From: Tribonema minus
Lineage: Eukaryota; Sar; Xanthophyceae; Tribonematales; Tribonemataceae
Direction: 5' to 3'
DNA: 64,000 nt
Assembly: GCA_017506865.1 (NCBI GenBank)
Contig: JAFCMP010000015.1
Span: 62,001-126,000, forward strand
Of this stretch, positions 1-64,000 are shown one piece after another (position 1 is the first letter of the stretch; every line of letters starts with the position of its first letter). A program made the position numbers and the translations under genes. Under the pieces are notes generated by a model. It worked only from the letters and a program-made list of their open reading frames with translations, searched no databases and was not told the origin of the DNA.

Positions 1-300
1 TTCATCTACAGACTTTGCAGGTGCGTGGCTGGTGCTTTGTAGCAAACTTGCCTGCAGAGACAACAGAGCTGGAACTAGCGACACGGCACCGTGGCATAGA
101 TACAAGACTTGTAGGCGTGTAGTGTCCATCTACAGACTTTGCAGGTGCGTTGCTGGTGCTTTGTAGCAAACTTGCCTGCAGAGAAAATAGAGTCGGAACT
201 AGCGGCACGGCACGGCGGCATAGATACAAGACTTGTAGGCGTGTCGTGTTCATCTACAGACTTTGCAGGTGCATCCTTTGACGCTGTCGTAGCAATGTTG
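1..300. repeat. Tandem repeat, unit about 124 bp, 2.3 copies
   Basis: The unit starts with a CATCTACAGACTTTGCAGG motif near positions 3, 128 and 252. The first two units match over nearly their full length with a few substitutions. The third diverges after about 30 bases. The array runs off the left window edge, so the copy number is a minimum. No gene was recognised in it. Confidence 0.85.
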
Positions 301-344
301 CATACAGTCACTCTGTAGGCTTTGCAGCTGAATGGAGTCGCCCG

Positions 345-1235
345 TCAGTGGTCGCTGCAAGGTCCTGTACTCCACACTACGTGGAAGGCTCCCCTGTACT
401 AGCCACTGCACTGCAAGCTCTCTTGTGCTCCACACTATGTGGTAGGCTCTCCTGTACTAACCACTACGCTTCAAGGTCTCTTGCGCTGCACACTACGCTG
501 CAAGCTCTCCTATACTAACCACTACGCTGCAAGGTCTCTGGCACTGCACACTACGCTGCGAGGTCTCTGGCACTGCACACTACGCTTCAAGGTCTGTTAT
601 ACTCCACACTACGCTGACAGGTCTCCTGTACTAACCACTACGCTTCAAGGTCTCTTGCGCTGCACACTACGCTGCAAGCTCTCCTACACTAACCACTATG
701 CTGTAAGCTCTCTTGCGCTGCACACTACGCTGCAAGGTCTCTTGTACTCCACGCTACGCTGACAGGTCTCTTGCGCTGCACACTACGCTGACAGGTCTCT
801 TGCACTGCACACTACGCTGCAAGCTCTCCTATACTAACCACTACGCCGCAAGCTCTCTTGCGCTGCACACTACGCTTCAAGGTCTGTTATACTCCACACT
901 ACGCTGACAGGTCTCCTGCACTAACCACTACGCTGCAAGCTCTCTTGCGCTGCACACTACACTTCAAGGTTTGTTATACTCCACACTACGCTGACAGGTC
1001 TCCTGTACTCCACACTACGCTGACAGGTCTCCTGTACTAACCACTACGCTGTAAGCTCTCTTGCGCTGCACACTACACTGAAAGCTCTCCTATGCTCTCC
1101 TATGCAAACCACTATGCTGTAAGCTCTCTTGCGCTGCACACTACGCTGTAAGCTCTCTTGCGCTGCACACTACGCTGCAAGCTCTCCTACACTTACCGCT
1201 ACGCTGCAATCTCTCTTGCGCTGCACACTCCGCTG
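345..1235. repeat. 29-bp minisatellite, about 30 degenerate copies
   Basis: A 29-bp unit built on CTGCACACTACGCTGCAAG plus a CTCTCTTGCG-like half is repeated with substitutions for about 0.9 kb. Sub-variants (CACTACGCTGACAG, CACTACGCTTCAAG, ACTAACCACTACG) alternate, suggesting past unequal exchange. Open frames through the array follow from the period and are not evidence of a gene. Confidence 0.88.
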
Positions 1236-1472
1236 ACATTTTTCCTTATCCTGTAGACTACCAGGACATGACCAATGCACTCTCCAATATCATACAGTCA
1301 GTGCATGTTTTGACGCTTCCCTTGCAGGCCTGGTGCATATAGAACAGGCATCAATGAGGCCTGATGTTGTGACCGTGTGTATCTATTGATCGACATGCCC
1401 TTAGCCTTAGATAGACACGCCCACAGCGTTGCTGACAAAGACACCCCTTGCATCTCTTCTTCCGCAGCCGCC

Positions 1473-2401
1473 ATGACCATGCTGCTGGATTTTTGGTGGT
1501 TTTTGAAGCCCCATATACTGCTGCTGTGGCCTACCATTGTGCCCTTCATCATCCTGCTCACCGTGCCGATGCCGATGGCCTGCATCACATGGTACTTTTG
1601 TGAGAAATCAAAGGTGAGGGTCACGCAAAATCACAGATGCCTTTTGCGCAATCAAGGCAAAGCTTGCCACATCTCAGTGATACATATATGCCCCGCTACA
1701 TTGTTTGCTTCCTATACTTAACTTTTCACCACATCAGACTCATCCAGCTGATGCTGCTTTCCCTGCTTGTCTTGTCAGGCCCGTGCCAAGGCTGTCACTG
1801 AAGCGCGTACACAGGTCCTGCGTCGCATGAGGGAATTGAGCGGCAAACAATCCTGGGCAACTCGCAAGGTATGTCCACAACTGCGACATGACCTCGTACA
1901 ACTGACGCACTGTTATTAGTTGCCATGGAGTGTGTGACTGATCAGGCCTTGTACACTTTGCCACTTTGCTGCACAGGGCCGTCGTCGAAGCACACAGGCC
2001 CCCAAGAAGCACAGAAGCGCTGTGCGTCGCCGCAGAGCGTCATGGGTCAAACTTCAGTGTGCCTCCACCAAGGTAAGCATGCAGCTGTGCTATGCATCTG
2101 TGTTTATCTTGGTTTGCAATTGTACTTTGCTGTCACCGTATTCTATATGTGCTGACCTTGTGACTACACTGTAATGTGACTGTACACTGCTACCTGCAGG
2201 CCTGGCGTGCTATGGGGCAGCTACAGCACTGGCAACACTTCCCATCTGCATTCTTCTCCTCTCATCAACGGGAAAGCTGCTCTGGTCCTCTGGTCCTCAC
2301 CTGGCGCTGTTACCACTGGGGCGGCTACATCGCTGTCACCACCATCCAGTGGACGTGCCCTGAGTCGACGTGCCAAGCGAGCTGCGCGCAGCAAGCCTTA
2401 G
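1473..2401 (+). CDS. Hypothetical spliced gene: membrane segment then basic exons
   Basis: Four exons can be read: 1473-1613, 1779-1868, 1977-2072 and 2200 to about 2401. All join in phase 0, with GTGAGG, GTATGT and GTAAGC donors and CAG acceptors. The ATG at 1473 sits in a GCCGCCATGA context. Exon 1 encodes a hydrophobic stretch (LLLWPTIVPFIILLTVP) likely to be a membrane helix. Exons 2 and 3 are rich in Arg and Lys (RAKAVTEARTQVLRRM, KKHRSAVRRRRASW). Exon 4 is less convincing, and another frame there ends in a basic tail at 2401. I do not recognise the family. The gene may continue into the exons at 3139-4407. The gene call rests on splice-phase agreement only. Confidence 0.35.
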
Positions 2402-2485
2402 GTATGTCTGCTCTACATGAAAGAGAATGGCTTGAAGATACAGCAGACTCTCAGCAAATTGTGTTGAGTGTAAGTAACTTCTTAT

Positions 2486-2998
2486 GTGATGCGCGAGTCA
2501 ATAATGGAGGAGACTGTAATGCAAAGCGTGATTCGCATAGCGGGGCATCATATTTATAGTTGTGTTGGCAAGGCATATCTGCATGTAGGCCTCTCGTCCC
2601 GCCTTTTGCTTAAATGCATGGCGCAGACCGCACCACCTGAGACGTGGAGCAGGGGGGGGGGCATTGCTGCAGATGACATGACCGCGATGGTAAGTGCGGA
2701 TCGCTCGTTTGAAATGTCCGACCTGCACAATGTCGGAGCTCACGGAAGCACGCGCATATTGAGGTGGATTCTGGCAAACACTGGTATTGGCAGCACTAGC
2801 ATGTACTTGGAGGATTTTACTCACTTTACAAGCCGGCATGTTGAGACAAGCTATTCGAAATGGACACCCTGGTATATCAAAATTTGCATCTTGCACATGC
2901 CCAAACGCTGTCAGCTGCAACTGCGTACTGGATTGATTGCCACCACCAGAACAGCGATTGGATGGGGCGAGCCGCCGAATCCGCTCAAATCCAATTGA
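2486..2998 (+). CDS. Hypothetical ORF, 170 codons
   Basis: This open frame lies between the exon groups at 1.5-2.4 kb and 3.1-4.4 kb. It has mixed, protein-like composition with segments such as GAHGSTRILRWILANTG and WTPWYIKICIL. A competing minus-strand frame spans 2498-2920. No family was recognised and no splice signals clearly tie it to its neighbours. It could be an unspliced exon or chance. Confidence 0.2.
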   Translation: MMRESIMEETVMQSVIRIAGHHIYSCVGKAYLHVGLSSRLLLKCMAQTAPPETWSRGGGIAADDMTAMVSADRSFEMSDLHNVGAHGSTRILRWILANTGIGSTSMYLEDFTHFTSRHVETSYSKWTPWYIKICILHMPKRCQLQLRTGLIATTRTAIGWGEPPNPLKSN

Positions 2999-3138
2999 AA
3001 ACCACCACCTGCACCTGTTGCAGAGCCCCCTCCAGCATCCCCACCTGCTGAGCCGCCCGCTGCAGTGCGCGCCGCACCTCTACCTCCACCTAACCTAACA
3101 ATCCCACATGTTTCCGCATTCATCCTGTTTATGACCAG

Positions 3139-4407
3139 GTGGATCGATGTGACTTCAGCATGCTTCGTGAGGCCATGATGCTTCTGAAGAGGATGGTGCT
3201 TCTGGCTGCAGCGTGTGCCACGTCATATGTCGCCGTCATCGCTTCCATGGAGCAGCCAATTTCAGCACTCGCCGGGTTTGTGCTCAGCTTGTTCCACTGC
3301 AGCCGCGGCATCAGCATATCCTCAGGCAAAAGCCCCATCAAGTGGCGGCTGCTGTGCGCATTTGTGCCCTGAGTTGGAGTGGCTGCAAGCCCCATTGACG
3401 GAGACAGGCTGGCCGCGGCGTGTGCTGCAGCAGGGATGCAGGTGGCCGGTTCTCTCGCAGGGGCAGCAGCAGGCGCAGGCATGCAGAGTGTCTCAGAGCC
3501 CAAGGTACGCGCAGTGCACAGTCACATGATGATGCTATTTGTACACTGTGTTCTTGTGTTGCTATGACGACCAAATGTGGTATGCACAGTCACATGACTT
3601 TGGTACACGGTGATGATGTGTTGCTATGGTGACCAAATGCGGTATGTTGTCTGTTTATGGCATCTTCTAACAGGTGTTTGTGCGGCTCATGGGAATGTGT
3701 TGATGTGCGGGCCTCTCCTGCACAATTGTGTATTCATTTCATGCAGCATCTCCAACGGCATGCCCGCCTTGATTTCTTACAGGAGGCGAACGATCGCAAA
3801 GCTCGATTGGACATTATCGGCTGCAACAGCGCGTTGCGCGACCAAATCAAACGCAACACCAAGAACGGCAGACTCCAAGCAACGAAAGCTACAAGGACGA
3901 CGCTCATGCCGTTTGACTCAACAGACAATGTTGAAGCTGGCAAGCGAAAGCGCAATGCGCTGTCTTTGACGAGGTCCAAGGCTAGGGTTGTGCATCAGAC
4001 ATTTGACCTCCTTGAAAACCTGCTTGAACATAGGTGAGTCAGTCAACCAACCGGGTACGTGGAGGCATTGGTGTTGTGCGGAACTTCAATGTGAATCTAG
4101 GTGAAATGACTCAAATTCAACTTCAATAATGACTGTGTAACTCGATGCTGTGCGACACATGCTCTGTTGGTGCAAAATATGTTGGGCATTTGCAGAGTGA
4201 AATTATGACAGTGACTCTTCTACCTCCTAATGCTTGATGCTCTGAGTATGAATGCGAGAGCAATGCTGACATGCAGAACGGCTGAAGATGTAAATGACGA
4301 TAATTGCAGGGCAATCACAAATCAATGGAACACAATGCTGCCTCCTGAGCTGAAGCACAGGCGTGATGCTCTTCACAGTGTACACTATTCTTGGTACGCC
4401 CGGCAAG
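3139..4407 (+). CDS. Hypothetical gene, four phase-consistent exons
   Basis: Proposed exons are 3139-3325, 3374-3504, 3747-4033 and 4310-4407. The phases agree: 1 into 1, 0 into 0, 2 into 2. The 3747-4033 exon is the most convincing. It opens after ATGCAG, closes at a perfect TAG/GTGAGT donor, and encodes a charged, probably helical segment (LDFLQEANDRKARLD, LRDQIKRNTKNGRL). The next exon reads ITNQWNTMLPPELKHRRDAL. The first junction would be a 48-bp GC-AG intron, and a minus-strand frame competes there. The last exon ends at a GTTAGG donor where GC content rises toward the LINE. The LINE may therefore have landed in this gene, whose remainder could be the exons at 17.1-19.0 kb. Function unknown. 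Confidence 0.38.
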
Positions 4408-5182
4408 GTTAGGAGGAGCCGCTGGCGGAGCGGCGGCGCGGAAGGCGAGGATGCACAGGGGACACTGAGGGCACAGCAGCACCGCACGCTCAACCTGTCG
4501 GCCTGGCTACAGCCGAGGACTAGAGAGCGGATTTTCGCTCCACCGCGGGCCTGAGGCGAACAAGGCCAGCCACGCAGCGTGGGTCGCCGGTGACAGCAAG
4601 TAAGCCTCGCATTGATATTGCTAAAGCTACCTACGCACACAGCGACATCGGCCGAAGCACAAGAAGGGCAAACTAAAAATAAAAAAAAAAAAAAAAAGAA
4701 AGCATCAGACGATATCGCCGTCGACGGATCGGAAAGGGGGAACCTAGGGCACACTGGATCGCAGGGCAGTAGATAGCAGTTCACCAGATTAAGGTTTGAA
4801 CGCTTGCTGACCAGCTTGATTTGCAGCCGCACAAGGGACCTCGCCTGGCAGAGACTGACTGCATTCAGCACACGCACAGACACGACAGGACCACGACACT
4901 GCAGCGGCAAGGACACGAATTGCACAGCACTGCATTCAGCCCAGCTGCCTTGTGTTGGTCAGAGGCAGAGAGCTTGAGCACACCGACTCGTTCCACCACC
5001 GCTCGTTTCGCGACGGCGGGAGAAGCACCTGAACAGGTACACCAGAGCAGGACGGGATCTTGAACTGAAAGTGGTATAGCTGTGCAGGGGAGTGTTCGCG
5101 GCAGGCAGCCGCGCTTTCGAAACCGAATCTGGGCTTTTTTTTTTTTTTTTCTTCTCGCGCCTCAAAGTCGCCTTTCAAAGCT
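4408..5182. other. LINE upstream region, probable 5' untranslated part
   Basis: No gene was seen. GC content rises sharply at about 4410. The stretch contains an A-rich run (4675-4700) and a T run (5134-5150), and it ends at the ATG of the LINE ORF. It probably includes the LINE 5' untranslated region, but no element boundary or target duplication could be fixed. Confidence 0.4.
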
Positions 5183-8100
5183 ATGGCTCTCCACTGGCTT
5201 ACCAGCCCTGCCTCACGTGGGGAGGGGTCACCTCTGAAACGCAAACGGGGACAGCGCAACCACGTGCTGAATACTGGCTTGTGGTGGTGGCAGGTCAAAG
5301 CTGCACGCCAATCTGACACACGCCGCAGGCGGCGCCGCCATGGTGTTGGCCGTTGGGTACGCCTAGTGATACCGCCGCCGCCACCGATCCCGGGCCCGCC
5401 GCCAATCCCGGGCCCGCCGCCGATCCCGGGCCCGCCGCCGATCCCGGGCCCGCCGCCGATACCGGGCCCCCCGCCGATACCGGGCCCGCCGCCGATACCG
5501 GACCCGCCGCCGATCCCTGGCCCGCCGCCGATACCGGGCCCGCCGCCGATCCCGGGCCCACCCCCGATCCCGGGCCCGCCGCCGATCCCAGGCCCGCCGC
5601 CGATTCCGGGCCCGCCACCGATACCGGGCCCGCCACCGATACCGGGCCCGCCGCCGATCCCGGGTCCGCCACCGATTTCGGGCCTGCCACCGATACCCGG
5701 CCCGCCACCACCTCAGCTGATGGCCCAGAGCTCTAGACCGCGGCCGATGCCAGAGGTGCCAGTGTGCAGTCAGGTTGCAGAGCTGTGCAGAAGCATGCGC
5801 AGACTACACTTGTCGTCAGCCGACTCGGACGAGCCTCAGGGCAGTGGCAGCCACGCGCACGTCAAGAAGCGCCGCCGCCATCTGACCAGCCCAGGTGCCA
5901 CTAATCACTGTGACAGGGGATGCTCACAGACGAAGCGCCCGCGGCATCAGCCTGCCAGTGACTCGGAGTCTCAAGCGGCGAGTTTACGGGAGGCACTGCC
6001 GCCAGCAGCGATAATTGTACTGAGCTTGGTGGTACTACCGCCACCAGCGGCAAGTACACGCCGTCGGGCGACACTGCCGCCGGATTCACCAGTAGCGACA
6101 ACGCCAATGCCAAAACGACGTTCGCGGCGGAACACGCCTTTAGTGACGGCTGCCACTGCCGCACCAGCGGCGGGGCCCGCACCGGCCGACCCGGTGGTTG
6201 CACAGCCACGGACGACCGTCACAGCCGCCGCTGCATGCGGTCGCAAGGTTACCTCCGACTTAACGGCGGCGGCAACGCCACGTGCGGCAGACATGATGCC
6301 AAAGCCGCCGGCAGCCGCTGCCGCATCAGATGGCCAACGCGGGGCAGCTGCATCCCGGCGGGGTCGGCGTCGCGGCGCCAGCGCCGGGCCGCCCCTGGGA
6401 CGCCTCGGAAGCATTGGCAGCATCAACCGCCCAGAGTCGCCGTCTGGCAAACTGAGTGCGCTGGCAAAGGCGGTCACCATGACCGTGCCCGTACCGATGG
6501 AAGTTGGCGAACCTACCAGTGGGCCAGCGGGTCACCAGAGACGGATCACGTCGCGGCCTTCGCAGCCAGCTAGCAGCGGCGCCTCTCCCCAGTGGCATCC
6601 CGGTCCTCAGCCGATGGAGGTCACCGCAGCGGAAACCCCATGTACTGCAGACATGGTGACAACAGCACCAGCGGCCGCAGCGGCTGCTGCACCGGGCGGC
6701 GAACGTGGGGCGGCTGCACCCCGGCGGGGTCGGCGCCGCGCCAGCGCCCAAAGCACTGGCAGCGTCACCCGTCCAGAGCCACAGTCTGGCGGTGCGCTGG
6801 CAAAGCCGGTCACCGTGACCATGCCTGTACCGATGGAAGTTGGCGAACCTGGGCCGGCGGGTCACCAGAGACGAATCACGTCCCGGTCTTTGCAGCCAGC
6901 TGGTAGCGGCGCCTCTCTGTCAGGCGGCAGCGTCACCTCTGACGGTAACAGTCGCAACGGGCACCCAATATCCGGCATCACCGCTATGACAGTTTTGGCG
7001 CCCGCCAAGACACCCGCTGCCAACCGGAAGGTCAATATCCCGGGGCTGGACTGCCGCATGTGCGACAAGTTCATAGTGCGAGCAAATCCTCGGGCCCCGG
7101 GAAAGAATTGCCCAGCGGCACACGCATGTGCACACCAGCGCACGCGCCACACAGGGAAAGGGAAGCAATTTGCAGAACTGCATGTTCAGCTTTTCCTAGA
7201 CCACCGCCCAATATGCGGCGGCCTGGAGCAGGTCTGCGATGGGTGCGGCAACCTCTTCATCAGACGCACAGCAGCAAGCGCCACGACACCATCTGGTGAT
7301 CTAGGGGCCCTGGACCAGTGCGACGTGTGGCGCTGCGCCGACTGCCTCGCAGGCCCGGTCGCCGCGACAGCATGCACACTGTCAGGCTGTGACCGTGCAT
7401 CAGGCCATGATCACATTGCTGACATACACACCCGACCAACGACATGCGCGGCGGCAGCGGGTGGTGCAGCTGTTGGTGGGGGGAATAGCCTGAAGCCAAC
7501 AGCCGCGCTGCTCGCCGCCGCTAGCAAATGTGGTCCCATACGCAAAATCCTCGGATGCGAGCACCTGGGGGTAGACCCCAGGCAAGCCCATGCATCTACG
7601 TTGGACGGTGTGGCAGTTGCGCCGCTGCCGAGACTGACCCGGAGCAGCACAATGGGTGTGCTGCCTGGCGAAAGTCGTGCTAGCGATAGCGGCGCAACGA
7701 TGTCAAGCAACGATCGTGTGCCCAGCACACCTGGCAGTGCCGCAGCTGCTGTCGCAGCGGGCGCTCAGTCTAGCGAATGCCCCAGGGACCCGACGGGATC
7801 ACACTGGCGAGGCTTGCTGGGGGCGGCTGGCGCACTCGCGCGCAGGGTACGTGCACTGGCCCTTGCCCCCAATCGGGCACGCGTCACGGTGCTTTGCGCT
7901 TGGCCGACGAGTACCAAGCTTGGACCCTGCCGCACGTCACGCCGACTGCATATGCGGCCGGCGGCCAGCGACGCGCCAGCAACACAGACCCTGCTGGGCC
8001 GGACTCCCTGCGCACCGCTGGTGAGTCAGATGCATGACCTGACGGTCACGTTCAGCTTGCTCTCCCTCCGAGAAGAGGGTAATGACCTGGCAACGGTGTT

Positions 8101-8965
8101 TGACCAACTCTCCCTTAGGGAACCGGTCGTTGCCAGGTCGCCTCGCCAGCCAGCCGGGAAACGTGGTGAGTCAGACGTAACGCAGGCTGGTGATAACAGC
8201 ACCCACGCAACAATGACCGAGACAGCACCTGTCACGGCTATGGTTGCCAGTGGAAAGCGCAGTCGACGCAGAGGTAAACACAGACGGCGGACGCAGGAGC
8301 GACAGGCCCAGTGCGACAATTCTCGTGCACCCCTGGCACCAGCCACCACACCGCCGAGGGGCGGTGCCTCTGCCCCCTCAGCACCAATATCCGGGCCGGC
8401 GAAGGTCACCACCGTGACGGTGGCGACCCGGATACCCTCAACCGTGTGCCATACAGTCACCGTGGAGGAGCAGCAAGACGCGCTGGCAAAAGCCACCAAC
8501 TACGGTTTTTCCACTTGGCACACGGGCCTGCAGGCACTCCACAAACAGGCGCTTGGGGAAAACACAGCGACGCTAGCACGTGGTGGGGAGCTTCGCCCCG
8601 TGAGCAACGTGGGCAACGGCAACTGCCTGATTCATACAGCTCTACACGGCATAGGCAGCGTCGCAGTTGAGCACGGACTGCCGGCCCCAGCGCTGGTGAT
8701 TGCCATGCGAGAGGCACTGCTGGACGGGATGGTGGCATACGTCACGCAGGGGGCGGGCAAACAAGGGGCCAGCATGTCATCGATGCGTCAACTGACCGCG
8801 CATGCAGCAGCCCAACCTGCGTGTACACGTGAACAATTCGACACGTACGGGACACGCGCTCGCTGCCTCGCAATCGAGTACGGCACAAATGAAACGGACA
8901 GCGCAGACAGCGGGCACACGCTCCTGCTGCAACGCCTACAGGAAGAGGGCGTGTGGGGACGGCCC
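5183..8965 (+). CDS. LINE ORF, N-terminal part: Pro repeat, zinc clusters, OTU start
   Basis: This holds the first 1261 codons of a giant non-LTR retrotransposon ORF. In order: a basic leader; a (PPPIPG)n repeat at residues about 66-175; a long Ala/Pro/Arg-rich linker with two diverged copies of a PVPMEVGEP segment; Cys/His clusters at about 622-740 (CRMC, CDGC, CADC), probably zinc-binding; and the start of an OTU-type cysteine protease, motif GNGNCLIHTALHG, with candidate nucleophile Cys1148. OTU proteases hydrolyse ubiquitin-type linkages, and OTU domains are known in some algal LINEs such as Dualen/RandI. The usual GDGNC motif reads GNGNC here, so the acidic residue is Asn. The frame is interrupted at 8966 by an LTR element and resumes in phase at 11663. 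Unspliced and high in GC. Confidence 0.8.
5378..5710 (+). repeat. Coding 15-18-bp repeat (PPPIPG)n in the LINE ORF
   Basis: About 20 units of CCGCCGATCCCGGGC-type sequence encode PPPIPG with rare D, S or L substitutions. Third positions vary (ATCCC, ATACC, ATTCC) while the peptide stays constant, so the array has been kept as protein. A polyproline-type linker is likely. Confidence 0.9.
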
Positions 8966-9487
8966 TGTCGGAAGCGAAGGATCTAGCAGGAGTCTCCAGC
9001 AAGTGACCAGGCAGGAGCAAGGGCACGAGGCAGGAGGAAGAGAGACTCCGGCTTGGCCGTGTGTAGAAGAGAGAGTGAATTGATGGGAGTGAGGCGACCT
9101 TCCAAAGTGCCGAACTCCAGAGAAGCCGAGAACTCCAGAGAACTCAAGAACTCTGTAGAAGCGGCCTGATGCAACTGGCCGATGTGCCGACAGGCCGAAC
9201 TGTAACTACAAGTGGCCGATGTCACAACCTCAAGTTCAACTTCCTACTTCAACATGTACTTGAAGTTGACCAGCAAACTTCAACATGTACAGTTCAACCT
9301 GCTGGTGAACCCTGCTACTGCTGAGCATCGCTACGCTACAGGATAGCGCACCCAGTCATGACTCTCCTGGGGATGGGGGCATTTCACCGCTCTTGCGCAC
9401 ACACTAGGATGACAGCAGCTCTTGCTACAGCTGCTGCGGTATGCTACACTAGACTCATGTGAGGGTGTACATGACCATATTCCGACA
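8966..9487 (-). repeat. LTR (3' LTR in element orientation)
   Basis: This 522-bp terminal repeat starts TGTCGG and ends CCGACA. It matches 11136-11657 except at about two positions. The purine tract lies immediately outside it at 9488-9500, on the gag side. Confidence 0.93.
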
Positions 9488-9563
9488 CCCCCTCTCGCAC
9501 TCAGCATGAGTCTTGGCTACTGCACATATCCTGGAGCCCCCTCTGGCTCTGACGTGGCTCACG

Positions 9564-10397
9564 CTAGAAGCCTACGTTCGGTCTAGGCTTCGTACCTGGT
9601 GTGCGGCCCTGAGCCTGGCACTCGAGATCAGAGTGCGAAGTGGACTTGTGGTATTCGCACCACTTGTCTCCCGATGGTCTGGACCTGAGTGGGCACGCAT
9701 TGGCCTTGTGCCCCTTCCTCTTGCAGTTGAAGCAGACAGGATTGCCGGTGGCGAGCAGTGCTGCGTCGTCGGGTGGCGGTGCGGTGGTGATACGCCGGCT
9801 GTAGAACGCCCGAATCTTGTCCTTCGTCTCTTCGTAGGTGAGGTTGTCGGCGGAGTCGAGCACAGTGGTGAGCTCGGCGTAGGCCTCCGGTAAGGCGTTG
9901 ATGGCGATCCCGATGAGCCAGTCATCGTCGATGTTGCGGAGGTTTTCCCAGTAAGAGAGCTGTTTGACGACTTCGTTGACCTTGGTGAAGAGCTCCTCTG
10001 GGTCTTGAGAAGGGGTGAGCTTGATCCGCATCAGCTCGCTGAGCAGCTGTATTTTCTGTGCTCTGGTCTTGGTCTCGTTGAGAAGTAGCTGCCAAGCTTT
10101 GTTGCCCTGGTCCTCAGGTGCTTGTGAGACGACGTTGAAAGCTGCGTCGCTGACGTTGGTGATGATGAAGGTGTAGGCGGTGCTGTTCTTGGTGTCGAAG
10201 CTGGCTCGTGCACTTGGTTCAGAGGGTGGCGCTGTCCTGCCGACCATGACGTCGTACACGTCGATGAGCTTCATCCATGCTGTGAAGCGTAGTTTCCAAG
10301 GCGTCCATGCCTCGTTCTTGCCGTCGAATGGTAGTCGTGGGATTCTCGCAAGGCTCTTGAAGTCCGTTGCCGATGAAGTCTCCCCGCTATCTCCCAT
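9564..10397 (-). CDS. Gag-like protein of the LTR element, 277 aa
   Basis: The single ORF of the nested element. The N-terminal and middle parts resemble Copia-type gag (UBN2/Retrotran_gag_2 families), with a conserved-looking FDGKNEAWTPWKLRF start and a helical body (LMRIKLTPSQDPEELFTKV). A C-terminal CCHC zinc knuckle (CFNCKRKGHKANAC) is typical of nucleic-acid-binding gag proteins. It lies between the primer-binding-site side and the purine tract, as expected. It is treated as part of a virus-like fossil element. The family name rests on motif recognition only. Confidence 0.85.
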   Translation of the reverse strand: MGDSGETSSATDFKSLARIPRLPFDGKNEAWTPWKLRFTAWMKLIDVYDVMVGRTAPPSEPSARASFDTKNSTAYTFIITNVSDAAFNVVSQAPEDQGNKAWQLLLNETKTRAQKIQLLSELMRIKLTPSQDPEELFTKVNEVVKQLSYWENLRNIDDDWLIGIAINALPEAYAELTTVLDSADNLTYEETKDKIRAFYSRRITTAPPPDDAALLATGNPVCFNCKRKGHKANACPLRSRPSGDKWCEYHKSTSHSDLECQAQGRTPGTKPRPNVGF

Positions 10398-11135
10398 GTC
10401 GCTCGCTGACGAAGCCCGTTAGGCGTCCACCTGTACAGGGCGAGCACTGTATGGAGTCTTGTCCGAAGATCTCGCTAGCCGCTCCCCTGTGTAGGCCGAA
10501 CCCTGTGTAGAGCCTCCGCTGCGTCCTGTATAGGCCACTCCTGTGATGTAGGAGTCCTGTGTAGGACCTCGTTGCTGGTGCCGTGTTGAGACGCTCGCAG
10601 GTCAGGTCAGACCTTCCCTATTCCCGCTGCTCCTGTCCGAGGATGCGCGCAGTACTGTCCCTGCAGCTCCCGTGTACGCGCTACCAGATCTCGTAGTCGT
10701 TCTGCTACGCCGCCTTCTGCAAGGTGTTCGACCTACTCCAACCTGGCAGGTTCGCAGCCGTTCGCGCTAAGGCGCACACTCGCACCAGTCGCAGTGCGCG
10801 TGTGGAGAGCCGCAGCAGTGTCTCACCAAGGGGGACTTGACAGGTTTCGAACCCCAGTGCCGCCCTTGCGTGGTTTGCCCGCGCTCTGTGAACCCACACC
10901 ACACTACTCTGTGGAGCTAGGCAGGAAATGCCAGTATTGGACGTACCACGGGGTGGTTGCAGTCCAGGCCAAGCTGCTCACCTGTAGAGTGATTCGATGC
11001 AGCTGATTTGTTCTCGCACTGGTGCTGTGCGGATTGAGCCGGCTCCAAGCCGTGCACTTGACTGTGCAGATTTGATGACGCACTGGTGCTGTGCGGACTC
11101 CCTCGCTGATGGCTCCTAAGCTGTCAGTGTGACCA

Positions 11136-11657
11136 TGTCGGAAGCGAAGGATCTAGCAGGAGTCTCCAGCAAGTGACCAGGCAGGAGCAAGGGCACGAGG
11201 CAGGAGGAAGAGAGACTCCGGCTTGGCCGTGTGTAGAAGAGAGAGTGAATTGATGGGAGTGAGGCGACCTTCCAAAGTGCCGAACTCCAGAGAAGCCGAG
11301 AACTCCAGAGAACTCAAGAACTCTGTAGAACCGGCCTGATGCAACTGGCCGATGTGCCGACAGGCCGAACTTTAACTACAAGTGGCCGATGTCACAACCT
11401 CAAGTTCAACTTCCTACTTCAACATGTACTTGAAGTTGACCAGCAAACTTCAACATGTACAGTTCAACCTGCTGGTGAACCCTGCTACTGCTGAGCATCG
11501 CTACGCTACAGGATAGCGCACCCAGTCATGACTCTCCTGGGGATGGGGGCATTTCACCGCTCTTGCGCACACACTAGGATGACAGCAGCTCTTGCTACAG
11601 CTGCTGCGGTATGCTACACTAGACTCATGTGAGGGTGTACATGACCATATTCCGACA
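11136..11657 (-). repeat. LTR (5' LTR in element orientation)
   Basis: Second copy of the 522-bp terminal repeat, followed directly by the target duplication GGCCC and then the resumed LINE reading frame. The sequence just inside (before 11136) reads TGGTCACACTGACAG on the minus strand, a candidate primer-binding site. The matching tRNA was not identified. Confidence 0.93.
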
Positions 11658-11662
11658 GGCCC

Positions 11663-14600
11663 CTCGGTTTGTCTGTGTGGGCCATTGTTGCAGCGGTCTA
11701 CGCGGTCTCGGTGACGGTGTGGCAGGCCGAGCCTCAGGCCACTGGCAGCACGCAAACATCAACAGGGCTGGTGCTGGCACAACTGATGGGGCTGCCAGCG
11801 GTATTCGCACCGGCAACTCCAGCTCAGCCTGACTGCCATCTGGATGTGCTGTGGACGCCGCCTGGGCTATATACAAATGTGGGACACTTTGAACTGCTTG
11901 TCGCCCCTGCGGCAGCTCCGCCCTTGCCAACCACTGTGACAGCGTCGGCGACCACTCAAGCTGACAGCACCCACATCACGGCTCCGAGTCGGACACAGCC
12001 CCGTACTGCGCTGCAGTTGCCACAGCAGCCTGAGCCACTGAGGTGTCCACTATACACACTGGCATTTTGGCAGCTTGGTCAGAAAGAGGACAGCAAACAG
12101 CGAGGCAAACTGTCAGCTGCGGGCCGCATGGCACCGGTAGTGGCCCACTTCAACGGTGGTAGCTGCACGAGGTCGATGCTGAACCCTGAGGCGAGCACAT
12201 CACACTGTCAGCAAAATCCGGCGGCAGCATACGCCAAGGGCATCCGGCAGCAGGTTGATCACAACCCATCCGGTGACCGTGCCCCTTCAGGCAGCAGTAC
12301 GTGCAACACTGGGGCACACCATGCCAAGCGTGTGCAGGAGATGAGCACCATGTATGGTTGCACGGCAGAAGACTTCCTACGCGCGGTAAGGAAGCTGAGT
12401 GCATGCACAGGTGCCTGCGGTCTGGTCCACATATCAGCCAGCGCGGGGCAGAGGCAATGCGCGCTGACCTCGCCATGCCACACGTGTCGACGGAATGGAA
12501 GCGCCCCCACGCGCGCACGCCCGGCAGTACCCCCGGGCCAGTCCGAGGGCGGGGGTGCGGGTAGCGATGGCGCGGCCGCGGCGGCGGGGGCTGCCGCAGC
12601 GACACCTCCAAAGCCACCGGCGGTGCCGGCTAGTGGCGCTGCCAACTCAAAGTCCAGCAAGAAACGCCCGGCGGCCACGGCAATCGGCGCGCAACGCCGG
12701 CGCCGAACGGCAGCTGCTGCAGCACCGCCTGGCAGCGCCGGCAGCCGCACTCAGTCTAACAGCCTAAGGCTGCAGGACAGCAGCCCCCCCCACGGGACGG
12801 CCGTGGGATGGGCGGACATGGACTTGGACCCGCCGGACGATGCCGCGTCACCGCCCCCCCCGACCACCACCACCAGTGGCAGGCCCTCAAAGCCCCAGAC
12901 ACGAGCATCCCTGGCTTGGGACCTCTCGACGCCCTCGGTCGTCCACGCACTTGACCAGACCAATGAGGCGGATTTACTGCTGCTACGGTTCACCACGACT
13001 GGCAACCCCTTCCGCACTCAGCTGCAGTGCACCCAGTGGGCACGGCTAGTGGAGCACGCCACACGACTACTGGCGGACGCCACAGACAGTGCACGTGAGG
13101 CGGCACGGGTGCGCCTCCACCATGGTGCCGGGGCGTTTGCTCAGCAGGTTTCTCAGACTCTAGTGCAGCGCGGCTACAGGCTGCTGCACCTGCTAGCAGC
13201 AATGGCCTTTGGTAGGCAACCGGAGGGAACCGGTATGCCGCCTGCGGCCCGGCTGGCAGCGTTGCTGTCTGGCGACTTTGCGGAGCTACTGAGAAAGACG
13301 CTGTCAGCAGCAGCGGCGCTGCGGGCCCCCAAACCAAACAACGCAGCTACGGCGTCGGCACAAACGAACTTCGATGCCGACTGGACGGAGGCTGACTCCA
13401 GGCAGCAAACAGCATGCGCTGCCCTCTCAGGCAAGCGACGGGGGGTAGGCCTGGCTGCCGCACGACTAGAGGCGCGTGAAGCATGCGCCCCAGCAGACGA
13501 GGTCACGGCACAGGTGCTGGCAGCAAAGCACCCTGAAACTGGCACCCGGCCCGGGGTAGTCGATACGCCAATGGAGCAAGTGCGCGGCCTGGTATGCGAC
13601 GCCCGGCGGCACTGCTTGCACGGCGCAGGGGTGGCAACGACCGCCGGGCCCGCTGGCAGCGGCAGTCCCGTCTTCGAATCGGGTCAGGCGCATGATCGCA
13701 GCGATAGGCCTGAGGATGCTGCCGGCGCAGCCGGACGGCGCCTCGAGGTGGAGGCGACAGACATACTGTCGACCTTGTCCGCAGCAGGGGCGGGGAAGGC
13801 AGGAGGGCTGGACGGCCTACGCTATGCACACCTCTTGATGGCCGCTGGGCCTGGTGCACCGGTGAAAGCAGCCACCCGCCCCGTGGGCAGTGCCTCGCCA
13901 GGACTAGCTGGTGATTCAGAATCGGATGTGATGGAACGGGCATTCGCCCATCACCTGGCCAAGGTGTTCACGACGCTGCTTGTTGAGCCCGAACTGCTGC
14001 CGGAGCAATCGCAACGGCTTCTCCGCGCCGCGGCCCTCTCAGGCATAGGACAGAAGCGGCGTCCGATCGCCTGCTCCAGTGTCTGGCGCAGACTCCTCGG
14101 GTCCACAGCGGCACGGAGTGTCAAGGGCAAAATATCGGGGCTGCTGGCCTCCATGTCGCAGTTTGGCGTAGGATACCGGTCTGGCGTCGAGCATGTGGCA
14201 GCGCGCGCGCGCGTGTGGCACGAGCTGTATGGCACCACAATCCAGCTGGACTGTGAGAACGCATTTAACAGTGTGGATCGCGCCGCCATTGTGCGGGGAC
14301 TTATGCTCTTCTGTCCGGAGCTGCTCCCGCACTTTGAGTCCGTATACTGTGGTGACACTGCCCCAGAGATGCGAGTGGAGGTGAACGGTGAAGCTCGCAT
14401 TATCTGCTCCCACCTAGGGTGCCAGCAAGGGGACCCTCTAGGGCCGCTGTACTTTGCAGTGGCAGCGGCCTTCCTACTCTTCTACCCTGATGGAGTGAAT
14501 GCGACGCCCGGCAGTATGCCGGCCTACGGCCACAGCACAGCGGAACCGCCAGCCCCGCACTGCGCTTTCCTGGATGACCTCAACGTGCTGCAAGCTGCCT

Positions 14601-16885
14601 ACTTCGACGATGCAGCGGCCGCTGGGGTGGCAGAGGTGATCCGTCGGCTTGCGGCAGGGGGCCTACGCGTTCGACCAGACAAGTCGCTGGCCATCGCCAT
14701 GCGCGGCACAGTGTTTGATGAAGCGGCCAGAGCACGCCTGCGCGCCCTTGACATACCGTTTGTGGACGCCACCATGCCAGAATCCAGTCAGGGCTTTACG
14801 TCGGTCGGGGTACCGGTAGGGCACCCAGCCTATGTGCATGCTGCCATGAGCAAGCATCTTGTTGACGCAGGGACATGGCAATTGTCGTGGCAGCTAGCTG
14901 GAATGGCGCGGCATCACCTTAGGCTACAGGCAGCACAGTTCATTCTGCGCAGGTCACTGACGAAGCGCATGGGCTTCTTAGCTCGGGTCGTTGACACGGC
15001 TTTGAGTGAGACATGGCTGCACGCATTTGACAGGTTCTGTGCATGGACGCTTGAACGCATGCTGCACCTGCACGGCTGCGCTACCGCGGCAGTCATGAAG
15101 TCACACCTGCTGGCCGCCTGCACTGCTGGTGACAATGAGGAAGCCAGCAGTGGCAGCGTGCTGTTATTGCCGCGCTTGGGCCCGCCAGAACTCACGGACA
15201 TCGCAGTGCCACTGCGGGCGTCACGGTTGCCGGAGCGACGAGGCGGTCTGGGCATGCCGCTTTTGGGGCTACTGGCACCAGCCGCATACACGGCCCAGGC
15301 ATGCACAACACTGCGGCCTGCAATAATTCATGCCACTGTGGCAGCAGGGGCCCTGAGACTCGGCACTGACGAACACGGCGCAGTCACCTGGTTCGCGCAG
15401 CACTCATGTGCAATACGCGAGGACCAGGGACTGCCGCCAATCATCGAGGCCGTGCGACGCTCTACGCGAGCGCTGACAGCTGATGGCGGCGAAAAATCAC
15501 GCACAGCTGTGGCCGAGCAGCTCCCAGCATCGTTGCTACGGTGGGCAGCAGATACGACGGCCGCAGCGTCGACGCTCCCCACTGCGGTGCAAGCGATCTA
15601 CGCCGCAACTGCCGTCACGGAGACGGGGACCACTGAGCCAGCCCCACACACCCACGGCATTGTGCCTGGGGCCGAGGCGGCCGCTGCGGCGGCGACCGTA
15701 CCTGGCCCTCAAGCCGCTGCCGCGGCTGCTTCTTCCACGCCCGCTAAAACACAAACTAGCGCGGAAGAAAGCAGCTGCAGCGGCGGGCAGGAGAACGACG
15801 ACGACGACTGGGAGGCCTATGCTGACGAGATCTGCAGGAAGGTAGCGCCCCGCCGCCGGCGCGGTCACTTCACGCACGGACTACAAGCCGGCCTTTCAAA
15901 TGTTCTTCGACGTCAATACGAGGACTGCCTGGTGGAGGACCTAGAGGCTGCCTCGGCTGGTGCCGTGGGCAAGCCGACGCAGGCTACACTTATTGGTGAC
16001 TCGCGTGACACCAGCCGCCGCCGCCAACAGGCTAGCGCGCGGGTCCTGGCGCAGCTGCGCAGCCAGCGTGCGTCCGGGGCAATGGCGTGGATGAGCGTGC
16101 CACCCGCTGCCAATGACCGCCCGGGTGCGGCGCCCATGTCCAGTATGGCAGCAGCCACGATGATTTTGGTTGCGATCTTTATAGACGGGTGGGGCATACA
16201 GGGCGAGGTGTGCCCATGGCGGTGCAGTGACGTGAGCCCCACCTCCACGCATGCGATCAGCTGCCCCAGCCAGCACATACGGGGGCACAACGCGACACAC
16301 ACTGCCCAAAAGCGGTGCCTACAGCGCATCTTGAGACAGCACCATGTCTCTATTGTCCGCAATGAGGACGCTAGCGTCTTCAAGGTACCGGGGTATCGGG
16401 CGGACACAGTCATTGACCCAGGGTGTCTGCACTTTAGCAGTGCATACCGTAACAAGGGAATAGTGCTAGACACAAGTGTGCGCGCGCCCACAGCGAGCTC
16501 GTACCTGACAGGCAAAACAAATGCCTCGAACACGGACGGCTATGCTGCTGGGGTGGGGGAGGACGCGAAGGTCAAGCACCACACCGGCACCTTGACGTCA
16601 TCTTGGGCTTTTGTGCCATTCGTGCAGGAGTCGTACGGACGGCTGGGCAAGCAGACAAGCCTTTTTGTTAAGGAGTTGGCAATGCACTCAGCACTGTGCT
16701 CAGGGGGGGGGAAGGCAGATGTGTTACGCAAGGCCGGGTTAGCTAAGCGTCAGATCCACATTGAGCTGAGCATATCGCTGGCGCGGGAGTTGGCGGAGCG
16801 CATCATGGCATACACACGTGGAGCGCGAATGCTGCGCTGTGTTTCGGCGCCGGTATCCAAACTCCTAGGGCACAGCGCAGACTAG
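11663..16885 (+). CDS. LINE ORF, C-terminal part: OTU end, reverse transcriptase, REL endonuclease
   Basis: Continues the 5183-8965 frame in the same phase once the LTR element and one target-site copy are discounted, for about 3001 residues in all. It opens with the rest of the OTU domain, ending at a GHFELLV motif with candidate catalytic His1336. After an Ala-rich linker comes reverse transcriptase: motif A LDCENAFNSVDR (about residue 2124), motif B GCQQGDPLGPLYFAVA and motif C FLDD (about 2230) in place of the commoner YADD or FADD. Near the C-terminus are a CX3CX8HX3C zinc motif (CPWRCSDVSPTSTHAISC, about 2776) and a GYRADTVIDPG...VLDTSV segment. Together these fit the restriction-like endonuclease of CRE, R2, NeSL or Dualen-type LINEs. 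No APE endonuclease was seen. The stop is at 16885. Clade assignment needs a tree. Confidence 0.82.
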   Translation, partial: LGLSVWAIVAAVYAVSVTVWQAEPQATGSTQTSTGLVLAQLMGLPAVFAPATPAQPDCHLDVLWTPPGLYTNVGHFELLVAPAAAPPLPTTVTASATTQADSTHITAPSRTQPRTALQLPQQPEPLRCPLYTLAFWQLGQKEDSKQRGKLSAAGRMAPVVAHFNGGSCTRSMLNPEASTSHCQQNPAAAYAKGIRQQVDHNPSGDRAPSGSSTCNTGAHHAKRVQEMSTMYGCTAEDFLRAVRKLSACTGACGLVHISASAGQRQCALTSPCHTCRRNGSAPTRARPAVPPGQSEGGGAGSDGAAAAAGAAAATPPKPPAVPASGAANSKSSKKRPAATAIGAQRRRRTAAAAAPPGSAGSRTQSNSLRLQDSSPPHGTAVGWADMDLDPPDDAASPPPPTTTTSGRPSKPQTRASLAWDLSTPSVVHALDQTNEADLLLLRFTTTGNPFRTQLQCTQWARLVEHATRLLADATDSAREAARVRLHHGAGAFAQQVSQTLVQRGYRLLHLLAAMAFGRQPEGTGMPPAARLAALLSGDFAELLRKTLSAAAALRAPKPNNAATASAQTNFDADWTEADSRQQTACAALSGKRRGVGLAAARLEAREACAPADEVTAQVLAAKHPETGTRPGVVDTPMEQVRGLVCDARRHCLHGAGVATTAGPAGSGSPVFESGQAHDRSDRPEDAAGAAGRRLEVEATDILSTLSAAGAGKAGGLDGLRYAHLLMAAGPGAPVKAATRPVGSASPGLAGDSESDVMERAFAHHLAKVFTTLLVEPELLPEQSQRLLRAAALSGIGQKRRPIACSSVWRRLLGSTAARSVKGKISGLLASMSQFGVGYRSGVEHVAARARVWHELYGTTIQLDCENAFNSVDRAAIVRGLMLFCPELLPHFESVYCGDTAPEMRVEVNGEARIICSHLGCQQGDPLGPLYFAVAAAFLLFYPDGVNATPGSMPAYGHSTAEPPAPHCAFLDDLNVLQAAYFDDAAAAGVAEVIRRLAAGGLRVRPDKSLAIAMRGTVFDEAARARLRALDIPFVDATMPESSQGFTSVGVPVGHPAYVHAAMSKHLVDAGTWQLSWQLAGMARHHLRLQAAQFILRRSLTKRMGFLARVVDTALSETWLHAFDRFCAWTLERMLHLHGCATAAVMKSHLLAACTAGDNEEASSGSVLLLPRLGPPELTDIAVPLRASRLPERRGGLGMPLLGLLAPAAYTAQACTTLRPAIIHATVAAGALRLGTDEHGAVTWFAQHSCAIREDQGLPPIIEAVRRSTRALTADGGEKSRTAVAEQLPASLLRWAADTTAAASTLPTAVQAIYAATAVTETGTTEPAPHTHGIVPGAEAAAAAATVPGPQAAAAAASSTPAKTQTSAEESSCSGGQENDDDDWEAYADEICRKVAPRRRRGHFTHGLQAGLSNVLRRQYEDCLVEDLEAASAGAVGKPTQATLIGDSRDTSRRRQQASARVLAQLRSQRASGAMAWMSVPPAANDRPGAAPMSSMAAATMILVAIFIDGWGIQGEVCPWRCSDVSPTSTHAISCPSQHIRGHNATHTAQKRCLQRILRQHHVSIVRNEDASVFKVPGYRADTVIDPGCLHFSSAYRNKGIVLDTSVRAPTASSYLTGKTNASNTDGYAAGVGEDAKVKHHTGTLTSSWAFVPFVQESYGRLGKQTSLFVKELAMHSALCSGGGKADVLRKAGLAKRQIHIELSISLARELAERIMAYTRGARMLRCVSAPVSKLLGHSAD

Positions 16886-17129
16886 GCTGCTGCGTTGACG
16901 CAAGCTTTTCGATTGCATAGGCAACCCGGCCTCCCTTGGGCCCTTATAAATACAAGTCCATACGTACATGACAAATGTGCAGCTTTGAAAGTTTAGCACT
17001 GTTGACGCATATGTTCAACGCGAGTGACAGCATCTCACAATTCTAAAAGGATCTGTTTGAGTCGTGCCACTGTGGGCATTGGACGTATTCACATGCTCCA
17101 CATGATTTTGTCATGTCATGTCATGTCAG

Positions 17130-19015
17130 GTGTTTCAGGTGTCGAAGCACCAGGTGTCGAAGGAAGCCTTCACGCAAGATCTGCTCAACAACGGCTGTGA
17201 CAGCACCACCAACACGGAGCTGTTCTGCAGACAGTTTGCGGACGCCTCAATCTACATGGAGCTGTTCAACTCGTGCCACTTTGCGGAACTGGAGACGTAT
17301 GGCATTGTGCCTGGGAAGACCCGCATGGCTGACGGCAGCATCATCAAGTGCTTCGACGGCGTCAAAGTTGTAGTGGTGTTCGAAGCGAGAGCATCATCGG
17401 CCACCCCTGCTTCCACGTCAATCCCACCTGCGCCTGCTGCACCATCTACAACATCATCAACCCCACCTGCTACGTCGCCAACCCCGCCTGCTACCACATC
17501 AATGACACCTACAGCTGCTTCAGCACCTCCAGCATCACCGTCCCCACCTGCTACCACGTCAACAACACCCGCGACTGCTGCATCACCTACTGAAGCGCCG
17601 ACTGCAGCCACCCCTGCACGTCCTGGACGATCGTCGATTTCACCTATGGAAGCAGCAGTCATACCAAAACCGTCGTCTTCCAACAGGACACTGCCAAGAT
17701 TCTCACAACTTTACAAGCTGTGGCTGAATGAGACGTTGAGGTGGAGCCGCTACAGCATCATCACCGCCGTCCCTGAGGGTAGCATCATGGCAGGGGTCGC
17801 CGGCAAACTAGCGTTCACTGTGGTGCCTGAGGGTGGCGGAGAGCAGCGGACGATGACATTGGCAAACGCCACGTATCTTTACCAAAACCCAGGAATCGAC
17901 AAAGATACGTGGTTCCTACAAAAGATCACGATTCGGCCAGGACGGTAAGATATGCTGCATTGCTGGTCCTTATGAGGTTTTGCATGGCGTGAAGTGGCAT
18001 GTCCTGTTGATTCATCACCGTCCCGACTGCCATCACGTCATCGCTGCCTCTGACGCCACGTGCGCCTCCCTTGCTATCCTCGCACCCACAGGGCACCCAG
18101 CGCCCGATGTGGCAATGCTCCTGCGGCTACCCCTGCTGTTGCAGACTTCACCCGGTGAGACATCTCTGCATTCAGCTATCATGTATGTGAGCCACGTGTC
18201 GCAAAGTAAATGATGCCATGTTGTGTGGCGTGAGTGCTGCCCGCATTTTCACCACACTACAATGTTGTGATTGCAGGCAGGCCTTGATGTGTGCGCTGGC
18301 CTGTTCTACTTGCAGCTTCTTGCATAGTTATCGCACTGAAACTGCTGTATTACTCATGCTGTCATTTCATGTCTTTCTTGCCTGTAGCCCACCTTTCTCC
18401 ACTACTACTCGCAGCATAGATTTTGCACTGAAACTGCTGTAGCACTCATGCTGTCATTTAATGTCTTTCTTGCCTGCAGCCCACCTTCCTCCACTACTAC
18501 TCGCAGCATGGAGTATCCCCTCAGCTACATAGTATATTACTTCTCAATGTTGCACCGGACCAAGGGGTAGTGACGCTAGCTAGCGCTTGGGCGAGGTTCG
18601 TCTTACAGCGAGCGAGCATTGTGTTTGATGCCATCATGGAGACCCACGCCTTCATCACCTCAACCTCAAAGCTGGCGCTGACACAAGACCGCAGCACTGC
18701 GGAGTCCTGGACCAACGGCAAGGTCTTTAAGCGCAGACAGCAGGACGGCAACGTCACGGAACGCAGCGACGGCAGCGTGCCGAAACGCAGCGGCGGCATG
18801 ATGGAGGCGACCATGAAGCGCGTGACGTGCAAGCAGATACTGCCACCAGCACAGGTGAACATCAACCCTTTACATTGAGCAGGTCTGTTGCAATTATTAT
18901 TATACCGTCAGCATGACAAGCGTTTCGGATGAAGTTAGATTGAGTCCTGAAAGTTGCCTACATGTCGTCTCCCTGACCTGTTCAGCGGCACAAACTTAGC
19001 GCTGTAGAAAGTTGA
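17130..19015 (+). CDS. Hypothetical spliced gene with Thr/Pro/Ala-rich linker
   Basis: Exons 17130-17944, 18092-18154, 18480-18531, 18609-18854 and 18986-19015 join in consistent phases (2/2, 2/2, 0/0, 0/0) and end at TGA. The start lies upstream or is not visible. The N-terminal part is ordinary globular-looking sequence (CRQFADASIYMELFNSCHF). A low-complexity Thr/Pro/Ala/Ser linker follows, then a domain with PRFSQLYKLWLNETLRWSRY and KDTWFLQKITIRPGR, then a basic C-terminal part (NGKVFKRRQQDGNVTE). No family recognised. It lies just downstream of the LINE and could be the distal part of the gene at 3.1-4.4 kb. The 18531 donor (GTATAT) is weak. The last exon overlaps the end of a possible minus-strand gene. 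Confidence 0.45.
18333..18509 (+). repeat. Tandem copy of an intron/exon acceptor junction
   Basis: Two roughly 85-bp copies lie 92 bp apart. Each has the same intron end (TTTCTTGCCTG then TAG or CAG) and the same exon start (CCCACCTTCCTCCACTACTACTCG-like). The downstream copy fits the gene's phase. The upstream one is a decoy acceptor that runs into diverged sequence. Confidence 0.85.
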
Positions 19016-19925
19016 CCGGAAGCTTTGCCACATGATGATCATTGCTGATACGCTCTGGAAGACCAGAAAGCGGAAGATTACTACATCTTTTATCTTTACG
19101 GCGCTTTGCTCGGCCTCCCTCAGCAGGCGTGGATTTGAACACGTCCTCGAGCGGAATGGTGCTCAAGTCAGGCCACCCTTTCTTGCCCGTCAATATCTCT
19201 ATACTGTGCTCGATGGCAAATCTCTCCTTGAGTGGTGCGATGGATTTACGCCGAAGGGTCGAGGCCTGCACAACACGTTGTGACTGCACAAGAAACAATG
19301 TCTGCACGAATTTGAGGCCGCCGTCGACGCCTCTGACTTGTACCCATCCGACCCACTTGATGTGTCGCTCGCCAGTCCTCGGTTCGAACTCGAGCAGGGA
19401 GTTAGCGAAGGCCCCTCATCTCACTTTGAAACTCGTGTCCGCTGGAGTTAGCACTAATCTTGCGTTAAACTTGCGGCCTTGTCTATCGTCGGCGGGGGGT
19501 GCGAGGTGTGTCCGAACCCTGGTGCGCTTGGGTTTGTCCATGCTGCTGGCACCTGCAGAATGTGTTTGGAGGTTGATGAAGCTGAGCCTAGCACTTCAGC
19601 CTCTGTGACTGGTGTATACGATACCGAGTGAGTGCGAGCGCCGATGAACATCCTTAATCGGTAGCAAAGCATTCTTGCTGAAGCAGTCATCAAAAGCGAA
19701 GTTCAACGCTACTCGTCCTTTTGGACAGCCAATCCCATTGCCATCACGAACAGCGATAGCGCAGCAGCAGCAGCACACCAGCAACTGCCACTGTTGAACA
19801 CCTCTCTTGCACTGCTGCTGCTGGAGCATGCTGCTGGTGCTCGCGCCGCTGCTATTGTGTAGCGCCATCGTTAATGATGTCAAGGTAGCGCCGGCAAGCC
19901 CTGCTGCTTGTGCGCAGCTGCGCAA
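18996..19925 (-). pseudogene. Possible minus-strand coding remnant, unknown family
   Basis: On the minus strand, 19480-19000 reads as protein-like sequence: NARLVLTPADTSFK, then after an in-frame TGA codon LLEFEPRTGERHIKWVGWVQ, then RKSIAPLKERFAIEHSIE. Further upstream (about 19790-19620), another frame reads GCPKGRVALNFAFDDCF. The internal stop and frame changes suggest decay or unseen introns. The family was not recognised. The plus-strand frame over the same bases is less protein-like. The 3' end converges on the gene ending at 19015. Confidence 0.3.
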
Positions 19926-20224
19926 TCTGGGTTGGCCTCAACTCACAAGCCGTTGACAGTTGCAGTTGTCTGCAGGTGCAGCCAGGCTCACCTGCACACC
20001 ACACCCTCCAGTGCTCCCTTTCAACAGCGTCAGTGCTTTCACGCCCTGGTCTGCTCCATGCACCTCTAAGCTCCTCTCGTAAAGTCTGCTGCTGCCCTTG
20101 TCAGTAAATGAGCCCGGGTACCCCAGCGGAATCGGTAACGCAAAGAACGAACGGATTCCGTTGATTGCTTCACCCCTGCAGCACAACAGCTTGTGCCTGC
20201 CTGTGGTATTTCCTGAAAAAAGGA

Positions 20225-20500
20225 ATTACAGCAGCAGATGGCAGTAGCACAAGCAGCAGACACGCCAAAGCGCACCAGCAACGCAACGGCCCACAACAGC
20301 GCAGGATTAGCAGCAGCAGCAGCAGTGCACCCAAACAACAGCGCATAACACCAGCGCTACCACAGCAGCGCAGCAGCCAGCAGCAGCGCAGCAGCAGCAG
20401 CATAGGCAGCAGCAGCGCAGTAATACAACAGTACTGCAGCTCACACCAGCAGCACCAGCGCCACACCAGCTGCTGCAGGTCAGCAGCAGCCCCACCTGGT
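20225..20500. repeat. CAG-rich imperfect trinucleotide region
   Basis: Imperfect AGCAGC runs with interruptions make long Gln/Ser/Ala frames on the plus strand and Cys/Leu frames on the minus strand. These frames are low-complexity and not taken as genes. The rest of 19930-20740 shows nothing I can assign. Confidence 0.75.
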
Positions 20501-20741
20501 GAGCACAAGCACAGCGTCCATGCGTCATCTGTGGCTGTTTCAGTCTGATAACGTGCTACTGCCGTCGCAGTGGCTACTGCACATTGGCAGTCCGGAAAAG
20601 AGTAGTATCAGCGCCAACTGCGAGCTGGATGTCCTTGACAAGTGCGGTGTTGTCGTCTCACCATGAGTCCCCATGATGTTGCTCTGCCGCAGGTGTGTTG
20701 CCTTGACACACACTCATTTAAGAGCAGTATCAGAGTGAGAG

Positions 20742-21466
20742 ATGGCCGATGGCCTCCGCAAGGAGCTGCTCGGTGCATCTGTTCGGGCATGTGAGGGGCG
20801 GACAGCGGACGACATAGCAGACAAACTGTACGATGACCTGCGGGACGTCAGGGCTGTGGAGCTGGGAGAAAATGGGACCGACTCGTACTGGTTGTGCTTG
20901 CAGATTCTCAAACCTGTGCGGACAGACACCCTCATGACCAACGTTCGGGCCGTTCTGAGAGTGGTGGGTGAGGCGAGCGGCTGGACATTGTCATGGGGCA
21001 ACGAGGTGAGGTGGCGAGCAGAGGCGAGCGGGTGCGATCGGGGCCTAGGGTCATCAAGCGGAAGGTGGACAAGCTGCTGGAGGCGGAGGCAAACGGAGGC
21101 GGGCTTGATGGTTGGAGCGCTGACGAGCTTCGCAGCGTCGTTGAGCGCCTCAGCAAAGATAAGAAGCAGCTTGAAAGTCAGCTTTCGACTGCAACAGCTG
21201 ACAATCAGTTCATGACGACATGGATGCGTTTTGCACCCCACTTGTCCTATGAGACAATGGTGGAGTGGAAGGTTAAATTGTTTGAAGAGGGTGCTGAATA
21301 CATAGGACACGAGAAAGAGTTTTGGGCTGAGGTGTCAAAGGGAAAGACTTGTGATCATCAGGCCATGGTCAGCTTAGTCATGGAATACATGTTGAGCCTG
21401 GTAGATTTTGATGAGTCCAGGCTCTCTGACTACGGCGACAGGCTCTCTGACTACGGCGACTGTTAG
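20742..21466 (+). CDS. Unknown family member, about 240 aa, one frame change
   Basis: The ATG at 20742 opens MADGLRKELLGASVRACEGR, followed by TADDIADKLYDDLRDVRAVE, YWLCLQILKPVRTDTLMTNV and RAVLRVVGE. From about 20990 the protein continues in another frame (RGERVRSGPRVIKRKVDKLL, then SADELRSVVERLSKDKKQLE) to TAG at 21466. The two halves align with the two halves of the minus-strand paralogues at 22710-23621, so the frame change is inside one protein. It could be a genuine frameshift, a sequence error or a very short intron. The C-terminal half is helical and charged, probably a coiled coil. It ends in a duplicated RLSDYGD. Function unknown. Confidence 0.55.
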
Positions 21467-21478
21467 ACGGGGTTGACA

Positions 21479-21640
21479 ATGCATGTGTTCAAGCCAGCGG
21501 CAGTGACGCGTCTTTTGTGGTTGTCTGTTACCGTGATCGCCTCGTCGCCCCAGCAGCTCTCAGCATCGCTGTTGCAATGTCGTTTGGCTGTTGTTCACAT
21601 TGCATGCAACGGGGCCTCGATGGCAATGGAAGCACTTGAT
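21479..21640 (+). repeat. Diverged dispersed repeat, copy 1 (copy 2 at 24340-24500)
   Basis: This copy and 24340-24500 share about 80 percent identity by eye over about 145 bases, beginning CATGTGTTCAAGCCAGCGGCAG / CATGCGTTCAAGCCAGCGGCAG in their first dozen-plus bases. A shorter third relative starts near 22250 (ACGAGGCCTCGATG). The 24.3-kb copy has the longer open frame. These look like decayed members of one local gene or element family. Confidence 0.6.
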
Positions 21641-21775
21641 CTCGTGATGTCCTTGTACGTTGTGTCACTCATTGCGTGCACACGAATACTGCTGCAGGTC
21701 GAGGGTGCTACTGTTCATGGCAATGCAGTGCAGTATTACAGGTGATGCTTCAACTTTTTGTTTGTGCACCCTAAC

Positions 21776-22135
21776 CCATGAAGTTTCAGTCGAAGTGGTG
21801 CACAAGCCCCCGCACCGTTCACCGCGAGGTGTTGTTCTTGCAATCTGACACATGAAGTTTTAGTTGCAGTGGTGCACAAGCCTCGTACCTTCGTCCACCA
21901 CGAGGAGTTGTTCTTGCAATCTGACACATGAAGTTTCAGTTGCAGAGGTGCACAAGCCTCGTACCTTCGTCCACCGCGAGGTGTTGTTCTTGCACTCTGA
22001 CACATGAAGTTTCAGTCGCAGTAGCGCACAAGCCTTGCACTTTCGTCCACCGCGATGTGTTGTTCTTGCACTTCAACACATGAAGTTGCAGTTGCAGTAG
22101 TGCACAAGCCATCGCACCTTCGGTCCTCGCTTGCC
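21776..22135. repeat. 76-bp minisatellite, about 4.7 copies
   Basis: Units start CATGAAGTTTCAGT at about 21776, 21850, 21927, 22003 and 22079. Each contains GTGCACAAGCC and TTGTTCTTGCA. The first and last units are the most diverged, as expected for array edges. No gene was seen between 21640 and 22700. Frames through the array arise from the repeat. Confidence 0.88.
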
Positions 22136-22709
22136 AGGAGTTCAACGTCACGGACCGGTCAGGCTCACGGCACGCCCCGCCGGGTGCGGGTGTGGGTGGT
22201 CGCGGGCCAAGGTCGAGACTGCGCACGTTCATGAAGAACGCCTGCATGCAACGAGGCCTCGATGCCAATGGAACTGCTTGATCAACTTGAAGTTCTTGTC
22301 ACTGCACGTTGTGTCGCCCCTCGGGCACTACTGCTTGCATTGCATGCTACTGCAGAAGGCTGCTGCTGTTTGCATTGCGGGCAAACAGGCAGCAAGCACA
22401 CACGGATGTCGTTGGGAAGATAGCAGCAGCAAGCTTTGGTTGCATTCAATGCCCAATGTAAACGGTGCGAACGGTACACTGCTGATTGCATTCCGCGGGC
22501 ACACATCAAGCACCCGACATTACTGAGACACATCCTCACACATTTCATATTGAGCACCCGAACGGTACACGGTTGATTGCATCACGCGCGCGCACATCGC
22601 GCACCAGAGAATCATGCAGTGGAGAGACGACATGTACGGGGGACAACGCAGTGTGAATTGTGTCTCTGAGGCGGTGCAGCGGCGCCTGTGCCCTCTCCTG
22701 CCTGCTGCA

Positions 22710-23621
22710 TCAACGTAATCTTACGGCAGCAGGGCATGCCGCCGCCAATTCTGCTGAAGAATGGCGTAGCTTGCAAGCTGCAAAATCGGCAGCACCGCGC
22801 TGCTTCTCAGCATACAAGTGCTTGATCACACCAGTGAGCTCCGCCCTGCTCCACTTGTCCACATCGAATAGCGCATCGTCCTCCGCCTCCCCATCCCGTC
22901 CGGCGTCTAGCAGCATCTCCGGTGTGCCCACGTTGACCACAGGCCCAGGCTTCACTCGCTGCCCTCGTTTCGCCACTGGCTCCACAGGCCACTTGATGTC
23001 CTTACCAATCTTCCAGCTTCCTGGCACACAAGTCGCCACCCCTCTTAACTCAGCCGAAACTCTTGGTCTACAAAGTGTCTGTGCGCATGGCATTGCACAG
23101 CTGGACGCACAGCCAGAGGTTTGTGTTGTCAGGGATTTGACCAGCCTCAACAGCTTGAACACCGGGTGGACCAGCCATGCCATATGCTGCATCCACAACA
23201 TCGTCTGCAGTACAAGTGCTTGATGACACCAGTGAGCTCCGCCCTGCTCCACTTGTCCACATCGAATAGCGCATCGTCCTCCGCCTCCCCATCCCGTCCG
23301 GCGTCTAGCAGCATCTCCGGTGTGCGCATGGTGACCACGGGCCCAGGCTTCACTCGCTGCCCTCGTTTCGCCACTGGCTCCACAGGCCACTTCATGTCCT
23401 TACCAAACTTCCAGCTTCCTGGCACACAAGTCGCCACCCCTCTCAACTCAGCCGAAATCTTGGTCTGCAAAGTGTCTGTGCGCATGGCATTGCACAGCTG
23501 GACGCACAGCCAGAGGTTTGTATTGTCAGGGATTTGACCAGCCTCAACAGCTTGAGCACCGGGTGGACCAGCCATGCCATATGCAGGGCAGTGCTGCATC
23601 CACAACATCCTCCGCAGTATG
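22710..23621 (-). CDS. Two tandem paralogues of the 20742 family, minus strand
   Basis: On the minus strand, each of two copies encodes NTNLWLCVQLCNAMRTDTL, then SAELRGVATCVPGSWK, GQRVKPGPVV, and LFDVDKWSRAELTGVIKHLY. These match in order segments of the plus-strand gene at 20742-21466 (YWLCLQILKPVRTDTL, RAVLR, GERVRSGPRV, WSADELRSVVERL). Copy 2 (5' on this strand, 23211-23621) has the longer uninterrupted frame. Copy 1 (22813-23210) has a stop after RTDTL and then resumes in another frame, so it may be decayed or spliced. The join from TADDVVDAAYGMAGPP into copy 1 looks exon-like (a GCAG precedes it). Function unknown. Confidence 0.5.
22813..23621. repeat. Tandem duplication, units of about 398 and 411 bp
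   Basis: 22813-23210 and 23211-23621 match at well over 90 percent by eye. Each starts TACAAGTGCTTGAT and ends near GCATCCACAACATCNTC plus GCAG. The second unit carries a short extra segment (GCAGGGCAGT) before its end. The breakpoint falls at an AG that could serve as a splice acceptor on the minus or plus strand. Confidence 0.9.
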
Positions 23622-24227
23622 GTTCTCCTGCACCCTTACGAGGACCTGGATGAGCTGCTTCCGCATGACCTTGGCCATGCTGCTGCTGTTCGTGTGCTGC
23701 GGTTTGCTGCTGTTGCTGGTGTTTGCAGCTGTTGCTGCTGTGTGAGAGTGCTGCTGCCATCATTGCGTGGTACGCAAGACAGGAAGTTGGGTATCTCATC
23801 TGGCCAAAAGTTCAACAATGACTTGAGGTTTGGCATCACTGGCACTGAGGTGTGTGCCTCGCGGGACACATGTACATCAATGCATGCAAGCACCACCCAT
23901 CGCTCGTTGCCGCCTTGCCTCGAGGTCGTGCTGTTGTTGATGCGCCCGCCGCGTTCTCGTTGACTACTGCAATCACATTGCCGCCTCCGAGCACTTCACA
24001 TGCCGCTTGCATGTGCTGGGCCCACCGAATGCAGTCACAGTGGCATTCGTGTCCTTGGTCGCATGCCACCACCCTCAGAATTCCCAGTCTGAGCTGCGCA
24101 GTAAGAATTTGAGTGCCATTTCTGCTGAGCGCAAAGCCTGCTGCTGAGCACAACACTGCTGCGAGAGCAAAAAGCTATGGCACTATGAGATACGTAGCCC
24201 CGGTGGGGAGTTAGCACAGCGGCAACA

Positions 24228-24761
24228 GTGGTAGGTAGTTTATCATGTTCATTCAACTACCGGCCAGACTCCGCATACCTTGTGACCTGCACATGCCCCC
24301 CCCCACAAAGATGTGTGAGGGCTCTGCGAGACGAAGTGTACAGTGCATGCGTTCAAGCCAGCGGCAGCGACGTGTCTTTTGTGCCTGTCTGTTGCCGTGA
24401 GCGCCTCGTCGTGCCCGAGCGGCTCTCGGTGTCGCTGTTGCAATGCCATTTGGCTGCTGTTCGCGTTGTATACAACGATGCCTCGCGACGTCTTGCCAGT
24501 TCATCAAGATCCGTTCGAGCAGTCGCACATGGCGCAGCAGCACTGTTGTTTGTAGCCGCACTCTGCCCTGCCTACACACTGGTCATAGAGCATTCAGCGG
24601 AGTCAGAGGCGCCGATGTACCTCAACCGGCAACATGCAACCACTACTACAAGGCATGTGTTGGGTGTCGTCGGCTTGTTGAACACGAAGCGGGAGACCCT
24701 GCTTTGCGTGTTGCTTCCTTTGTGCTTGATACGCACGCCATCGAGGCTTTGCAGGCAGTGA
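24228..24761 (+). CDS. Hypothetical ORF, about 177 codons, start uncertain
   Basis: This open frame contains the 24340-24500 copy of the dispersed repeat. Its protein reads SFVPVCCRERLVVPERLSVS, then ASSSRSVRAVAHGAAALLFV with a hydrophobic stretch, then HSAESEAPMYLNRQHATTTT. The related copy at 21.5 kb cannot be read in one frame, so this one may be the better preserved member. No ATG start is obvious and no family was recognised. The rest of 23622-25130 shows nothing I can support. Confidence 0.25.
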   Translation: MVGSLSCSFNYRPDSAYLVTCTCPPPQRCVRALRDEVYSACVQASGSDVSFVPVCCRERLVVPERLSVSLLQCHLAAVRVVYNDASRRLASSSRSVRAVAHGAAALLFVAALCPAYTLVIEHSAESEAPMYLNRQHATTTTRHVLGVVGLLNTKRETLLCVLLPLCLIRTPSRLCRQ

Positions 24762-25130
24762 GAATGTGTACAGCGAGAAGAGCATTTGTGTGCACTGTCA
24801 TCTCCCTGCTGCAAGGGAATGCGTAGTCAAAGGGATAACATTTGCCCCACAGCAGCTCAGCGCCATGGGTAGCGCATGGAATCCAAGCGCAACGCATGCG
24901 CAGCAAGAAATTTACAGAATATTCTTCAGTGATGGCCCCACACCTCTTGCATGAGACACACTTTGGGGCAGAAGCGAGCAGCAGCAGTTAGTGCAATCAG
25001 GGGTGCCACAAGCAGCAGCGCATTCTGCAGCGCCACAGGCAGGCAGCGTAGCGAGCAGAGGGACACACAGAAGCCGCTGGTTCAGTGCATCTCCTGCATT
25101 TAAGCTCTCTGGCACAGAGGGGCACAGGAG

Positions 25131-26885
25131 GTGCAGCGGCTGCAGCAGGAGGCGTTGCGCACCAGGCAAGCTATGCAATCAAGGCTTCTCCGCAGCCAGC
25201 GGCAGCAGCACTCTCAACTCGCTACAGCACCACTCTCAAAAAAAAAAAATGCTCAGCCCGGCGCGCCTGCTCAGCAGACGGCGCTCAGCGACTGTACTGC
25301 TCGGCCTGGCGCTCCTACTGCTCAGCAAACTTCATCTGGTGACGCTACTGCTAGCGACGCGCCACCGACAGCAGACTACCGCCTCAACAGCAACCGTTGC
25401 GGCATCCTCTTCCGCGTCAACGTTGACGTGTCGCCAGTCTACAGCAACGACCGGGAGCGCCTCACCCTTTTCGTACCGCAGCCTTTGGTGTCTGCAGTGC
25501 TTATGGCTTGCCACGACGACCACGTGTCTGGTGGCCACATGGGCGCTGAAATCACTTTGCGCCGCGTGCGCGCCAAGTACTACTGGCCTACGCAGCGCGC
25601 CGACGTGCTTCACTGGTGCGACACATGCGTTACCTGCCAGCATACCAAGACCCCGCATCGCAAGGCGCAGCTACCGCCCGGCACCATGCGCACCACGCTG
25701 GAGCCACGCCAACGTTTACACGCAGACCTCATGGGCCCGTTTCAACCGTCGGCGGACGGCAACCTATACGTGTGCGCCCTGGTTGACCCTGCAACCCGCT
25801 TTCGCATCAACGTGGGGATCCCAGGCAAGACCCCGCGCTTTGTCGCTCAGCAGATAGTCGACCATTGGGTGACATACTTCGGCGTGCCACGCTACCTGCA
25901 CTCTGACCAAGGCACCGAGTTTATCAGCGACGTCATTCGCGAATTGTGTGATCTGCTCGGCATAGATCAAACTACAACTACGCCATACCGCCCCCAAGTC
26001 AACTCCATCGTCGAGCGCGGCAACGACGTCGTCAACAACATGATGCGAGTGCACGCTGTGCGCCGTCCTCAGCATTGGGATCGCCTTCTTTTTGCGCACT
26101 CGCTAGCGGCCAACACTGCTTACTGCCGCTCAGTGTTTCAGTCGTCCTTCTTCCTGCACATGGGCTACCATCCGCGTCTGCCCATAGACATTATCTTAGG
26201 CGAGCCCGCGCCGCATGCGGCCAGCGACCACCACCGTGAGATGCAGTCTACTTTGCAGGAGGCATACGAGCTTCTGCACCGCAACAGCGAGGCGCTGCGC
26301 CGCCGACTTGACGCCGACATCGCCGCTTTCGACATACCCACTTACGCGGTTGGCGATCAAGTATGGGTGGCAGCAGCGCCGGACCCAAAAATTGCCGCCG
26401 CGCCCAAGCTTCAGTCCGACTGGGCTGGTCCGTTTGAAGTCCTGCGCGTCGTCAACCCCGTCTGCGTCGAAGTACGCATGCGCGCCAACGCCACCAAGGG
26501 CACTCGCTTTCACATTGCGCATGTGCGCCCTTACGTCTCCGACACGCGCCCGGCGCCACTGGCTGACACGGACTTCATCTACATGGGCCGCCCGCTGCTC
26601 ACTATACACTCGCAGCGCTCCACTAGCCGCCCCGACGGCTCCGACATCGACACCGGCACCGTTGATCCCACGACGGCCATTAAAGCCATCACCGCGCGCA
26701 AACCGGGGCGCGGCCGCGCCTCCAACCTCAACCAAGTTCACCAAGTGCGTTACTTTGGTGAGCTAGATGGCAGCGACTGGCTTGGCCGCCGTGTGCTCAT
26801 CAATCGCGGCCTGCACGACATGGTTGCCTCATTTGACAGCCGCTTTGCGCTGCCGGACGCGGTCGACATCAACACCGACGTTTAA
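25131..26885 (+). mobile_element. Ty3/gypsy-type LTR element fossil: integrase part of pol
   Basis: The open stretch carries an HHCC integrase zinc finger (HDDHVSGGHMGAEITLRRV ... CDTCVTC), then the rve catalytic core with its acidic residues in the expected contexts (LHADLMGPF, HSDQGTEF, SIVERGND), then a C-terminal DNA-binding region (VGDQVWVAAAPD, FHIAHVRPYV). A purine-rich run follows the stop at about 26890, where a 3' LTR would begin in an intact element. No LTR pair, gag, protease or reverse transcriptase was seen in the window, so it is an incomplete remnant. Age cannot be set without LTRs. It is listed as a fossil only. Confidence 0.85.
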
Positions 26886-27724
26886 GCCAGGGGGGCAGCG
26901 GCTCAAGATCTTCAGGCGCCGCACTCAAGAGCCCGCTAAGTACCTGCGTTTGCTACGCTTAGCATGTACATGCTGCTCTTTGAGTTCCTAGTACAAATGT
27001 GGCCGCGTGCCACTCTTTGCACCTCCTACTGCCTGTATGTGCCTCTTCTACAGCTGTATTGATGGGCGTACCACTAAGTTTGCACAGCTGATAATACCGG
27101 GCTACATTGTGTGTTGCATCTCATGCCGACAGCCGAGTTGCATCAAGGAAGGTATATGGAAATGTGCCCATTTATCCCGCCTTGAATTCAGATACTTGGC
27201 TCTACTTGTCGCATGATGTTTGTTACGCAACTATTCATCACATTTGGGCGACAAAGCATCCAAATGTGCTGGTGTGTATCAACCCTTGCATCACGCGAAG
27301 CCCGAAGACCTCATGTGTGTGTGGGTGTGCAACTGCCCTGTTTTCACCAAGGGCCTAGCTACCCCCACTTACGTGCCAGTTACAGCCAAGTTGTGACCAG
27401 CAGCTTGCTCAGCCTCTCTGATTGGCTGTTCTTCAACCACTGAGAGCCCATGCTTTGCCAGCAGCTTTGCTAGCAGCAGCAACCTCGGTGGACAGCTCAC
27501 AGTTACACTGCTTGTAACAGCGCTCATGTTTTTCTCTCAAACTTCACTCTCTCTGCACCTCCCAGCCAGGCAAGCTGTAGCTCTTTTGCTTTCTGCTCTA
27601 CCTGTCTGCCTGCTAAGAGGGTCAACTGTGGGCTATCTCATTGTTCTTGCTACAGCAGCAGCCTCGACACCCATTGCGTGGTGGTGAGGCTGCTGGTCTG
27701 GGTGTTCAATTAAGGTAAATCCCA
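26886..27724. other. No gene assigned
   Basis: Follows the integrase fossil. Composition is moderate in GC and no splice-consistent exons or conserved motifs were seen. It may include decayed 3' element sequence, but no terminal repeat was found in the window. Confidence 0.4.
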
Positions 27725-28345
27725 TCACTACTGATTCTCTTTTTGAATCGATTTCAAACAATAAAGTGCAAACCAACAAAAACCGAACGAGCGTCGTACC
27801 TGCGCCATTTTGGGTCAGCCTCTTTGGAAAAGTAATATCAGAGCCGGCCTTAAGAAGTTCAAGTATACACTTCAAGTTAAGTGAAACACAAACAGTCAAG
27901 GACAAGACAGCCGCATGTGGGCCAACCTTCAGCCCACACAAGAGTGTGCAATGCAGGCCTAAGCTGTGTAGAACTTGTATATAAGTTTGAGAATATCCAA
28001 AAGTATGTTAATATGGTACACTGTACAGGGAAGCAAAGTGCAGGTATCATTATAGACCAACTTATTGACTCAGTACACAACCACATAATGAGGCAGCCTG
28101 TAGGTAACTTTCAGGGCTCTGGACTTTCTGCAATGGATTCATTAATCACCTACTGATTCTACTTTTGAATCGATTCCAAACAATAAAGTGCAAACCAACA
28201 AGAACCGAACGAGCGTCGTACCTGCGCTATTTTGGGTCAGCCTCTTTGGAAAAGTAATATCAGCCGGCCTTTAGAAGTTCAAGTATAAACTTGAAGTTAA
28301 GTGAAACACAGTCAAGGACAGGACAGCAGCAGCATGTAGGCCACA
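27725..28345. repeat. Direct repeat pair, about 195 bp each
   Basis: 27725-27918 and 28150-28345 match at roughly 90 percent, from ACTGATTCT through TTTTGGGTCAGCCTC to the CATGTGGGCC/CATGTAGGCC region. On the minus strand the better copy reads ILELLKAGSDITFPKRLTQN and ends at a possible GTACGA donor. The other copy loses the frame. The arrangement resembles the exon-edge duplications seen elsewhere in the window. 28350-29650 holds no assignable gene. Confidence 0.75.
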
Positions 28346-29654
28346 TAAATGGTTTTTTTCTCCTCTGTAACGTAGGCGCCAAACAGCAGCAGACACACCA
28401 CTCACAACATAGACAAACGAGGGCACCGCAGTGCCGAGTAGAGCGCAACGCAGCAGGGGCAGCAGCAGCAGAGGCAATACGGCACAGCAGCTTCAACGCA
28501 CCCGCAGGCAGCGGCTGACCGAGCCACCCAGCCACCGCGGCGCGTCAGTAGCCATCAGTGCGCAATTGACCCGGATCTGGTCAGCGCCTGGCCCATCAGC
28601 TTGGCAGCTAGCAGCAGCAGCAGTGGCAGCAATAGCAACAGCAGTAGCGCTTGCAGCAGCAGTTGAGCCGACAGCCACCAATGTGGCTTCGAGCTGGACC
28701 TCAGTAGCAGCAGCGCTAGACATAGGTTTAGTGTGTACTGGTCTTACTTATTTTGACTCCTGCTCCAGCTCCTGGTGCAGAGACCGTAGTCAGAATGTAT
28801 TGGGTAACCACCTTGCAGTCTTGTGCTCCAGAGCTCGTTGTTTCGCAGCTGAGACATAAACAGCTGCCATAAGAGTAGGAATCCTTACCTTTGATGTTCC
28901 AGCGTGAAGGGGTCTGAAATGATCAGTTAATTCTTCACGGGCGGTTCTCATGCACTGTTACATGATCTCCATGCAATCTGTTGTGATCCGCATAGCGACA
29001 GAACGTAAATGAACTGACATATCCGAAGCCCGAAGTCAGTAGATCAGGAAATACGTATATCAACCCGTGTCATTAGTACAGCAGCGCAGCACAGCAGGCA
29101 TAGCGCATTCAATATGATTGAAAAGCGGCAGTAGCAGCGATAGGAGCAGGGCAGCACCTTTCAACATGTGCCGCAGCAAGCAATGGCATTGTCATCCAGC
29201 TAGCACCAGCGCAGCAACAGCCACGCCAAAACTCCAGCACATATTGGAGTTGCGTCCACGCCATGTAGCGTGTCTGACAGAGTCTGACTCTGATAAATGA
29301 GCACCAGCCGATTTCATGGTACTGCTGAACTCATTTGCCTTGTTGGTGCAGGGTTGAGGCATGCATATGAACGCTTAAGCCTAGTACGAGTGTTGTATGG
29401 AAGGTGAGGCAACTGAGTTGTATGGAGGTGTGGGGCAATCCAGGCAGCCATGACGACGGCATTGGCACGGGCAACCAGAGGCAAATTTTTCAGTACTTGA
29501 TAAAATGCATTTTGTGGGTTTTCCTTGACTCACATATGCAACATGTTTTCCTTCGTGCCAACCCACGACGGTTTGCGCTCCTTCGCATGAACTACGCATT
29601 TGTCAATGGCAGAGCCTGAGGGTGGAGAGCTTTGGTGTGCGTTGCAGAATATCA

Positions 29655-32600
29655 TCACCAATGGTATGGGACTCCATCAGGATAGGGCTTGTCTCCAAAA
29701 TCGGCTAGGTCCTGCAGACATGCCACATCATTCTCGTTTGCACGCATGATCGAGATCTGCTTCCAAAGCAGTTGCTCGCGTGTGAGCCTAGCATCTGCTG
29801 CAGCTGGTTGGCCATCCAATCTGGGCTTAACGCGACGAGGTTCCTCCAGCTGCTGTGGCAAGCTACTGCCTGGGGCATCGACGCGCAGAACTGTAGTAAG
29901 CGCAGCTACATCTAGTCCACGAACAAGCCCACCCATGAACCTCCACACTTCTGCCATAGATGGAAGAACCATGTACATGATGCGCAGGCCAGAGCCATCG
30001 CCGGGTAACGCAAAGAACGCCACTCCACCAGTGTTCAGGTCTGTTACCATTTGGCAGAACGGGTAGTTGGATTCGGCTTGCCACAGAATAAACTCTGTTT
30101 CTGCCTGGCGGATGCCCTGTGCGCAGCAACCAAACCACACACGAGCGGTAACAAATACATGGTCACATAATAACACCATGGGTGCACCAATAATCTGTGC
30201 GACCTGGACATGTAGGCCACCTGCTTTCTGGCAACGGCAACCCAACAATTACTGTGTTTGGTCGTCAACAGCTCACGTTGTACAGCACAGACTGGCATGC
30301 AATGAGTGCAATGCGACGTGGTTCCTGTTCCAGTACTTGTCAGCGCAGTCTTCTACTCTCCTTGTTACATCTCAACATGAGCAGTGCGATGCAGCCTAAG
30401 TGATGGCAAAGGTTCATCGAGTCAACAATCAGGCTGCGACAGGCAGGCAGGCACGACAAGTGCAAATTACATTGAATTAGAGCTCTGCTTCTGCTGCTGT
30501 GGCACGTCTCTTGATTTGCGTTATGGCTGGCTGTTCACTAGTGCTTGCGGCAGGTCAATACGTCACGCCATCTGCGACAGCCACAGGCATCATATGTCGC
30601 AGCAGTGGTTAAATGCGTCGGGAAGTGATGGCCAACCTATCCACATGGCAAGCCCAGGTTAGTTGGCGGCCGATGCGAAATAATGGCCGTCAGGCTTCCA
30701 AATGGTCTGTAGTCAACGTGGCAAACCGCAGGCGTTGCCGGCTGGGCCTTTTGTACTACAAGGCGGGACACGCCGCAACAGCAACGTATTCCGCAGCGGT
30801 TGAGCTAAGGGAATTGAAGATTTTAAGGTGGCAAGGCAGGAACTGTGCTGCTTGCTGACATTTTCAGAAGCCGCAGGTAGAAGCCTTCATTGACAACATA
30901 TGCAGCCTGAAGGTATGCAACGTTTAATTTACAAAGTTCGTGGCCACCACATCCCGTGTGTGTCCCTGATGTCTGCTTATCTCCGCGAGTCATCAAAGAA
31001 TGCAGCTGTGGGCACTGGTTACCAACTCTGCATCATACTCTACACCAGCGCACTGCCAACATATGGAATGACGACAAGCGTGGTGCATGCCCAATTGTTG
31101 ATGCAACAGCTGAGAGGGTGTACCTGCCATGTAAGCCGCTTTTTCAGCTCCACACCCAAGATAGCTCCATTCTGTGGAGTGCCGTAGAAGTCCCTCACAA
31201 TCAGCAGCTCATCATTTCTGGTGCTGACAGGGAAGAGAACGCCATTGATGTGCTTCTTGAGAGTGATGTTCCGTGCGTCAATCCACACCAAATCTCGCGG
31301 AAGCTGATGCTGCCCCAGCTCACGCCAAAGCCCTTTCTTGATCTCCTCCGAGTACTGTGGACGTAGCGCAGGCTCTATTCCCCCATCCCTGTACATCACC
31401 GTACACAAACATCGTACGCAAACATCGCATGCAAATAGCAACTGTTAGCACGCAGAGGTGTCCAGTAATTGCGAGCACAGCCAGGAGGTGAAAAGTTCAA
31501 GGTGTGATGCGAGGCAGTTGTGGTAGGAAGAGAGCTGCAGCGGCTGCTGTGATCCGCTTCCAGGACCCCAATGCTCAACCTGCCCTTTCAAATGTTTGTG
31601 CTCAGGTGTACTGTCTGTGATGACTGTATCATCGTGACTTGAATGTTCTGCTACTACTACATAATGGCATATGGCCATGTTGAATTGTGCACCAAATGTA
31701 TCCATGACGATGTACATGTCTATGTATTCGTATGGTCAGGTTGAATTATGTACAGTATGTGTCCATGACAATGTACAAGGTCATACATGTCTATATTTTG
31801 TACAGGAGCACAGGTCAGGCTCCTTCTATCGACGCTACTGCTTAATGAACACAAGAGTGGCTGCCCTGACCTTTGCCTCCCAGATACTTGTGCATGAGCT
31901 ACTCCTCGAAGTGCCTGACTTCCTCGTTTCAACACTTGAGCTTGATGCAAACCACTGTTCAACGTACAGAAGGTTCTCGCATTGAAACATGTTTTATGCA
32001 TTGCATAGAGCGCGCATTGTACTGTTCTAGGCAATTCTGGCGTCAGCTTCATCATGAACGAATTCCGCTGCCACAACCTGCCTGAGATTATGCTTCCTCA
32101 CCAACGCGGCATCACCTTGATGCTCACCTCTCGTCTACAACCCTTCATGTACCACAAATTGCAGGGCACACTCATGCTGTAGCGCTGACTGCAAGAGAAA
32201 TATTGAAAACATACAACCTTTTTGAGCCGGATGGATGCCTTGTACAAGCACACAAGTATGGAAAAGTTTCTGAACACTGTTGTAGCAAAGCCACGAAGTT
32301 GCAATGTGGTGCACACCTGGCCTTCAACCACAAATGCAGGTTCGTGTGCACATTCAACGCTTAAATGCTGCTCACCAGTCAAAAAATTCATCTGTCTCTG
32401 ATGGCTGTGGACCCAGCAGCTGGACGAGGAGGTCGCTGGTTCCGTAGACAGGCGTCAATTGGCCGTTGAGAGCAGCGCGCAAAACACTCAGCTTGTCTGC
32501 AGGCATCTTGGATGCCGGCACGGTCGCGCTGAGATGCTCGTTGACTGCTTGCGCTATAGGCCTCAACAGCTCTGTAACTGCCCGCACAAAAGGCTCAACT

Positions 32601-35245
32601 GTCAAAAGCAGGTAGAGGAGACGTGTCGAGTGAGGCGAGCATCAGCAGAGCCAACTAAATAGGTGCACCACATTACGTACACTTGTATTGTTGTTCATTT
32701 GTTAGCCATGTTTGTGTTTAAAGTAAGCACAGGCCTGCACAACACATACGCAGCAGAGCGCCACAGTTGGCAGAGCACTTATCAGCCTCCGTGAGTCAGG
32801 ACTGGGCAGTTCAGGTGTCCGCTGCCTTCCCTGGATGTGGTAGCCGTCTCTCAGGCTCCCTCTCTGGCATGGAACCCCATTTCCTGTCACGCGTCACAGC
32901 AATGGTACACCAATTTCCTACCACCCAAAGCTTGTTAGACAAAAACTTAAATATCGCCGCCATGCAATTTGCAAGGTAATGATGAGTCCCCAGGACACCG
33001 GCTTCGATCAAATGCTTGTGACGACCACATGACACAATGTCGACCCAGCATCTGCAGCACGCATTGACATTTGAAAAAAAATTTAGAATTACTCTTATTG
33101 GCATGCTCACAACAAGCCTTGGTCACTCCGCACTGGAATATGCTGAGCAGCATACAAACAAGCCCAGTGTTGCAGAGTGCGGCTGGTCGCGACAAGTGTG
33201 CCGCAATAATTGACTTAGAGGCAACGGCACCTGTGAACCACGGTGTGGCACATGATGACAGCAGCGGAAGAATGTGCTAAATAGAAGCGCTGACACGCTG
33301 TCGTTTCTCTTCAAGTGTGCTAGACGGCCTTTGCGACATGCCAACCTGCGCTTGCGACAGACTAGTAACCCTCAAGCAAATTTACGCCAACAAAACTGTT
33401 CACCCGCAGATCATCAGATGCACCGTGGAAGTGATTTGATTGGTGTGGCGCAAAAACAGGCGCCTCAAGCTACAAATCATGTGTCAGCAGCACAAAGAGC
33501 CACAGTCATGGCGCACTCACGCATTTTAAAGGTGGTTACCCAACCTTAGCAAGGTCATGTCAGCAAAGAAATTTGCACATTTGTGTGTCAGCATGCACAT
33601 GTGCTGGTTTTGCATCAATAAATGGCCTAAATACAGTGCCAGATTTCCACACTCAGGCTGGACAGGATGTGCTCACTGCTTACAATTGCACCCTGGCGTT
33701 CAAACGATGCATTACAAACTGTTCAGCAAGTGCAGCTCGAAGCATCAACAATGGACACGGAATAGCCGATGTTGATTGGGACCAAGGTGTACAACCTCTG
33801 CTGAAGTACCAACATGCCTCCTATACGCTGCAGTTAACCTCTTGTACGTTGGCAGTGAAAGGTTGGACCACCCATGCTAGCATAGGTGACCAGCAGTCAT
33901 CGACATGGTGTATAGTTTATCCGGCATGAGTGTGGTGAAAAGCACACTTGACAGAATGCTGCACGCTGACTAAGCAAATGCGCGATGCTGCTCGGCAACG
34001 ACTACTCTGTGTACCCAATCGATTGGAAAGAGGTGCTGGCAGTAAGGCACCTCCTATCCATCATGTAGCAGGTGCAGCAGGGACTGTGTATGAGGCAGAG
34101 CCCACAATTATTTATCTGCAGGTACCACAGGCGCTGCTGGTGCCGGAGATGCAGGTGCCGCGGTGAAAGAACAACAATCTTGTGACCCTCATCACAAGTC
34201 ACGTGCACAAGGGATCACCACGACAACGTGGGATGCTGCAAGCCACCCACTATTCACGCAAGTATACACGGTTCAAAAGCAGCAAGGGTGCAACAGCACT
34301 CGTCTTGAGGTGATGGCGGCTGGATGCAGCAGTGAGACAAGGAACAGATGCTTTTACTTCAACAGTCACACCTGCCAAGGAGTTGTTAGCGCAGATGCTT
34401 ATGTAACTGTTCTGCTGCTGCTGCTGCTGCAACAAGCACCACATGGGGCGACGACGTGTCACTCGCACAAAAGTGAACTGAAAAATTTGAATATGTAATG
34501 CCAACGCTGAGCAGAAGAACGTCACCGACATAACTTGCATAATCACGTGCATGCGTGTTGTTGGTCCTTCAGAAGGTGATATTTTGGCTTTTACAACAAG
34601 GTTACATGCCATATTTACACCCTCGGCCTATTGGAATGGTCAACAGTCTTTTGACCGCCCAGGTTCTGACCGCCCAGAATCCAGCATTTGCAGTTGCCTC
34701 CTGCCATGCAGAAAGCTCACAGGCCGACTTAGTAACCAGCAATGCGCACACACGAGTCATAATACTGTCGTGTGATGTGTTACGACGCGCATCAGCGCAT
34801 GCCAAGGGAAAGCTGTACGCACACGCCATCACACAAGGTTTGGCAGCAAAATAAAATGCTTCAGTGCCAGCTCACCTGGCACAGGTGGTGACGGCATGGC
34901 CTCCCTGTCCCTCAGCCTGGCTTTGTCCTCAAGTAGCAATTCCTCTTTCCTGCGCAGCTGTTTCTTTTCCTCCCTAAGCTGTTTCTTTTCCTCCTTGAGC
35001 TCCTCCACGTCCATGCCACGGTAAGGTTTCTGCTTCTCAAGGGCCATCATGACCTGGTCGATCTCCTTCTCCACGTCCTCAATCTGCTCCCCCACCTTCT
35101 TGATGGCAGTGTCGACATCACGCAGCTGCTGCTCTACAACATCAGAGCTGCTGCCACCTGTCGGTGCTGCTGATGGTGCTGCTGCTGGTGGTGGCGGTTG
35201 TGGTGCTGCTGCGGCTGCTGCTACTGCTGCTCCTTCTGCCTCCAT
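29655..35245 (-). CDS. Hypothetical coiled-coil protein, at least six exons
   Basis: Minus-strand exons 35245-34876, 32598-32376, 32188-32128, 31975-31871, 31388-31124 and 30116-29655 have GT donors and AG acceptors. Phases agree at joins 1-2 (1/1), 2-3 (2/2), 3-4 (0/0) and 5-6 (0/0). At least one further exon must lie between 31871 and 31388 to fix phase. The N-terminus (MEAEGAAVAAAAAAPQ) is Ala/Pro-rich, followed by a strong coiled coil (KKVGEQIEDVEKEIDQVMMA, EELKEEKKQLREEKKQLRRK). Later exons read LLRPIAQAVNEHLSATVP, EEIKKGLWRELGQHQLPRDL, LIVRDFYGTPQNGAILGVEL and FCQMVTDLNTGGVAFFALPG. The family was not recognised. Other unlisted exons may lie in the 2.3-kb first intron. Confidence 0.55.
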
Positions 35246-36540
35246 GCTGCTGCTGCTGCTGGCAAAGGTGCAGCAATTTCACGTGCACTGCTGCTGCTGC
35301 CTGCTGCAAGGAACGACGGGAAGGGAACGAGTGTGTCAAATCTGATGGCGCAACATGACTTCAGACAAGGTGTCGACAGCAACGATTAAGGATGGCGCAG
35401 AGGCAAAGAGTCGTGACAAACTAGCACACATGGCTTATTGAATGGGTGCCTCGCAAGTGCTGCTAGTGCTCCGATGACTTCGTCTCAGCTTACCAACACT
35501 ATCCACCGCGTCACAAGCAGTTGTGCCCCAAATTAGCAGCTGCGACCGCAGTGATGTGACTAACAAGATGCTTCACGCCCGCCTCTCTCCGCCGCTGCTG
35601 TCCGGCCTCTCGCTGCTGATGCTGCCCCTGTATAGAAAGGGACGTTTATTCACCTGCACCTGCCTCTGCTAAAGCTCCATGTGGGGGCCATATATCGGCT
35701 GGCTAGGGTGGGACCAGGCTTTCAGTCCTCCTGAATCTCAGCGGGCCTCTCTCCCTTGAGCACCAGGGCTGCTATGCACTGCTATGCACGTGGCATTTTT
35801 CCTCATACGTTCGCGATATAAATTACCGGCATGAAGAAGCCGATGCGGACGTGATGACACACTTCTGCTGAGCACCACACTATGCCTGCTGAACAGTATT
35901 TCTTGCAGGCTTGTTGGCCGACTTCGGATCAAGAGGTGACTTGAAAGATCGTGTGCAGCGCCATCACCCTCGGTAAGTTACGCCAGCAGCATTGCCGTTG
36001 ATTGTAGATTGAATAACTGCTTCATCGTGGCTTGCGTATCCACTTTATTTCACTGAGCAATAAACAAATGGAGGCGTCTTGAGAGCTCTCCTGCAGCGCC
36101 ATCGACCTCGACAAGCCATGACCATCTGCGTGTCCGTTGAATCAGGACTTATAGATTTTTGTATAAATCTTCACGGGGGTTTGCCATAAATGTTATTCGA
36201 TCTGTGCATGGACTGACCGAGACGACTTGTGAAGGGCTTGTAGCGTTCTTGGCTCTCCTCAGCGATCGTAGCAAGCAGCGCGAGATGACCCACATTTATA
36301 AAACTTTTATAAACTTATATAAACGCTGGCACTAGTTCGTGTACTATCCTGCTTGGTATACGCACTTTATCACATAGATGGCGTAAGTCTTGACCGGTTG
36401 GGTTGGGTATGACCGCACCGGCCAATGAGAACGAGCCGTTTACTTCAGTGGGCCAATCAGTGACGTTTTTATGAAACCTATTTTTAAAAGCTCAGATTAA
36501 GCTCAACTTTTATGGCTAATCTGTTACACTACTGCGGTAT
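35246..36540. other. Intergenic region between divergent genes
   Basis: Lies between the start of the minus-strand coiled-coil gene and the start of the plus-strand metallopeptidase gene, so it probably holds both promoters. AT-rich stretches with TATAAA-like words occur at about 36295-36320. No exon was recognised. Confidence 0.4.
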
Positions 36541-36550
36541 AGTTACAAGC

Positions 36551-36745
36551 TGCTGCTGCTGCTGCTGCCGCTGCCGCTGCCGCTGCCGCTGCCGCTGCCG
36601 CTGCCGCTGCCGCTGCCGCTGCCGCTGCCGCTGCCGCTGCCGCTGCCGCTGCCGCTGCCGCTGCCGCTGCCGCTGCCGCTGCCGCTGCTGCTTCTTCTTC
36701 TTCTTCTTCTTCTTCTTCTGCTTCTGCTTCTTCTTCTTCTTCTTC
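36551..36745. repeat. Microsatellite block: CTG, then (CTGCCG)n, then (CTT)n
   Basis: About 23 perfect CTGCCG units follow a short CTG run and pass into CTT/CTG repeats. The block ends about 130 bp before the metallopeptidase ATG, so it sits in the presumed promoter or 5' untranslated region. Long Cys/Arg and Gln/Arg frames through it are artefacts. Confidence 0.95.
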
Positions 36746-36872
36746 CTGCTCTCAAACAAGGTTTGAAAAAAGTTGGCTCAACTGCCCGAAAGTAGCTTCT
36801 GGAACATCGCTGTTAACCGGTATCTTTTTGAAGATCTGAAGATATCGCTCGGCGTGCTCGCCTTGAGATCTG

Positions 36873-39800
36873 ATGCACTTGTCACGCAGAGCGGCTAGAA
36901 CCACAGCAGCCGTCTCTCTCTGTCTACTCCACAGGTGCTGCACCAGTAGCAGCTTCAGCACCGCTGTAGGCCGTCACCGCTTCCCCGGAAGCGCTCGCAG
37001 CGTTCCGGCGTCAGCAGCAGCGCTTACTTTGAGGGGAGGGGCACGCAAGACTGTCCTCAGGTCCGCCAGCACCGCTGCACCCGAAGCAGCACCAGCACCC
37101 AAGAAAATGGCAGTCACCTGCGGGCCTGCCTGGGACCTCAGCGATGAGTACGACTCGCTGACTGGAGACACGGTCAAGAAGGACCTAGACACAGCGCAGC
37201 AACTCATCGCGCAGCTCACTGAACAGTGCAAGGGCATCGCCGTCGACGGCACCTCCGCCCAGGACGTCGCGGCCCTCGCGGAGCTGGCCTCCCTTAAGAG
37301 GGCCGCCTCCACAATCCTGCGCAACCTCGCCACGTACGCCAACTGCGAGCTCTCCGTGGACGGCGCCAGCGGCGACGCGCGCTCCCTGCTGGCGCGCACG
37401 CGCGACATGATGAGCGCGCTCGCGCAGGCGGTGGACCCCCTGTCGGTGGCGCTGCGGCTGGCGCCGGACGCGGTGGCGGACGCGTACCTGGCGCTCGTGC
37501 CGGAGGAGGCGTTCATGCTGCGGCACGACAGGAAGCTGCGCGACTTCACGCTGCCGCTGGGCGAGGAGCAGGTCATCAAGGTGCGCTGCCGCGGCCGCTG
37601 CCGCGCGCGCTCGCGCTGCGGATGGTGTGCTGTGCCCTGCGCGCTACTTGCTGTTACGCCGCGTTTCGCCGCTGAGGTGCGGCGCCTGCTTTTTGTTGAT
37701 GGCCTGTTTCACTGGCGTGTAAAATGCGTACGCTTTGCATGCTTCACACGTTGGTATGCAGCGCGCCCTGACCCCTATGTAATGCGCGCGCGCGCCGCAC
37801 TCCTCGCTCCCTTATACCCCTGCATACCCCCCCCCCCTCAGGCCATGGCCGTCAACGGCCACACCGCCTGGGGCACGCTGTACAACGCCATCGGCAGCGG
37901 CCTGTCCGTGGACGTCGCCGGCGCCAAGATGGGCGCGAGCCAGGCGGCAGCGCTCCTCTCCGGCGACGACCGCGGCGCGCGCGTGGCGGCGTGGGAGGGC
38001 CTGCAGGCTGCCTGGGGCGCGTACGGCGAGTCAGTTGCGGCGATCCTCAACGCGCTGGCGGGGTGGCGGCTGGAGGAGAACCGGCGGCGCGGCGCGGCGG
38101 CGGCGCGCGGCGTGCCGTTCCTCGCGCCGTCGCTGCACTCCAACAGGATGAGCCGCGCGACGCTGGACGCGATGATGACGGCCATCAAGGAGGCGCAGCC
38201 GATGGCGCAGGTGTGGGAGAGCAGCGCGGAGGAGGCAAAGCTTTGCTGATGAACCGATCAGCGACGCTGTAGCAGACAGAGTTGTAGCTCCACGGGTGCA
38301 CTAGGCCTGAGCGCCTGCGCCGTGTTGGCGTGTGTGTGCTGTGGCCCTGTCTGCGATCAGCATGTCGTCCTCCATGCATGCTGCTACGCTGCATGCACGT
38401 GCTACGCATGATGCCAGGGTGTGTGCACATGCACACTGTCGCGACAAGCGCGCACGTGCGCGGCGCATCCCGCAGCGCTGCTCGCTGTGGATGCGTGGCC
38501 AAACCAGCGGGGCGCTGCGCGCGTGCTGAGCACTGCTGATGCTAGGGCGCTCACTGTGCATCATACTGGCTTGCAGCGCTCCAACATGAATGTGTGTGGA
38601 AGTGCCGATTTGCTGCACACGTCAAGTCACCGCAGGCACAATTGTGAATATACAGCAAGTGCTAACATTCACCCCGCGTTACCGCAATCATTCCGTGTAT
38701 CTACAGCGAGCGCTGAAGCTCCAGGCGCGGGCGATGGGCCTCAAGGCGCTGCACCCCGCAGACCTCTCCGCGCCGCCGCCGCCGCCGCCGCAGAGCGCAG
38801 ACGGCAACGGCGCCGCGCCGGCGGCGGAGCCCATCCCATTTGACGAGGCCATCGAGCTCATCGCGCAGGCGGTGGCGAGCGTGGACGCGTCTGTCGGCGA
38901 CTTTGTGCGCATGGTGAGTGGGGGTGGCCGTAGGGTGAGCCTGGTGAATCGTGCAGTGGGTGGGGGGGGTGGGGGGGGGGGCGGGGATGCCTTGCGCAAC
39001 CTGTTCGGGGCTATTGGGAAGGGGCGGGGGGAAGGGGCAGGGGCGGACGGTTGGAGGGTGGCACTTACCCATGATACTGGTTGCGTGCCATGACTGGTGG
39101 CGGCGGCGACTTGGTTTGAGCTGCGTAGGCTGTGGCACCTCCCTTGTGCACTCATCTGGCTGCTGCTGCGGCTGCAGTTGCAGTTGCTGCCGGCTGCGCC
39201 TTCTGCTGCCGCTACTACTTCTGCTCCTTTTCTGATAGCATTTGCCGCAACGAGAGTGGCGCTTACGTGCGTGCTGCCGTACCTGCTGCACTGGCACTGA
39301 ATCAATGCGTGCTTGTTTGCGCGCATGGCTTGAGTGACGGCATGCTCACGAGCACACCGCCGCACGCGACGCCTCTTATCGCGCACCGCTCACCCCTTGA
39401 CGGCTCGCGTAAACACGTGAGACCTTTCCATACTGCACACCCATGCCCCGAACGCTAACGAGCTTGCACACAGACGTCTTTTGGCTCCTGTGGATGTGAT
39501 GGCACTGTTTGACTTGTGGCCAATTGGCGCAGCAGTGTCGACCACGGTCATTGGCGAAAGACATTTGCGGCTAATCAGCACCTTGTCACCTTGAAGTAGA
39601 GCTCCACGATCTTTTGATCCATTTCCATGACAGATGGCGAAGCGCGGGTGGATCGACGCGCGCGAGGGCGCCGCGCGCGTCGGCGGCGCCTACTGCACCT
39701 CCTTCGCGCGCAGCCGCAACCCGCGCGTCTACTTGTCAGCATACACGGGGTCGGCGTACTGGGTCAGCACGCTCGCGCATGAGCTCGGCCACGCGTATCA

Positions 39801-42800
39801 CAACTGGGTGCTGCGGGACCTAACGCTCACCGAGTCGAGCTACCCCATGAACCTGGCGGAGACAGCATCTATATTTTTCGAGGTGAGGTCAGCTTGTTGT
39901 CGTCATGAGTTTCAAGCTTATGTTTGGTGACACAGAGGAGCGGGGGGGAGAGTGTTCTTCAAAGTGAGGTTGACAGTCGTCATTGTAAGTGTGGTGACAC
40001 AGAGGACGGGGGCGGGGGAGTCTTATTTGAGGTGAGGCCAGTTTGTTGTCGTCGTGAGTTTGGTGACACAGAGGAGAGGGGTTGGTCTGAATTTCATCAA
40101 GTGCAATTCATCGTGGGGGAGCGTCGCCGACGTGTGATACAAAGGTGTAGCGGCAGCCTCATGCTGCTCGACTCCCTCCGCCCCTGCTGACCCTTTGACC
40201 CCAGGGGGCCGGCCCCTCGCTGCCTACCCCCTTGATTATAGATCACGCTCCTTGCCCCACGCTGTTCAACGCCATGCAGAGGGGCATAGGGTAAGTATCG
40301 TGAGCGTTAGACAGATGGGCCTTTCCAGGCACCTATGGGACGTCCGCACGTCACAGGCACCGCCGCGCGATCAGCTTCACATGGGAGCTTTATCACGTGT
40401 CCGGTGCACTGTTTGTCAGGCTGAACAGCACGTCCTTCAGCTTGCTCAATGTGACAACAGTCGATGACGTTCACGCCAGCGCGGCCTGCGCCAAGGCTCG
40501 CTTGCCGTCGTCACGAGGTCTTCGCGGGGAGGATCCAGCATGCATGTAGTGGGACACTAAAGCGGGGCCAGGCCGCCCCAGTACAACGAATGCACCGACA
40601 CGCATGGCATCGTCGCCATCAGCTGCCGATGCGGATGCTATGAGGCAGGTCGCAGGTCACGGTGGCAGCGTTGATCGCCGCCTTCAGCACGGCGGCCTTG
40701 ATGCAGGCTGTGCCAGTGCCACTTTTTCGGTGTACTGGACGGTTTGCATCCGCTCGAGGTTCACAATTGCCTGCTGGCTCTCCCCAGAGATTCTCTGTGA
40801 TTCTCTGTGAACATCCAGCAAGCCTGCGTAGATGCGGCAGCCCGCGTGTCCTCAGCTGCCGTCACATCAGGCAGGTTGAAGGACGTGCCGTTCAGCTTGA
40901 CAAACGCCCGGTACGCTGTAATGCTTGAGTGGGATATCGATCGCGCGGCGGCGCGTGTGACGTGCGGAAGCCCCATTGGACGTGCCTGGAGGCCCCTCTT
41001 CCTGGCAGTGCAGAACGCAATGTCATGTCATGCGCTGCGAACGACAGTCATCAACGTCCGCTGACTTGCGCACATTCAGTGACCCTCATGACCGCCTCAG
41101 TTAGCTCTCCACCTCCATGCAGACACCTCGACGACTGGAACAGGTTACAATACGATTGCCACACTGCACAAAAGCTCACATTGCGCGCGCTCTCCGCTTG
41201 CTGAGCGTCGCAGACACTAGTGAACGACGTCCTCTTACAGCCGTTTCATCACAATTGGCACACTGTGCAGGCAACTACGCATGCTGCGCGCGCTCTCTAC
41301 TCTACTTGCTGAGCGCTGCAGACAGTGGTGAGCGGCGCCCTGTTAAAGCACTGTCATCACGCTTGGCGCAGGCGCAGATGAAGCTAGTACAGCAGTAAAA
41401 AAAGACTCACGCTGCGCGCGCTCTCTGCTTGCCGAGCGCTGCAGACGGTGGTAAGCGACGCCCTCCTAAAGCAGTCTCATCACGAATTGGCACGCTGCGC
41501 AGGCACTCATGTAGCGCACTCTTTACTTGCTGAGCGCTGCAGACTGTGGTGAGCGAAGTTCAGTATGATTGGCACACAGTGACACTGCGCAGGCACTCAT
41601 GTTGCGCGCGCTGTCTCCTTGCTGAGCGCAGACAGTGGTGAGCGACGCCCTCCTGGCGCGCGCGCGCTCCCCCGCGGAGCGCTTCCGCTGCCTCTGGGGC
41701 GAGGCCGAAAGCGCCGCAGCGTTCCTGCTCAACATCCCCGCGCGGTTCGACTTTGAGAGCGCGCTGTACGAGGTATGTACGTATGGACGTTTCTCGTGCG
41801 CTGTGCTTGAATTTCAATTTTGACCGCTTTTCTCGTGGCACTTTTTACAGCGGGCTGTATGAGGTATGTATGTCTGTTCCTCATCCGCTGTGAAGTCAAA
41901 CATTTGTGACTGCTTCCTCTGGTGGTCGTGTGTGCACCCCGCTGCTGCGGCCTTGCCCTCCAGAGCACTTTGTGCGCTGTGTTCCGTGTGGGGTATGTCA
42001 TGCACAAGCAGGACGCGAGGGCGCGTGGTTGACCGGGGCGGTGCCGCGCAGAGGGCGTCTTCTGCAGCAGCACCCTCCCCGTGCCCTGTCTTGGCGGTTT
42101 CATGCGCTCCGCAGCGTTGTGTGCAGATGCCACAGCGCATCCTGTCGCGCTTAAGTGAGCTCTTATCATCAGGTGGTGATCGTATCAATACAAGCCTGCG
42201 TAGCTTTTCTGTGATCCGTCCGGGCCCTCCCGCCATGCTTGCACGCCCGCGTGGGGCACCACCAGGCATCTTCCGTGAGATTCTCCGTGCGCATTTCGTG
42301 CGCGCGCGAGAACGAACACGCGGAGACGTGCATCCTGCCTCACAAGGCCCCTTCAACGCCCTGCCCGCCACACGGACCCATTGCGCCGCATGATGCCATG
42401 TTCACAATTTTCTGCCCACCGTCCTACCTCAATGCCATACTCCATACCTCTTGCTTGTTCATACGTACTGTTCAGGCACGCTCAGAGGGCCGTGTGCTGG
42501 CCCCGGCAGACCTCAGCAAGATGATGGAAGAAGCATGGGGCGGCCGCTACGGCGACGCCTTATCGCAGCTCGATCCGCTGTTCTGGGCGACCAAACTTCA
42601 CTTCAGCCTGAGCTCAGCGCAGTTCTACAACTGGTAAGCGCAAAACCAACACACGTGCAACTCGCCACGAATCCGAATATGCTGATATCGCAGGGGTTTC
42701 CTCCCAGCCAGCCGCTCTCTCTGTTTTGAGCCGTCAACCATAAGTAAGCCACAGCCGAATGCGATCATTCATTTGGCATCACCAGTAAGAGTCGCGCGGC

Positions 42801-44507
42801 TCTGTCAAGCAGCATGCGTCGAAGGCACATGACACCATTGTGTTGCCGGCAGTAAGCCACAGCCAAATGCAATCATTCGTTTGGCATTACCCAGTAGAAG
42901 TCATCATCATTCGGCATCTGAACGCTTCATATGCACTATTGGCAATTGTGCATCTGGGATTTGTGTTCACTGTATTATGCAAGGCAGTTGCAAGCTGATC
43001 TTATTGACGCGTGCGCTCAACATCCCTTGCAGCCTCACATGCACTCTTTCGCTACACCAAAAGTTATGACATGCAACTGATGAGTCCCTGGAGTCAAAAT
43101 GGCGCCTTGAATATTCGCCATTCAGCCCAGGAAGCAGCGCTCGACAGTACTCCCGCCTCACATTAAGTTTATAAATAAATAGTGATGTGATGGCCACGGC
43201 TTTTTCATTAGCGCACAGAGCCAATATGGTAATGGATCATCACCTTGTTCGCCAGCCTGAGCAGCAGATGGTAGGTGTGCAATGTGAGGCGCCACGCAGC
43301 GCATCAGTGTCTTATGGGACGTGGAAATCGCGCACGCCACCGCCATACACAAGGCTGTGGCACTGTCTCACAGGCTGTGCGAGGCGTGCATGATTGCTGC
43401 TTTGTAATCAAGCGTGAGGTTTGCAGGCTATAGCTATAGTGTCACAGTGTCCACTTTCATGGGGTGCTCTGCCTGATGCAATGTGCAGAATTGTCAGCTT
43501 CGAAGGCACAGCTCAGCCGTATATCTGCCCTCTTGCCTGTGTGCGCTGTCTGCCCCAGGCCGTACAGCTTTGGGTACCTTTTCTCATTAGGGGTCGTCGC
43601 CACACGAGAGTCACAGGTACGCTGTCATGGTTTGAAGTTAAGGTCAAGCAAAATGTTTATCCTGCATTCACTGAATTCAGGCGCATTCACAGCGACTCTA
43701 ACAAAAGTGCTCCTCCATGCCGCAGGGCAGATGATGTTTGCATCCTGTGCCCAATCCACTCTGACTCTCGACCTGCTGCTTTGAAGTCCCGAGGACTGAC
43801 CTGTGTACTGCATGACCCCGTGCAAGTGTGATGGGGCACCTTGTGTGTCGCCTAGCTGTTCTCATCAGTGAAATAAACACCTGCGCAGCTTCAAAGGTCA
43901 CCACAATGTACGCTGCACCTGGAAGGAATTGAAATTTGACATTTGCAATGCAACCGCACTGACGGTCTGACCAAGGCTGCTTGGGAGTGTTTCAGGGCAA
44001 CTCACACCCACATCTGTCAAAGCACCCAGCTATTCAATGTTTCCAGTGCCACTTAAGAACTGCAAAATTGTGAACCTGCCAATGGTGTCCATGTTGTGAC
44101 AGCCAGTGCACCCCATGTCGGATCACATGCACATAATCATGATGCATGCACTTGTGAGATTTTACTGCGTGTTCGCAAACACGCACTGCTCGTGTGATCC
44201 CCGCAGCGTGTGTGTTGCACTAATTAGCAAAAATCAGCAGCGCACACGCCTCTCGGGCGCCCAAGACCAACTCTGTGCTGAGCACTGTGGACCTCCTGTT
44301 GCAAATCGTTTCCCCCCTCAGGGCGACAACTTCCACGCCGCGTACAGCGCTCTGCTGCGCGACACGGGGCGCATGACGGCGGAAGAGCTCGTGCAGAAGC
44401 ACCTCGGCGTGTCTATCGAGGAGCCCGAGTTCTGGCGGGGCAGCATCCGCATCATCGCCGCCAAGATGGACGCGCTGGACGCCGTTATGGATGAGTTGAA
44501 GTTTTGA
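36873..44507 (+). CDS. M3B oligoendopeptidase F-like zinc metallopeptidase, 8 exons
   Basis: Exons 36873-37580, 37842-38210, 38707-38913, 39634-39882, 41632-41772, 42476-42633, 43559-43616 and 44322-44507 join in consistent phase to about 690 residues, close to the family's size plus a leader. The zinc site is HELGHAYH (HEXXH) in exon 4, with ETASIFFE as the third-ligand region. WPYSFGYLFSLGVVA bridges exons 6-7 and is typical of PepF. Family members cleave short peptides. The first 75 residues are Arg/Ser/Ala-rich with few acids (MHLSRRAARTTAAVSLCLLH), suggesting an organelle transit peptide, so plastid or mitochondrial peptide turnover is likely. The real start could lie elsewhere if a 5' intron exists. 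The intron between exons 4 and 5 carries echoes of both flanking exon edges. Confidence 0.9.
38211..38706 (+). other. Intron 2 of the metallopeptidase gene
   Basis: This 496-bp GT-AG intron (GTGTGG donor, CTACAG acceptor) contains no recognisable feature. Intron 3 (38914-39633) contains only a G-rich run at about 38960-38985. Confidence 0.6.
39871..40080 (+). repeat. Donor-side echo array of metallopeptidase exon 4, three units
   Basis: The exon 4 end (ATATTTTTCGAG then GTGAGGTCAG) is followed by two more units (near 39955 and 40021). Each has a degraded exon end (TTCTTCAAA, CTTATTTGAG), a GTGAGG donor, a TTGTTGTCGTC-like stretch and a GTGACACAGAGGA tail. Only the first unit continues the protein. 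Units are about 65-80 bp. Confidence 0.85.
41176..41660 (+). repeat. Acceptor-side echo array of metallopeptidase exon 5, five units
   Basis: Five units of about 90-125 bp each end in GCTGAGCGCTGCAGAC followed by a version of the exon 5 start GTGGTGAGCGACGCCCTCCT. They lie at about 41209, 41318, 41441, 41539 and 41629. Only the last continues into the conserved exon. The others degrade after 10-25 exon bases. GCGCAGGCACTCAT and TCATCACGAATTGGCA words recur between units. Confidence 0.88.
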
Positions 44508-47500
44508 TTGAGGGGCCTTTGAAGTAGCGACAATGCACATACTTGGTGGTTTATTTGTGTGTTGTGGTGTGCAATCGTGTCCACGCGTTGTCAGGCATGC
44601 ACCAATACCATGACTGCTGAGCATCGCTGCATGGCCTTGAGACATTTGAAAAGGGTCATTGAGATGGAACATTGAGATGGAACAGATTTTTGTGGGCTAC
44701 ATCACATTGTGAATGCTTATAAGAAACACACAGAGGGCACGAGCTGGATTGCTAAAGGTAATGAATTTGTAAATAGTAAAAACTTGGCTTTCGGGCGCAG
44801 GAGTGGCGCCCATCTTGGTTGTCATGAAGCCTTGCGATTTTCACCAAGTTCCTGTGGTGTTTTTCAGCCCTGTCTGACCTTTGCCCAGCTTGATGCCCAA
44901 AGGGCATGCAGGCATTGACAGCGCCTTTGTTAAAGCTGCCACACAGAGCGGAATGGAGTTATACTGGTCGCCGTAGTGGATGAGCACAAGTCATTTGAGT
45001 GGTCAGGGCCTTCAGTGTGTGACACATTGTACGTGTCACAGTGCCATCCGTTGTGCTGAGTTTAGGCGTAGATGCAAATAAAGTTGCAGTTGATGTGTAA
45101 CTAACATCAAGTTCAACAAAAAGACACCAAAAGTGCCATTGCAGCATTTAGAAGTAGCCGAACTTTAATCAGGCTTCGTTGCCTGAACAACGTCAAGTCT
45201 TGTTCTGCGTGCGTGCACTCCCCGCCTCAGCACCAAAGCTTCATGAAGCGCTTGACTTTTTTGAAGTCCAGTCCGCGTGCACGATCGCGTGCTTTGCCAC
45301 CAGATCGCAAGAGGTGACGGAGACCTCCACATCACATCTATTCGCCAAGAAAAAGATCATCTTTTTCTCAAAAAGAAAGCTGAACAACTCGTGTGGGCCT
45401 GCTCTTGGAGGTCCCAGCTCCTTTTGACGTGCCCAAGTGGATTAGCGCTTCTTCAGACACTCGAACACATGCAAGAATTGTCTCTCGCACGCCAACGCCA
45501 GCAGCAACAGCCGCATGCTAACCCTTCTGGGCGTGCTCAAGTCTGATTTTGAGAATCTGTACACGAGCAAGATCTATATCCCATCAACAACATGCAGTAT
45601 CATGGCCGTAAAAGGAGGACATCAGCTCTCCTCCACCATGGCGACTGCTTTCCCGTGATTGACATATTGACAGCATGACTCGATGCTGGAGGATCTAGGC
45701 TGGACTGGCTTCCAGAGGCCATTTCACATCAAGGTGGACCGGCGACTAGGCTTTTGCGGCAGCCTGTGACTTGTTGAGCCAGTGTACGAGTCGAGCAGGG
45801 TGCCATAAGAGATCTGCTGGCATGTCTTGAGGCTGTGGAAGCAACCTGCTTTCGAACACACAAAAACGTTACTTTCATCATACATACCCACGCGCCGTGA
45901 CGAGGGTGAGGAGGAGAGCTTGAACTGAGCGAGTACAGAAGCGCACCTGGGAGTAGTCGCAGCAGGGCTAGCAGAGGATTTTGCTGGAGAGTATCTTGTT
46001 GATCTGCCTAGATAAGGTCAGGGGCGATCGAGGTATAGTGGAACAGCTGGCGCAGTTGAACAAGCCGGGCTTTCGATTCTTTGCCCCAACCAAGGACCAG
46101 GAGAGGGATCCCGGCAATTAAGGCGGAGTACGAAGCTGGGGGGAAGGCGAGAGGCTCACACTGGAAAGGCGAGGCGCAGCGGGCCACGATGCTGCCACTG
46201 GAGTTCCCAGGACTGGGGGGACCTTCCGCTCAGAGCTCGCACCCTTCGCTGCCGGGGATGGGCCTGTGGCTTAGCATCGCGGACTCCATGGAGGTGTGTC
46301 TATACTCCATGCACTACAAGTAGTTCATGGCGCTGTCGATATCCGCGTTCCGAGAAGATATTGTGTAAGCTATGGTAATCATGTTTGGACTTGGGAAAGC
46401 AATCAACTCAGACTTTGACAGTGCAGCAGCAGATACCCTGCTCGTGACTTCTGCTGCCGCACAAGATTTACGTGTCAGCCAGCACCTTCATGCATAGTGA
46501 CGGCCGTGGCCAGACGCAGGTCGCTTGCCGCGTCCTAGCACTCATGGGAAGCGCGACCTTCCGTTATCGTCGCGTATCTCGTGGCGTATGACAGGCGATC
46601 CACACTCGTGAAATGTTTGTGGTAGCATATTGTCGGTTTCAATTGCGTCCGCAAGACAAACTGGGATGCTAGAGCGATCACATCCGGTGGCTCTGCCAGA
46701 CGTTGTTGCTTGCACGCTATGCAAACGTCCCGTTGATTACACCCATTCCGCGAAGGTCAACCCCGCAAAGGTCAGGATACGGTTGAGGCAAGAGTATATC
46801 CCTGTCTCCAGGCCACGGCGACTGCCTCTTTCCTGCCACAAATTCATGGTGCACTGCAATGCCCTCCAAAAGTGTGCAGTTGCACTTCAACTTGACAGGA
46901 TGTCAGAGCAGACCTGCAGATGCTGATGCAGCAAGGACTTGAGTGTTGTAAACCCTCGTGTCCTCTATGTGTGTGCGCGTCACACACTCAGTACATTGTG
47001 AAATGTCGACACAGAAAGTGATGCTGGAGGCAGCTGCTTGCGCTGGCTGAAAGCGTTTTGCGATTGCAGCTACGGCACGGGCAGTACCATGACTCATGCG
47101 TTGCCAAGCTTTTGGCAGTACGCCATTGTGCATCGAGACGACCACACACCGCCTTTCTGCCTGGTATCACGCAGTGTTCCGTCGATAGCATTCACGCCCT
47201 GCTGCCGACGCAATGCTTTGCGCACCGATCGTGTGTGTTAGTGGACCATCAGTTATGACAGCAATGGCTCCTGCTGTGTTTGAGCGAGTTTGAGTTGAAC
47301 TTGCGAACCAGGTGGCATCACCCAGCTTGATGCCTTCGCGTGAAAGCCGTGGCAGGTGCCCTAAAGGCAATCAATCGCACTGCGCCGAATTGCTTTAGTG
47401 CAGGCAGACCTGCTAGGCTCGCACAGTGGCTCAGCAAGTGGCTTGCAGTGGGCCAGGCGATTCTGTTTCTGGAAACGTTTGTGCACGCGGTTGCCTGTCC

Positions 47501-47660
47501 TCCAGGCGTGCAAGAAGCGTCAGTACAGCAGCACCGCCCTGGCTGTATGGCATGAAGATCTTGAAGTAGATCTTGGACATCTCGGTGTGCATTGCACTGA
47601 CGGTAAAATGCCACCACCACAACACTGTATTTCTTTGCTCCACTGCTGTCGTGGCAGCTT
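44508..47660. other. Intergenic region, no supported gene
   Basis: Follows the metallopeptidase stop. Several frames of 60-130 codons exist on both strands but none shows motifs or splice-phase support. A stretch near 46050-46110 reads EQLAQLNKPGFRFFAPTKDQ before a stop and may be a gene fragment. An unspliced 5' exon of the PX gene could lie near 47663-47890 (ATG GGT GAC context), but its link was not shown. Confidence 0.35.
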
Positions 47661-48481
47661 CGATGGGTGACGCGCCGCGTGCGCGCGCGCCGGCGCTGCC
47701 CACCTTCTTTGTGCAGCGCCGCGCTGAAACAGCGGGCTGCGTGCACGCGCCGTGCATCACTGCTCAGCACAGCCTTTCGCGCTGCCCATTTGTGCCACCA
47801 CTTCTGTGCCACCACAGCGAGGTCTGCGCTGACCATTTGTGCGACCGCAGATGGAGAGAGCACGTGCGCTGTGAAGGCCATAACTTCAAGTTCAATGTGA
47901 GCGCCCGGTGCGGGGCCCGCGGGGCCTTTTCATGTTGTCACCGGCGGTTGCAAGCGCCGCTGTCGATGCGCGCGGTGCGCTGACCGCATGCGCGTTCGCT
48001 GCTGCCACACGCAGCAGCGGCTCAGCGAACCTTTGCCGTCTAAGGTGGCTGCCCGAACCAGTACTTGACTGAACTCAACGGCTACTTGTTGCGCACAGCC
48101 ATCATGAAGTATCCAACCAAGCTTGGCAGCGGTGTCCATCAGGGCGCACCGCACCGGCCTCGGATATTTTGTGAGCTGACCAGGTGCACGCTGTTGTATA
48201 CATGCAGCGCCTGTGCCCTACACACGCGATGTGACAGTCGACCCGCGCCTGGCACGTGGTGCAGGTGGGCGAGGCATCTTAACCCTTACCCTAAGAAAGC
48301 CTTGATGACCTGCCAGACCTTCTCTACCTTGCGACTCGTCGATTTCGCATGTACCCTCAAGCGCGCGCCGGCACTGCCTGCCGCGCATTCCAACTTTAAA
48401 GTCCAAACTTCAAAATCTGCCGTCTCCCTGACCGCGAATTCTAACAAAAACACATGTGACGTCGCCGCCCCCCCCGTGCAG

Positions 48482-51400
48482 CGCGTGTGCACGGACAAGG
48501 CGTCCGTCGACAAGCGCGATGCGGGCTGCCTCGACCAGCACTTCAAGACGAGCGCCTTTTTTGACGAGACGTCGTGCCGCCACGATTACAAGCTCGTCGG
48601 CAGCAAGATCTACTCCAGCGGGCGCTTCCAGGAGCAGATGAAGCAGGACGCGGAGGACGCGGCGACGAGCAGGAACGCATCTGGGGGCGGTGAGTCAACT
48701 TCAAATGTTGAGTTACTTCAGGTTTTGAGTCAACTTCAAGTGTTGAGTGAGGTGTGTGGCCACGTGCGCGGGGCGCGGCGGACGGGCAGAGGGAGCCTGC
48801 GTGTATGCCCGCAGAGGTCTGTGATCAGTCCTCGACTGTGTGAATCGAGGTCTGGTAGCGATTGCTCGATGACAAGGCCAGTGGCTGCATTGCGCGAAGT
48901 TGGCGCATGTCGGCGTAGTGTTGGTGCGTCGCGCTGCGGCGCTGCGCCGAGCGGTGCGCACTTTTGAACACTCACCATGCGTGACCACGCACGTCACCAT
49001 TGCTCAGCAGGCCCCAAGTTGAACATGCGCTGACCTGCGCGCTGCAACTTCATGATCTGCGCTGCACGCGCCGGCGCAGGGGCGCTCACGTGCGGTGCAC
49101 AGCGTGTTTCCTCTCAGCTCATCAACGAATTCTCATCAGCCCCTTCTTCCTTGCCTGCGCTGCACACACGTCCCCAGGCTCGCTGGCCTCTCTCAAGTCC
49201 ATGGGTTAGGGTTAGGGTTAGGATTAGGGTTAGGCCCAATCCTAAGGCCTAACCCTAACCCTAACTTCCTGATCTGCGCTGCACGCGCCGGCGCAGGCGC
49301 GCTCACGTGCTATGCCTACCGCATTTGCTCTCGGCTCATTCTCACCAAACCCTACTCACCTGCCTGCGCTGCGCACACACATTCCAGGCTCACTGGCCTC
49401 TCTCAAGTCCATTGGGAGCGGCGGGAGTCTCGGCAAGCGGCGAGGCGACAGCACGCTCAGCGTCAACAGCGAGAGCGATCCGTGGGGGTGGTTCGAAGAC
49501 CCGGAGACGGATGCGCACGGGGGCGGCAGCGCTCAGGGTCAGTGTTGTTGAACTCAGAGTTGAGGTTTCAAAGTTCAGATCGATTTGTGGGGGTGATTTG
49601 AGGACCCGAAGACGGACGCGCACGGCGGCGGCAGCGCTCAGGGTGAGTATTGTTGAACTCAGAGTTGAGGTTTCAAAGTTCAGATCCGTGCGTGGGGGTG
49701 CTTGGAGGACCCGGAGACGGACGCGCACGGGGGCGGCAGCGCTCAGGGTGAGTGTTCTTGTTGAAGTCAAAATGAAGTTTTGAAGTTCAAATCGATGCGT
49801 GGGGGTGATTTGAGGACCCGGAGACAGACGCGCACGGCGGCGGCAGCGCTCAGGGTGAGTACTGTTGGACTCAGAGTTGAGGTTTCAAAGTTCAGATCCG
49901 TGCGTGGGGGTGCTTTGAGGACCCGGAGACGGACGCGCACGGGGGTGGCAGCGCTCAGGGTGAGTGTTCTTGTTGAAGTCAAAATGAAGTTTCGAAGTTC
50001 AAATTGATGCGTGGGGGTGATTTGAGGACCCGGAGACGGACGCGCACAGCGGCGGCAGCGCTCAGGGTGAGGAATGTTGGACTCAGAGTTGAGGTTTCAA
50101 AGTTCAGATCCGTGCGTGGGGGTGCTTTGAGGACCCGGAGACGGACGCGCACGGGGGCGGCAGCGCGCAGCGTGAGAGTTGTTCAAGTTGTACTTGAGGT
50201 TCCAAAGCTCACATCGATGCGCGAGGGTGGTTTGAGGACCCGGAGACGGATGCGCATGGGGGTGGCGGCGCGCAGGGTGAGCTTTCTTGAGGTCAGAGTT
50301 GAGGTCTCAAAGTTCAAATCAATGCGTGGGGGTGGTTTGACGACCTGGAGACAAACGCGCACGGGGGCGGCAGCGGGAGCGCTGTTGTTGAAGTCAGAAT
50401 TGAGGTTTCAAAGTGCAACTTTAATTAACCGCAGAAAGAAAAAGGACGCGCATGGGGGCAGCGCACAGGGTGAGCATCGTTGAAGTCAAGGTTGAGGTTT
50501 TAAGTTGGGCTTCAATGAAACGCAGACAGAAAAAAGGTTGCGGGTGAGCATGCGTGTGCTCCATCAAGGTGAGCGCTGAAGTGAGGGGAGATCCCACCGT
50601 TGAAGTCAGAGTTGAGGTTTGAAGATTCACCTCAATGAACTGCAGCAAGAAAACAGGTGAGGTAGTGCAAAGCGTGCTCCATGCGCGGTGAGCATTGGAA
50701 TGAGGGAGAATCCAATCCGCAGGTTCAATGAGCACCAGCGATGCAGAGCACGCGCGCGAAGAATGCACATGCGTGTTCTGTGGGCTCGTTGCCGAGCAGT
50801 TGGAAGCACGCGCAGAGGTGAGGCATCTCGTGCGCGTCTGACGCTCTCAGCGCGAGGCACAGTGGTCCAGCAAGTCGAAACCTCGTTTGCTTTACTGCCC
50901 AAAAATTGGTCATTCTTGAGCTCTACAACATACATAAGCTGGCATTACCTGGTGATGAGGCGCCCGCCGGCTGTCAATGCTGTGCAGACTGGCGCGCGTT
51001 GTTGCCCGTGCGAGTCCTCAGGTTGTCCGAGCGCGTCATGGCAGGCACACATGGAGAACAACGCACTTCCATGGCGCCAACGCTGCGGTCATCAGCGCAC
51101 CGCAGTCCTGGAGGCATCGGCTCAGGTGCTCATGGGACAGCGCCGCCTCTCAACGACCGCATACTCTCCGATGCAGACCTCCTGCAATACATGTATGCGC
51201 TCACAACTGCATAGTTTCCGATGCAGACCTCCTGCAATACATGTATGCGCCTCTCAACGACCGCATACTTTCAGACCTCCTGCAATACACCTATGCGCTC
51301 ACGCAGAGTCTCAGCGCCCAGTGGCTGTAGCACACAAAACGGATGCGTGCACCTGCCATTCGCACGCAGCTCACCGCTGTCCACGCGCCATGATGGCCCG

Positions 51401-54400
51401 CCCACAGGCTGCACAGACACGCAGCACGTGACGGCTCCCGGTGGCGGGACGCCGGTGAAGGAAACGCCGATTTACGTGCTCACTGAGAGCCTCATTGCTC
51501 AACGGCCGTAGCACACACGACAGATGTGTGCACCTGCCATTTGCACACAGCTGACCGCTGTCAATGCGCTGACGATGGGCCCGCCCGCAGGCTGCGCGGA
51601 CACGCAGCACGCATCGGCACCTCGCACCAAGACCCTGCTCAATGAACACCTGTGATACATGTACGCGCTCACGCAGAGTCTCAGCGCCCAGCGGCTGCGG
51701 CGCCCAATGGGTATGTGCTGCTGCCATGAACGCGCTGACAACGGTGCGCTTTGTCCGGCTCACAGGCTGCGCGGACACGCAGCACGAAACGGCGCCCGGC
51801 GGAGGGACGCCGGTGAAGGAAACGCCGATTTATGTGCTCACTGAGAGCCTCAGTGCTCAGCGGCTGTGGCACCAGACGGCGGGGCGGCGGCCGCGGCAGC
51901 CGTCGCAGGAGCGCACGTACTTTGAGCAGGTCTGGGAGAAGAACTTTGGCGAGAGCGAGGTGAGGCAATGTTGAAATTTGAGTGATAAAGTTGAAGTTTG
52001 GGTGGTGAATGTTGAAGTTTGAGTGCGGGCGCGCCCCGAAGATGCAATCACACGCAACCAACACTGACGTGCAAAGTTTGAGAGAGGGGCGGGCGCTGGA
52101 CATTGAGTCGCAGGACCGAACGCGGTGTTGGTGTGCATGCAATACAATGGAGCTGTGTGCCTACAGTATGTAGCTCATTGCAGACCGCTGGCTCCAGTCA
52201 CGCTTACAACTGCGGTGCGATGGTGGTGCGCGCTGCCGCTATTATGCGATGAGCAACTACGAGTGCCAGCCGTGGTAGCGCGGGTTAGGGTTAGGGTTAG
52301 GGTTAGTGCGGAGTCAATTTACTTTAATGAATTTTCCAACATGTATTGAAGTAGTTTCATTTCCAGTTGACATAAACTCTGTCATTTCTTCCGAGTGGGG
52401 TGTCCTGCATGCGGTGCTCTCATACTAGGCTCTGCTGCGCGCTGGTGGTGGTGGTGATAGACTGCGCTTCATTGGCGGCGCCATTGCGCTTCGCTGGTGA
52501 TCCCATGAGAGAGCTGCAATCGCCACATGCCAGACTACTTGTACAGATGCAGCGAGCGTGCCAGGGCCATCCCTTTCGCGCGGTATCTCCATTCTTCTGC
52601 ATCGTTGTGCCTGAAATCGCTCCTCTTTTCAAGCAGTCGTCGCTCGCGAACGACTCTGTGATTTTTCCTCGCAAATTTGAGCGATGCAAACGCTACGTCT
52701 CAGCATAATGACACAGACGTAGCGAGCGTGCCAGCTCCATCGCTATCGCGCGGTTTCTCCACTCTACTGCGTCGTTGTTTGTGCTGCAGGTTCTTGCGTC
52801 AACTCGGGCTGTTTCTCGCGCTCATTTTCAAACGCTTAGCACTGCGCAGAGACAGCGGTGATGGCGACGACAGTGATAACTTTTGACGCTGGACACCAAT
52901 CGCAAACCGGCCAACGTGTTCCTAATTTCACACAGACAGGCTATGACTTTGCTTAGCAGCGCGCACTCGGCAGTGCATGGTACACGACAATAGCTTCTCC
53001 CCGTTTGTGAAGGCACCTTTCAGCTGAAATGAGCACAAGTCACCACCAACAGCACGCGCTGTGCAGCCCTCTGGCAGGCTGACTGATCACGAGTACATCT
53101 ATGGAATTGCTTAAGACGGCTTTGATCGACTCCGCCTGCGTCAAAAGCTGCAGCAGCTCAAAGTGGCGCGCGCTCCGATGTGTTTTTGCGAGAATAAAAA
53201 CAGAAAAAGTGGAGTTGGGAACTATGAACCGAATAGTAGACTACTGCAGTAGGTTCATGCGGGCTGGCTCTGGCATTCGTGCACGTGCAAGACGTAAACT
53301 GCAAGTTGGCTTGAGCTTTATGACAAAGTGCCTATCACCAGCGCTGTTCCACCCTTGTTTCAACGGCGCTGCCTCCGCGTCATCAGGACATGGAACACCC
53401 GCCTGCGTGCTGCCGACCCCTTGCAGCTGCCGTGTGTCCGCGCGTCATGCAGCTCGCTCTGAGTTCCTACGACGGTCGATTTGCTGCCTTGCGATGATGC
53501 GCAGGTGGACTACACGAAGCCGCTGCCGTCCGACCGGCGCAGCAGCCGCAAGGGGGCACGCCCCCCGACGCGCGTGCTGTACCGCGCTACCAGCCCCTTT
53601 GGCTCTGCGGTGAGACGTGCGATGACGCTTCGTCAGAGAACATGACTTGCAATGACTGCTTGCAGCGCCAGCAAACGCACAGGAAACGTATAATAAAAGG
53701 TTCCACGGTTCAACTTTGTCGTCAAACTTCAGTTGAGTAGACAAGCGGTGAGGCGCGCATTGTACGCAGCACATGCATGCAGTAACTGCTTTTCAGCGCC
53801 AGCGAATGCCTGGGAAAAGGTCATAAAAGTTCAACTTGGTAGTCAAACTTCAATTTTCTGTAGACATGCAGTGAGGCACGCGTTGGACGCAACACATGGC
53901 ATGCAACGACTGCTGTTGCGGCGGCAGCAAAGGCCCAGGAGCGCTGCTTGTGGAAACTATGCAGCGCCTTGTACGCGACAAGCGCTTGCAGCGCCCGCCA
54001 ACCCTCAGGAATGCTGCACTTGAAATCCACTCACGAGACTCCGGGCCACCAGCTGTTTTGGCGCGGCGATACTGCGCGCATGTGCTCATATGCATACCAA
54101 AAGCATGAGGGAGATGCCGCACGGCCATGTCGTTGAGCGTGCTTGAGCACCTGTGCGATGTCACGGCGAGGCGTCATCGCGAGGCGTCATCGCCTGGCAG
54201 CATGGATGCGTTAACACTTATGTCATCATGTTGGCTTCTTTGCGCCTTCGGCGGTAATCAGTCAACAGTCCATTGCACATGAAAGCACTGCGTGGCGATA
54301 CTTGAAGCCACCCACCGCTCCGGCTCGGCGACAATGCAATTGCCCGCATACGTCAATGTGTCCTAAAGCATTTTCACGTGTCAACGATCATGTCTTCCTA

Positions 54401-56041
54401 GGATTACAGCAAGAAATTTGGGATATGACCAGGACTAGGGCCAGGGTAAGGGCTAACGCACAGCATACCGTGTGGTGGTACAGTCGCACACTCAAGCACG
54501 ATGTGCAGACCTTCCATGCTGACGTACACAGCAAGTCTCTGAGACAAGTGGTGCGCTCGCGGAACTTAGCAGCACCTTCATCAACCCGTTTCGCTCGCCG
54601 GTCTCAGCCCCTGCTGTCGTTTATGTGAGCGAGCCCGAGTCGTTTGAACCTCGTGTCAATGCTCTACACGGACCGAACCTCGAGATCACTCTCCAGCTGA
54701 GCTCCTGCCTTTGAAGCTCACCATGTGACTCTCCCCGCCGCTGCGCGCAGGTGAGCAAGTCGTTCAAGTGCGAGAACTGCGGCGAGATCTCCTCCATCAT
54801 GGTCCACATACCCAAGTTTCAGATCGTGCAGTCGGGGAGCGACGTGCACGCCGAGTACCTCATCGTCGTGGGGCTGGGCGCCGTCACGCTAGGTACGTAT
54901 GTATACCGCTGTGCACAGCACTCATCATGCTGCTACTTCAAATTTGAAGTATGACTTGGAGAAGTTATGTCGGGCAGCGACGTGCACGCCGAGTACTCCT
55001 CGTCGTGGGGCTGGGCGCCGTCACACTAGGTATGTATGCCTGCTGCAGTGCACAGTGCTCATCGCCATGCTCCGTCTGGGAAGAGATTTGCGGGCATGTT
55101 TGCAGATAGTGCAGGCCGGGAGCAGCATACTTGTCCCCACAGGCGGGGCACGAATGCTCTGAATCCACTCTTGTGCTGGGGACTGATCAGCTGGAAATGC
55201 AGCACAATGTGACTGCACCTCTTGGTGGTGATGCGCACTTCGGCAAACCAGACAGCCGGTGCACAGTGACCTGAGGCGTTGAATGGCAGGCAGCGCTCGC
55301 TCAGCACGGTGGTGCCAGCCGTAGCTCACATTCACACACCAGTTATGCCATGTGAGCGCAGGCAGCGGCACGCCGTGAATTGCTTCAGCTTCAGACCAAG
55401 CATCGGCGCACGCAATGACTGCATGGGGAGCACGACTGACGGCTGAACGATCGCGTTGTGTGTGGAATGTTGATCATCGAACACAAACTTCAAGTTTGAT
55501 GTTGTCTAACTGCCTGTGTGTGCTCTGCGTGCGCCCCCCGCAGGCGTCTGGCGGAGGTTCCGCGAGTTCAAGAACCTTGCTAATAAGCTCGAGGGCAGCA
55601 ACAAGCGCCAGCAGTTCCACAACGCGCTGTGCTCGTGGCACTGCTTGCGCGCACGCCAGCGGCTGTTCCGCTGCCTGGACAAGGACTACTTAATCCTGAA
55701 ATGGTGAGTGCACACAGTCGTGAACAGACGGCTGCCAGCATGGCAGTTGTCTACTGAAATTTTTGTGTATCATTGCCTTGTTGATAAGCCAGCGCTTTGA
55801 CAGCCGCAGAAGCATCGCGGTTGCGTCGGCTGCCGTTTTTTTCGGATCATTCTGTGATGCCCCACAACAAGCAGATGTCTCCATGAGCATCGCCTTATAC
55901 CCCCTCTCTCTGCCTGCCGTGCCCCTTGCCGTTTCCTGCTGCGTGCCCCCCCTGCAGCTTCCTGCTTGAACGCTTTCTACACGACCTGGTCTTTGAAAGC
56001 ATGAGCCCTGACACGGTGCGGGAATTTTTGGGAGTGCTATA
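48482..56041 (+). CDS. PX-domain (phox homology) protein, at least 7 exons
   Basis: Exons 48482-48689, 49388-49537, 51766-51959, 53505-53609, 54751-54891, 55545-55703 and 55959-56041 (TAG) mostly agree in phase (1/1, 1/1, 0/0 at the first three joins). A small exon may lie near 54560-54625. Exon 1 reads GCLDQHFKTSAFFDETSCRH, exon 2 ends in GWFEDPETDAHGGGSAQ, and exon 3 has TPVKETPIYVLTESLSAQRL. Exons 5-7 form the PX domain: IPKFQIVQSGSDVHAEYLIV, WRRFREFKNLANKLEG, RLFRCLDKDYLILKC and FLLERFLHDLVFESM. PX domains bind phosphoinositides, usually PtdIns3P, so a role in endosomal membrane traffic is inferred. The N-terminal start was not found. Introns 1-3 and 5 contain partial copies of flanking exons. 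Confidence 0.82.
49046..49425 (+). repeat. Duplicated acceptor end of PX-gene intron 1 and exon 2
   Basis: 49046-49202 and 49267-49425 share TGATCTGCGCTGCACGCGCC, a similar pyrimidine tract, and CCAG followed by the exon start GCTCGCTGGCCTCTCTC / GCTCACTGGCCTCTCTC. The first copy keeps only about ten codons (SLASLKSMG) before telomere-like repeats. The second continues as the real exon 2. Confidence 0.85.
49203..49262. repeat. Head-to-head interstitial telomeric repeat
   Basis: (TTAGGG)n runs inward for about 30 bp, followed by a short spacer (CCCAATCCTAAGG) and then (CCCTAA)n, forming a near-palindrome. It lies exactly between the truncated exon copy and the start of the second intron copy. 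It is not a chromosome end, since unique sequence flanks both sides. Confidence 0.92.
49484..50400 (+). repeat. Tandem array of PX exon 2 end plus donor, about 9 units of 106 bp
   Basis: The exon 2 end (TTCGAAGACCCGGAGACGG ... GGCAGCGCTCAG) with its GTNAGT donor recurs at about 49602, 49708, 49815, 49918, 50026, 50131, 50238 and 50344. Spacers of about 41-48 bp contain GAGTTGAGGTTTCAAAGTTC plus AG, so each unit looks like a tiny intron plus an exon copy. In the exon frame, units alternate between TGA and TGC/TGG at the Trp position of GWFEDPETD. The array therefore probably grew as doubled units of about 212 bp. A different frame stays open throughout and is judged an artefact. Confidence 0.9.
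51118..51330 (+). repeat. Intronic tandem repeat (CAGACCTCCTGCAATACA units)
   Basis: Three units of about 60-70 bp contain TCAACGACCGCATACT and CAGACCTCCTGCAATACA. They lead into GCTCACGCAGAGTCTCAGCG, which recurs again at about 51665. They lie in the intron upstream of PX exon 3 and merge with its echo copies. Confidence 0.8.
51402..51880 (+). repeat. Acceptor-side echo copies of PX-gene exon 3
   Basis: The exon 3 start (CAG, GCTGCGCGGACACGCAGCAC, then GGGACGCCGGTGAAGGAAAC) occurs in a long copy at about 51405-51515, a short copy at about 51588-51625, and the working exon from 51766. The long copy keeps TPVKETPIYVLTESL and then loses the frame. The working copy alone continues to the GTGAGG donor at 51960. 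Confidence 0.88.
52283..52308 (+). repeat. Short interstitial telomeric repeat in a PX-gene intron
   Basis: Four TTAGGG-type units in a row lie within the intron 51960-53504. One-strand orientation only. The remainder of this 1.5-kb intron holds nothing I can assign. Confidence 0.9.
54815..55032 (+). repeat. Donor-side echo of PX-gene exon 5
   Basis: The exon end GGGAGCGACGTGCACGCCGAG ... GGGCTGGGCGCCGTCACG with its CTAG/GTACGTATG donor is repeated at 54967-55030 with a GTATGTATG donor. The copy has lost a few bases mid-way, shifting its frame. The duplicated segment is about 60 exon bases plus about 40 intron bases. Confidence 0.9.
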
Positions 56042-58118
56042 GGCACCGGCCTTGGCAGCAGTAGTCACGGCAGTACGGCAGTGGCAATGACAAAAAGTTT
56101 GGGGCGCCCCCGCGCGTGCTGCCTCTACTAGTTTCTTAGCTGTAGGTTAAGCGGCAGGGGTCCAGACAGGAGACCATACATACATATACCGCGCAGGACG
56201 GCTCAGGAAAGGCGGGATGGCCTCGGCCGGGCGCACAAGTCATGGCGCAAATGGCGCCGATAGTGTGGAGCGCCAGCGGAGACTGCGCGCCGCAGCGGCC
56301 GCAGCGCTGCGCACGACGAGCGTGCACGCAGCAGCTGATGCTGCTGCTGCTGCTGCTGCTGCTGCGTGCGCGTCAGAGGTTGCAGCGCGGCAAGCGATCC
56401 AGCAGGCGATCGATTGCTGTCCTCTTGGGACAGCACGACGGTGGCGCAGCTGCAGTTTCATGAGCCCCTGCACGGGGGGGCGCTCCCCATCCCACCGGTT
56501 TGATGTCTACTTGTTTGAAGGTCACGCAGCGGCCATTGTAAAACTCATAGTCAGTCACCCTAGGCAGCAGCGGGTCCCTTGCGTGTGCACAATTCTTGTT
56601 AAAGGCGCTGAAGGCGCCTGGCAGGGTTGGTCGCGGGACGCGCGATTTTGAATGTCTGGTGGTCCGTCAGTGTGCTCGGTCAGGTACCAATAATGTGCAA
56701 CCCTGTTTATTGGCTTGAACTCTCTTGGCATTCTACTGCGCCTTTGTTGGACCCAGGGCTGCTCTCGCGTCTTTCGCAAAAAGTGCGGGGCCCCCCACAG
56801 CAACTGTTCATCAAGTGTTGGTGCTCCTCAGTAACGCACTTGCTGAAATGTGCCACCAGCGTGAGAGTCACTGGAGGCACAGACACATTTGCTGCACTTC
56901 AGCCACGCCCACAATTGATGCAGAGGCCGCTGCAATGCCGTGCCGGTTGCACACAATCATGGACTGCTCAGTTCAAACTGGTACTGCAAATCCTGTGAGC
57001 GTGGATATACTTTGATGCATAGTGCACTTCAAGTCTGATGGTGCATTTCAAGTCTGATCGGGCGCGGAAACCCCCTTGGGCAGGCGTCAGGCATTCCTTG
57101 TGCACTGATGCACGCGCGCTCATGAGCTCAGCGTCACTTCTCGCAGCGTTTCGCTTCTATGAAACGCCAATTGTGTGTTTGCCAAGAGGACTAGCCTGCA
57201 GCATTGTGTTGTTCACTCTGCATGTTGTGCAGGAACGCTTGCATTACGATGGAGACACAGTTGACGTTTGCTGCTTGGCGCTTTGCTGCAGCCAGGGTGC
57301 GCAGAAAACTCAGTTGGTCCATTGGATCGTCGACATCAGCTGCGCTAAATGCACCTCAGCATGTGCGCTCGAGCCAGCACTCTCAAGTTGTATGACTGAG
57401 GAGTCTTTCACACGCACGGTATGTCTGTCAGAGTGCCACTGCTGCTGTGGTGACAGGCCTTGTGGATGCGTACTGCTGCTATCTTGTGAGCACTGTGATC
57501 AATGGTGACAGTCAGGTGCACTAGTGACTAGTTGCAATCAGCGCATGCCACAAGGTCGTCATGAGGCCCACCGGTACTAAACACGTGTACAAGCACATTG
57601 TGTTGCATGAATGGTGGTATAATGCTGACTATGGTCATAATTGCTTGCAAAGTGCAAGTGCTCACACTACTTGTCACAACAGCCTTAAGCTGGAGAGCAC
57701 CACAAAGCACTTCAGCTGATTGCATAGGCAAGAAGTTCGACCATCAGGCCCGGACGTCAAAGGAGCTGGTCTTCTGCGGTGGACATGGCAAGTTGTGATC
57801 ATCGCTGCATTCGGCGCCCTCCTCATCAAGCTTCTGTTCCTGCCACTGCTGCCGTCCTCAGGGTACTCTGATTGGTGAACAGCACGGCCAATCACAACGC
57901 GCATACTGCCCGATGCCTTCTTCAGGTTGATGCTGCATGGGAAGCTTGTGGCGTTTCTGTGTGCCATCTCGCCAAGGGCAGCAGCAGCGGCTTATCAGTC
58001 CGGCAGGCAGAGAAGCTTGATGACGAAGGGCATTGAGCACAGACAATAGATTGTGTCTGTCGCTTTTGTCCAGGTTCACCGCAGAGCCCCAGCTCTCTGA
58101 AGTTCTCGGCCTGCACAC

Positions 58119-58172
58119 ATGGTCCATGGTCACATGGTCCATGGTCACATGGTCCACATGGTCACATGGTCC
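58119..58172. repeat. Short minisatellite, CATGGTC-based
   Basis: About four tandem 15-bp units of ATGGTCCATGGTCAC type with small length changes. No function was seen. Confidence 0.85.
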
Positions 58173-58587
58173 GTCAATGACTCGTCGGTTGCCTTCGAAT
58201 GCAGAGTGCTCCTCGATGCCTCAAAGTCGAACGCGGTGGGCGCCTTCTGTGCAGTCCAAATTTGCGTCGTTGGTGTATCTGCTACCCGGTCCATGCAATT
58301 GCCTTGACATTCCTTAAGTGAACTGCACTGTCAAGTGGCTGCCCAGTGGTTGGTAGCGGCAACATGTTGCAACCAGCTTCCACTGTGTAGATGCATATGG
58401 CCAAATGGTGACTCTCCTTTTTGAAGTTCACCTGCCAGCGAAAATTGCGCAAGAAGAAGGTGGTGCCTTACGTAAGTGGTCGCCCACGGTGCTGCCCGGA
58501 GCTAGATTGGAGCGCTGAGGCTGCCAAGGAGGAGTCTAGGGCCTTTTACAGCCATCGTGACGCCCTCATCGGGAGGGAGCGGGTGCC

Positions 58588-58782
58588 ATGAATTTTGAAG
58601 TTCTGTTGGGCTTTTGTTTGACATCGTTTGGTTTCTCTGGCGTGTGTTTCCTGGTGCGATGGCTGCTGCTCAAAGACTCCCAATCCAGCAAGGCGAGCCG
58701 GGCGGCTGAGTACGTGGGAGGAGTCGAAGTAGCAGGCAAGTCTTGTGAAGTATCGCACAAAAATATTGCATGGGGACCATGA
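58588..58782 (+). CDS. Small ORF with a predicted membrane helix
   Basis: Starts MNFEVLLGFCLTSFGFSGVC and continues hydrophobically (FLVRWLLLKD) before a polar tail, 64 codons in all. The context before the ATG is GTGCCATGA. There are no homologues I recognise and no splice support. It could be a chance frame. Confidence 0.2.
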   Translation: MNFEVLLGFCLTSFGFSGVCFLVRWLLLKDSQSSKASRAAEYVGGVEVAGKSCEVSHKNIAWGP

Positions 58783-60044
58783 TTGCCGCTTACATGAAGC
58801 TGTCTGTGCAGCCGGCCTCTGCTTTGACATCACCATGCTCATTTACTGGCTTTTCAACAGCAGCTACTGAAGAGCTCACGATGAACACAAGAAGCTGATG
58901 ATCACCTGAAGTCGGTGGAAATCTGTCGGGCACCTCCAGTGCGCACCCATTTGGTTCGCCAACGCTCGATGGATGCTGATCTTAATCTTATGGGTGCAGC
59001 GGCTTTCGCAGGCTCAGCAGCCGGTGTCACTGTGATGCAGGTCGCAGGGTTCCTATGGTTCTAAATCACGATGACGCGCAAAAACTTCGACTGCGCATTC
59101 CGCCGTCTGCCGTCGCGAGTTCTGGGCGTGCCTTCGCAGCTGCAATGCATTGCGTACGCAGGCAGGCCGCTCAATGCAGCCGTCGCCGCCAGCGCACTCA
59201 GCACACACCGCACTGGTCTTGATTTGGCTCCAGCCTTCATGTTTTGTTGACTACATAATGGCCGTTATATATAGTTCCGCTGCGGCGCCGCAGCAGCGCG
59301 CAGCCCACAAGCCCGTCCTCACGCGTCTGGCATCCAGTGACGCAGCCGCAGAGCGGCGCGGCCTGAATGCGCAGGGCACCGTGCGTGCGCGCGGTGGCGG
59401 TAGCATGCGAGCCCTGGCTGCAACTGAACACTTGAAGCGCCGTCTGCGCGACAAACCGCTGCACCAGCATTGAACGATTTGATCCAGCTGTTCATTGCGC
59501 TGAGCAGCGGCGGTGAGACGCGACGCGCGCCGCTGTGCTGAGCGCGCCCAAGAGTTGGGGTCAGAGTCAGGAGTGCGGATGTCGTGTTTTCCTTGAATTG
59601 AAAGTGTGGCAGAAGCTTTACGGCACAGCTGTTGCTCCAGCACACACATGAGCCCCCGGGTGGCATGCAGGATGGCCGCAGAAAAGGCGACCGCCATGAA
59701 TTGCTATACGTGCCAGCACTCTTATACGCACAGGCGTGTGACGGCATGCCATACGACCTGACGTTTACGGCTCCGCGCGTGGCTGTAGCACTCTGCTGCG
59801 CCAGGCCAACGGGCACCATGCAAAACCTTATTACGGCCTCGCATGCTACCGTGAGCTCGACTGCGCAAGCGGTGCGATGGCGTCAGCACCGCCTGCGCTG
59901 TTGCGCCCTGCCGGCGCTTACACAATCGCCATCTCCACCCTATTCCTCATCACACGGCCCCCCCTCCGCGACCTTAATTTTAACTACATCCACAACTTCA
60001 ACAACATCCACAACTTCAACATGATGCTCCCTGCCCCCGCGCAG

Positions 60045-63000
60045 GCTGGGCGCTCGCCTGGTACGGCATCAGCGTCACCTTCACCATCGTGAACCGCTAC
60101 GTCCTCTCCGTCTGGAACGGCGGGTTCCCGTACCCCATCCTCATGACGGCGTGCCACATGGCCGTCAAGTTTGCGCTCTCGCGCGCGGCGTTCGCGGCGT
60201 GCTGCTGCTGCGGCGGCGCAGGCGCGCGGCTGCGGCGGCGCGCGCCGGAGCCGCTGGAGCGGCGCCTGTACTGGCGCACCGCCGCGCCGATAGGGCTGCT
60301 CACGGCGGCGGACGTGCTCATGTCCAACGCGTCGCTCATGTTCATCACGGTGACGTTCTACACGATTGCCAAGGTGAGAGGCGCGCGCCGCTGGCGTTGA
60401 TGCTCGGCTCTGGTGCTATCGACGGGGGCACTCTTTCTTGATCCCGCGTGCTGCGTTGAGCGCTGCTGCGGGCAGCGGACGTGCTCGTGTCCAATGCGTT
60501 GCTCATGATCATTACGGAGACGTTGTGCACGATCGCCAAGGTGAGGGGGGGGCGCGCGCCGCTGCCGCTGGTTCTGAGCGCTGGTGCGTGTCGTGGGCAG
60601 CGCCGCGGTCGCTTTTTCCACTGCTACAATGGGCGACATTTCTGCACAGCCATCTCAGAGGCTGACGTTGTTGTTGCAGCGCTGGTCATGAATGATCGAG
60701 GTCATGAATGATCGTGGTCGAGTGCGTCACGTACTGTGACCACAGCTGCCTTCCACGCCCGACGCCGAGGCGGCATGGTGTGGCAGCGCTCGTCTTGCTG
60801 GGGCAGTGCTTAACGCCATCCGCCGCGATGCCGTGCAGCGCGCCTGTCGACCGGCAGCGTTTGGCTTCACACGGGCAGCGGCAGTCGCTGCGTGTGCGAC
60901 CACCACTCCCCCCCTCTCTCCTCCCCTCACACGTGCCCCATGCGGCTTCGCCACCGTAACTGCCGTACCGTCAAGCGTGCAAATTGGCAAATGAGCGTGC
61001 AACTGCCATGTGCTCCAACACTCGCAGACGGGGCCGCTCATGTGGACGCTGGCGCTGAAGCCCGCGCGCTGGGTGGCAGCGCTCAGCACTCACCCATCAA
61101 CACACTCATCACCCTCTCTCCCTCGTGTATCCCCCCTCCACGGCCTCATTACGCATACGTACAGACGGGGACGCTCATGTGGACGCTGCTGTGGGCGGGG
61201 GTGCTGCGGCTGGAGCCGGCGCGATGGGTGACAGCGCTCATCAAAACCTTCAACATCGCCGTCTGCAGTGCGGTCCGTGAAGGGTGATCACCACCCCTCT
61301 CGCCCTCATGTATCCCCCTCCCTCCGCGGCCTCGTTGCAGACGGGAACGCTCATGTGGACGCTGCTATGGGCGGTGGTGCTGCGGCTGGAGCCGGCGCGA
61401 TGGGTGACAGCGCTCATCATCAGCGTCATCACCGCGGGACTCGCCATGGCGTCGTGGGGGGAGATCGACTTCAGCCTGCCGGGGCTGCTGCTGGTCATGG
61501 GGGCGGGGTGCGCGGGGGGCTTGAGGTGTGTACGCATGCATATTGCACCTTAACTTCAAGTTCAGCTCTCTCAGGTTGCCTTCTGATCCTAGGGGTCATG
61601 TTCGTATGGAGATGCACGTGTGCCTGGAAGTATATACATACATGTAACTTTGATGCATGAAGTAATGCGAGCGCATTATGGCCAAACATGTAGGAGGTTG
61701 TCACAGGGGTATGTACTGGGGTACGCTGATGTTTACAATACTGTTGGCTTTGAACAGCATGGCGGATGCTCAAAAGGTTAGCCACGCGAACCCATGGTCG
61801 CTTTGGTGAACATGGGCAGGGGACCCAATGCAAAGCTCCTCCAGCTGCGGAGCGCGTGGCGAAGAAGTTGGTCATAGTCGAACTAACAGTTGAAGTCTCT
61901 TCCAGTTGAAGTGACACGGGCTTGCACGGTATGAATGTATGTACTTTGAAGTGTGTGTAAACATTGAAGTATGACACAACTGCATTGTCTCACACGAGAT
62001 CTCTGCCTTCCTGTCGATCATCCTCCACAGCTGGGCGCTGACGCAGCTGCCGCAGCAGGCCGACCCCACGTGCAGGGACCCTTTGTAATCTTAACCCTAA
62101 CCCTAGCCCTAACCTCAAACCCCAAGGTAACATTTTGCTGTATATTGCTGTTGTCTGTCAGGTGGGCGCTGACGCAGCTGCTGCAGCAAACGGACCCTTC
62201 GTGCAAAGACCCTAACCTTAACTCCTAACTCTTACCCCAATTTGTCCCTAAGGTTAACAATATATGATTCATTGCTGCTGCTTGTCTCAGGTGGGCGCTG
62301 ACGCAGCTGCTGCAGCAGGCGGACCCCGCGTGCAAGGACCCGCTGGTGGTGGTCTACCACGTCGCGGGCGCGAGCCTGGCCGGCATGCTGCCCTTCGTGC
62401 TGATCGACGCCATCCCGTGGGCACAAAGGCAAGGCCGCACGCGCGCACTGCTGCCTTGAACTTCAACTTTGCAGTGCGCGCTGCGGCGCGGTGTGCGTCA
62501 CCGGCGATGCGCGCAGCTTCAACTCTGCGCAGTGGCTTGCGTCTAGGAGTGGAGGTGCCGCAGAAAGTCTTTCGCGCTTGCGTGCGTGTGTGCTCGGTCG
62601 GTGCAGTGCCGTTCTCAAGCAGTGCGCGCACTCGCCCGGAATGGGTTTGCGCGTCTGCTCGGAGAGCTTGATTTTAGGGGTAACAATTAGGGGGTTCGGG
62701 TTAGGGGTAGGTTGCCCACCGCTTTGATCCATTCGTCGCCGCTGGGCTGGCGAGCATGGCGAGAAGCGGCGCACATGCATCGTTGACTCCGATCGTCGTT
62801 GCTAGCCGGACACGGTGAGAGACGGCTCGCATGCGTGTGCCCTCTCCTCACAAATGTGGCCATAAATTAGGATGAGGGTTAGCAGTGCCTGTCAACGATT
62901 TAAGGTGCCTCGGCGGCTCTCCCTTGGCGTGTTTGCCACCACCACGGTGGTTTGGCGGCGGGGGCACCGGTGTCGGTTTTGGCCCTCACGATGGTGCGCG

Positions 63001-63930
63001 CTTGGTGCTGCGCTGTATCAAAATTTGTGATATGTCGGCGCTGTCGCCGCCGCCGCCGGCGTTGCCGAGGCACACGGAAGCGCGCGTCGTTCTTTCCACG
63101 CTCCGTCGCCACGAGAGTCAGTGCTGACGATTCCTGGTCCATGTGATTGCAACAGCAACCCCTACATCTGGCGTGCCTGACCCTCGCCCATGGCCGCACA
63201 GCAAGTTTAGCGATGCTCCAACAGGCCGTCGCCGCGCAACGGGGATCCCTAACCCTAGCCCTGATTCAGTCATGCAAGCACTCGATCCTACCCCCCGCTA
63301 CGCGTCGTCCCCGCGCAGCAAGTTCTGCGACGCGCCGGCGCTGCTGCTGCTGCCCGCGGGCAGTGTTGTTGCGGGTGGCTGCGTGCTTTCGCGCACTCGC
63401 TCGGTCTGCTGACATGCCGACAATTCAGGTCCACAAACACGCCAAAACGATCTCCCCGACCTCAACGTGTGCCCCCTTCGCGCCCACCCCCTGCTACGCT
63501 TTGCGCCCCCGCGCAGCAAGTTCTGCGACAGCCCAGCGCTGCTGCTGCAGACGGCGGGCATCGTCGCGGCGGGCGGCTGCGTGGCCTTCGCGCTCGTGGC
63601 GACAGAAATTCACCTCGTCAAGATCACCTCCAGCCTCACCCTCGGCGTGCTCGGCCAGCTCAAGGAGATCGTGCAGATAGGCATCGCGATGGTCGCGTTC
63701 GGCGACGCCATGACAGCGCTCAACGCCGCGGGACTCGCGCTCGCGCTGAGCGGCACGTGGCTGTACAAGCGGTCGCGCAGGGGGGTGGCGGGGGGTGGCG
63801 GCGGGGGGGGGGGCGGCGGGGGCGGGGGGAGGGGGGGGGGGGGGGGGGGCGGGGGGGGGGGGCGCCACGCGATCCGCGGTACGCCATGGTGGATCAGGAG
63901 GACCTGCACATGGAGGTGGGTACTGCCATG
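60045..63930 (+). CDS. SLC35C2-like nucleotide-sugar/TPT transporter, partial gene
   Basis: Exons 60045-60373, 61341-61525, 62291-62428 and 63517 to about 63900 join in consistent phase (0/0, 2/2, 2/2). The protein shows TPT/drug-metabolite-transporter features: WYGISVTFTIVNRYVLSVWN, FPYPILMTACHM, LFDVL-like TM segments (ADVLMSNASLMFITVTFYTI), LMWTLLWAVVLRLEPARW, WALTQLLQQADPACKDPLVV (compare RWTLTQ..LQK in SLC35C2) and SSLTLGVLGQLKEIVQIGIA near the end. It probably exchanges nucleotide sugars or phosphorylated sugars across Golgi or plastid membranes. Substrate cannot be read from sequence. The 5' exon is not identified. A poly-G tract obscures the frame near the C-terminus, and MVDQEDLHME before a GTGGGT donor suggests the gene continues past the window. 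Exons 2 to 4 are each preceded by echo copies. Confidence 0.85.
60286..60560 (+). repeat. Donor-side echo of transporter exon 1
   Basis: The exon end (GCGGACGTGCTCATGTCCAA ... ACGATTGCCAAG, GTGAGA) recurs at about 60466-60560 with substitutions and its own GTGAGG donor. The copy would read ADVLVSNALLMIITETLCTI, which is still open, so an alternative exon is possible. Confidence 0.9.
61022..61430 (+). repeat. Acceptor-side echo array of transporter exon 2, three units
   Basis: CAGACGGGGACGCTCATGTGG-type exon starts occur at about 61022, 61165 and 61339. The first copy keeps TGPLMWTLALKPARWVAAL, the second TGTLMWTLLWAGVLRLEPAR, and only the third runs through to the GTGTGT donor at 61526. Units include CATCACC...CTCTC...GTATCCCCCTCC intron ends, so intron and exon were duplicated together. 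Confidence 0.92.
62028..62340 (+). repeat. Acceptor-side echo array of transporter exon 3, three units
   Basis: TGGGCGCTGACGCAGCTGC-type exon starts occur at about 62031, 62161 and 62292. The first two copies stop after about 18 codons at GACCC and run directly into telomere-like CCTAACC sequence. The third continues as the real exon. Confidence 0.92.
62085..62112. repeat. Telomere-like repeat after truncated exon copy
   Basis: CTTAACCCTAACCCTAGCC-type sequence begins a few bases after the first exon-3 echo stops. A weaker version (CCCTAACCTTAACTCCTAAC) follows the second echo at about 62208-62235. Confidence 0.85.
63190..63600 (+). repeat. Acceptor-side echo array of transporter exon 4, three units
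   Basis: GCAGCAAGTTCTGCGAC-type exon starts lie at about 63315 and 63513. A weaker, shorter one (CAGCAAGTTTAGCGATGC) lies at about 63199. The middle copy keeps KFCDAPALLLLPAGSVVAGG and then diverges at CTTTCGCGCAC. The third is the working exon. A telomere-like CCCTAACCCTAGCC lies between the first and second copies (about 63248). Confidence 0.88.
63780..63863 (+). repeat. G-rich homopolymer tract inside the last visible exon
   Basis: About 80 bases are almost entirely G with scattered C, coding for polyglycine. The exact length decides which frame follows (an APRDPRYAMVDQED-like tail fits one frame). Such tracts are error-prone in sequencing and can form G-quadruplexes. Confidence 0.9.
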
Positions 63931-64000
63931 AACATTTTTGGTCGTTATTTGGAGTGCTTGTGAAGCATAGCCCTTGGCGTTTGAGACTCTGGAGTCGTTC

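Follow-up and report, generated by a model that had tools for sequence, protein, structure and literature searches.

Introns of Tribonema minus carry serial, decaying copies of their own exon edges

Three genes in a 64,000-nt stretch of Tribonema minus DNA (hereafter, the window) have introns in which the edges of the flanking exons appear again in degraded form: copies of the exon end plus donor follow the real donor, and copies of the acceptor plus exon start precede the real acceptor. How such copies (here called echoes) arise, and whether the process is targeted to exon–intron borders or tolerated there, as a first-pass annotation had left it, is the question that this locus raises. We argue that the echoes are probably products of short local tandem duplication, whose junction-straddling copies are tolerated and appear to have lengthened the introns by serial copying of exon edges.

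Echoes in the introns of the window

Each junction, represented by 70 nt of exon and 50 nt of intron, was aligned to its own intron, and in the window introns an echo was accepted if its score exceeded the best of 60 dinucleotide shuffles. All seven introns named in the first-pass annotation carry junction echoes above these shuffled controls (Table 1). Specifically, donor and acceptor echoes occur together in the three introns described as having both kinds (39883–41631, 49538–51765, and 60374–61340), acceptor echoes occur in those ending at 49387, 62290, and 63516 (one, two, and one, respectively), and one donor echo passes in intron 54892–55544. The donor array 49588–50417 has a period of approximately 105 nt and a higher-order period of 212 nt. 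A second, weaker donor copy can be seen by eye in intron 39883–41631, below the shuffle threshold.

Among the annotated gene names, the metallopeptidase stands as an M3 enzyme, with a match over the Pfam cut-off. The transporter is TPT-like, with matches below the cut-off (E = 7.8e-6 and 1.2e-5), and the 111-aa piece of the 'PX protein' that was searched has no Pfam match. TCP1 and kinesin profile matches were found among the echo-bearing sampled stretches, and in profile searches made with no gene model, partial exon copies adjoin whole exons.

Table 1. Exon edges, introns, and echoes in the window (shuffle, the highest score among shuffled controls).
Feature	Position	Strand	Evidence
M3 exon end, real donor 39883	39637..39882	+	PF01432, E 6.3e-9
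M3 intron, 1 donor and 4 acceptor echoes	39883..41631	+	junction alignment
Donor echo, exon tail plus donor, 79% identity	40011..40061	+	score 31.5, shuffle 21
Acceptor echo, M3 intron	41161..41234	+	score 40, shuffle 23.5
Acceptor echo, M3 intron	41260..41341	+	score 48.5, shuffle 23.5
Acceptor echo, M3 intron	41405..41467	+	score 43, shuffle 23.5
Acceptor echo, M3 intron	41492..41556	+	score 43, shuffle 23.5
Intron, 1 acceptor echo	48691..49387	+	junction alignment
Acceptor echo of junction 49387/49388	49129..49205	+	score 49.5, shuffle 22.5
Second-gene intron, at least 8 donor and 2 acceptor echoes	49538..51765	+	junction alignment
Donor echo array	49588..50417	+	82–92% to exon edge
Acceptor echo, intron 49538–51765	51348..51477	+	score 69.5, shuffle 24
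Acceptor echo, intron 49538–51765	51529..51662	+	score 42, shuffle 24
Intron, 1 donor echo	54892..55544	+	junction alignment
Donor echo of junction 54891/54892	54969..55071	+	score 73, shuffle 20.5
TPT-like exon, real donor 60374	60047..60373	+	PF03151, E 7.8e-6, below cut-off
Intron, 1 donor and 2 acceptor echoes	60374..61340	+	junction alignment
Donor echo, 80% identity, intron 60374–61340	60471..60593	+	score 74.5, shuffle 26.5
Acceptor echo, chiefly exon part, 68% identity	61024..61079	+	score 32, shuffle 27.5
Acceptor echo of junction 61340/61341	61112..61234	+	score 88, shuffle 27.5
Intron, 2 acceptor echoes	61528..62290	+	junction alignment
Acceptor echo, nearly all exon part, 91%	62028..62081	+	score 44, shuffle 18.5
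Acceptor echo of junction 62290/62291	62120..62212	+	score 56.5, shuffle 18.5
Intron, 1 acceptor echo	62434..63516	+	junction alignment
Acceptor echo of junction 63516/63517	63282..63385	+	score 64.5, shuffle 31

Frequency, geometry, and decay

The wider sample comprised 162 predicted introns in approximately 350 kb of T. minus DNA, the window among it; introns shorter than 120 nt or longer than 6000 nt had been left out of an initial 175. Gene models, in which errors are present, came from a gene finder self-trained on approximately 336 kb with simple arrays masked (an initial training, dominated by giant CAG arrays, was thrown out). One false minus-strand gene was taken out, as were the minus-strand exons of the window, and two genes were added by hand to the window models; 24 predicted exons were left out for their likeness to a neighboring exon. 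Many echo copies are coding-like, being predicted as exons by the gene finder. Removal of duplicate rows reduced the echo list from 189 to 180.

Of the 162 introns, 44 have a donor echo and 39 an acceptor echo (the latter corrected from 40 by removing one false array, an N-versus-N match at C1 21777), compared to 6 and 11 of 1296 length-matched swaps; that is, roughly a quarter of the examined junctions have fading copies of themselves in the adjoining intron. Inverted copies were present at 0 of 162 donors and 3 of 162 acceptors. The serial copies that the annotation saw in unrelated genes recur across several sampled contigs, with 40 donor and 33 acceptor arrays among 149 introns beyond its three genes, and junction echoes are not peculiar to the window.

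The copies are direct, nearby, and regularly spaced, as in local tandem duplication: spacing is 80–220 nt in 156 of 175 (median 155), and donor copies are concentrated in the 5' half of the intron (90 of 100) and acceptor copies in the 3' half (73 of 75), all counts that still contain the one false acceptor array. Among same-strand self-matches in five stretches, 404 of 514 are offset by 50–1000 nt, with arrays counted several times. The donor-side echo rate, measured with 60-nt seeds, is 2/72 at 90–150 nt inside the exon, 37/109 at the junction, and 26/111 at 300 nt into the intron; the copy rate drops steeply beyond approximately 60 nt into the exon. Duplication also takes place away from the borders, since 56 to 61 duplicate families are entirely intronic. 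Near duplicates amount to 8.4 per cent in predicted intergenic DNA versus 23.0 per cent in introns.

The echoes behave like near-neutral relics. In the 167 of 180 echoes with a known frame, pooled mismatch to the exon at codon positions 1, 2, and 3 is 0.114, 0.112, and 0.205, and 123 of 140 indels between echo and exon are not multiples of three, a combination indicating that the echo is neutral and the exon constrained. A coding constraint on the echoes, an idea taken from the C1 30270 array, was not upheld by these pooled data. The position-3 excess is carried by the models of C100, C1, and T135 and by the plus-strand models of the window. The excess is slight or missing in the minus-strand models of C15 (79, 80, and 87 mismatches at positions 1, 2, and 3), in C60 (23, 30, and 30), and in C2 (21, 25, and 30); in these models, either the frames or exons could be incorrect or the neutral reading could fail.

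Most copies diverge from the exon by 5–30 per cent (range 0–31 per cent over the matched part), and similarity to the exon is higher for the nearest than for the farthest echo (0.900 versus 0.848, P = 2e-5). Among 162 echoes scoring at least 22, 140 aligned across the junction, and in these the splice dinucleotide is intact in 63 of the 77 donor echoes and 53 of the 63 acceptor echoes; the neutral expectation is (1 − 0.113) squared, or 0.79, and the dinucleotides persist at about the rate of neutral decay. Divergence is approximately 0.15 on the exon side versus 0.23 on the intron side at 6–30 nt (bins pooled), as expected if both copies decay over their intron part. This step largely accounts for the rejected idea that exon parts alone were copied, with some pairs left odd. 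Many near pairs have gaps of 50–500 nt between their aligned parts, for which decay and indels could account. In several strong pairs, the exon part is kept and the intron part is mostly gone; such pairs require large indels or variable unit edges.

Origin of the echoes: tolerance and possible targeting

In the process that we propose, short local tandem duplications, with units mostly of 80–220 nt (median 155), would occur frequently in genes. A unit straddling an exon–intron junction would place an extra exon edge and splice site inside the intron, and the outermost site (the first donor or the last acceptor) would still be used, since splicing that recognizes exons probably picks the exon-nearest site. 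Because that site would remain in use, a straddling copy would be harmless; the protein would be unchanged, so that the copy would be tolerated and decay like neutral DNA. Further rounds, starting from the junction and from older echoes, would build serial arrays inward and lengthen the intron. Duplications within exons would be purged by selection, with the result that copies appear to cling to junctions.

Other origins fit these observations poorly. If the echoes were alternative or regulatory exon ends under selection, their frequent prediction as exons and the GT or AG kept by most would be expected, but equal mismatch at positions 1 and 2, frame-breaking indels, near-neutral survival of the dinucleotides, and in-frame TGA codons, seen by eye in three or more copies within the 49538 array, make such a role very unlikely. 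If the introns themselves were born when an exonic AGGT segment was duplicated in tandem, with the echoes as remnants, they would have followed an accepted path to new introns (PMC3443670). This origin predicts, however, a copy of the upstream exon's tail abutting the acceptor or of the downstream exon's head abutting the donor, and 0 of 175 copies (one false acceptor copy included) lie so within 25 nt; we hold it to be highly improbable. We give almost no credence to an assembly or collapse artefact, since a divergence of 5–30 per cent separates most copies from the exon; the divergence is codon-structured in pooled data, the copies occur on several separate contigs, and in the one assembly examined we found no evidence favoring an artefact.

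Tolerance at junctions, the second of the two options that the annotation named, is well supported by neutral decay, intact decoy dinucleotides, and the drop-off toward the exon, whereas targeting is suggested, and possible, rather than proven. Duplication directed to exon edges, at 3–5 times the level of the intron interior, is a reading that we take seriously and yet doubt; nucleosome-phased exons, Okazaki-sized replication units, and polymerase pausing at splice sites are its candidate causes. Straddling families number 88 of 144 (61 per cent), more than the 28–44 per cent of blind simulations, a shortfall that also counts against our explanation in its blind form. The fraction is 27 of 35 (77 per cent) between confidently coding exons and 39 of 55 in four non-window models with a homology-supported gene, which were picked after the counts were known. 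Simulated junction biases of threefold and fivefold gave 53–64 and 67–71 per cent, and an extra bias of approximately threefold would be the best fit to the straddling counts, not a proven quantity; these tests treat families as independent, and gene-finder errors touch the counts. With exons masked, in a comparison over all introns that is free of detection bias, 54 of 120 families straddle, which is not significantly above a high-turnover blind model (P = 0.19).

In a rotation test, the families that reach an exon edge number 66 of 138 versus 43.2 expected (maximum 58 in 400 rotations), whereas the number of junctions hit (72 versus 62.5) is not significant. In introns of at least 600 nt, acceptor-side intron coverage, approximately 0.3 close to the junction, has fallen to 0.11 by 550–600 nt, in favor of exon-edge direction; flat donor-side coverage argues against it, as does the lack of GC enrichment at donor-echo junctions (0.580 versus 0.623), which left GC without support as a cause. 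A flat coverage profile around junctions was discarded, as it mixed source junctions with copies, and family counts were used instead. Spacing ends near 220 nt, a nucleosome-like scale. It is conceivable, though rather doubtful, that a process of nucleosome or Okazaki scale prefers exon edges in this lineage and continually copies borders into the intron, where many intact decoys are ignored; a large share of intron length would then be a neutral fossil record of old exon edges. Blind duplication with tolerance, for its part, does not predict the intergenic shortage of near duplicates.

The echoes offer a tangible form of intron growth that can be counted. Introns with several intact donor or acceptor copies are natural experiments on the choice of exon-adjacent sites, and neutral echoes could date synonymous change in the source exon.

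Comparison with known systems

Introner elements have likewise driven genome-wide growth of intron sequence in algae, but their copies are near-identical and dispersed among introns of unrelated genes, whereas the echoes are local: a genome-wide search with one intron, that of the M3 gene (very common words skipped), gave three matches, all within itself. In plants, patch-mediated duplication frequently produces short tandem copies of unique DNA in direct orientation, a character shared with the T. minus echoes; we know of no junction bias or serial arrays among them. Mutually exclusive exons would entail coding constraint on the copies, which was not found in the codon-position mismatches and indels given above.

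In intron gain by tandem genomic duplication, as set out in the available parts of PMC3443670 and PMC4974935, a segment bearing a splice site is duplicated and the mRNA is unchanged, as here; there, however, an exonic segment makes a new intron, whereas in T. minus existing introns appear to have been lengthened. Units with exon edge and splice site, neutral decay, and serial arrays at both intron ends are not among the features reported in the available part of a survey of green algae (PMC3887541). According to the same part of that survey, tandem repeats in Chlamydomonas and Volvox are densest in introns and, within introns, significantly commoner near intron–exon junctions, an enrichment that the T. 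minus echoes share.

Serial copies of splice junctions in sampled introns

Comparison of each junction with its own intron recovered copies of the exon edge and splice site in all seven introns that the first-pass annotation had named, each scoring above the best of sixty dinucleotide shuffles, and confirmed both the intron boundaries and their grouping into donor, acceptor and two-sided cases. The window belongs to a probably algal genome of 158 Mb in 554 contigs (GC content 55–62 per cent in the stretches read), from which approximately 286 kb outside the window were added to the sample. Genes were predicted with a simple gene finder trained for this work, and two window genes that it missed were added by hand. 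The predicted models are imperfect, yet they contain recognizable proteins (histidyl-tRNA synthetase, UvrD-type helicase, M3 peptidase), as well as two chaperonin genes identified by profile.

Among 162 predicted introns, 44 donors and 39 acceptors are echoed within their own intron, compared to 6/1296 and 11/1296, respectively, in length-matched foreign DNA; inverted copies were found for no donor and three acceptors. At least one kind of echo is present in 66 of the 162 introns and both kinds in 17 (10.6 expected; P-value = 0.013), with the expectation rising to 12.5 when restricted to the 115 introns of at least 500 nt. Without the 13 introns of the original three genes (M3 metallopeptidase, putative PX protein and TPT-like transporter), 40/149 donors and 33/149 acceptors remain echoed, the latter after removal of one artefactual array from 34. 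Near-duplicates cover 8.4 per cent of predicted intergenic DNA and 23.0 per cent of introns in five sampled stretches. Other repeats are collected in the table.

Other repeats in and near the window (C15, the contig that holds the window)
Feature	Location	Details
Giant CAG/CTG trinucleotide array	C15:1-8347	~8.3 kb; at contig end
Giant CAG/CTG trinucleotide array	C15:55367-61516	~6.1 kb; ends ~480 nt before window position 1
Direct repeat pair	window ~8963-9492, ~11133-11662	2170 nt apart; 97-99% identity over matched parts; LTR-pair-like, or a recent duplication
Tandem repeat	window 18322-18517	92-nt unit x 2.1; includes acceptor-like TTGCCTGCAG
Inverted repeat in M3 intron	window ~40313-40468, ~40848-40999	74%
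TTAGGG-type telomere-like arrays	window 49203-49234, 52282-52306	intronic per predicted gene models

Donor copies occupy the 5' end of the intron (90/100 within the 5' half) in arrays of one to eight, and acceptor copies the 3' end (73/75 within the 3' half) in arrays of one to four. Spacing is 80–220 nt in 156 of 175 cases and 220–260 nt in 2 (median 155 nt), and the median reach into the exon, with flanks limited to 150 nt, is 58 nt for donors and 69 nt for acceptors.

The same picture emerges from profile searches, which require no gene model and whose tables were read by eye. Partial copies adjoin whole exons in four cases among 56 chaperonin matches (leaving out an ambiguous overlapping pair on contig C279) and in two of the 132 kinesin matches; each of the six is either an upstream copy that repeats the exon start or a downstream copy that repeats the exon end. 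No partial exon copies were found among 80 HSP70 and 14 aldehyde dehydrogenase matches, where, as for kinesin, scoring covered part of the candidates and short copies would escape detection.

Decay of the copies

Pooling 167 echoes gives mismatch to the exon of 0.114 (codon position 1), 0.112 (position 2) and 0.205 (position 3); of 140 indels, 123 break the frame. Such a pattern is that of a neutrally decaying copy next to an exon under constraint, whose own changes are mainly silent. The position-3 excess is present in the C100, C1, T135 and window plus-strand models and small or absent in the C15 minus-strand, C60 and C2 models, whose frames or exons are therefore doubtful. Divergence in pooled bins jumps at the junction from approximately 0.15 on the exon side to 0.23 on the intron side, consistent with decay in one lineage versus two. 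The splice dinucleotide is kept by 63/77 donor copies (as GT in 62) and 53/63 acceptor copies; because these values are close to the neutral 0.79, decoy sites are neither detectably retained nor purged. Copies nearest the junction resemble the exon more than the farthest ones (0.900 versus 0.848; P-value = 2e-5), a trend that 18 of the 21 longer arrays follow. Relative to the exon, echoes have changes in common at positions 1 and 2 more often than expected by chance (0.028 versus 0.003), so existing copies also serve as templates.

Targeting or tolerance at junctions

The annotation had invoked duplication "targeted to, or tolerated at" exon–intron borders. Raw family counts favour targeting: the duplicated unit straddles a junction in 88 of 144 families, and in 27 of the 35 that lie between exons confidently judged to be coding. 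Because exon copies remain detectable longer, we simulated duplication blind to junctions, with similar units, decay and an identical search (two to three replicates each). Straddling shares were 28–39 per cent under blind duplication, 38–44 per cent with high turnover added, and 53–64 and 67–71 per cent at 3-fold and 5-fold junction bias. With exons masked, simulated shares were 0.21–0.33 (blind), 0.33–0.39 (high turnover) and 0.46–0.50 (3-fold bias). The observed masked share across all introns, 54/120, is not significantly above the high-turnover 0.39 (P-value = 0.19), and that of the confident subset, 19/30, exceeds it (P-value = 0.008).

In introns of at least 500 nt, 60-nt donor-side seeds had an intronic copy in 2/72 cases at 90–150 nt into the exon, 8/90 at 50–110 nt, 37/109 at the junction and 26/111 at 300 nt into the intron; acceptor-side values were 5/71, 11/94, 37/110 and 22/112. 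Intron seeds may also match echo copies, so their rate is no independent duplication rate. Coverage drops with distance from the junction on the acceptor side and shows no such drop on the donor side. Straddling shares also differ between gene models (0/3, 1/9 and 1/5, up to 14/16). Tolerance of copies at junctions is thus well supported, whereas targeting is unproven, a roughly 3-fold bias being likely enough to test.

Possible origin and precedents

Short local tandem duplication matches the echo geometry and probably makes the junction copies. The outermost splice site would remain in use, as the reading frames of the window genes and exon constraint suggest, and such continued use would amount to exon definition. 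As a conjecture, the unit size points to events on the nucleosome or Okazaki scale. Among titles and abstract openings of open-licence literature, we recognized no description of serial junction copies in introns. In the same literature, the closest precedent is a survey of Chlamydomonas and Volvox, in which tandem repeats occur near intron–exon junctions (PMC3887541).
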